Part shown: positions 1 to 32,865 of the stretch, piece by piece
How the letters are laid out: the number at the start of each line of letters is the position of its first letter
Numbering within the stretch: position 1 is the first letter of the stretch
IMG/VR virus record: IMGVR_UViG_3300044712_002711
Span: 1 to 32,865 of that record
Length of the DNA stretch: 32,865 nucleotides
Reading direction: 5' to 3' (one strand)
Source: a virus
The notes under the pieces: generated by a model
Databases searched by the model: none
Seen by the model: the letters and a program-made list of their open reading frames with translations, nothing else
Told to the model about the DNA's origin: nothing
Made by a program: the position numbers and the translations under genes

Positions 1-1038
1 ATGTCTTTATCTTTACTTCCAGCATTTAAACAATATTTGAGAAACCGCTGTATTCCTGAAACTAAAATACACATTAAACTTTCAACGCAAGAAAATCACT
101 ATAACGGAGTTAAGAGAATTTTAAGAAATTGCCAACCGCTAACAGAAGAAACTTTTACAGAATACATAAATCAAAGATCGACAATTTCTAAAAATGAAAA
201 ATCAGTTAATCAGATTATTCTCACTGGTAGAGTTTATTATCAGTTTTTAGAAAGTAGAAAAAAGCATATCGGTTTTGAATGGCTGCGAGATTATCCCCTA
301 TTAATAGAAATTTATAAACCTGAAAAAGAGACTATGAGCGATCAAGAAATTGAAGCGTTTCTTGCTCTGCCACCTTCAAGACCACAGACTAATGTATTGC
401 GTTATAGGAAGTGGACCATGTTTTTTAAAATCCTTGCATTTTCCGGTATGCGTCCTTGTGAAGTTGCATCGATGACGGTTGATCGGGTTGATTTTGGCCG
501 TGAGCTTTTTATTTTGCCTCAAGAGATGACAAAAACACATAAAACTAGATACGTTCCAATTGCGCCGAATATTTCTAAGGAGCTACAAGACTATGTTAAA
601 AATCTTAACAGTGACTACTTGTTTCCTGGTGAAAGTAAAGGTGACAGAAAAATAGTAAATGATGTCAATTGGTCTTACAATTTTAGGCACCGAATTAAGA
701 GACTAGGGATAAAAAGAAAAAGGCTTACTTGCTATAGCTTACGTCACTCAATGGGTACACGTTTGACTGAAGAAGATGTTGCTATTAGTAAAATTATGAA
801 GTTGCTAGGACACACCAATATCAACACTACTTTAATCTATACTCACTTAACCCAAAAGGACATAAAGGAAGCTATTAGAAAGCACCCCCTTATAAAGAGA
901 TATTCAAATCCCGAATATGTACTGCAATCTATGTCTGAATCATTTAGGTCTTTTCATATAGAAAATGACACTAGGTTCGATTTTCGACTAAACATGACAC
1001 AAGACTGCTTGGATTTAAAAGTTAAGATAATTCACTAA
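1..1038 (+). CDS. int: Tyrosine recombinase (phage integrase)
   Basis: 345 aa, complete. The N-terminal half (about 1-110) is a SAM-like core-binding region. The C-terminal half is the catalytic domain: Arg151 in SGMRPCEVASM, a candidate beta-hairpin Lys at 178 or 181 in TKTHKTR, Arg248-His249 in YSLRHS, His271 in LLGH and nucleophile Tyr280 in IYTHL. The usual His of the HxxR box is Tyr245, a substitution known in other members. It should catalyse site-specific integration and excision at att sites. It is transcribed opposite to the whole late block, as is common for lysogeny genes. Its upstream region lies outside the window, so the promoter cannot be judged. No att core could be defined. 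Confidence 0.95.
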   Translation: MSLSLLPAFKQYLRNRCIPETKIHIKLSTQENHYNGVKRILRNCQPLTEETFTEYINQRSTISKNEKSVNQIILTGRVYYQFLESRKKHIGFEWLRDYPLLIEIYKPEKETMSDQEIEAFLALPPSRPQTNVLRYRKWTMFFKILAFSGMRPCEVASMTVDRVDFGRELFILPQEMTKTHKTRYVPIAPNISKELQDYVKNLNSDYLFPGESKGDRKIVNDVNWSYNFRHRIKRLGIKRKRLTCYSLRHSMGTRLTEEDVAISKIMKLLGHTNINTTLIYTHLTQKDIKEAIRKHPLIKRYSNPEYVLQSMSESFRSFHIENDTRFDFRLNMTQDCLDLKVKIIH

Positions 1039-1104
1039 GCAAAATATTTTTTAGCACATTTTTTACAAATCCTATCTAAAAAAATTGTATTTAGTATCTT
1101 GGTT

Positions 1105-1130
1105 AAAAATGTCCCGACGCACCAAGGACA
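1105..1130 (-). terminator. Weak intrinsic terminator closing the late operon
   Basis: Read on the minus strand, TGTCC (1126-1130) and GGACA (1110-1114) form a 5-bp stem with an 11-nt loop, followed by five T (1105-1109). It lies about 50 nt past the stop of the last minus-strand gene, where a terminator is expected between it and the convergent integrase. The stem is short, so this is tentative. The rest of the 1039-1179 gap shows nothing recognisable. Confidence 0.4.
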
Positions 1131-1179
1131 ATATGTAATTTTAAACATGATCACAATATATCATTTTATTTCAAACTGA

Positions 1180-1842
1180 CTAGTGAGATATGAGCTTCCA
1201 ATCGTACCCAAAAGACAAACACCCTTCGGCTAAATGCGTTGCATAAGAATGGACCGGTGTAAATAACGTGACGCCATTAATATGAAGATAAATTAATTGC
1301 TGCCAATCATGTTCACCATAATTGAATAGTTCTTGATGTTCCATAAAAAATGACTTTGTTATTGCAAAAGTATGGGTACCAGTCATGGCTCTGCGCCACA
1401 ATTCTTTATTAAATACCTCAATGTGATGGCAAATGTTACCCTCATAATGTCCAGGGTGGTCGTATGGTGAAGCTAATCCAAAATGCTTCGTTGCCGCGTT
1501 TAATTTAACAAGTAATGTTTTATCTGGTCGCCATAAATAATCATCCTCAAGAAAAAATATCACATTCCCTTTAGCCATTTTTCTAGCCACTTCATACATA
1601 TTGGCAATGGTTTCTTTTTTAGTTGAAAAATTTGTTTCAATTATTTGGTCAGCGTATGGACCAACAATTTTGCGATATTCTCTAGGACACTTATCTAAAA
1701 TATAAATATTTTGTGCATTGTAGCAGCCGGCTAGTAAATATGATTTTAGACACACTTTAAATAAGGAAAGTTTATCTTTAAACCAGCCCTGAACAGTGGT
1801 ATTGCTTAGCTTTGGGCTCACTCTAATAATTGAGGTTGTCAT
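1180..1842 (-). CDS. Glycosyltransferase-like protein (GT-A fold)
   Basis: 220 aa. The N-terminal part carries IIRVSP and a region resembling the nucleotide-sugar half of family 2 transferases. An acidic FFLEDDYLW motif (about 95-103) fits the metal-binding DxD position. The C-terminal half has GEHDWQQL and aromatic and His residues. No membrane segment is evident. It is the last gene of the late block. Such phage enzymes usually glycosylate host surface polymers (receptor masking, superinfection exclusion) or virion proteins; which applies here cannot be told. Two more glycosyltransferase-like genes lie at 28.3-30.6 kb. The start at 1842 has only a weak upstream purine stretch. Confidence 0.6.
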   Translation of the reverse strand: MTTSIIRVSPKLSNTTVQGWFKDKLSLFKVCLKSYLLAGCYNAQNIYILDKCPREYRKIVGPYADQIIETNFSTKKETIANMYEVARKMAKGNVIFFLEDDYLWRPDKTLLVKLNAATKHFGLASPYDHPGHYEGNICHHIEVFNKELWRRAMTGTHTFAITKSFFMEHQELFNYGEHDWQQLIYLHINGVTLFTPVHSYATHLAEGCLSFGYDWKLISH

Positions 1843-1861
1843 TTCAATTGTTTTCTAAAGC

Positions 1862-2146
1862 TTATTTTCTAGCTAATCTTTTTTTGTAAGATTGCTTGCT
1901 CATTCGAGTGGCAGATCCACTTTCCCAAACTAAAATATCATTGTTAAACTGTGGACCACTTGCTAGAGCAACACCTACAATTGCTAATTCAGGTATATCA
2001 ACTTGTTCATCCTCTAACCCAGATTTAAATTGAAAGTTATTGGGGTATTCAACACCTCTAAAAATAACAGACAAAGCGAAGACATGAAAAAATTCCTCTT
2101 CAGCAGACTTACCGATTCTTTTTTCCGGTTCTTGTATTGATACCAT
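1862..2146 (-). CDS. Hypothetical protein, 94 aa
   Basis: Not recognised. Small soluble-looking protein with a mixed alpha/beta composition and a basic C-terminus (SKQSYKKRLARK). The ATG at 2144-2146 is preceded by GAAAG at Shine-Dalgarno distance. It overlaps the end of the 61-aa gene upstream by 38 nt, so the two are probably translationally coupled. Position after the lysis-like genes suggests an accessory role, but nothing in the sequence defines it. Confidence 0.55.
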   Translation of the reverse strand: MVSIQEPEKRIGKSAEEEFFHVFALSVIFRGVEYPNNFQFKSGLEDEQVDIPELAIVGVALASGPQFNNDILVWESGSATRMSKQSYKKRLARK

Positions 2147-2294
2147 TTTGGCTTTCCAGCTGTTGGGCAGCTTGTTCGCTTCTTAATAAATTAATTAGCT
2201 GCCAATAAATATCCACTTCGGTATCGGTAAACTTACCTTTCTTTTCACTCAAGATAGCTAGAGTCTCCCTTTGCACTTGTGTTAATTTTTCCAT
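2109..2294 (-). CDS. Hypothetical protein, 61 aa
   Basis: Not recognised. Predicted mainly helical (TQVQRETLAILSEKKGKF, then DIYWQLINLLRSEQAAQQL), perhaps a small HTH-like or coiled-coil protein. It starts 2 nt beyond the stop of the membrane protein at 2297-2482 and overlaps the next gene, so it sits in a tightly packed operon. No clear ribosome binding site precedes its ATG, which suggests coupling. Confidence 0.5.
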   Translation of the reverse strand: MEKLTQVQRETLAILSEKKGKFTDTEVDIYWQLINLLRSEQAAQQLESQNGINTRTGKKNR

Positions 2295-2296
2295 AT

Positions 2297-2482
2297 TTAT
2301 ATTTGTGGCTTGTTGCCCCTATCCTCATCGTTATCTCTTTTTGCGAAGTAGGCCCCAACAATTAACATAGCGACTTGCATGTATTGTTCGGCGGTAATTT
2401 TCCCCAAAAACAAACCAATAGAAATAGTTATTACTATAATAGTGGCCGCTATTGATCTAGTAGATTTCAAGAAGTTAAACAT
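2297..2482 (-). CDS. Small membrane protein, holin candidate
   Basis: 61 aa with two hydrophobic segments, about residues 10-28 (IAATIIVITISIGLFLG) and 33-47 (YMQVAMLIVGAYFA), and a charged C-terminal tail (KRDNDEDRGNK). Size, topology and location directly after a peptidase gene fit a holin, which would make membrane holes to release a lysin. AAAGGAA precedes the ATG, and the start overlaps the end of the peptidase gene by 8 nt. Holins are too divergent for a firm call from sequence. The 3669-3965 protein is the other candidate. Confidence 0.55.
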   Translation of the reverse strand: MFNFLKSTRSIAATIIVITISIGLFLGKITAEQYMQVAMLIVGAYFAKRDNDEDRGNKPQI

Positions 2483-3665
2483 TTTTTCCTTTCAATTTGT
2501 TATAAATCAATTTGTTATAAATTTTTGAGATACTATCAATAATCGAGCTTGATTGATCTGGAGTATTAACAGTTTGAGCGGCCGTCACTTGATTAATAAC
2601 TTTATTTTCAGTTTTAAGATTATCCACTGAGTTTTGCAGTCTGTCTAAATAATTTAGGATTTTTTCGACATCTACTTCTTTGATACGTTGAATTGATTTT
2701 TCTATTTCTTCAACTTTATCCGAATGCTGATTTGTAAGTTCATCGATTTTTGTATTTGCCTTTATTAAATTATCTTCGACAGTTAGCAGGCCCTCAATTG
2801 CTCCTAATATTTTTGCCTGCGTTATTGGCTGATCTATTTTTAATAATTCAGCTGTTTTTTTAAAGAAATCATTTAGTTCTTTATTTTCTCGTTTTATTTC
2901 AGTTTCCCATTGTTGATAGTCTGATTTTTTGATGTAGTCAGCTTGTATACTTTGCTTTAACTGAGTCAATTCCCTGCGAGCAGAACCCAAGTGACCACTA
3001 TCTGGTTTATCCTCAGCTCCCCATGTGGAACCTAGATTTTCTTGAATTTTGTCATCAAGTTCTTTGAGATTATTAACTTTGTATTTAGTTAGTAAGTCAG
3101 TTTGGCCTTGGTTTTGATTGCTGACTGGTGCTGACTGAGATTGTTTTCTTTTTATAATCAAAACTGAATTGATTGGGTTGTTATCAAGGCTACAATCTTT
3201 CCATGCCTTCTCAAACTCACTCTTAGTAAAAAAGTGATGATCGCCGTCTTGTCTTAGTGAACCTTTAAAATTTGGGTCATTAACAAAATAGCCATCATCC
3301 CTATACCCAACCACATCAAAGAAATGTCCGCCTTTAAAATTTTTATCTTGAGTACTGTTAAGGCTGCCATAGTGGACCAAAGCAATTACTGGAATATCCT
3401 GATTAATATAATTTTTTAAATCATCCACTGAAATATTCTTTTTAAACTCTGACTCATAGCCTAAATTGATAATGGCGTTCTGCATTTTGGCGATACTTAT
3501 TAGTCCGCCATCTGCTCCAGTTTTAGCAAACACTTGGTCAGTAGTAACATTTAATCCATAATAATTAAGAATCATAGCTATGCTAGCTGGACCGCAATCA
3601 TTATTTGAAGCTTTGGCGTCATCATCCCATTGGCTTTTGTATCTAACCTGTAAATTTTTTTCCAT
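2475..3665 (-). CDS. C39-like cysteine peptidase with coiled-coil tail (lysin candidate)
   Basis: 396 aa. Residues 1-172 resemble peptidase C39-like domains: catalytic Cys24 in NNDCGPASIAMIL, His114 in KGGHFFDVVGY and Asp130 in YFVNDPNF, the expected Cys-His-Asp triad and spacing. From about 190 to 396 the protein is charged and heptad-like (for example NSVDNLKTENKVINQ), probably a long coiled coil. No signal peptide is seen. It is flanked on both sides by small membrane proteins, as in a lysis cassette, and no lysozyme, amidase or transglycosylase occurs elsewhere in the window, so it may be the endolysin cutting cell-wall cross-bridges. A virion or host-protein protease is the alternative. 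AAGGAG precedes the ATG. Confidence 0.7.
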   Translation of the reverse strand: MEKNLQVRYKSQWDDDAKASNNDCGPASIAMILNYYGLNVTTDQVFAKTGADGGLISIAKMQNAIINLGYESEFKKNISVDDLKNYINQDIPVIALVHYGSLNSTQDKNFKGGHFFDVVGYRDDGYFVNDPNFKGSLRQDGDHHFFTKSEFEKAWKDCSLDNNPINSVLIIKRKQSQSAPVSNQNQGQTDLLTKYKVNNLKELDDKIQENLGSTWGAEDKPDSGHLGSARRELTQLKQSIQADYIKKSDYQQWETEIKRENKELNDFFKKTAELLKIDQPITQAKILGAIEGLLTVEDNLIKANTKIDELTNQHSDKVEEIEKSIQRIKEVDVEKILNYLDRLQNSVDNLKTENKVINQVTAAQTVNTPDQSSSIIDSISKIYNKLIYNKLKGKNV

Positions 3666-3668
3666 AAC

Positions 3669-3965
3669 CTACTCCTTTTTTGGTATAGGTAACATAAAAT
3701 ATTTGAGCATTGTGTTTTGACCTTGTTCTAATCGACTTAGCTGATCTTTTACATTTTCAATATCTTTGTCCTGTCCTGAGTCTCTTAAAGTTTGGGTATC
3801 TTTACGAACAAAATCATCTTCATTAGCCTTTGCTGTGCTAGAAAAGGCAGTGAGATCAAAAATACTAGCGACAATCCAAATGCAAAGAGCAATCGCCAAA
3901 GTAATGAGATGGGGAAGTATATTTTCCAGAAAGTATGAGTAGGCAGTTGGTTGTTTTTCACTCAT
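3669..3965 (-). CDS. Membrane-anchored coiled-coil protein (lysis-associated)
   Basis: 98 aa from the ATG at 3963-3965. A TTG twelve nt upstream is also open. One strong membrane segment lies at about residues 14-38 (HLITLAIALCIWIVASIF). A polar, heptad-like tail follows (IENVKDQLSRLEQGQNTM). The arrangement, N-terminal anchor plus soluble coil, could be a holin-like, hemolysin-XhlA-like or spanin-like lysis factor. It precedes the C39-like peptidase by 3 nt, so the two are probably co-translated. Confidence 0.5.
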   Translation of the reverse strand: MSEKQPTAYSYFLENILPHLITLAIALCIWIVASIFDLTAFSSTAKANEDDFVRKDTQTLRDSGQDKDIENVKDQLSRLEQGQNTMLKYFMLPIPKKE

Positions 3966-3981
3966 TTTGTCTTTCAAATTA

Positions 3982-5256
3982 TTAAATAAAGGTCAAGATT
4001 CCAGCTGGTGCTGGGCTAAATTCAAACTGAATATATGCAACTGTTCTAAATGGTGGCTGATTGCTTGCACTGTCTGCGGTAGTATCAGCTGGATCATAAT
4101 TAGCAGTGGCATTACTTACGCTTGTGGTCGTATGACCGGTGTATTGGTCATAAACCGAACCGCTGCCGGTGTTGTGGTTCGTTGTGACATGGTTGCCAGT
4201 GCTACCAGTGTGAGTATGGGCACTAGGTGAAGTGTGCGAGTGAGATTGCGCGGCGTGAGTATGTGTGTTTGATCCGCCGGTATTACCTAACTCACTAGAT
4301 GAATTAGCGATTTTAATAAATTTGTCTCGTAAGTCTGGGGTTCCCTTATTACCATCACACAAGTTCCAACCAAGTGGGATTTTTGATAATTCACCAAGCC
4401 AAAGAGCAATTGAACCCTTCGGCAACTTGGGCGAACCAGAAATATTTTTAATAGCCATCAGTTTTTTATATGCTGGTTCAACTGTTTCAGCGGTGGTTAA
4501 TGATCCGACGAAAGAATTGATTGCTTGTGTAGCATCCCCGAGAATTACATCATGGGTATGATCTTTATATGCACTAGCGGCGGTTCCACTACCCCCACGC
4601 CAACAATAGCCTTGGGCTGCACCTGATGCGGCGGCTACGTGACTATGAGCTTGAGCCGTATGGGAATGATCAATGTTGTGAACATTTGTTAAACTACCGC
4701 CTGTATCGCCAGCGTCAGCGTTAGCACTAGCACCTTTTAAATATTTATTTCTTAAATCTGGGGTGGTTCCAGAACCGTCATGAATACCAAAGCCATCGGG
4801 TGCGCTGCTTTCATTCCATAAGACACTTACACTGTTAGGAATATAGTTATTGCCGAGTGATTTAATAAAAATAACTGCATGAAAAGGTGGATCATTTGAA
4901 ACTGATCCATAAGTAACAGCGTCATCGGTTGTAGTGCCAGCACTGCGGCTGCCAGAAGTACCAGTGTGATAATGTTCACACGCCATAATGTGATTGGCAC
5001 CATTATCAGTGCCGTCAGTGCTACCACCACCGGCAACATCGCTTAAAGTATAAGTGTGTGCGTGATCGCCTAATATGTGTGAGTGAGTTGGCGAAGTATG
5101 TGAGTGGATTGCGGCTCCACCGGTTACGTTTGGATCAACGGCGTTAGCTGTAGCCTTAGGATACTTGTCATCGAGAGTAGTTTCCCGAGAAAATCCGGCA
5201 GGAATACTTGAGTGCGCACCGGTCCAAATGAGGATTATGTCTTTGGCGACTGACAT
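3982..5256 (-). CDS. Tail fibre/collar protein with three tandem collar-like units
   Basis: 424 aa made of three related units of about 140 residues (roughly 6-135, 138-275 and 278-412). Each begins with a strand such as GSIALWLGELSKIPLGW or NSVSVLWNESSAPDGF. Units 2 and 3 then have TPDLRNKYLKGA or TPDLRDKFIKIA, and unit 1 has a degenerate DDKYPKAT. All three carry HxH-rich stretches (HSHTSPTHSH at 51-60, HSHTAQAHSH at 197-206, HTHAAQSHSHT at 332-342). Units 1 and 3 end in PPFxxVxxI. Tail-collar domains of the T4 gp12 type bind metal through HxH motifs in trimeric fibres, so this is probably a receptor-contacting fibre. AAGGAG precedes the ATG. It overlaps the upstream gene by 22 nt. Confidence 0.8.
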   Translation of the reverse strand: MSVAKDIILIWTGAHSSIPAGFSRETTLDDKYPKATANAVDPNVTGGAAIHSHTSPTHSHILGDHAHTYTLSDVAGGGSTDGTDNGANHIMACEHYHTGTSGSRSAGTTTDDAVTYGSVSNDPPFHAVIFIKSLGNNYIPNSVSVLWNESSAPDGFGIHDGSGTTPDLRNKYLKGASANADAGDTGGSLTNVHNIDHSHTAQAHSHVAAASGAAQGYCWRGGSGTAASAYKDHTHDVILGDATQAINSFVGSLTTAETVEPAYKKLMAIKNISGSPKLPKGSIALWLGELSKIPLGWNLCDGNKGTPDLRDKFIKIANSSSELGNTGGSNTHTHAAQSHSHTSPSAHTHTGSTGNHVTTNHNTGSGSVYDQYTGHTTTSVSNATANYDPADTTADSASNQPPFRTVAYIQFEFSPAPAGILTFI

Positions 5257-5441
5257 CCCGAAAGCTCCTTTTCGATAACCATAGATAACCGGTATTGTTT
5301 ATCTGGTACTAATGCGGCGGCTTTTTTCATGGCGCATCTTTCAGTGGGACAAATAACTTGCAGTTCAACATAATTTTTTAAATTGCCGCTAGGTTCTCGC
5401 TCGTCATAGGCCTGAATAACGAAAACAAAATATGTCTTCAT
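5235..5441 (-). CDS. Hypothetical protein, 68 aa
   Basis: Not recognised. The open frame extends to 5495, but the ATG at 5439-5441 (MKTYFVFVIQ) is preferred. AAAGGA lies 8 nt upstream, and this start avoids a deep overlap with the fibre gene at 5452. The protein is beta-like with two Cys (VICPTERCAMKKAAAL). It sits between two fibre-type genes and may be an assembly or accessory factor for them, but nothing establishes this. Confidence 0.6.
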   Translation of the reverse strand: MKTYFVFVIQAYDEREPSGNLKNYVELQVICPTERCAMKKAAALVPDKQYRLSMVIEKELSGCQSPKT

Positions 5442-5451
5442 AAAGTCCTTT

Positions 5452-6288
5452 CTAGGTACTTTGTAAATAGAGTGCACCCTGATAAGTTGCCGCACCTGTT
5501 TTACGAATGATGATCGATGTTTTTTTGTTGGCAGCTGTAGCTAAAGTGGGCACAACGTCATAATCCCAAGTAATACCAGAAAACCAGGTTAAAGTATCAT
5601 TACCACTGGCACTTTGGACAAAATCTAATAAGAGAAAATCACCCACTTCCATATTTGTTGGCGCGGCGATGGTTGGATCACCAGCTAGTACAACTAATTG
5701 CTGGCTACCGTTGGTATAGTCAATATTGATGGTTGATGCGTAAGTGACCGTATAGATAGGAGTAGGTGTTTTGATAAAAACTCTAGCCGCTACGTTAGCG
5801 ATGTTTGCGTTAACAATAGAACTTGCACCGTTAGCAACAGTTACGTTGGCCAATCTAATAAATGGATTATTGGCACCAACTGCCGTTTGAATAACTGCAT
5901 CAGATGGGGCGACTGGGGAAGGCGCGGGAGTACCAGCAACAACTAAGAGTTTGGCAACGTCGTTACCCTCTCCGGTTGAATTTGGAGTGGCAGCAAGATC
6001 AATATATAAAACTACAGCGTCGATACGCCCATTGCCTGAGCTATTGGGACCAATCGCTTTGGCTGATACTGCGTCGCTATTAACTGGATAACAATTGCCA
6101 ATAGCAGATTTAATGTAAGCTCGACCAATGGCCACATCAACATTAAGGGAAGGTACCGCTTGTTCTTCAACTAAAAAATCTGATGAGGGTAAAAAGACAC
6201 CGGATTTTCTAACTAAATCGGTTGGTAATTGTAAAACTGATGTTTCGGGGTGATTTGTTACACCTGTTCGTTGTGTGTAGATTGCCAT
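5452..6288 (-). CDS. Phage tail fibre / baseplate-associated structural protein
   Basis: 278 aa from the ATG at 6286-6288 (MAIYTQRTGVTNHPE). An in-frame TTG at 6309 would lie inside the upstream promoter-like motif and is rejected. The protein is Ala, Val, Thr and Asn rich with many short beta strands, typical of fibres and tail-tip proteins. N-terminal phrases such as FLVEEQAVPSLNVDVAIGRA resemble proteins encoded after the tail hub in siphoviruses. There is no Shine-Dalgarno. The ATG lies 5 nt after the -10-like part of a late promoter motif (6294-6325), so the message may be leaderless. Confidence 0.6.
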   Translation of the reverse strand: MAIYTQRTGVTNHPETSVLQLPTDLVRKSGVFLPSSDFLVEEQAVPSLNVDVAIGRAYIKSAIGNCYPVNSDAVSAKAIGPNSSGNGRIDAVVLYIDLAATPNSTGEGNDVAKLLVVAGTPAPSPVAPSDAVIQTAVGANNPFIRLANVTVANGASSIVNANIANVAARVFIKTPTPIYTVTYASTINIDYTNGSQQLVVLAGDPTIAAPTNMEVGDFLLLDFVQSASGNDTLTWFSGITWDYDVVPTLATAANKKTSIIIRKTGAATYQGALYLQST

Positions 6289-6293
6289 ATCCA

Positions 6294-6325
6294 ATTGTAT
6301 AGAAGGCAATTGGATTTCTTATATA
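6294..6325 (-). promoter_or_regulatory. Late promoter motif, copy A
   Basis: Minus strand: TATATAAG (6318-6325), 16-nt spacer, TATACAAT (6294-6301). It occupies the 44-nt gap between the 6333-6647 gene and the fibre gene at 5452-6288, whose ATG begins 5 nt downstream. A 9-bp inverted repeat, ATCCAATTG and CAATTGGAT, overlaps the -10-like part. Confidence 0.65.
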
Positions 6326-6332
6326 TTTTTAC

Positions 6333-6647
6333 CTATACAACCTTGCGGTAAGTGATGAGAATAACTGAACCGCCAGCTGGTGCCACGGCAAAAGTGATAG
6401 TGCCGGCGGTAGTGCTTGTTTCAGTGTAGTCAGTAGTTGGTTTTAGTAATGAACCGTTTTTATAAACCATGGTTGAGGCAGCTTTATATTTATTTGCTAA
6501 AGTAAAAAGCTGATTTGAACCGTTAATAGTTCCGCTAGGAATTTCATTAATAATTAAACTATCAAGTGAGTCACCCCCACCGGTACGCTCTAACACTCCT
6601 AGGCGTCTTTCTATTGATTTAATTAAATCTAAAAATGTTTCTGGCAT
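6333..6647 (-). CDS. Small fibre or baseplate protein
   Basis: 104 aa from the ATG at 6645-6647, 1 nt past the stop of the tail hub gene (TAATATG arrangement, implying coupled translation). The N-terminal 25 residues are helical (ETFLDLIKSIERRLGVLE). The rest is a beta domain with IPSGTINGSNQLFTLAN and MVYKNGSLLKPTTDYTE, a pattern I know from fibre attachment or beta-sandwich domains in many phage baseplate and fibre proteins. A linker between tail tip and fibre is the likely role. Confidence 0.6.
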   Translation of the reverse strand: MPETFLDLIKSIERRLGVLERTGGGDSLDSLIINEIPSGTINGSNQLFTLANKYKAASTMVYKNGSLLKPTTDYTETSTTAGTITFAVAPAGGSVILITYRKVV

Positions 6648-6648
6648 A

Positions 6649-7680
6649 TTAAACAAGGCTTAAAGTTACTTGGCTACTACCACCCTCAACATATATAGTT
6701 CGTTTTTTAATTCTAAGTAAATCATCCAAACCAATACTATCGACTCTAACTCGAACTGTGTCGCCTACTGAATAATCAAGAATATCTGGAGTGTTGTCTA
6801 AGTGAGTCAGTGAAAATGAGCTAACAGGTTCTTTATTATCAGTTAGAAATTGATCGCCTCTATCTTGCAGCGTAGTGGCTTGACTAACATCTTTCTCACT
6901 CAATACATCTTCTTGTAAATACCAGTTGGGCATAACGCTGGTGTCTTCGCGTTTTTCGTAAATTTGAGAATCACCAAAGCCAACACCTAGAACATATACT
7001 CGATTTGTGAGTTTGCCAGCTAGGGGTTCATCGCTAGTAAATGAAATAATATTAAAATCATCAAAGACAATATTAGGCCGACTAGTTCCTTTTGCTGGAT
7101 AATAGATATTGAACACCTTGGAAGTATCAATGTCACAATCGTAACCGTCTTTGACTTTTTCGTTACTCATACCAACAATTACATCTCTAACGTTATCAAA
7201 GCGAAGTGTGCGGTCACGGTCCTTAGTAGTTGGATGAGATCCTCTTGTAATTCCAAGATCACCAAAACCACTAGCATCATTTTGACTTTCATCAATTAAA
7301 GTCCAGGCAATATCGGCGCTGTCTTCACTAGTGAAAGCTCTAAGTGCAGCGGTTCTTCTTTTAGCTAAGAAAGCTAGATAATCACCAATAGGTAAAGTAA
7401 GACTAGTAGCCCCTACCTTGCCCCCTCTTGTTTGTCTGTTCATTACTACACCGTTAAAAATTAGCGTTGAGTCTTTATAAATTTTTGCCAACCTCGTTCC
7501 ACTGCCTAGCATTGTGTCAGGAGTTGTCTTTAGAGCAGTTAAATAATTTTCGAGAGCTTTGTAGCTAATGTTAATAGTGCCGTCCATACCCTTATTTAAA
7601 TCTTCGGTTAAAGTAAAGGAATCAAAGGGAATGGACCATTGAAGAGTTTCGCCAATATTAAACAATTTTATTTCAAACAT
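6649..7680 (-). CDS. Tail hub / baseplate (Tal-like) protein
   Basis: 343 aa. Its position after the distal tail protein, its length and its content fit the N-terminal hub portion of tail-associated proteins, with phrases such as DSTLIFNGVVMNRQTRGGK, SLTLPIGDYLAFLAKRRT and YSVGDTVRVRVDS typical of gp27-like hubs. It should close the tube at the tip and carry the fibres. No lysin domain is fused to it, unlike many Tal proteins. It starts 2 nt after the Dit gene. Confidence 0.7.
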   Translation of the reverse strand: MFEIKLFNIGETLQWSIPFDSFTLTEDLNKGMDGTINISYKALENYLTALKTTPDTMLGSGTRLAKIYKDSTLIFNGVVMNRQTRGGKVGATSLTLPIGDYLAFLAKRRTAALRAFTSEDSADIAWTLIDESQNDASGFGDLGITRGSHPTTKDRDRTLRFDNVRDVIVGMSNEKVKDGYDCDIDTSKVFNIYYPAKGTSRPNIVFDDFNIISFTSDEPLAGKLTNRVYVLGVGFGDSQIYEKREDTSVMPNWYLQEDVLSEKDVSQATTLQDRGDQFLTDNKEPVSSFSLTHLDNTPDILDYSVGDTVRVRVDSIGLDDLLRIKKRTIYVEGGSSQVTLSLV

Positions 7681-7682
7681 AT

Positions 7683-8525
7683 TTAGATCCCGCTATAAGC
7701 ATCGTGATAAGTAAAATCACTATGAGCAAGTTGGGACGTGCTAGCAGTTACCATTTTAAGCAAGTTGGTACCTGGAACTAGCCACCACCACGTACCGGTT
7801 ATTTGATGCAAAACGTTTGTAGTGCCACCCAATAAAGCAGTTCGATTGTAGAAATCAAAATCAATATAATTAGTTGATAAAACTAGATTGGTCGTACAGC
7901 TAAGAGTTTCGCCAGTAGTTTGATTGACTAAATCAAAGCCATTCATGGGACCGTACACTCTGACGATCGGGTATGAATCAACATTGCCATCATTAACCAA
8001 TGACTTAATTTGTGTACCAGTTTGAACGCTCATATCCATGGGGATAGCCATAGGTATAGCCATGCCACCACCATTAAAAATATAAATTGTTTCAGTTTTA
8101 TCTGGACCATTAAAATATTCGCGCTCAGAAATACATTGAATTTGTATATTAGACTTTGTTAATGTGTCTTGATCGATGTCCGAATTTACAGCACTAACAA
8201 CGGCGTTGATATATCGCTCACTATCATCGGATAGAATAAACCTGAATTGCTTAGTTTGAACTAATGACTTATCACTTTTTAGAGCAAAGAGAGCTAAAAA
8301 ACTATCCCGCTGCGTTACTAAATCCGGAATGGTGTCGCCTACTACCGCCCAATCCATAGAAAAGCCGAAATTACGATAAAAGGGAGTCGATAGTGCTACC
8401 CCACTCCTACCCCCGCGCGCGTAGCTGGAAACATCAATACTGGCTTGAGTTGAGCCTTTAATAGCCTGTAAAAAGCGTTTATCGTTGGTGATTGGGGCAC
8501 CATCCACATACACTTCTTTAATCAT
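7683..8525 (-). CDS. Distal tail protein (Dit-like)
   Basis: 280 aa. The N-terminal region (to about 140: IKEVYVDGAPI, SSYARGGRSG, ISEREYFNGPD) fits the ring-forming Dit domain of siphophages. The C-terminal half (DSYPIVRVYGPMNGFDLVNQ, YIDFDFYNRTALLGGTTNV) matches the galectin-like half of Sipho_tail proteins. A short internal repetition, MAIPMAIPM, joins the halves. It links the tail tube to the hub. Its ATG overlaps the tape measure stop (TAATG), so it is probably translated by re-initiation. Confidence 0.75.
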   Translation of the reverse strand: MIKEVYVDGAPITNDKRFLQAIKGSTQASIDVSSYARGGRSGVALSTPFYRNFGFSMDWAVVGDTIPDLVTQRDSFLALFALKSDKSLVQTKQFRFILSDDSERYINAVVSAVNSDIDQDTLTKSNIQIQCISEREYFNGPDKTETIYIFNGGGMAIPMAIPMDMSVQTGTQIKSLVNDGNVDSYPIVRVYGPMNGFDLVNQTTGETLSCTTNLVLSTNYIDFDFYNRTALLGGTTNVLHQITGTWWWLVPGTNLLKMVTASTSQLAHSDFTYHDAYSGI

Positions 8526-10351
8526 TAGTACCTTCCACTATTATTAAATGCGTAAGCTAATCGCTGACTTAATAAGTTGATATCAGTTTCACTATTTACG
8601 GTGACGCCACCTAGGTTAATTGTTGGACCAGCTGAATTGTTGTATACGTTACTTGGCACAGACTGACGACCAGCCATCATATCTTTAGACATAACAAACT
8701 CGCCGGCGTGTAATACTGCTGGACCAGTTGAAGGAACCCAACCACCATTTTCATACCATTTCATTTTTGGAACGCTAACTTTTTGACCCATAAAATCTTT
8801 TTCTTCTTGTTCGAGGTGAAGTGACGGAATGTGAATATTAGTTAAAATACTAACGATGCTATCAGCCAATCCTTTGAATAGATTTTTAACGTTTTCAATT
8901 TGTTGATTAATGAAATCTTTAATTTTGGTGAACCAACTAACGGCCGAATCAAAGTAACCCTTCCACGAACCTTCCCATTGATCCTTAATAAATAATAATC
9001 CGGCGTTGATTAAATTTTTAACAAAGGCCATTCCAACCGATATATTGGCTTTTAATTGTTCCCAGATTTGCATAACATACGGTCCAATGTAGCCCCAAAC
9101 AAATTCAAATACAGCTTGGATCATGGCTAGCTGCATCTGTACTTCGGCAAACATTGACATCAAAACAAATTGAACCAGGGTAACTAACAAGTTACCGATG
9201 TATGAAACCACATTGTAAATACCGTTAAAAATAAATGAAAAGAAATCAAAAATAGCTTGTAGTGGCGGTTGAATAGTTAACCAAATATTTGTAACTGCAC
9301 TAGTAATTGATGCAACAGCTTGATTAAAAACATTAGTTACATTTTGCCAAAGGTTTGTAAAAAATATTCCTATGCTTTCCCAATTGCTGGATATCATTGA
9401 TGCTGCGAAAACCAATGCTCCAGCTAAAAGACCACCCGCAGCGATCAACGCTCCAACAGCGCCGATGGTAGCAATCAAAGATCCTACTAAAAGAACGCCA
9501 AAAGTAACTGCTAATATTATTAGGGTTCTGCTAATTGCAATTATGAGATCTTGGTTTTGTTGCAAAAAAGTATTTAATGAAAGCAACGCTTGATTAACTT
9601 GATCTAAATTACCACCAGATCCCATTATGGCTGCTACTAAACCCTGTCCTAGGGTTTCTCTTAAATCACCAATATTATTTTTCATAATTGTGATTTGACC
9701 AGAAAATGTTTTTGATGATGACAGCGCCGAACCACCAAACTCAGTGGCTAATTCTTTTAGAATTAATTTTTGTGCGTCCATTACTTTACCAGATTCAACT
9801 AAAGTTTTAATGGTGTTCTGTTGTTCTTCATTGAAATTAACACCAACTTTTCTCAGGGCAGACACGCCTATAATTGGATCTTGTAAAGCTTTACCCAATT
9901 GAATCGATGAGGATTTTAAATCCTGACCTAGAGCTTGGGACATGTCTAGAACTGTTTGGGTAGCTGTAGGAAAAACATCTTTACTAATATTAGTAAAGGT
10001 TAGCAACAAGCTTTGTGCTCCAGTAATAGCTTCATCATCAAATTTTGATTGTTGTTGTAGCGCAGTGGATAATTTTAAAACCTCTTCTGCTGTTACCCCA
10101 GCCACTCCTTTTGTTGAATCCAACACTGCATTTAATTGAGCCGTAGCATTTTCACTTTCTTCAAATGCTGAAATAGAAGAATAAATCACTCCAGAGACCG
10201 TGGCAAAAGCAGCGGTTAGGGGAACCACCGCATCTTCGGCCAAGTCTTTCATTGACTTAGTTTGTTTTTCTACCTCATCAGAAACGCTCCTTAGAACCTT
10301 ACTGGCCTCATCTCTGGCTTTAAGAATAATCTCAAGAGTACGGTTATCCAT
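8525..10351 (-). CDS. Tail length tape measure protein
   Basis: 608 aa. The N-terminus (to about 250) is helical with ARDEASKVLRSVSDEVEKQ and a TMP motif region (FGGSALSSSKTFSGQ, MKNNIGDLRETLGQ). A very hydrophobic middle (about 265-320) and several amphipathic stretches follow. The C-terminus has the usual GGWVPSTGPAVLHAGEFVMSKD segment. It sets tail length and helps DNA and membrane passage. By the common rule of about 0.15 nm per residue, a tail near 90 nm is expected. No Shine-Dalgarno precedes the ATG. The late promoter motif at 10386-10417 lies 34 nt upstream. Confidence 0.92.
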   Translation of the reverse strand: MDNRTLEIILKARDEASKVLRSVSDEVEKQTKSMKDLAEDAVVPLTAAFATVSGVIYSSISAFEESENATAQLNAVLDSTKGVAGVTAEEVLKLSTALQQQSKFDDEAITGAQSLLLTFTNISKDVFPTATQTVLDMSQALGQDLKSSSIQLGKALQDPIIGVSALRKVGVNFNEEQQNTIKTLVESGKVMDAQKLILKELATEFGGSALSSSKTFSGQITIMKNNIGDLRETLGQGLVAAIMGSGGNLDQVNQALLSLNTFLQQNQDLIIAISRTLIILAVTFGVLLVGSLIATIGAVGALIAAGGLLAGALVFAASMISSNWESIGIFFTNLWQNVTNVFNQAVASITSAVTNIWLTIQPPLQAIFDFFSFIFNGIYNVVSYIGNLLVTLVQFVLMSMFAEVQMQLAMIQAVFEFVWGYIGPYVMQIWEQLKANISVGMAFVKNLINAGLLFIKDQWEGSWKGYFDSAVSWFTKIKDFINQQIENVKNLFKGLADSIVSILTNIHIPSLHLEQEEKDFMGQKVSVPKMKWYENGGWVPSTGPAVLHAGEFVMSKDMMAGRQSVPSNVYNNSAGPTINLGGVTVNSETDINLLSQRLAYAFNNSGRY

Positions 10352-10385
10352 ATTGATTTTTTTGTGGTATATAATAACTAAAGTA

Positions 10386-10417
10386 TTGTACTGAGCATAT
10401 TAAGTATTCTTATATAA
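10386..10417 (-). promoter_or_regulatory. Late promoter motif, copy G
   Basis: Minus strand: TATATAAG (10410-10417), 16-nt spacer, AGTACAAT (10386-10393). It drives toward the tape measure gene (ATG at 10351) with a predicted leader of about 30 nt. The same AT-rich palindromic core could also serve the divergent plus-strand gene at 10422. Confidence 0.6.
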
Positions 10418-10421
10418 ATTT

Positions 10422-10673
10422 ATGAAAAATAGAAAATGTGACAATTGTGACCATTACAAAGTTGGAAGCAATCATGAGGTTATGTTAATTTCTGCTGCTA
10501 TTTTTATTTTGTTTGGGGTTATGCTTATTCCATTTTTTGTCGGCATCCCATTGCTAGCCGTTGGATTAGGTTTTTTAGCTGTTGATTTTTTTAAGCTTGT
10601 CCCAATTGAATGTCTTCATTGTAGAAAAAGATTTACTAGAGAAGAATACAAGCTGTTAGAAAAACAAAAGTAA
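10422..10673 (+). CDS. Small membrane protein with split zinc ribbon (moron)
   Basis: 83 aa on the strand opposite to all neighbours. Cys6-x2-Cys9 at the N-terminus and Cys64-x2-Cys67 at the C-terminus could form one zinc ribbon. Between them lies a hydrophobic hairpin of about residues 20-55 (SAAIFILFGVMLIPFFVGIP). It is inserted between the tail chaperone and tape measure genes. Its stop codon directly abuts the end of the chaperone extension (10673/10674). No Shine-Dalgarno is present. A TTATAT element 6 nt before the ATG would again give a nearly leaderless message. Function unknown; a lysogenic-conversion gene is plausible. Confidence 0.6.
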   Translation: MKNRKCDNCDHYKVGSNHEVMLISAAIFILFGVMLIPFFVGIPLLAVGLGFLAVDFFKLVPIECLHCRKRFTREEYKLLEKQK

Positions 10674-11209
10674 TTATTTTTTAATTTTTAGTTTAGCTTG
10701 TTCTGCCTTAGCTTTTCCCTCTAAATAGGCCAGTTGTTTATAAACCCAAATCATGGGTTGTTTTTCAAGTTCTGTGTAAGTAATACCTAAGGCATCACAG
10801 ATATAGTTTTCAATTAACTCATCTGGTATTGGAGAACCCGAGTGAAATGATTTAAACGTCTCGGCGACTATTAAGTCGCTTGCGATTTTGGGAGTAAAGA
10901 CGAATTTCTAATCTGATTAATTGCATCCATTATCTCAGTTCCATCTAAAGCCGGAATGTCACCAATTGCTTTAGCTGGATTTGCTAGTTCGACACCTTGA
11001 GGATCAACCAATTTTATCAAAGCAATATCCAAGGCTTTTTGATCTGCTGCCAGCATGGTATCGCCACTCATGCTTGCTTGTTTATCGTTTTGATCCAGCC
11101 TTACCCCAGAAGTAATTATGGTTTTAATTTGAGAATGTTCTTGAAAAGTTAAACTATTTTTTATCGTGGCAACATATTTGTTGCTGGTAGTAATGTCTCG
11201 AGTCTGCAT
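10674..11209 (-). CDS. Tail assembly chaperone, long form made by -1 frameshift (G-T type)
   Basis: The short form ends at 10871. A second frame, offset by -1, stays open from the slip site to a stop at 10674-10676, although it has no start of its own at the junction. Shifting at CCCAAAA joins 108 codons of the short form to 70 codons of the extension, giving 178 aa. The extension (for example PMIWVYKQLAYLEGKAKAEQ) resembles T-domain tails of such proteins in composition. The position between tail tube and tape measure is exactly where lambda G and GT lie. The fusion should wrap the tape measure during tail assembly. Confidence 0.85.
10864..10892 (-). promoter_or_regulatory. Programmed -1 ribosomal frameshift signal
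   Basis: Slippery heptamer CCCAAAA (10886-10892) lies in the zero frame as C CCA AAA, the ideal X XXY YYZ form. Six nt later a perfect 6-bp stem GCGACT/AGTCGC (10864-10879) has a TAAT loop, and the zero-frame stop TAA sits in that loop. Spacer length and stem position match known stimulatory hairpins. Confidence 0.9.
10871..11209 (-). CDS. Tail assembly chaperone, short form (G type)
   Basis: 112 aa, the unshifted product. N-terminal beta part (TSNKYVATIKNSLTFQEHSQIKT) then a helical part (MLAADQKALDIALIKLVDP). Translation starts at 11209 after AGGGGG at good spacing, about 28 nt below the -10-like element of the late promoter motif at 11237-11270. In well-studied phages the short form is made in large excess over the fusion, and both coat the tape measure protein. 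Confidence 0.85.
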   Translation of the reverse strand: MQTRDITTSNKYVATIKNSLTFQEHSQIKTIITSGVRLDQNDKQASMSGDTMLAADQKALDIALIKLVDPQGVELANPAKAIGDIPALDGTEIMDAINQIRNSSLLPKSQAT

Positions 11210-11236
11210 AAGAGCCCCCTATATTTTGTTACTGAA

Positions 11237-11270
11237 CTAGTATAGAGAGGTTAAAACGATTTCTTATATA
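11237..11270 (-). promoter_or_regulatory. Late promoter motif, copy B
   Basis: Minus strand: TATATAAG (11263-11270), 18-nt spacer (the others have 16), TATACTAG (11237-11244). It lies upstream of the tail chaperone gene and just below the DUF3800 island, so it could restart late transcription after that insertion. Confidence 0.55.
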
Positions 11271-11288
11271 TTTTTGGTGGTAGTAATA

Positions 11289-11476
11289 CTGGCTGCTGCT
11301 GGTTAAGTGCCACCAGTAATTGCGGCCGAGTACCAGTAGCTGCCAGCTGGTGGCCAACATTGGCCAATGCTTTACAAGTGGCTGTAAAGTTTGTAGACTA
11401 TATATGATCGCTGGTCGATCAGGGATTTCCGCAAGGAATCGCAAATAGGTCTGTTAAGCAGACCTTATTTGTTTTT
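11289..11476 (+). ncRNA. Candidate structured non-coding RNA with intrinsic terminator
   Basis: About 190 nt without a credible gene and dense in pairing. Stem A: 11289-11302 with 11333-11346 (12 Watson-Crick pairs, one G-U, one mismatch). Stem B: 11309-11316 with 11347-11354 (8 perfect pairs). A and B cross, giving pseudoknot or switch topology. Then come a 12-bp palindrome (11358-11369), CTTTACA/TGTAAAG (11370-11389), TGATCG/CGATCA (11405-11421), TTCC-GCAA-GGAA with a GNRA-type loop (11427-11438) and an 11-bp terminal stem followed by a T-rich tail. The G-U pair, the GCAA loop and the T tail all favour the plus strand. Promoter and family are unknown. Confidence 0.5.
11443..11476 (+). terminator. 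Intrinsic terminator (plus strand)
   Basis: Stem 11443-11453 with 11459-11470 (eleven pairs, one bulged T, loop TTAAG), followed by TTATTTGTTTTT. The T tract is good on the plus strand only. Read on the minus strand the hairpin directly follows the DUF3800 stop codon, where it may still protect or end that message. It may therefore act on both strands with unequal strength. Confidence 0.7.
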
Positions 11477-12266
11477 AGACGAGTTTTTTTCCAACACCAA
11501 TGACAGTGCCATAACCATTTTTATGGTACTTGGATTGAATTTTAGAAATTAAAATTTTTGTATAGTTTTCCACCAAGTCTTTATTTATAACTTTATAAGT
11601 TTTTAAAACATCCAGCTTTGATGGCAATGATAATGAATCGGCTAATTGCAAGCCAGCAATTCCCAATTTCTTATCTTTGACTTTAATTTTTTTTGAAGTT
11701 AATTTATTTTGAATGGCCGAAGCTGGAATGTAATAAGTGCCAATAGTGTAAAACCTTGTATATTCTTGTTGTAGTAATCTGTCTTCTTTTTTACCCCTCG
11801 CCTCAATCATCACGTCACCAGTTGATTTATTTGGCTGTAAATATTTGACATATCTTTCTAACAAAAGGTCAATTGAATAATGGTATGGGTTCATTGATGC
11901 AGCACCATACTTTTCTTTATGAGCCGCTTTGTCCACCACAATAGTTATGATTTTAAATGGCAATCCATCAATTAGCGATTCAAGTGCTTTAGTGTATCTA
12001 GTTTTAAAATCTGCATCATTCAATTTAATAAATAGGCCTTCTTTTTTACAAATTTCATCCCTGTGCAAAATGGGTAACGTATCCGGATCATCAGTAAATA
12101 ATCTTCTAATATTCAACATTTCAGGTTGCAAAATATTTTCATTATCTTGATCCTCAACAATGATGCCTGTTAATGATAGGTACCTTTCTTTAAAATTTTG
12201 TTCGTTTAGTGGTTTAGATGAATAGCCCAACGCGCCCGATTCATCGATATACAGTCGATATTTCAT
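11475..12266 (-). CDS. DUF3800 family protein
   Basis: 263 aa from the ATG at 12264-12266. The frame is open for 6 further codons without a good start, and GAGGG precedes the chosen ATG. The N-terminus YRLYIDESGALG carries the Asp-Glu-Ser-Gly motif that marks DUF3800. Further acidic and basic residues (IVVDKAAHKEKYG, MIEARGKKEDRLLQ and LQLADSLSLPSK) fit the family, for which an RNase H-like nuclease fold has been suggested. It is inserted between tail tube and tail chaperone genes with its own promoter-like sequence, typical of a moron. DUF3800 genes also occur near defence genes, so a superinfection-exclusion or RNA-processing role is possible but unproven. Confidence 0.8.
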   Translation of the reverse strand: MKYRLYIDESGALGYSSKPLNEQNFKERYLSLTGIIVEDQDNENILQPEMLNIRRLFTDDPDTLPILHRDEICKKEGLFIKLNDADFKTRYTKALESLIDGLPFKIITIVVDKAAHKEKYGAASMNPYHYSIDLLLERYVKYLQPNKSTGDVMIEARGKKEDRLLQQEYTRFYTIGTYYIPASAIQNKLTSKKIKVKDKKLGIAGLQLADSLSLPSKLDVLKTYKVINKDLVENYTKILISKIQSKYHKNGYGTVIGVGKKLV

Positions 12267-12341
12267 AAAAAAGCCCTCTCCCACTTGCTGATTACCACAT
12301 CAGCAAGCAAGAAAAGGCTTTATTTTATTATTGTGGTAATC
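12267..12341 (-). promoter_or_regulatory. Hairpin-rich leader of the DUF3800 gene
   Basis: Stem 1 is CTTGCTGA (12284-12291) with TCAGCAAG (12300-12307). It is enclosed by AAAGCC (12270-12275) with GGCTTT (12316-12321), and on the minus strand it runs into a T tract directly before the ATG, like an intrinsic terminator. Stem 2 pairs GATTACCACA (12290-12299) with TGTGGTAATC (12332-12341) and overlaps stem 1, so the two exclude each other. The rest of the 12267-12465 gap, from 12355 up, shows nothing I can name. Confidence 0.5.
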
Positions 12342-12354
12342 TTCAGTGGGTCAA
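12325..12354 (-). promoter_or_regulatory. Possible sigma-70-type promoter of the DUF3800 gene
   Basis: Minus strand TTGACC (12349-12354), 18-nt spacer, TAATAA (12325-12330). It differs in kind from the late motif copies, which suggests expression of this island outside the late programme. The right arm of a 10-bp inverted repeat (12332-12341) lies in the spacer and could be half of an operator. Confidence 0.4.
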
Positions 12355-12465
12355 TCGCAATAAAATGCAACTGAGAAAATTAAATTGAAGAGTACCACCG
12401 CTTAGGGGGCTATGGCAACTATACAAACCGGATCATTTATATCTAATTTGATGCGCTTATAAAAA

Positions 12466-13428
12466 TTAAGTTGCGTAACTAGTGGTTAAGTTAGTCAAGA
12501 CGGCCGATATTAGTTTAGAGGTGACAGTGTCATATAAACCTTCAAACTCGACGCTTAGCATGCAAAAATCTTCAGTGATCGAATTAGTTGCAACTTTAAA
12601 TATTGCTCTTGGTAATGTCAAAGCAAATTTATAGTTACTAGCTGAACCGATAGCGTCACCGGTAAAGGTTAAAACGATAGCGCGTTCAGTTTTAGCTAAG
12701 TAGTCAGCGAATAAAGTAGCGCTGTCGGTGTTTAGATATAACTCGAATTTTCCAGAAACTTCGGATGCTTTCACATACGAAAATTGTGGGGTGTAACTAC
12801 CCAGAGCATATTCTAATTCAACGCCGTTTTTAAACTCCAACTCTAAGTTTTTAACTTCATTGAATGGAGTGCCGCCAATAGTAACGCCATCAGCTGCTAA
12901 ACAATCGGTGAATACGAATGGTCGAATGGTGTCATAAGAAGCGCTAATTTTAGTTGCTGAAGCGTGAGTCTTAGCTTTAACTCCAAAGTTGGCCACGACT
13001 GGTTCACCTTCTTTAACAGATAGTTTCATGCTGTTTACGATACTTCCAGCAAAACGTCTGGTTATTTCACCAACTGATTGTTCAATGGTTAATGAAGGTT
13101 TGGTTTCAGCTTCGGTTAAAGTGTGCTCATAAACAATCGATTCACCAGCTTTGGCAGCTGAGTTACAACCACCGAAAAGACTTTTTAAAAAGTAACCAAT
13201 GTTTACAGGAATAAAATCCATTTCAAATTCACCCTCATATTTAGCTTTACCAATGTGAGAGTGTTGATATTTTGGAAGTACAGCGCGGATGCTGCTATTT
13301 AATTGGATATCGTTATCAACTTGAATACCATCGCCAGGTTTAACTGCGATCGATTTGCTTGGTACAACTGTACCGCCCCATGAAGCTTCTTGGCCTAAAC
13401 TGATTTGAGATAATACACCTGCTGACAT
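12466..13428 (-). CDS. Major tail tube protein
   Basis: 320 aa. Position between tail terminator and tail chaperone, length and beta-rich sequence fit the siphovirus tail tube protein. Examples are SQISLGQEASWGGTVVPSK near the N-terminus, KYEGEFEMDFIPVNIGYFLKS, and a C-terminal strand set with VSGKFELYLNTDS and CMLSVEFEGLYD. It should polymerise around the tape measure as hexameric rings. Shine-Dalgarno GGGGAA overlaps the end of the 52-aa gene just upstream (3-nt gap). It is probably one of the most abundant late products. Confidence 0.82.
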   Translation of the reverse strand: MSAGVLSQISLGQEASWGGTVVPSKSIAVKPGDGIQVDNDIQLNSSIRAVLPKYQHSHIGKAKYEGEFEMDFIPVNIGYFLKSLFGGCNSAAKAGESIVYEHTLTEAETKPSLTIEQSVGEITRRFAGSIVNSMKLSVKEGEPVVANFGVKAKTHASATKISASYDTIRPFVFTDCLAADGVTIGGTPFNEVKNLELEFKNGVELEYALGSYTPQFSYVKASEVSGKFELYLNTDSATLFADYLAKTERAIVLTFTGDAIGSASNYKFALTLPRAIFKVATNSITEDFCMLSVEFEGLYDTVTSKLISAVLTNLTTSYAT

Positions 13429-13431
13429 ATT

Positions 13432-13590
13432 TTATTCCCCTTTTTTCTTCTTACTTGGTTTTTCCATTTTTATTTCTATAAAATCTGGGTTAACAATTTC
13501 GACATCAGTTTTAATTATTTGTTCTGGCTCAATTATTCCAACACCTGCCAGATGTGTCACTGATTTTCCTATATATTTATACTGTCTCAT
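13432..13590 (-). CDS. Small protein (52 aa) of the tail operon
   Basis: ATG at 13588-13590, stop at 13432-13434. The sequence begins MRQYKYIGKSVTHLAGVG and ends in a Lys-rich tail (KPSKKKKGE). Short proteins opening with K-Y-x-G-x-S are common in the connector and tail region of siphophages. It fills the gap between tail terminator and tail tube. Its ATG lies 6 nt after the -10-like TAGAAT of late motif copy C and lacks a Shine-Dalgarno, so it would be the first gene of a leaderless transcript that also carries the tail tube gene. Confidence 0.7.
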   Translation of the reverse strand: MRQYKYIGKSVTHLAGVGIIEPEQIIKTDVEIVNPDFIEIKMEKPSKKKKGE

Positions 13591-13596
13591 AACTCT

Positions 13597-13628
13597 ATTC
13601 TACTGAAACGCTATTGATTCTTTATATA
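13597..13628 (-). promoter_or_regulatory. Late promoter motif, copy C
   Basis: Minus strand: TATATAAA (13621-13628), 16-nt spacer, AGTAGAAT (13597-13604). It fills the 41-nt gap after the tail completion gene. The ATG of the 52-aa gene follows 6 nt later. It would drive the tail tube. Confidence 0.65.
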
Positions 13629-13631
13629 TTT

Positions 13632-14033
13632 TTACCTTAAAACTCTTTTAGACGCTTCAATGGTTAATTCAATAACTCTGACTGGAACTTCCCTATCCTG
13701 GTAAGCCCATTTTGCTTGGGTTGCCCTAGCAATATCGCAAGCACCTTCGAGAGTTGGTTTTGACTCAAGAGCATCGGTAATATCATCGAGCAATTTTAAT
13801 AAAGTCGCCTCTGAAGCTCCGGTGTCATCATTGCGATTATAAATTCTAACTATGAAAGTGAAGTTTCTTTTATTTGCAGCAGTATCATACATCTGGTTTT
13901 GATGACTAATCGGTGATACTGTCACACTAGGAAAGTTTGCTAACTCCTTTTTGTCATATTCATATACGACAGCAACATCGCTGACTGCTCTTATTAGCTC
14001 GGCTATTTTTGCATTTAACGTTACGTAGCTCAT
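13632..14033 (-). CDS. Tail completion / tail terminator protein
   Basis: 133 aa. Small alpha/beta protein (NAKIAELIRAVSDVAVVYEYD, FPSVTVSPIS, NFTFIVRIYNRND, LLKLLDDITDALESKP) of the type that follows the HK97 gp10-like protein in HK97-like phages, where a ring protein ends tail-tube growth and joins tail to head. A Shine-Dalgarno AAAAGGA precedes the ATG. It starts 1 nt past the gp10-like gene. Confidence 0.72.
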   Translation of the reverse strand: MSYVTLNAKIAELIRAVSDVAVVYEYDKKELANFPSVTVSPISHQNQMYDTAANKRNFTFIVRIYNRNDDTGASEATLLKLLDDITDALESKPTLEGACDIARATQAKWAYQDREVPVRVIELTIEASKRVLR

Positions 14034-14034
14034 A

Positions 14035-14523
14035 TTATCCTTTTGCTAAAAATTGCATGATACTATCTAAGGCTTGAGTGATGTATTTATTAAAATCTGA
14101 TTGCGATGATTCCTTCGCTTTCTTAAAGAAAAACGTCCCCTTAGTTCCAGTCTTCGCAATCTTTTTTTGTATAGCATAGGCAATATTTTCGTTGCCAAGT
14201 TTTCTTTTAGCCCAAAGTTTCAAAGGTCCTATTGGTGGCGTATGTGGTCTACTACCTTTTTCTACCGCTTCAGCATAATTTAAATTTGTACCCACTCTGG
14301 CTTCGACGTTTCCTGGGTATTCTTTCGGACCCTCTGAGTGTATTGAAGCTCTTAGTGGACCAAAGTTAATTGGCGCTTCAACCTTAGCTTTACCTTCAAT
14401 AACTAACGCTGTTTTAATGAGCGCTTTGCCTAATTCCTGTATTGCATAACTGCCAGCTTTATCTAACGCCTGTTTTAATTCCTTGGCCCCTACAATTTCA
14501 CCAGTTAATAAGTAGCCACTCAT
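14035..14523 (-). CDS. HK97 gp10-like head-tail joining protein
   Basis: 162 aa. The family signature VGTNLNYAEAVEKGSRPHTP is present (about 78-97), preceded by KAKVEAPINFGPLRASIH. HK97-gp10-like proteins work at the neck or tail end of the virion and are always near connector genes, as here. The ATG overlaps the stop of the upstream gene (TAATG). The Lys-rich C-terminal half (KKIAKTGTKGTFFFKKAK) is normal for the family. Confidence 0.85.
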   Translation of the reverse strand: MSGYLLTGEIVGAKELKQALDKAGSYAIQELGKALIKTALVIEGKAKVEAPINFGPLRASIHSEGPKEYPGNVEARVGTNLNYAEAVEKGSRPHTPPIGPLKLWAKRKLGNENIAYAIQKKIAKTGTKGTFFFKKAKESSQSDFNKYITQALDSIMQFLAKG

Positions 14524-14840
14524 TAAACGACCTTCTCACCAACAATGCGTTGGTAACTTATATAAGGATTAGAAAATTTTTGGGGTACTCCCCTAACGAT
14601 CCATTCGTCTGATCCGCTTTTTAGTTTGTCGCCATTTAATAGGGTCACATCTTCATAAATAAAAATGTCATATAGTTGATAAGAAGAAACTCCAGGGTAA
14701 ACCGCTAGAACTTCTGGACCAGCTGGAAAAACGCCTACATCTAAGTTGGTTCTAACTGGTGTCAAAGCATAGGATTCTTTACCAGAAACTATTGTGAGTC
14801 GGTAAACATCAACGATATGTGTAAGCGTCTGGTAACCCAT
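14523..14840 (-). CDS. Head closure protein
   Basis: 105 aa from the ATG at 14838-14840, one nt beyond the stop of the connector gene (TAATATG). The upstream extension of the open frame overlaps that gene and is dropped. It is beta-rich with VDVYRLTIVSGKESY, YEDVTLLNGDKLKSGSDEW and SYQRIVGEKVV, the pattern of small head-closure (stopper) barrels that seal the portal channel after packaging. The order connector, closure, gp10-like, terminator is the canonical one. Confidence 0.68.
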   Translation of the reverse strand: MGYQTLTHIVDVYRLTIVSGKESYALTPVRTNLDVGVFPAGPEVLAVYPGVSSYQLYDIFIYEDVTLLNGDKLKSGSDEWIVRGVPQKFSNPYISYQRIVGEKVV

Positions 14841-14841
14841 A

Positions 14842-15381
14842 TTAGACAGGAGTAAGCCTGTACTTATCAAGCATAATTTGTACAAACTGTGGAATGCCGT
14901 CTTTAGTTAAATATTCGATGTTAACTGGACCAGTAGAAACCTTGCTTACCACTTTGCCAGCATCGGATTGTGATTTAAATATTTGTGAAACCCATTGAAC
15001 CAGAGCGTGCTTTAAATCAGCTGGTATAGCTGTAGCGCTTGTTTTATATTTGATCTCAATATTTTGATAACCGTAATTAACTTTAGTTGATAATAGAACA
15101 TATGAGCCATAATTATAAATACTGCTCGAGTCATATAAGACGCCATCAACTTTAACACTAGTGATCGAGGCAATGGGTGGGTTAGCTGGAAAAAAAGTAT
15201 CAGTGCCGCCATCATGCAGCTCGGTTATTTCTGTGTTTGAAGTATTGGTCCATGTGCGATTGCAATAAGAATCAGCGAAAGCGTCAAGTGCAGTGATTAA
15301 GGCAGTGACTAGAGTTTCGCCATTAGTGGCTAAAGTAATATTTAAAAATGTTTCAATATCGGTTTTGGCTATGTATGGCAT
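14842..15381 (-). CDS. Head-tail connector (gp6-like) protein
   Basis: 179 aa from the ATG at 15379-15381 (MPYIAKTDIETFLNI). A TTG two codons upstream is also in frame. The N-terminal helix, ALITALDAFADSYCNRTW, PPIASITSVKVDGVLYD and ALVQWVSQIFKSQSD fit gp6/gp15-type connectors that dock under the portal. No Shine-Dalgarno is present. The ATG lies 5 nt after the TAGAAT of late motif copy D, consistent with a leaderless message. It heads the connector-tail completion operon. Confidence 0.75.
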   Translation of the reverse strand: MPYIAKTDIETFLNITLATNGETLVTALITALDAFADSYCNRTWTNTSNTEITELHDGGTDTFFPANPPIASITSVKVDGVLYDSSSIYNYGSYVLLSTKVNYGYQNIEIKYKTSATAIPADLKHALVQWVSQIFKSQSDAGKVVSKVSTGPVNIEYLTKDGIPQFVQIMLDKYRLTPV

Positions 15382-15386
15382 ACCCA

Positions 15387-15418
15387 ATTCTACTGAAGAT
15401 AAACAGTTTTCTTATATA
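15387..15418 (-). promoter_or_regulatory. Late promoter motif, copy D
   Basis: Minus strand: TATATAAG (15411-15418), 16-nt spacer, AGTAGAAT (15387-15394). It fills the 45-nt gap between the repeat-protein gene and the connector gene, whose ATG follows 5 nt later. Confidence 0.65.
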
Positions 15419-15426
15419 AAATTAGC

Positions 15427-16944
15427 TTACCCTTGTTTATATGAAAGACTTGATCGAGGAGTAGACATCGAAGTGCTACCATGTGATAAATCAGTGCTTG
15501 GATTAGCTAAAGCTGTTCGGCCATCAAATAAATCTGTTCTTGGAATACTTAAAGAACCTATTCCCCTAAGGCTACAACCACGATTATTATTTGCAGCGAA
15601 AATACCTGAAAGCTTTGCGGCTCTTTCTGATTGCTGATTAGCAGTGCCTTTTAATTTAGCAGACCTATTGCTTGCGGCTGATAAAACACCATTTAATTTT
15701 GCACCTCTTTCGCTATTAGCTGGAAGTGAACCTTTTAATTTAGCGCTACGTTGTGAATTAGTGGTTAAGTAACCTTTTATTTTTGCTGACCTTAACGAGT
15801 TGGTTGATTGTTTACCAATAACCTTTGATGATCTTTCATTATTAGTTTGAACTTTACCGGTAACTTTTGCGTTACGGGTGCTTTGTGTGTTTTGCTTACC
15901 GATTATTTTTGCGCTACTTTCCGAAGAGGTGGCAATTTTACCTAGTGTCTTGGCTGATATTGATGAATTTGTATTAACTTTTCCAGATAACGAAGCGCTA
16001 CGCTGGCTAAAATCGGTTGATTTTCCTTGAGTCTTAGCCGATCTATCACTAGAAACGTCATCTTTGCCAGATACTTTTGCATTATGCTCGCTATTAGTAT
16101 TTAGGTTTCCTTTTAGCTTAGCTGAACGTTCGGCAGTGGTATTATCCTTGCCTAGCAGCTTAGCTTGTCTATCGCTATTAGAACCACTAGCGCCAATTAG
16201 TTTGGATGAGCGCTCATTATTACTAGTTAAAAATCCAGTTACTTTAGCACTTCGACTATTTGAAGTGTTATCTTTACCAGCAATTTTGGCGCTGCGAGTA
16301 TCGTTAATTAATTGTACTGCTGTGAGTTTAGCTGATCGCTCGCTAACATCTGAATTTTTACCAGTAGTTTTTGAAGAGCGCTCATTACTAACAGAGCTAA
16401 CACCTTTAACACTCGCTGGTCTTTCGCTATTACTCGTTGAATATCCAGATATTTTAGCTGGTCTTTCGTTTAATGCTGAAGCTGTACCTAGTAGTTTTGC
16501 TTCTCGCTCTGAGTTGGAACCAAGAGAACCATTAATTTTAGCTGACCTACTAGAATTATCTGATTGATTACCAGAAATTTTAGCAGATCTAGAAGAGTTA
16601 GAGGTGTCGAGTCCAACTAAGCTAGCTGGTCGTTCTGAAGTAGTATTAACCTTTCCAGTTAATTTTGCTGAGCGGTTATCATTTGTGCTTGCGTTACCAG
16701 TTAGCTTAGTTGGCCTATCAGATGATGAACTAGCTTGCCCAGATATTTTAGCTGACCTTTCAGTAGAAGTGAGGATTATTCCAGTTAATTTACAGGATCT
16801 TTCACTGTCGACACTCGCGCCAGCTGTAGAGGTGGGGAAAATAGTTTCGTTTGGGAGTCCATTAAACCAATATTTTTGAGTACCGCTATCATTTGCTGTT
16901 ATTTCTATGCCTTCTGTAGGGAGTCCGTTAAACCAGTTTTTCAT
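15427..16944 (-). CDS. Virion-associated protein with 30 tandem 14-residue repeats
   Basis: 505 aa. The N-terminus holds a duplicated motif, NWFNGLPTEGIEI and YWFNGLPNETIFP (about 3-37). Residues 42-461 are thirty copies, without a length change, of a 14-residue unit such as NQSDNSSRSAKING or YLTTNSQRSAKLKG (consensus x4-NSERSAKLxG). The last 44 residues hold three more divergent 14-mers (SIPRTDLFDGRTAL, then ANPSTDLSHGSTSM, then STPRSSLSYKQG). The strict period suggests a regular fibrous fold, probably beta. Ser, Thr and Asn content is very high, giving many possible glycan sites. The gene lies between head and connector genes. GGAG precedes the ATG. I know no function for it. Confidence 0.85.
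   Translation of the reverse strand: MKNWFNGLPTEGIEITANDSGTQKYWFNGLPNETIFPTSTAGASVDSERSCKLTGIILTSTERSAKISGQASSSSDRPTKLTGNASTNDNRSAKLTGKVNTTSERPASLVGLDTSNSSRSAKISGNQSDNSSRSAKINGSLGSNSEREAKLLGTASALNERPAKISGYSTSNSERPASVKGVSSVSNERSSKTTGKNSDVSERSAKLTAVQLINDTRSAKIAGKDNTSNSRSAKVTGFLTSNNERSSKLIGASGSNSDRQAKLLGKDNTTAERSAKLKGNLNTNSEHNAKVSGKDDVSSDRSAKTQGKSTDFSQRSASLSGKVNTNSSISAKTLGKIATSSESSAKIIGKQNTQSTRNAKVTGKVQTNNERSSKVIGKQSTNSLRSAKIKGYLTTNSQRSAKLKGSLPANSERGAKLNGVLSAASNRSAKLKGTANQQSERAAKLSGIFAANNNRGCSLRGIGSLSIPRTDLFDGRTALANPSTDLSHGSTSMSTPRSSLSYKQG
15562..16821 (-). repeat. 30 x 42-bp coding tandem repeats
   Basis: Encodes residues 42-461 of the repeat protein. The unit length is constant at 42 bp while the DNA copies have diverged strongly, so selection acts on the protein period rather than recent DNA amplification. 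This is not a CRISPR array: there are no constant repeats or unique spacers. Confidence 0.9.
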
Positions 16945-16956
16945 AGGTTAGACTCC

Positions 16957-19512
16957 TTATGTTACAGTTGCGGTAAAATCATCAATATTAATCCAGCCAG
17001 TAGTACCGTCACAATCAATAATAAATTCCATTACACCATCGTCGGTGGCGGCTGCCGTAGTGCCTGTTAGTTGTTCAAAATCACCTTCGCTAGTATTGGT
17101 CGCAGTATCTATGACCGCATCGGCAATAATACCAATTGCATCATTTCTCTTTAGAATTAGTCTTGCTCTACTGCCGTTATAATCTGTACCATCACCCACT
17201 AATGATTCACGAATATAAACGGAAGGCGTGCAGGTTTGGCCGCTATTTACATTGACCTTAAAGCTACCAGACTCCAATTTAAAAGTGGCATTGTTTGGCG
17301 TCATTCTCATCGACGGGGCTGCGGTTCTGTACATATTTACTGCTGAATCAGTTTCAATGACTCCATATTTTTTCCATGTTTTATGTGTTCCAGTAGTTTG
17401 ATCATGTTTTTGAGATTTAATAAAACTTTCAGAGGTCATTCCGCCTATATTTAATATCTCAGTACCTGCAGCTAACTTACAGTTATTTAAAATTATTTTA
17501 ACTAAACTATAATTGCCTGCGCTTAAAAATTTTATATCATTCGTGTGAGCAGTCTTAATACCACTAGCAGTAGAAAAATCACCGCTATTTATTTTTAAAT
17601 CAACATAAACATTTCCATCAATATCTATTCCAGATGTGGTAGCAAAAGAGCTATCGCCGTTACTAACTAAGGAATTAATCACCAAGCCATCAATAATATT
17701 TGGATAATTCACTGCTTGTCCATAAAATAAAATATTTCTTGTTCCGCACCCAAATATGGTTAAGGTATCAATGATAACATCTAAAGTTAGGGCATTAGCT
17801 CCAACATATAAACCAGCTGCACCACATCTCCATATAGTCCAATCTCCAATATTTGCTGACTTTAATCCAGTGATTAAAAGTCCATATGATCCAGATGAAT
17901 GTATTAAATTCCCACTCATAACTCCTGATTTATAGTTTCCAGAGATACTTAAGCCACTTTGCCCACCGACAAGAGTGTTGTTAGTAAAAGTTATAAAACA
18001 ATTTCCGATATTTATAGGAGAACTAGTGTTATCGTCAGCTATAATAATGTTATGGTCAACAGTTAGTGAGACTAACGAGGTAGCAGCTGGAATTATAGTC
18101 AATAATGTACTAGCAGTTGATGTAAAAATAGTGTTGTATGAAAACTCAGTGCTACCACCACCAGCTACAAGACCACCCAAGTACACAACCGTAGACTCAG
18201 TATCATAAACAGAACAATATCTGAAACTTACTATACTCGTGGTAGCCACAATATTTAATCCATATTTACCTCCAGATGCAGTCCCAACATATTGAAATTC
18301 GGTCCAGTCAGCATCAACCGCACAGGTTGGGCCAACATACACATAAGTCATGGAAGTTGAGCTCGCAGATCTAATCTTGACGTTTCTTGTTAATAGAATA
18401 ACCTCTGCTTGAGTGGGTGAAGTTCCTGAATGAGCTGCCACTAAACCACCCCCAGCTCCGGCAAAACCATCTACAGTCAGAGTGGTCGCCGTAGCATTTC
18501 CATTTAGTAAACCTTTTTCTGATTGAGTTGAAGTTTGAGTTGTTGAGGCTATTGCAATTACATCATTGTCAAGCCAGCCGGTATCAGTATCCACTCCTAA
18601 TGAAGTGCTATTAACAGCCTCGTCAGTATTGAGTAAACATGAAACAATATTTTTACCACTAGATCTAGATAAACCCTGCGTAGTGATAGTTGAAAGGTTT
18701 TTACACAAAAGACCAAATTGACCATCAGATGCACAATCAAACTCAAGCACTGCTGTACTATCTCTGGGAATTGGAGATCCAGTAGTACCAATGTTTAAAG
18801 TAGCACCACTATAAGCTACTAAATCACCAGACAGTTTTAGATAGTAATTAGTTGCTGCTGATGAGCCGTAGCTTAATGTACCTCTCTGATTAATAGTTAA
18901 AGCTGCTATGCCAGTAGTACCTGGACCGTAATCAGTGGTGGCTGTTTCATTCATAGTTACTGTAAAACTATTGCCTGTACCAGCGCCAGTTAACTCACCC
19001 ATAACATGCATAACATCACCAGCAGCCGGGGCTTGTTCGGTAGTAACTCTAAGCATTCTTGAAAAATTGTCTGTAGTAGCATCGCGAAAAAGATCTATTT
19101 GACTAACAGCTGAACTTTTGGCCTCAATTTTGTAAGCAGTAGCAGCTGCTAAACTAACTGGCGCTGAAAATTTAAAAAACACCCAGCCGCAGTTAGTATA
19201 AGTTGCGTCACCGGCAGGCAAGTCTGAAATATTGACCACAACTTCAGTACCAGAAACCTCACTGTTATCACTTGATAAAATTAAATGAATACTCATCGTA
19301 CCACTAGGAGAGGCAGCTCTGGATCTAAGTTTAACCGCAATTCCATCAATAGTAATAGCTCCTGGGGTGAAAGCTGATGTCCTAGTTTGAGAATAAGTGT
19401 TTGTTAAAGTATCGCTACTAGTTTCAGCATCAAGAAAGGATGTTGAGTCAACTAAATACCAAGTAGTTGCATCCAACCAATTGCCGGTAGCTTTAGAAAT
19501 GAGACGTGACAT
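16957..19512 (-). CDS. Large beta-rich spike-like protein (beta-helix candidate)
   Basis: 851 aa from the ATG at 19510-19512 (MSRLISKATGNW). A TTG at 19536 overlaps the upstream gene. Residues about 1-170 form a jelly-roll-like domain (GAITIDGIAVKLRSRA, CGWVFFKFSAPVSL). From about 175 to 330 the pattern (PAAGDVMHVMGEL, GIAALTINQRGTLSYG, YLKLSGDLVAYSGATLNIG) recalls G8-type domains. About 400-680 has the rung-like rhythm of a right-handed beta-helix (TFTNNTLVGGQSGLSISGN, SGNLIHSSGSYGLLITG). The last 130 residues are another beta-sandwich. Likely a virion spike binding or cutting glycans. It lies between head and connector genes, not near the tail fibres. Confidence 0.6.
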   Translation of the reverse strand: MSRLISKATGNWLDATTWYLVDSTSFLDAETSSDTLTNTYSQTRTSAFTPGAITIDGIAVKLRSRAASPSGTMSIHLILSSDNSEVSGTEVVVNISDLPAGDATYTNCGWVFFKFSAPVSLAAATAYKIEAKSSAVSQIDLFRDATTDNFSRMLRVTTEQAPAAGDVMHVMGELTGAGTGNSFTVTMNETATTDYGPGTTGIAALTINQRGTLSYGSSAATNYYLKLSGDLVAYSGATLNIGTTGSPIPRDSTAVLEFDCASDGQFGLLCKNLSTITTQGLSRSSGKNIVSCLLNTDEAVNSTSLGVDTDTGWLDNDVIAIASTTQTSTQSEKGLLNGNATATTLTVDGFAGAGGGLVAAHSGTSPTQAEVILLTRNVKIRSASSTSMTYVYVGPTCAVDADWTEFQYVGTASGGKYGLNIVATTSIVSFRYCSVYDTESTVVYLGGLVAGGGSTEFSYNTIFTSTASTLLTIIPAATSLVSLTVDHNIIIADDNTSSPINIGNCFITFTNNTLVGGQSGLSISGNYKSGVMSGNLIHSSGSYGLLITGLKSANIGDWTIWRCGAAGLYVGANALTLDVIIDTLTIFGCGTRNILFYGQAVNYPNIIDGLVINSLVSNGDSSFATTSGIDIDGNVYVDLKINSGDFSTASGIKTAHTNDIKFLSAGNYSLVKIILNNCKLAAGTEILNIGGMTSESFIKSQKHDQTTGTHKTWKKYGVIETDSAVNMYRTAAPSMRMTPNNATFKLESGSFKVNVNSGQTCTPSVYIRESLVGDGTDYNGSRARLILKRNDAIGIIADAVIDTATNTSEGDFEQLTGTTAAATDDGVMEFIIDCDGTTGWINIDDFTATVT

Positions 19513-19514
19513 AT

Positions 19515-19937
19515 TTATTTCACCAGTACCCAACAATTATTTGTATTTTTTTCATCAACCCACAATTGCAGTCTATGATCTGGATAGATCGCTTCAATGA
19601 CAGTAAACCAGCCATTAATTTCACTACCAGCCACCTTCATATCAACAATATCCATATCTCGGGATATTTTTCTAAACATTAAATAATCAATTGGTTTTTC
19701 TAATAACTCAAACTCTGAAAATTTTGGATTCTTACCGCTACTGGGTAAGTTAAAATGCTGACCTAATTTTGTGTAAAGAGATAAAGAAGTAATTACCAGC
19801 TTTTTTTCTGCAATATATTTAAGTAGTTTCTGCCAAGGGGATGGTTGATCGGCAATTTCTTGAAACTTGCCTTTACCTTCATAAAAAGTTTCACCATTGG
19901 ATAGGGAAACTTGCCATAAAACATTGTGAGTCAACAT
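19515..19937 (-). CDS. Conserved phage hypothetical protein, 140 aa
   Basis: Alpha/beta protein with NVLWQVSLSNGETFYEGKG at the N-terminus, PWQKLLKYIAEKKLVITSLSLY, LPSSGKNPKFSEF, and a beta C-terminus (RLQLWVDEKNTNNCWVLV). The overall look is of a conserved phage or plasmid protein that I cannot tie to a function. GGAGG precedes the ATG. It sits between capsid-associated genes and the spike-like gene, with 2 nt separating it from the latter. Confidence 0.6.
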   Translation of the reverse strand: MLTHNVLWQVSLSNGETFYEGKGKFQEIADQPSPWQKLLKYIAEKKLVITSLSLYTKLGQHFNLPSSGKNPKFSEFELLEKPIDYLMFRKISRDMDIVDMKVAGSEINGWFTVIEAIYPDHRLQLWVDEKNTNNCWVLVK

Positions 19938-19987
19938 CTTGCCTCCTAAAATAATTTATAGTCTCGATGAGCCTATGTGTTTGGTTT

Positions 19988-20272
19988 TTATTCTTTAGAT
20001 TCTTCTTCAGCTTTTGCTTGGACCACTACTTTTGCACCTTCGCTCATTTCAGCGTTAACCACTGGCCCGTCTAAATCTAAGGTGAAAGCTTCGGTAGCCA
20101 CGATCACTTCTAATTTATCAGCCATTTTAAATGGTAAAGAAACTAAGTGATCAGGTGAAACAATTCCAGAGATACCAGCAATCACAACGCGAACTTTGCC
20201 AATTAACTTTGGATCAGCCCCACACTCTTCGATAATTTCTTTAGCGGTATAGATAGCGTTTCGTTTTAACAT
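19988..20272 (-). CDS. Hypothetical head-associated protein, 94 aa
   Basis: Not recognised. N-terminal helix (NAIYTAKEIIEECGADPKL), then strands (KVRVVIAGISGIVSPD, KLEVIVATEAFTLDLDG) and an acidic tail (AKAEEESKE). AAAGGAG lies at ideal spacing before the ATG. It is 8 nt downstream of the 181-aa protein gene. The location among capsid genes suggests a head completion or decoration partner. Confidence 0.55.
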   Translation of the reverse strand: MLKRNAIYTAKEIIEECGADPKLIGKVRVVIAGISGIVSPDHLVSLPFKMADKLEVIVATEAFTLDLDGPVVNAEMSEGAKVVVQAKAEEESKE

Positions 20273-20280
20273 AAACTCCT

Positions 20281-20826
20281 TTATGAATAAGTTAGCTCAT
20301 CCCTTAATTTGAAAGCTGTTTTTAAGCCTACAGAGTCAGGACTTGCACTGATTAAGAAAAAGAAATCGTGAGAAGTAGCGCTGCCGCTATCAGTAATAGC
20401 TAGGGCTGAACCGCTACCTTCGGCTAATGTCCAGGCTGCGTCACCTTGGTTAGCTGCGTAAAAAGTGATATCAGTGGGACCATTTGTGGTTACTGACCCG
20501 TCATAAGCATATAGTTTATGACCTGTCACAGTTACAGCTGAGCCATGAGCAAAGTTAATCTTTAAAGGACAATTGCCAGTAGTGATAGTGTTTAAAGCGA
20601 CTGAACCGCCACCGATATCGACAGTTCCAGAAGTTAAATATTTGCTATTTTTTGGAGTGTTAGCGGATGACTTATCAGCTGCGCCTGCCGTCTCAACGTG
20701 AGTTGAACTATTAAAGGCACCGACTACGATGGCACTACCAAAAGTACCACCGGCAAATTGAATTAAGTCGGTTGCGTCAATTGTGGTTGGGGTTGTACCT
20801 TGTAGGGTCCATGTATAGGTTGCCAT
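20281..20826 (-). CDS. Beta-rich capsid-associated protein (decoration candidate)
   Basis: 181 aa, almost entirely small, Gly, Ser, Thr and Ala-rich beta sequence (TYTWTLQGTTPTTIDATDLI, FGSAIVVGAFNSSTHVET, DFFFLISASPDSVG). The gene lies two positions after the major capsid gene, where siphophages often encode head decoration or fibre proteins. No cysteine-rich or catalytic motif is visible apart from one Cys. A weak GAAAG precedes the ATG. Confidence 0.5.
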   Translation of the reverse strand: MATYTWTLQGTTPTTIDATDLIQFAGGTFGSAIVVGAFNSSTHVETAGAADKSSANTPKNSKYLTSGTVDIGGGSVALNTITTGNCPLKINFAHGSAVTVTGHKLYAYDGSVTTNGPTDITFYAANQGDAAWTLAEGSGSALAITDSGSATSHDFFFLISASPDSVGLKTAFKLRDELTYS

Positions 20827-20847
20827 ATTTGTTTTACTTTCTATTAA

Positions 20848-21063
20848 CTATTTTTTTACTCTCTTATTTTTTGGTGCAGCTTCTACCATTTTGTTTCGGC
20901 TAGGTTTACTAACCATTTTTGGTTCGGCTACTGCCTCAGGATGTTCTAAAGCTTCGACTGAACTACCGAGGGCATAAAAGGCGTTAATACCAATGTCACA
21001 TTCTTGACCTCTTTGAAAATCTTTACCCTCAAAACGTGTGCCTTCTAAAAATTTGACTCTCAT
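20848..21063 (-). CDS. Hypothetical small head protein, 71 aa
   Basis: N-terminal beta part MRVKFLEGTRFEGKDFQRGQE followed by a basic C-terminal tail (KPSRNKMVEAAPKNKRVKK). Small proteins of this shape often follow the HK97-like capsid gene. AAAGGA precedes the ATG. It is the first gene after the strong hairpin that follows the capsid gene. Its role is unknown. Confidence 0.55.
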   Translation of the reverse strand: MRVKFLEGTRFEGKDFQRGQECDIGINAFYALGSSVEALEHPEAVAEPKMVSKPSRNKMVEAAPKNKRVKK

Positions 21064-21097
21064 ATATTCCTTTCTGAGTTTATTTGTAACCTCACTT

Positions 21098-21121
21098 CTA
21101 GCGGGGATGACTCCCCGCTAG
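21098..21121 (-). other. Perfect 10-bp hairpin after the capsid gene
   Basis: CTAGCGGGGA (21098-21107) and TCCCCGCTAG (21112-21121) pair perfectly around a 4-nt loop. It is GC-rich in an AT-rich genome and lies in the 72-nt gap after the capsid stop codon. No T tract follows, so it may stabilise or process the mRNA, or partly attenuate it, rather than terminate fully. Confidence 0.7.
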
Positions 21122-21135
21122 TGTTAGGTCGCAAA

Positions 21136-22275
21136 CTAGGACGCTGCGGTCTTCAACCATGCAAAGGCTGAAGCTGGATTGGCTAACTGGATATCGATTT
21201 CACCAGAAACTTTCAGAGCAACCATGTTTTGTTCAAACAAGTTGATCAAAGTAGATCCGTTTGTATCGGTAATAGTGGCCTGTTCAGACATTTCTAGCGT
21301 GTAGGCTTGGTTATCACCGTGGATGATAGAACCAAAGTCAACTAAAGCTAAGAATTTCTTACCAGCTTGACTCACTTCGGTGGTTTTAGGCATTACTGGA
21401 CTTAAGGAATAAGGAATATCCCACATAGTCGCAGGTGCGGTGTTACCAAAGCCCTGGAACAAGAAACCTTGTTTGTCAGCGCCTACGGCAGCTCGTTGTT
21501 TTCTAAATCCATTGAAAACAGAACGAGACAACACCCATCGCAAGCGATCTTCTGAGATATTGTCATCGACTTTATCTAGAACATCCAAAAGATCTTCTGG
21601 GACTGCATCCACATAATCAGTTTCACCTGATCCGAGAGTTACACCAGTAACATCAACGCTCTGGAAAACACCCTCAGTGGCGGCTAAGCCGAGCATAGCC
21701 CATTGATCTTCTAATTTAGCGATAGCCTCACCAATCAAGACGTTCAAAACATCAACCACCTGAATAGTGGCGTTTTGTAAGAGCTTGCGGCTGATTGGGA
21801 TGATTACCCCAATAGTTTTGGCTCTCAACGCTAAACTACCAGTAGTAGGTTGACTTGACGTGATCTTGTTGCCTTCGGTTATCCGATAGGCTGAAACACT
21901 ATCCATGGTAGGAACGTTTTCGTTCATACCTTGCATAGGCCATTTGCGAGCAAATTGTCTGGTTAAACCATATTTGCCAGCAACGCGCACAACTTCACTG
22001 GAAACGTAAGTTGGAACCAACTCACTACCAGATGTAGAAGTGCCGGCAGACAACGCTTTGGTGTCTTGACCGACTGATAACTTCCTTAAATAATCCGCTG
22101 CTGTCTCTTTCTGTTCTCGCAGTTCTGCGTCGGCTTTATCGCCGAAAACATCTTTGCGGGCGGGAAGCTCTTCTTTCATTTTAGCTAAAACAGCTTCGGT
22201 TACTTGAGGCACAACTGCTTCTTTCACACCTGCTGTAATATCATCAACGATTTGTTTCACTTCGTCGTTTTTCAT
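21136..22275 (-). CDS. Major capsid protein (HK97 fold)
   Basis: 379 aa from the ATG at 22273-22275. The open frame runs 31 codons further into the protease gene, but GGGGGGTG sits just before this ATG. Residues 1 to about 75 are a charged helical delta-like scaffold segment (VKEAVVPQVTEAVLAKMKEE), normally removed by the prohead protease. The mature part shows the phage capsid pattern (ALSAGTSTSGSELVPTYVS, SRKLLQNATIQVVDVLNVL, WVLSRSVFNGFRKQRAA, FLALVDFGSIIHGDNQA). It forms the icosahedral shell. Confidence 0.92.
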   Translation of the reverse strand: MKNDEVKQIVDDITAGVKEAVVPQVTEAVLAKMKEELPARKDVFGDKADAELREQKETAADYLRKLSVGQDTKALSAGTSTSGSELVPTYVSSEVVRVAGKYGLTRQFARKWPMQGMNENVPTMDSVSAYRITEGNKITSSQPTTGSLALRAKTIGVIIPISRKLLQNATIQVVDVLNVLIGEAIAKLEDQWAMLGLAATEGVFQSVDVTGVTLGSGETDYVDAVPEDLLDVLDKVDDNISEDRLRWVLSRSVFNGFRKQRAAVGADKQGFLFQGFGNTAPATMWDIPYSLSPVMPKTTEVSQAGKKFLALVDFGSIIHGDNQAYTLEMSEQATITDTNGSTLINLFEQNMVALKVSGEIDIQLANPASAFAWLKTAAS

Positions 22276-22279
22276 ATTG

Positions 22280-23089
22280 TTATTCACCCCCCTTCCGGGT
22301 TTTAATATAATTATTAATGTCTCTAAGCAATAATCCGACTCCCTTGTCCTGCTTTTTAAGCACTTCACGAATTTGTTCTAAAAATTTCAGTTTGTTTAAT
22401 TGATCTTCACTAATTAACCATTCAGCTAATAGTTTTTTGCTCTCGTCATCTAAAGCTTTAACAGCTTCTTCGGTTAATAAATCCTTGAGAGTCACTTCTT
22501 TTTTATCTTCGATGTCCCCATCTTTGATGTCTTCTTTTTCACTGTCTTCATTTTTTTCTGAATCCGGGGCGATCTCTTTTTCCATTAAATCGTCGGTATT
22601 TAAGCCCTTACTTCTTAACATTGTCAAAGCTTCTGGATTGTCAGGAACCAACACGGCTGAATACTCTAGCAATTCCCATTCTCTGATAATGTAACCGTGA
22701 TCTTCTTTTTGCTCGTAACGTTTAGGAATAAAACCAATTGACCAAGCGTTCATGAAACCACCCTTATACATGTCATAAAGCATATCGGCGGTTTTATTAA
22801 CGCCTGCTGGTGTGAACTGTAATTTAGCAACAATTCCATCGCCTGTTTGTGTTAATTCCAAGGTCTTAGCGATCGCTGGTTCATGATAGTTATGGAAAGC
22901 TGCCACTACTGGATTCTTTAAATAGTTTTCGGCAATCATGCCCTCTGGCATAACTTCATCTTTGGAACGATCGGGGTTTTTAGTAGAAATTTTGACGGTC
23001 AAAACTCTATCTTCACCCTCAACCGCTTTTGTTTCGCTGGCGGTAAAAATCTTTTGAATTTTTTGGTTATCTTGGATTGTATGTTTCAT
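22280..23089 (-). CDS. HK97-type prohead protease
   Basis: 269 aa. Catalytic region: His66 or His69 in AFHNYHEPAIAK and Ser117 in GFMNAWSIGFIPKRYE, followed by EWELLEYSAVLVPDNPEAL, the family hallmark. Residues 165-269 are a long acidic, Lys-rich helical tail that may serve as a scaffold. It should cleave the capsid delta domain during maturation. The ATG is preceded by AGGAA and lies 13 nt after the -10-like TACAAT of late motif copy E. Confidence 0.9.
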   Translation of the reverse strand: MKHTIQDNQKIQKIFTASETKAVEGEDRVLTVKISTKNPDRSKDEVMPEGMIAENYLKNPVVAAFHNYHEPAIAKTLELTQTGDGIVAKLQFTPAGVNKTADMLYDMYKGGFMNAWSIGFIPKRYEQKEDHGYIIREWELLEYSAVLVPDNPEALTMLRSKGLNTDDLMEKEIAPDSEKNEDSEKEDIKDGDIEDKKEVTLKDLLTEEAVKALDDESKKLLAEWLISEDQLNKLKFLEQIREVLKKQDKGVGLLLRDINNYIKTRKGGE

Positions 23090-23102
23090 AGATTCCTATT
23101 CA

Positions 23103-23134
23103 ATTGTATTGACCTTGTTATGATTCTTTATATA
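23103..23134 (-). promoter_or_regulatory. Late promoter motif, copy E
   Basis: Minus strand: TATATAAA (23127-23134), 16-nt spacer, AATACAAT (23103-23110). It fills the 54-nt gap between portal and protease genes and would drive protease and capsid. The distance to the ATG (13 nt) leaves room for the AGGAA ribosome site, unlike copies A, C, D and F. Confidence 0.65.
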
Positions 23135-23143
23135 TTTTTACTT

Positions 23144-25111
23144 TTATTCCTGAACTACAGGCACAAGTGAGCATCTACAATTAGGATGAACTGGCGGTGC
23201 ATCACCACCATTTTTAAAATGATCTTCTAAACCGATCGCCCCCTGATCCTCATTTTCGGCACATTCGGGATCAACTCGATCATCACCAGCCGTTAACCAA
23301 CGTTTCATTTTTACTACGCCACTTTGGCGATAACCTTCCAGGCTACCTTGTGCATAAGAGGCAATAGTTTCGGTTCTAGCGATACGTTCTGCTCGATAAT
23401 CAGCTTGTAAATCAAAGAACGATGAAATACTACCGGCCATATCATTGATGCTTAATCCCTGGTCGATGCCGTCGTATAAAATACCCCTGATTTCTTCTTT
23501 GAGTGTTTCAACCATCCAAGTAGCTTTTTTGAGGGCGTTTTTACTGATCCACTCCAAAGCTCTTGGGTGTTTAAGATCAAATGAAATATCAACATTGACT
23601 TGTTGAATCGCTTCGGTCCCCGCCATTAGTAACGCATCTTGATATAGACTTTCATTTGCATTTTTAAAATCTACTTGCCACTTGCTTTCAATCTCGCGGA
23701 AAATAACAGCTAGAATTTCTTTGTTTAAATCTTTGGTGAATGATTTATCACCCTTGAGTCGTTTAATAATCTCATTCTTTCGACTTAGTATGATGTGTTT
23801 ATATACAGTCTTTTGTTCAATAATCTTATTTCTGAGATATCTTTGTCGTTTATTAACGCCTTTATGGCTAAACTCTTTTTTAACTGCTTTGTCTTGTTGA
23901 CTGTCAGCCGACACTGCTGGCTCTGATGAATAAGTGATGGGGACCATGTTTAGTGGTATATACGGAACCTCGCCACCCTCGACCGGCTCCTTGCCTTCCA
24001 TTTCTCGAACTTCATTGATGGTATAGTAACCATTCTTTAAACCAGCTTCTTTGACTTTTAGATCAAGTTCGACGTTATCCGGCACAGGATCAACAAAGGT
24101 AAAGCGCCAGTTGTCTTGATTTAAGCCTTTAAATAATGGCAAGTAAAACTCATTAAGTTTTTCGACAATTAATCTAACCATTGGGCGGATACGATATTTA
24201 GCAAAAATATATTCGCTAGCTTCTGCATTGGCACGGTTAACATCTTCAACAATTCCCAGGATAACTTTTGGTACTCTAAATAAAGCTAAGATCTCATCCC
24301 TACTAAACCGTCGAGATTCTAAGAAATCCATGTCTTTTTGAGACATACTGATAGGATTAAACTTTAAACCAGATTCAAGAATAGCTAGTTTGTGTGCATT
24401 ATCTAAACCTTGGTATTTTGATTCCCACTGAGCCTTTAATCTAGCGTGTTGCTCTGGGGTTAAAGCTTTATCTGTTTCTAATGTTGCCGAGGGCATTGCT
24501 GAGTTATAGAAAAAGTTCTTATTCCAAGTAGCTGCAAACTCATCAGTATCAATAGCGACGGCCGCGGCTGCTACGGTCCCGATTCCTCGATATAAGCTTT
24601 GTGGATTAAATGTTTTATGGGGAATTACTTCATCAGTTTCAAGCCTTTTGATACCGTTATCAGTTAACAGTTCATAGTGAGTTATTAAACCAGTGCTGTC
24701 ATTTTTAGCCGTTAGCTTACTCGGGTTGAGCGGCCAAATTTCTAGGGGTCTACTACCTGATTCATTTTTAATCACTAACCAGGGTGCGTTACCGTCTAAC
24801 TCTAGGAGTGAAGCGGTGGAAAATAACAACTCATAACCAGATTGAAGAGGGTTAGCTTTTTGCAATGGTACTAGGGCTTCATGTTCTGGTACATCTTTCC
24901 AACCGTCTTTTGTTTTAGTCTGTAATTTAATTTGAGTGCTGGCAACGTTATCGCCAACGGCATTAATACAGGCATAAACCCAACCTTTATATGCGGTTAG
25001 CCTATTCTTTGAATAAATATCTGGGGCGTTTTGCCCGAATAACATGCTAAAAACTGAGTTGAGTGGGCCGGTTGTAGTAGACTTTTTTCTTAGAAAATTT
25101 AATATCGACAT
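23144..25111 (-). CDS. Portal protein fused to a MuF-type head morphogenesis domain
   Basis: 655 aa from the ATG at 25109-25111. Residues to about 400 are an HK97-family portal (YKGWVYACINAVGDNVAST near the N-terminus, SRRFSRDEILALFRVPKVIL and ANAEASEYIFAKYRIRPMV later). About 420-655 is a helical region ending in a MuF/minor-head domain: RAERIARTETIASYAQGSL and the terminal VHPNCRCSLVPV. The two are separate genes in most phages. The portal ring is the DNA channel; MuF domains are ejected or structural head proteins. There is no Shine-Dalgarno. The ATG lies 5 nt after the TACAAT of motif copy F. Confidence 0.9.
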   Translation of the reverse strand: MSILNFLRKKSTTTGPLNSVFSMLFGQNAPDIYSKNRLTAYKGWVYACINAVGDNVASTQIKLQTKTKDGWKDVPEHEALVPLQKANPLQSGYELLFSTASLLELDGNAPWLVIKNESGSRPLEIWPLNPSKLTAKNDSTGLITHYELLTDNGIKRLETDEVIPHKTFNPQSLYRGIGTVAAAAVAIDTDEFAATWNKNFFYNSAMPSATLETDKALTPEQHARLKAQWESKYQGLDNAHKLAILESGLKFNPISMSQKDMDFLESRRFSRDEILALFRVPKVILGIVEDVNRANAEASEYIFAKYRIRPMVRLIVEKLNEFYLPLFKGLNQDNWRFTFVDPVPDNVELDLKVKEAGLKNGYYTINEVREMEGKEPVEGGEVPYIPLNMVPITYSSEPAVSADSQQDKAVKKEFSHKGVNKRQRYLRNKIIEQKTVYKHIILSRKNEIIKRLKGDKSFTKDLNKEILAVIFREIESKWQVDFKNANESLYQDALLMAGTEAIQQVNVDISFDLKHPRALEWISKNALKKATWMVETLKEEIRGILYDGIDQGLSINDMAGSISSFFDLQADYRAERIARTETIASYAQGSLEGYRQSGVVKMKRWLTAGDDRVDPECAENEDQGAIGLEDHFKNGGDAPPVHPNCRCSLVPVVQE

Positions 25112-25116
25112 GACCA

Positions 25117-25148
25117 ATTGTATAGATCGGTTGTCGATTTCTTATATA
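25117..25148 (-). promoter_or_regulatory. Late promoter motif, copy F
   Basis: Minus strand: TATATAAG (25141-25148), 16-nt spacer, TATACAAT (25117-25124). It fills the 45-nt gap upstream of the portal gene, whose ATG starts 5 nt downstream. This is the copy closest to the terminase genes. Confidence 0.68.
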
Positions 25149-25156
25149 AAAATAGT

Positions 25157-25351
25157 TTAGGCTCTAAATGTAGCTCTAGGTCTATGCTGATAATAATTTT
25201 GTTTTGGCGGTGGTGTCCCACACTCATCAAATAAATCAAATAAGCAGTCTTGGGTACAATACCACTTTTTTCCAAATCTAACTGAAGAGTTAGGCCTAAC
25301 TATTTTTCTACGTTTACACTTTGGGTTGTCACATTTTCTCATATTTAGCAT
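25157..25351 (-). CDS. Small zinc-finger-like protein, 64 aa
   Basis: Two ATG codons are possible, 25351 and 25342; the second gives 61 aa. Four or five cysteines, CDNPKC and WYCTQDC, suggest a treble-clef or ribbon zinc site. The C-terminus is basic and aromatic (QNYYQHRPRATFRA). It overlaps the end of the 95-aa gene by 23 nt and directly precedes late promoter copy F. Small zinc proteins near terminase genes occasionally act in packaging, but I cannot assign a role. Confidence 0.6.
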   Translation of the reverse strand: MLNMRKCDNPKCKRRKIVRPNSSVRFGKKWYCTQDCLFDLFDECGTPPPKQNYYQHRPRATFRA

Positions 25352-25616
25352 CTAGTATTTGATGCACCTTTCTTTTCACCTTTGTTCTAGCATCAGCCAA
25401 TTGCTTGACATGACACATTGCATTGCCAATCTGCCAACGCTCAACACATGCTTCGGGAATATCTGACATTCTAATCACCCAAGTATGCTTTAACATCTTT
25501 TTAGCAGTTTTATTTTTAGCAACGTTTAACACTTTTGCATCAATTACCTTGGCACCATGCAAAAAGTAATATGCTGCTTCGTATGTGTTATCAATTGCCT
25601 TAGTTAATTTATTCAT
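25329..25616 (-). CDS. Hypothetical protein, 95 aa
   Basis: Not recognised. Basic, mostly helical protein (KAIDNTYEAAYYFLHGAK, ADARTKVKRKVHQILDAKY) with two Cys (EACVERW, AMCHVKQ). It starts 4 nt past the large terminase stop and has no clear Shine-Dalgarno, so coupling is likely. The basic character could fit nucleic-acid binding in packaging; this is a guess. Confidence 0.55.
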   Translation of the reverse strand: MNKLTKAIDNTYEAAYYFLHGAKVIDAKVLNVAKNKTAKKMLKHTWVIRMSDIPEACVERWQIGNAMCHVKQLADARTKVKRKVHQILDAKYEKM

Positions 25617-25620
25617 ATTT

Positions 25621-26985
25621 TTAAATCCAGGTTAGATTGAGCTCTAATTCTTTATGCACTTCAAAATACATACGCATCATCAAACAGTCTGCAAAGTCTG
25701 GCGACCTTCCTAAATGTTGTTTAATTTCATCTTTAGAGATAACCTTCATTTTTCCGTCTTTATCAACGTCCTTAGCTTTAATTTGCTCAAGTTCTTCAGT
25801 GATTAATTGCTGGTATAGTTCGTTATCATCGGTTTGAATGGCTATTTTGTGACCGGACACATAATCTGCTAACGTGTAATAACACTGTGAACGTAAGTTT
25901 AAATAATTAATTTTGTACTTATCTTCTTTTTCTCTTTCCTTTTGTTCTTCTGAAACTATGGGCGATGATCCACCTATAAAACCTTTGCATTGCCTGTGAT
26001 CAACTACACCGCCGCCGATACCGTCCTCATCTACTAGCTCATGACTCCTTGGAACCTTGTTTTTCTTAGAATGGTGATCTAATAGCAACTCGGTTTTATC
26101 GGTCCCCATTTTTGTTTCTGTCCCTATATAAGAAACCTTCAAACCTTCCCAATCCATAACTACGGTTTTATCACTGCCGAATCTGGCCACATCACATACA
26201 ATAAATTTGTCGTCACTATCATCAACTGTATTGGTAAACATGTCGCTAATATCATCAAATTTAAACAGTGCTAATGGGTCGTCTTCGTAATCCCAATTAC
26301 CAAACCATAGCCGTTCACGTAATACTTTATCTTTCAAATTCTTTAGAACATTTAAATATGACTCTGGGTTAAATGGGTTATCCTTGGCCAATGCTCTAAT
26401 AAATGCCAGATCGGACGTTAATAATCTCTTTTTCCAAGGGTTATAAAACTCAATTTTTAACCAGTTCTTTGTTGGGTTACAGGTCATCAGTAGTTTTGGC
26501 GTTAACCCAAATTCTTTAAGCTTGTAACGAATACGTGATAACAAAACATCTCGACATTTTTGTGTAATCTGCGATGCCTCATCAACAAACCCGCCGGTGT
26601 ATTCCATAGATCCAAGACGCTCATATTCCGGGTCCGATGGGTAATAATCAAGGTCAAGTAAATAAACCTCTGAATTGTTAATTACGAAATAATTATCTGT
26701 TCTATTAAATCGATAACCTTGGCCAGGTTTTAATCCGAATCGTTTAAGTACATCAAACAGTGTCAATAATGTTGATTTTTTAAGGTCCTGTAGGGTTTTA
26801 CGTCCGATAAACCATCTACTGCCAGGGTACTGTAAACACATTAAAACAATCCAAAAACAACCTAGTTGACTTTTTCCGCCCCCAGCACCACCACCAAAAA
26901 CAATTTGGATTGTGATTTTATCGAGTAAATATTGCAGCGCATCATTTTGTTTTTGAGTCAGCTGGCAGTTTATTGTTATCCCCAT
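25621..26985 (-). CDS. terL: Terminase large subunit
   Basis: 454 aa. ATPase: Walker A GGGAGGGKS (31-39), Walker B with FVDEAS (133-138), coupling motif MTCNPT (167-172). RuvC-like nuclease: Asp265 in FIVCDVARFGSDKT, acidic cluster at VDEDGIGGG (318-326) and Asp430 or Asp433 in PDFADCLMMRM. It pumps DNA into the prohead through the portal and cuts the concatemer. It overlaps the small subunit gene by 44 nt, and AAAGG precedes the ATG. Confidence 0.95.
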   Translation of the reverse strand: MGITINCQLTQKQNDALQYLLDKITIQIVFGGGAGGGKSQLGCFWIVLMCLQYPGSRWFIGRKTLQDLKKSTLLTLFDVLKRFGLKPGQGYRFNRTDNYFVINNSEVYLLDLDYYPSDPEYERLGSMEYTGGFVDEASQITQKCRDVLLSRIRYKLKEFGLTPKLLMTCNPTKNWLKIEFYNPWKKRLLTSDLAFIRALAKDNPFNPESYLNVLKNLKDKVLRERLWFGNWDYEDDPLALFKFDDISDMFTNTVDDSDDKFIVCDVARFGSDKTVVMDWEGLKVSYIGTETKMGTDKTELLLDHHSKKNKVPRSHELVDEDGIGGGVVDHRQCKGFIGGSSPIVSEEQKEREKEDKYKINYLNLRSQCYYTLADYVSGHKIAIQTDDNELYQQLITEELEQIKAKDVDKDGKMKVISKDEIKQHLGRSPDFADCLMMRMYFEVHKELELNLTWI

Positions 26986-27442
26986 CTGTTACCTTTGAGT
27001 TAATAATTTCAACTTTAATGGCCGTGATTTTTTCATCTGGGTTGTCTCTTTTAATCGCTTCAAAACCGTTCAATTCAAGTGCTTTGGTAGCTGCTAACAA
27101 TCTAACCATTCCTGACCTTGAGCCGCGTAGTAAAGTGCTTAGCGTTATAACCGCATCTGCGGCCAATGCCTCAATTTCTTTTTCTATTTTTTTATGTCGC
27201 TGCCGGCGATCCTCTAGTCTTAGTTTTCTCATGTGCTCATAAGCTTCATAACATGGGCCATTCTTCATAAAATAAAATCTGGCAGTCTGATACTCAATTT
27301 TTAAGTTAGCAGCGATATCTTGATAGCTGACATTATCTAAACGCATATCAACAGCTCGTTGCTTAATTTCATCGAGTGCCAAGTATGGGTCTAAAAAACC
27401 TAACTCTTTGTTGATATTTGTTGATGTTTGTTGATCGGTCAT
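26942..27442 (-). CDS. terS: Terminase small subunit
   Basis: 166 aa. An N-terminal helix-turn-helix (NVSYQDIAANLKIEYQTARFYF, about 38-59) fits DNA recognition. A long charged oligomerisation helix follows (KLRLEDRRQRHKKIEKEIEAL), then a C-terminal region ending in a Lys-rich tail. It recognises packaging sites and loads the large subunit, whose gene follows and overlaps. There is no strong Shine-Dalgarno. The ATG lies 5 nt after the stop of the 37-aa gene, so re-initiation is likely. Confidence 0.8.
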   Translation of the reverse strand: MTDQQTSTNINKELGFLDPYLALDEIKQRAVDMRLDNVSYQDIAANLKIEYQTARFYFMKNGPCYEAYEHMRKLRLEDRRQRHKKIEKEIEALAADAVITLSTLLRGSRSGMVRLLAATKALELNGFEAIKRDNPDEKITAIKVEIINSKVTDGDNNKLPADSKTK

Positions 27443-27447
27443 AGCAG

Positions 27448-27561
27448 CTACTTTTTAATTTTTTCTGTGTAATAAAAAACTTTCTTTTTACACTGAGGAC
27501 AGTAGCCATTTTTATGAACGTAATAATGGCGAAAAAGTGAGCAGATTCTAATTATTGTCAT
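27448..27561 (-). CDS. Tiny zinc-ribbon-like protein, 37 aa
   Basis: ATG at 27559-27561, stop at 27448-27450. The sequence contains CSLFRHYYVHKNGYCPQC, a possible Cys/His zinc site, and a Lys-rich end. AAAGGAA is well spaced before the ATG. It sits between the 77-aa membrane protein and the small terminase, and its translation may feed terminase initiation. Size makes it easy to miss. Confidence 0.55.
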   Translation of the reverse strand: MTIIRICSLFRHYYVHKNGYCPQCKKKVFYYTEKIKK

Positions 27562-27575
27562 ACGTCTTTATTCCT

Positions 27576-27809
27576 TTACTTCATCAACTCCTCTGCTGTT
27601 TTAACTGAATCTATCCACTTTAAGCATTGATCTTTAGTTAGTGCTTTGGTTCTGCATGTTGTATGAGAGTCATTTGTAAAACACTTTTGACAGGAATAAA
27701 TATCTGGTTCTGGCTTGGATTCTTGTGGTCTATCAACAAAATATAAAACTGTAAAAAATACCATCATAAAGAAAACAATCGGTGCAAATATTTGTAATAC
27801 ATCTTTCAT
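27576..27809 (-). CDS. Membrane-anchored Cys-rich small protein, 77 aa
   Basis: One N-terminal membrane segment (about 5-25, IFAPIVFFMMVFFTVLYFV), then a soluble domain with four Cys (SCQKCFTND, TTCRTKA, DQCLKW). The Cys may bind metal or form disulphides if the domain faces outward. AAAGGAG precedes the ATG. It overlaps the preceding gene by 4 nt. Superinfection exclusion or a lysis role would fit such a protein, but there is no direct sign of either. Confidence 0.6.
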   Translation of the reverse strand: MKDVLQIFAPIVFFMMVFFTVLYFVDRPQESKPEPDIYSCQKCFTNDSHTTCRTKALTKDQCLKWIDSVKTAEELMK

Positions 27810-28033
27810 CTTTTTAACTCCTTTGCTACTTCTTTATAAATTTGCTCTAACAAATCAAAGTCTGGCCGTTTGTAAGCCTTTAGGCTTGGTGCGCGATCCC
27901 AATTGATAAACACTGCCTTGAGTGAAAAACTAGGATTAACTAACAGAAATAAATACAAAACATTTTTAAGTAATAAATATTTATTTCTTTGTCTACTTAA
28001 TCGGTGTTGTTTAATAAGTTCTAGTTCTGTCAT
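27806..28033 (-). CDS. Hypothetical protein, 75 aa
   Basis: Not recognised. Basic N-terminus (LIKQHRLSRQRNKYLLLK), a hydrophobic stretch too short for a sure membrane anchor (VLYLFLLV) and a helical, charged C-terminus (LEQIYKEVAKELKR). AAAGG precedes the ATG. It overlaps the regulator gene upstream by 23 nt and the membrane protein gene downstream by 4 nt. Confidence 0.55.
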   Translation of the reverse strand: MTELELIKQHRLSRQRNKYLLLKNVLYLFLLVNPSFSLKAVFINWDRAPSLKAYKRPDFDLLEQIYKEVAKELKR

Positions 28034-28322
28034 GCAGCCTTTCTTCGATCCTCTTTCTAATTCGTAAAATAATTTGATGAATGGATTGCACGCTAACTTT
28101 AGGGGTAAGCTGCTGGGCTACTTCTTTCCGAGTGTAATCCTCGAGTAACATAACAACTTGTCGCTGCCGTTTTGTTAATAAAGATAAAATATATTGCACC
28201 TGCTCTTGTTCTAGGTATTCATCGGCTTGTGTTTTTTGATCGGGGATATCTCTACCACAATCAATCAGCTCGCTTAAAGATACCGATGTTACTTTAATGC
28301 TTACCGTGGACAGGTTGACCAT
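28011..28322 (-). CDS. Sigma-region-4-like transcription regulator
   Basis: 103 aa. Residues about 42-98 match a sigma-70 region 4 pattern: YILSLLTKRQRQVVMLLEDY, then a helix-turn-helix TRKEVAQQLTPKVSVQSIHQ and a basic recognition helix IILRIRKRIEERL. The N-terminal 40 residues are unlike sigma region 2. Size and place, a few small genes before terminase, match ArpU/RinA-type late activators that act with host polymerase. It is the best candidate to recognise the seven TATATAAG motif copies found only downstream. GGAGG precedes the ATG. Confidence 0.7.
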   Translation of the reverse strand: MVNLSTVSIKVTSVSLSELIDCGRDIPDQKTQADEYLEQEQVQYILSLLTKRQRQVVMLLEDYTRKEVAQQLTPKVSVQSIHQIILRIRKRIEERLHDRTRTY

Positions 28323-29703
28323 TTTGCCTCCAATAATTTTCTTGAATTTTGTTAAATTCTTTTAAGTCGTTTTGAGTTACTTCTTGCAGCTTATTGGTTT
28401 TGTGGTGATAAAGAATCGAAGACTTAGATCCATAGTGATGAATACAACTCATTTCAGTAAAAACACTTTTCTTTTTTAAAACATCCGTAGCCATCCAAGC
28501 TAACCAACTATCACCACACCAGTGCTTTAATTGGCTAGGAATAGGAAAGATCTTTTTAGCATCTTTGGTTTTCATCATGTAACAAGCGCCTCGTATATCG
28601 ATGTTTCCGGCTCTGTCTGCCTTTCCATATGGAGTCATACAGCCGCTATCGACTTGGAATGGTGAAGCTATAATCGTGTCCTTATTTTGAAGCTCATTAA
28701 TTAGTGGTACATCCCAATATTCAGAAAATAAAATGTCGTTATTAACGAAAGCAATATAATCGCCATGGGCTAACTCAACCCCTTTATTCCAATTAGCATT
28801 AACGAATTGTTGGGAATCATTAAATTTTAAAACTGTCGGTTTAAACTTCTTAAGAAAATCTCTAGTATCTGAATCACTTGAATCATCAATAACTATTAAT
28901 TCAAACTTGTGGTAGGTATTTTCAAGTAGGGAATTTATTGTTTCTTCTAAATATGAAACTTCGTTATAGCTTGGTAAAACTATCGATAACAATTTTGGAA
29001 TATTGACTCTTTGTTTTCTAAGAATCCAGTCCCATGATTCAACTAAGTATTTTTCAAAACCTAATTCTTCTCTGCGCCTTTTATAAGTGGCCACATCACC
29101 ATCAACACATTCCATGGCTCGATCATATGTTGCATCTTTTTTAGCTTTTCCAACAATCCAATGCAAATGTTCTACTACTGATTTTTTACATGAAACAAAA
29201 GCATTGCGCTGCATAGCCGTTTGAATTGTTTCCATGTCTGGCATGAGGTGAACATATTCGCTAGAGTAAATTGTATTTTTTTCATCGTATACACCGCCAT
29301 GTTTCTTAATGTATTCTCTACTAACTAAAAAATGTGACGCGTGGATGCCGGTATCAGAAATTGCGTAGCTATCCCAAACTCCAACTATTCCAATCTTTTT
29401 ATCAAAACAATTTAAAGCTTCGCTGTCCCAGCCTCTTTGAAAATCTAAATCGTCAGCACCACAAAAAACATAGGGTTCATGTGTTCTCTGAAATCCATAA
29501 TTTATGGCTGAAACGTAAGTATTAGGTTTAGTGTTAACTATGACTTGCTCTTTAATTTCTTTAGCTGCGTTGATCGACTCTCTATCTTCTGGCTCAACGA
29601 TAAAATAAATTTTATGTTTTGCCAAAGTATTTGAGTGAATATTATCGGCAACTTGTTTTAGTTTATATGCTCGTTTATAGGTTGGTATTAAAATTGCTAT
29701 CAT
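28294..29703 (-). CDS. Bifunctional glycosyltransferase, two family 2-like domains
   Basis: 469 aa. Domain 1 (1 to about 230): ILIPTYKRAYKLKQVADNI, and FCGADDLDFQRGWD as the DxD region. Domain 2 (about 236-469): LLSIVLPSYNEVSYLEETIN, FELIVIDDSSDSDTRDFL, and VNNDILFSEYWDVPL as its DxD region, ending with HHYGSK. Domain 2 is the more canonical GT-A fold. No membrane anchor. Two coupled transferases suggest synthesis or modification of a surface glycan, of host or virion. Its ATG overlaps the stop of the upstream membrane protein gene. Confidence 0.8.
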   Translation of the reverse strand: MIAILIPTYKRAYKLKQVADNIHSNTLAKHKIYFIVEPEDRESINAAKEIKEQVIVNTKPNTYVSAINYGFQRTHEPYVFCGADDLDFQRGWDSEALNCFDKKIGIVGVWDSYAISDTGIHASHFLVSREYIKKHGGVYDEKNTIYSSEYVHLMPDMETIQTAMQRNAFVSCKKSVVEHLHWIVGKAKKDATYDRAMECVDGDVATYKRRREELGFEKYLVESWDWILRKQRVNIPKLLSIVLPSYNEVSYLEETINSLLENTYHKFELIVIDDSSDSDTRDFLKKFKPTVLKFNDSQQFVNANWNKGVELAHGDYIAFVNNDILFSEYWDVPLINELQNKDTIIASPFQVDSGCMTPYGKADRAGNIDIRGACYMMKTKDAKKIFPIPSQLKHWCGDSWLAWMATDVLKKKSVFTEMSCIHHYGSKSSILYHHKTNKLQEVTQNDLKEFNKIQENYWRQNGQPVHGKH

Positions 29704-29888
29704 ATTTGACTCTTTCTAACAGTCATAAAAAATAAAAATAATCCTGAAATAAAACAACTCATTACTACCCCAAGCATTAAACCTTTTAAGAAAAAATCCA
29801 TGCTCGCTTCAACTGGTGTGTTAACTAAAAAAGTAATAGTGCCGTCTGTTAATGGTTGTGCTGATCCGGTCGCGTATAGTTGTGTCAT
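29700..29888 (-). CDS. Single-span membrane protein, 62 aa
   Basis: An outer N-terminal part (SAQPLTDGTITFLVNTPVEA) is followed by one membrane helix (about 34-56, GLMLGVVMSCFISGLFLFFM) and a basic end (TVRKSQI). The gene is wedged between two glycosyltransferase genes with ATGA overlaps on both sides, so it is probably translated with them and may hold them at the membrane. A holin role cannot be excluded. Confidence 0.6.
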   Translation of the reverse strand: MTQLYATGSAQPLTDGTITFLVNTPVEASMDFFLKGLMLGVVMSCFISGLFLFFMTVRKSQI

Positions 29889-30592
29889 GCTTTATAGTTG
29901 TGGCTGAACATAGACCAGTCACCGTCATTATTAATAATTGGGTTATCTAATCCTTTTCGCCAATCGATCAAAGAAGCGTCAGTTTCATAGCCTGCAAAAT
30001 ATGACGCCACTCTTTTTTTAATGTCATAAAACTTAGGTGATACATTTTCTCTTCGCACAGTCGTGTTATTCCAGCCAATATGATCAACTAAACTAGGAGA
30101 GGTAGCCCAGACATATTGTTTTTTGTGAAAGAAAAACATAGCTAATCGTTCATCATCAATCTGCAAATCAGATTTAACGTGGGTATCAGAAAAATATAGA
30201 AACTCTCTAACAGTCTGAACTGGTAAAACGTAAGCTTGAGCCATAAACCAGACTTTTAATTTGGCCCAATGAACGCCCCTATTTTTAGCTTCAAGAATAG
30301 AATCACTGTTTGAAAAAAATGTGATTGGTTGATCTGGAAGTAACTTTATTATTTTTTTAACTGCCGGAATGAAATTAGTACATGGCAAAATATCATCCTG
30401 TAAAATTAAGACGTGCGTATCTTCACCACTTTTAAAAGATTCTAAAGCTGCCCTGCACCCACTCCAACAATTTTTTTCGTTATCAATGACTTTAAAATCA
30501 ACGTATTCTTTAGTCGTTGTTAAAGCACTTTTTAAAGCCTCAACTGTTAAAAATCTTTTTGGATGATGCTGTATTCTTATTGCTAATTTCAT
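29885..30592 (-). CDS. Glycosyltransferase-like protein, 235 aa
   Basis: N-terminus MKLAIRIQHHPKRFLTVEAL, then VLILQDDILPC (about 82-92), an acidic motif at the DxD position, and QIDDERLAMFFFHKKQ and DHIGWNNTTVRREN further on. The QDD motif and the overall plan resemble GT-A glycosyltransferases, and the protein may be a distant relative of the 1180-1842 product (EDD motif). AGGAA precedes the ATG. It overlaps the genes on both sides by 4 nt. Confidence 0.6.
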   Translation of the reverse strand: MKLAIRIQHHPKRFLTVEALKSALTTTKEYVDFKVIDNEKNCWSGCRAALESFKSGEDTHVLILQDDILPCTNFIPAVKKIIKLLPDQPITFFSNSDSILEAKNRGVHWAKLKVWFMAQAYVLPVQTVREFLYFSDTHVKSDLQIDDERLAMFFFHKKQYVWATSPSLVDHIGWNNTTVRRENVSPKFYDIKKRVASYFAGYETDASLIDWRKGLDNPIINNDGDWSMFSHNYKA

Positions 30593-31047
30593 TTTTCTGT
30601 TCCTGGTTGCAATAAATTACCTGATTCAAAATGTTCAAAGATAGTTTGTTTCCCCATTACTACATAAGGTAAAAATATTTCTTCTAGTTTGACCATTTCG
30701 GTTTCTAATAAGGCTAACTGAGCATCAATCCAATCATAAATATTTTTCCAAGCAGTTCGTTTAGCCTGATCTTTTTCTTGAGCATTAAGTGGTTCTGGTT
30801 TCATCCAATCGTATTTTGGCTTTTTATTAAGATAAAAAATTCGCTCAACATTTTCGGTTTTAACCGGTAGCTTAATCGGCATTTGACCTTTAGGAGTGTT
30901 AATCAGGAACATAATTCCAATAGGTTCATTGTTTTTATAATCAATCATTATTTTTTCCGCACCTTTAGCCGATAGCAAACTTTGTATTTCACTGACTGAC
31001 CTGTTAATTGTCCAACCGCTAGTATAATTTTTTAGATTTTGCCTCAT
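30589..31047 (-). CDS. Conserved phage hypothetical protein, 152 aa
   Basis: N-terminal beta part with basic patches (QSLLSAKGAEKIMIDYKNNE, GIMFLINTPKGQMPIKLPVK) followed by a helical half (AKRTAWKNIYDWIDAQLALL, MVKLEEIFLPYVVM). I recognise the AWKNIxDWIDAQLALxE pattern from many phage genomes near replication genes, without a firm function. It starts 2 nt below the stop of a 32-aa gene. Confidence 0.6.
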   Translation of the reverse strand: MRQNLKNYTSGWTINRSVSEIQSLLSAKGAEKIMIDYKNNEPIGIMFLINTPKGQMPIKLPVKTENVERIFYLNKKPKYDWMKPEPLNAQEKDQAKRTAWKNIYDWIDAQLALLETEMVKLEEIFLPYVVMGKQTIFEHFESGNLLQPGTEK

Positions 31048-31049
31048 AT

Positions 31050-31148
31050 TTAAAACTTTCTATACTCGATCCAATTCATGAATCGGCAATATAACGGATA
31101 AAATGGACGATCAAATATTTTTATAAATAGCTTAACTAGGGTTTTCAT
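31050..31148 (-). CDS. Tiny basic amphipathic protein, 32 aa
   Basis: ATG at 31146-31148, stop at 31050-31052. Begins MKTLVKLFIKIFDRPFYPLY. GGAG lies 9 nt before the ATG. It overlaps the 98-aa gene by 17 nt. It resembles in size and style another tiny product at 31543-31647 (MKMIIKIFYRTIDAVTYLIK), so a membrane-surface peptide family is possible. It may instead serve only translational coupling. Confidence 0.45.
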   Translation of the reverse strand: MKTLVKLFIKIFDRPFYPLYCRFMNWIEYRKF

Positions 31149-31428
31149 TTTCTTTGTCTCCTTTTTGATTGCTACTAATAAAGCCTTTGACCATTTTCAA
31201 CTCAAAAAATGTGAAAGTAATTTGCGGGTCTTTTAAAGATGTTTGAATTTCTAGCAATATTTTATTTTTTATTTTCTCTATTCCGCCTTCTTCGATTTCA
31301 ACCATTCTGGCTTTTTTTAAAGCCTTATGCTTTGTTCTGTTATCTGCAAGGATTCTTCTGCCATACTGGCCGTTTGATAATTTAAAATCATAAAAAACTA
31401 TCCAGACATGAAATTGATCTATTTTCAT
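31132..31428 (-). CDS. Hypothetical protein, 98 aa
   Basis: Not recognised. Starts with FHVWIVFYDFKLSNGQYG (beta), continues with a basic helix (NRTKHKALKKARMVEIEEGG) and ends in a polar tail. The ATG overlaps the stop of the 47-aa gene (TAATG), implying coupling. It belongs to the tightly packed small-gene run between replication and glycosyltransferase genes. Confidence 0.55.
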   Translation of the reverse strand: MKIDQFHVWIVFYDFKLSNGQYGRRILADNRTKHKALKKARMVEIEEGGIEKIKNKILLEIQTSLKDPQITFTFFELKMVKGFISSNQKGDKENENPS

Positions 31429-31571
31429 TAATTAATGCCTTTCTTATTTTTCCGTGCTAAGCGCCTATCCATTTCACTTTTAATTTCTGGCCTTAGCTCG
31501 TGATTTTTTTCAAGCCTTTCGTAAAATCTAGTTAAGTCCTCATTAGATAATGTTTTTACTAACTTTTTCAT
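31428..31571 (-). CDS. Small helical protein, 47 aa
   Basis: ATG at 31569-31571, stop at 31428-31430. Sequence such as LVKTLSNEDLTRFYERLEK, with basic C-terminal MDRRLARKNKK. AAAAGGA is well spaced before the ATG. It overlaps the 34-aa gene upstream by 29 nt. It could be a nucleic-acid-binding or regulatory peptide; unknown. Confidence 0.5.
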   Translation of the reverse strand: MKKLVKTLSNEDLTRFYERLEKNHELRPEIKSEMDRRLARKNKKGIN

Positions 31572-31647
31572 AAATCCTTTTAATAGGTTTAATTAAATAA
31601 GTGACCGCATCGATGGTTCTGTAAAATATTTTTATTATCATTTTCAT
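31543..31647 (-). CDS. Tiny amphipathic protein, 34 aa
   Basis: ATG at 31645-31647, overlapping the stop of the HTH gene (ATGA). Stop at 31543-31545. Sequence MKMIIKIFYRTIDAVTYLIK, then KPIKRIYEKVSKNII, alternating hydrophobic and basic residues. The same style as the 32-aa product at 31050-31148. No known family. Confidence 0.4.
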   Translation of the reverse strand: MKMIIKIFYRTIDAVTYLIKPIKRIYEKVSKNII

Positions 31648-32015
31648 AACAGCGCTGCTTGCACGCTACTTTCCAAATTAGTATTAATTTGTGGTTTGTT
31701 ACCATTGCCTCTTAACCAAGCGCCCATTTTTAGCCATTCGTCTGGCTTTTGAACTTCTTCTGGTATGTATTCTTTTTCAATTGTCTTATCGGATTCGTAA
31801 CCGTGGAGTACAAACCAGCCAGGATTATTTTCAATCTCATAACCGTCATCTCTTAATTCGCTGATTCTTGCTGAGTATTGCAATATTCCCAAACCATCAG
31901 GCCTTGAATTAGTAATTTCATAAACTTTCACTCCTTGCTGGCCTCTAAATTGCAATAATTTGAGTAGTCTTGCTTTCTGGTTTGGTAGGTAAGCGATATC
32001 AGTTGGTACTGACAT
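31644..32015 (-). CDS. Helix-turn-helix domain protein, 123 aa
   Basis: Residues about 10-60 (NQKARLLKLLQFRGQQGVKV, EITNSRPDGLGILQYSARIS, ELRDDGYEIENNPGWF) match the winged HTH (HTH_39-type) of small phage proteins that often follow replication genes. The C-terminal half is polar (KPDEWLKMGAWLRGNGNK). Probably binds DNA; regulator or replication accessory. GGAG precedes the ATG, which is 1 nt below the stop of the replication protein gene. Confidence 0.65.
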   Translation of the reverse strand: MSVPTDIAYLPNQKARLLKLLQFRGQQGVKVYEITNSRPDGLGILQYSARISELRDDGYEIENNPGWFVLHGYESDKTIEKEYIPEEVQKPDEWLKMGAWLRGNGNKPQINTNLESSVQAALL

Positions 32016-32016
32016 G

Positions 32017-32865
32017 TTAGTTACTCCTCTCTTTTAAACCGTTCTCGTAAATATGGAAAAAAAAATTTAATTTTTCTTCATCAGTTAAATTGCCCTGATA
32101 ATCAACCAAGTAAGAATAAGCTCGTTCAAGGTTTCCAGTGTTTCTACCCTCATATGCTTGTTTGAATACTTTTAGCCATCTACCCTTAACGTCAGGAGTT
32201 AAATTGATGTGAAGCGCATCAGCGTATCTAAAGCCCTTATCTTGCCATGATTTAGTTATGCCTGTGCCAGTAGTGGCCACATCTTGAATATTTTGATCGT
32301 GCTGATCCATGAATTGTTTAGCTTTACTCTCTAAAACTGACTGAATGGGAATGACAGCATCAATTTTTTTAGCTGGGCGAGCGTTAGCGCTGCCAGTATT
32401 TAATTCTTGTGATGTGATGTGTTGTGTTGTGTTGTGTTGTGTCGCGGAAATATCCGTACTGTCCGTATTATCCGAAGTGTCCGGACACTTCGGAGTTTCT
32501 AACTTTTCCTTATTTTTAGAATTAGTTGATCTTCGGAATTGCCGTTTAGCATATTCATTCATTCTCTCTAGGACCACAGGCACAAATAGCCGATCATCTC
32601 GTTTTTCCAAAATAAGGTTATCATCGCAAAATGAAACAAAAGCCCGAAATTCTTCAACCGTACAGCCTATCTCTTCAGCCAGTTTTTCCATTGTCCAATC
32701 TTTGCCGACTAAACCCCATTCGCTAATCTCATCGCCTTCCATATTCTCGGCTGCTATTTGTTGAAGCTGTTCGTACATGCCATAACCGGCTAAACCAAAC
32801 TTGCGTTTAATTAACTTGCTGTCTAGCCGGTTTCTATCATTTGTATGTTTTTCAAACCATTTCAT
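32017..32865 (-). CDS. Phage replication initiation protein (DUF4373 / DnaD-like)
   Basis: 282 aa. The N-terminus (about 1-110) matches the Lin1244/Lin1753 (DUF4373) domain: MKWFEKHTNDRNRLDSKLIK, FGLAGYGMYEQLQQIAAEN, EEFRAFVSFCDDNLI. A polar, low-complexity linker (about 118-165, DTSDNTDSTDIS, TQHNTTQH) joins it to a helical C-terminal part that may contact the helicase loader. It should act as replisome organiser. The linker's DNA carries iteron-like repeats and a palindrome. The ATG is the last codon of the window, so an upstream start cannot be excluded. Confidence 0.75.
   Translation of the reverse strand: MKWFEKHTNDRNRLDSKLIKRKFGLAGYGMYEQLQQIAAENMEGDEISEWGLVGKDWTMEKLAEEIGCTVEEFRAFVSFCDDNLILEKRDDRLFVPVVLERMNEYAKRQFRRSTNSKNKEKLETPKCPDTSDNTDSTDISATQHNTTQHITSQELNTGSANARPAKKIDAVIPIQSVLESKAKQFMDQHDQNIQDVATTGTGITKSWQDKGFRYADALHINLTPDVKGRWLKVFKQAYEGRNTGNLERAYSYLVDYQGNLTDEEKLNFFFHIYENGLKERSN
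32411..32440 (+). repeat. Pentanucleotide tandem repeat
   Basis: GATGT twice then GTTGT four times, 30 bp in uninterrupted 5-bp steps, inside the replication gene linker (encodes TQHNTTQHIT). Gain or loss of one unit would shift the frame of the replication gene. Confidence 0.85.
32451..32494 (+). repeat. Iteron-like 9-bp repeats and 24-bp palindrome (origin candidate)
   Basis: Four 9-bp direct repeats in register: TATCCGTAC, TGTCCGTAT, TATCCGAAG, TGTCCGGAC (32451-32486). They run into a perfect 24-bp palindrome at 32471-32494 centred on TCCGGA. An AT-rich stretch follows (32496-32535). Lambda-type and many Gram-positive phages place the origin inside the initiator gene, as here. Confidence 0.6.

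Follow-up and report, generated by a model that had tools for sequence, protein, structure and literature searches.

Late genes and intergenic elements of the window

The window analyzed here is an IMG/VR virus record of 32,865 bp. Genes on its minus strand match PHROGs families of large terminase, portal, protease, major head, tail, tape-measure and endolysin-type proteins, and an integrase-like gene was read from the translation of positions 1-1038. The same strand encodes the large terminase at 25621-26985, a gene assigned to the small-terminase role from its position (26942-27442), and a 103-aa protein with a sigma-70 region 4 (28011-28322), which is proposed below as a late activator on the basis of Pfam, its homologues and its predicted fold. 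Two glycosyltransferase-like genes (28294-29703 and 29885-30592) separate the early genes from the region-4 gene. A 505-aa protein composed of repeated SxRSAKLxGxx units, with no PHROGs match, is encoded between structural genes at 15427-16944.

Seven copies of a two-part element, here numbered as putative late promoters 1 to 7, precede structural genes in the sense direction on the minus strand. Promoter 1 (25117-25148; TATATAA at 25148-25142, -10 hexamer TACAAT at 25122-25117) lies 5 nt before the portal gene (ATG at 25111), for which a leaderless transcript is predicted. Promoter 2 (23103-23134; TACAAT at 23108-23103) is separated by 13 nt from the prohead protease gene (ATG at 23089), and promoter 3 (15387-15418; TAGAAT at 15392-15387) by 5 nt from a connector-type gene (ATG at 15381). 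Promoter 4 (13597-13628; TAGAAT at 13602-13597) is found 6 nt before a small gene (13432-13590, ATG at 13590) that is followed by a tail protein gene (12466-13428). Longer gaps of 29 and 33 nt separate promoter 5 (11239-11270; TATACT at 11244-11239) from the gene at 10871-11209 and promoter 6 (10385-10416; TACAAT at 10390-10385) from the tape-measure gene (8525-10351). Promoter 7 (6294-6325; TACAAT at 6299-6294) lies 5 nt before a virion structural gene (5452-6288, ATG at 6288). All seven elements are wholly intergenic, in a region where intergenic DNA makes up 8.8%.

These copies were first described in a sequence-only reading, which placed them in short gaps between late genes, and all seven are present there. 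Five of its coordinate pairs are exact; the copy given as 10386-10417 is shifted by 1 nt, and the 18-nt spacing proposed for a copy at 11237-11270 disappears once TATACT is taken as the -10 hexamer, leaving the spacing constant in all seven. The conserved unit is longer than first thought: a four-nt A- or T-tract, T-R-TATAA, a weak TC at -16/-15 and TANNNT. The pattern TATATAA-N19-TANNNT has seven matches, all on the minus strand, whereas 300 order-3 Markov simulations covering both strands gave a mean of 0.003 and a maximum of 1. The seven copies score 33-44 bits with a weight matrix; since the next-best positions reach at most 13 bits and are shifted copies of the same seven sites, there is no eighth copy on either strand of the window, including upstream of the terminases and in the lysis region, as the earlier reading had also noted. 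It was likewise right that the first element is not a sigma-70 -35 box: TATAAR occupies -36 to -31 in all seven copies, with two or three of six matches to TTGACA.

The motif family in related phages and their probable host

A search with the portal protein identified two relatives, L007 (47% identity) and L047, a contig binned as Candidatus Shapirobacteria (43% identity). In both, the portal and protease genes are preceded by variants of the motif that keep its geometry. Searching with the protease recovered many more relatives than the earlier searches. In the closer ones, the gap before the protease gene nearly always contains TRTATAA, 19 nt and TANNNT, and the motif occurs at this position in about 18 relatives. 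Across the 35 full records searched, AANRTATAA-N19-TANWAT has 41 matches, spread over 16 of the 17 ingroup records and confined to a single strand in each, compared with none in the reversed control and none in the 18 more distant relatives. The wider pattern TRTATAA-N19-TANWAT has 61 sense and no antisense matches in 0.33 Mb of ingroup DNA from about 20 phages, so that the motif search has turned the seven copies of the window into members of a family of predicted promoters.

The spacing within this family is strict. Other spacers of 10-29 nt give 0-2 sense matches each in the same DNA. An excess of five at spacer 30 was rejected as a real signal, since TAxTAT strings that coincide with the start codons of canonical sites account for four of them. 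An iterated matrix finds 85 sense and two antisense sites; the information per position is about 0.7-2 bits in both boxes, except for one -10 position at 0.2, and near zero in the spacer bar the weak TC at -16/-15. Two boxes held at one fixed distance, with the sequence between them drifting, are what selection on a promoter is expected to leave. The ingroup sites also have the features of a bacterial-type promoter: a -10-like hexamer, a fixed upstream distance and sense orientation.

The sequence-only reading had the motif restricted to the structural module, which holds for the window but not for three relatives, where copies at L122:4292, L124:4372 and L128:1397 precede the gene in the small-terminase position; in the window neither this gene nor the large terminase has a motif upstream. 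Among viral contigs, the exact window pattern is carried by a near-identical assembly of the window phage (L006/L045). Five further matches represent one unrelated phage locus, lie antisense inside a portal-like gene and were taken as chance.

The distance to the start codon is also constrained. In 62 of 83 sites, the first ATG that opens an ORF lies 5-13 nt past the end of the -10 hexamer, with modes at 6 nt (16 sites) and 8 nt (18 sites). Provided that transcription starts at the usual distance, a short gap of this kind predicts that many late mRNAs lack a leader or carry one of only a few nt. This geometry bears on whether the sites are promoters at all. Operators or 'stoperator'-like sites for a phage repressor would likewise form one-directional repeats in gene gaps, the elements are asymmetric, oriented, intergenic and repeated, and the stoperators of mycobacteriophage L5 provide a known precedent. 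A near-consensus -10 at a fixed distance, followed by an ATG 5-13 nt downstream, nevertheless argues against repressor sites, as does their confinement to late genes with no copies in early control regions, and we regard this explanation as extremely unlikely.

The host of these phages is probably a member of the Patescibacteria (Microgenomates). This assignment is indirect and derives from the contigs of relatives, for which binning errors are possible: L047 is in a Shapirobacteria-binned contig, and L113, in a genome of the same class as the Shapirobacteria genome, has a region-4 gene on a contig with a recombinase and a long surface-type protein (gene calls by reading). The exact window pattern is absent from 351 genomes of the host class. 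As it is too strict to be informative, the general pattern was searched in 40 genomes from this class, where it matched 46 times, including once at the phage site of L047 itself, and the reversed control 47 times. In candidate host genomes (L203-L218; G028, G008, G034), a -10 (TANWAT) peak is seen about 6 nt before the ATG of long ORFs, most clearly in one of the three. This suggests that leaderless transcripts may be common in the candidate host bacteria.

These host data weigh on another explanation, namely that the elements are promoters for an unmodified host holoenzyme with its primary or an alternative sigma factor. The -10 is close to TATAAT, and the -10 about 6 nt before the ATG is a feature shared with genes of the candidate hosts. 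A holoenzyme of this kind would nonetheless have to read a box that is no TTGACA element and that occurs at chance frequency in the 40 genomes of the probable host class. It seems very improbable that the host enzyme alone accounts for the motif.

The region-4 protein and its proposed box

The protein encoded at 28011-28322 matches Sigma70_r4_2 (PF08281) with an E-value of 2.2e-6 and 27.6 bits, above the gathering threshold of 25.7, and thus belongs with sigma-70 region 4 proteins. It is not a complete sigma factor: only residues about 40-92 match, to region 4, and no sigma region 2 is found. PF08281 also matches eight of the 12 members of the protein family at E <= 0.1. A structure predicted from 12 sequences has a mean pLDDT of 91-97 in blocks over residues 41-90, compared with a poor earlier model from three sequences (pLDDT 56). 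Its fold resembles the -35-binding domains of sigma factors (3vfz, Z 9.3, rmsd 1.4 over 60 residues; 8x6g, Z 9.4, rmsd 2.1 over 69 residues), with the caution that middling Z scores come easily for small helical domains; Foldseek with the predicted structure gave no E-value below 0.001.

The distribution of the gene follows that of the motif. Among records of at least 12 kb, 12 of 13 from the ingroup and one of 13 distant ones (G399/L121, E 2e-11) contain a homologue. The correspondence is imperfect in two cases: G384, a 34.8-kb and possibly incomplete record, has many motif sites and no region-4 gene that could be found, and L113 has the gene with only one clear motif site. Because related phages may share both motif and gene by descent, their co-occurrence alone is no proof of interaction. 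Searches of viral contigs with one to three region-4 sequences recovered only L007, and the protease alignment worked better. When 380 genomes of the phylum were searched for region 4 at E 1e-8, the sole match was the Shapirobacteria contig already known. Apart from L113 and L095, the weak matches among host genomes resemble ordinary sigma factors of the host or other HTH proteins and were rejected. L095 (G368:C17:34945-35223) is a bacterial contig in which a 231-aa protein whose C-terminus is region-4-like adjoins an integrase gene, and no late motif is found there.

The distant record with the region-4 gene, L121/L219 (IMGVR_UViG_3300049432_000131), is a phage of 61% GC and carries a different box. 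It contains no RTATAA sites; RGATAAC-N18-TANRAT is instead found in six sense copies (L121:2207, 4269, 9703, 11506 and 13253, and L219:3034) with no antisense copy, in the same geometry as the TRTATAA family, and RGATAAC-TANRAT has no match at other spacers of 12-26. Its region-4 protein, at record position 42455-42715, is divergent and differs in the recognition helix (KRLQICRM compared with LQAIHQI). This suggests that the protein and the box change together; being a specificity change in one lineage, it suggests rather than proves this. Within the TRTATAA family, a comparison by eye of recognition-helix residues with the choice of A or G in the second position of the box found no link. A different box alongside a divergent region-4 gene would also be unexplained by a rule of the host enzyme, with the reservation that the host of L121 may differ.

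The same observations help to weigh whether another phage activator binds the -35-like box in the manner of T4 MotA, leaving the region-4 protein some other role. Such promoters would have the architecture of T4 middle promoters, in which a phage box takes the place of the -35 and the host -10 is kept (PMC2988021), and the protein in the small-terminase position is, like several early proteins, another possible DNA binder. It is the region-4 gene, however, that tracks the motif across records, in a comparison that covered this gene alone, and its most divergent copy accompanies the changed box. We consider a different activator unlikely.

A candidate late switch and its known counterparts

The elements are probably late promoters at which a host sigma factor reads the -10 and the phage region-4 protein reads the -35-like box. 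Host RNA polymerase with its primary sigma would contact the -10 hexamer TAYAAT, and the phage box W4-TRTATAA-(G/C/A)AA, at about -42 to -29, would stand in for the usual TTGACA contact at -35. The reader of this box would be a protein consisting essentially of sigma region 4, which probably replaces, or docks beside, region 4 of the host sigma on the polymerase; as a result, late genes would fire only once it has been made. In most cases transcription would start at the first ATG or immediately upstream of it, yielding late mRNAs that are leaderless or very short-leadered. The sequence-only reading had suggested a phage-specific or modified holoenzyme, and altered -35 recognition is supported by the conserved boxes and exact spacing, the sense orientation, the distance to the ATG, the chance frequency in host genomes and the presence of a phage region-4 gene.

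As about 20 relatives have the same predicted switch and spacing, usually together with the region-4 protein, their late genes are probably switched on by swapping one part of the host transcription machinery. A broader proposal, which we advance tentatively and rate a little short of even, is that in a widespread lineage of Patescibacteria phages a stand-alone sigma region 4 serves as an exchangeable -35 reader, its specificity evolving with the late promoters as the -10 and spacing stay fixed and late mRNAs are mainly leaderless. In the searchable literature, no promoter class was found described for phages of Patescibacteria. The motif provides a simple guide to late genes and their start codons in many uncultivated phages, and a candidate late activator can now be named for them. 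The observations point to leaderless mRNAs both in these phages and in their candidate hosts, and the phages offer a natural series for how a detached sigma region 4 alters promoter choice.

Several known systems share parts of this arrangement. T4 late promoters, which depend on gp55 and gp33, likewise split sigma-type functions to serve many late promoters. T4 gp55 reads a changed -10, whereas the elements of the window combine a host-like -10 with a change on the -35 side. Xpf, the positive control sigma-like factor of PBSX (NCBIfam NF005385), is also a sigma-like protein of a phage-type element and is the best-matching named phage regulator among the NCBIfam matches to the 103-aa protein (E 2e-5); the match reaches 24.4 bits against a cut-off of 136 and covers only the C-terminal region 4 part, which places the protein outside that family. 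The Ltr, RinA and ArpU late activators of Gram-positive phages are comparable as small phage proteins that activate genes for packaging and structure. The matches shown for the 103-aa protein include none to a RinA or ArpU family model, and at the Ltr promoter of phi13 18-bp repeats form a block above one promoter (PMC13123087), in contrast to the many units here, each with its own single box. At T4 middle promoters, a MotA box replaces the -35 element and the sigma-70 -10 is kept, through sigma appropriation by AsiA and MotA (PMC2988021). The elements described here resemble them in combining a phage box for the -35, a retained host -10 and near-fixed spacing (PMC2988021), but differ in that the MotA box is centred at -30 whereas TRTATAA lies at -38 to -32, and in that the candidate activator has the predicted fold of sigma region 4.
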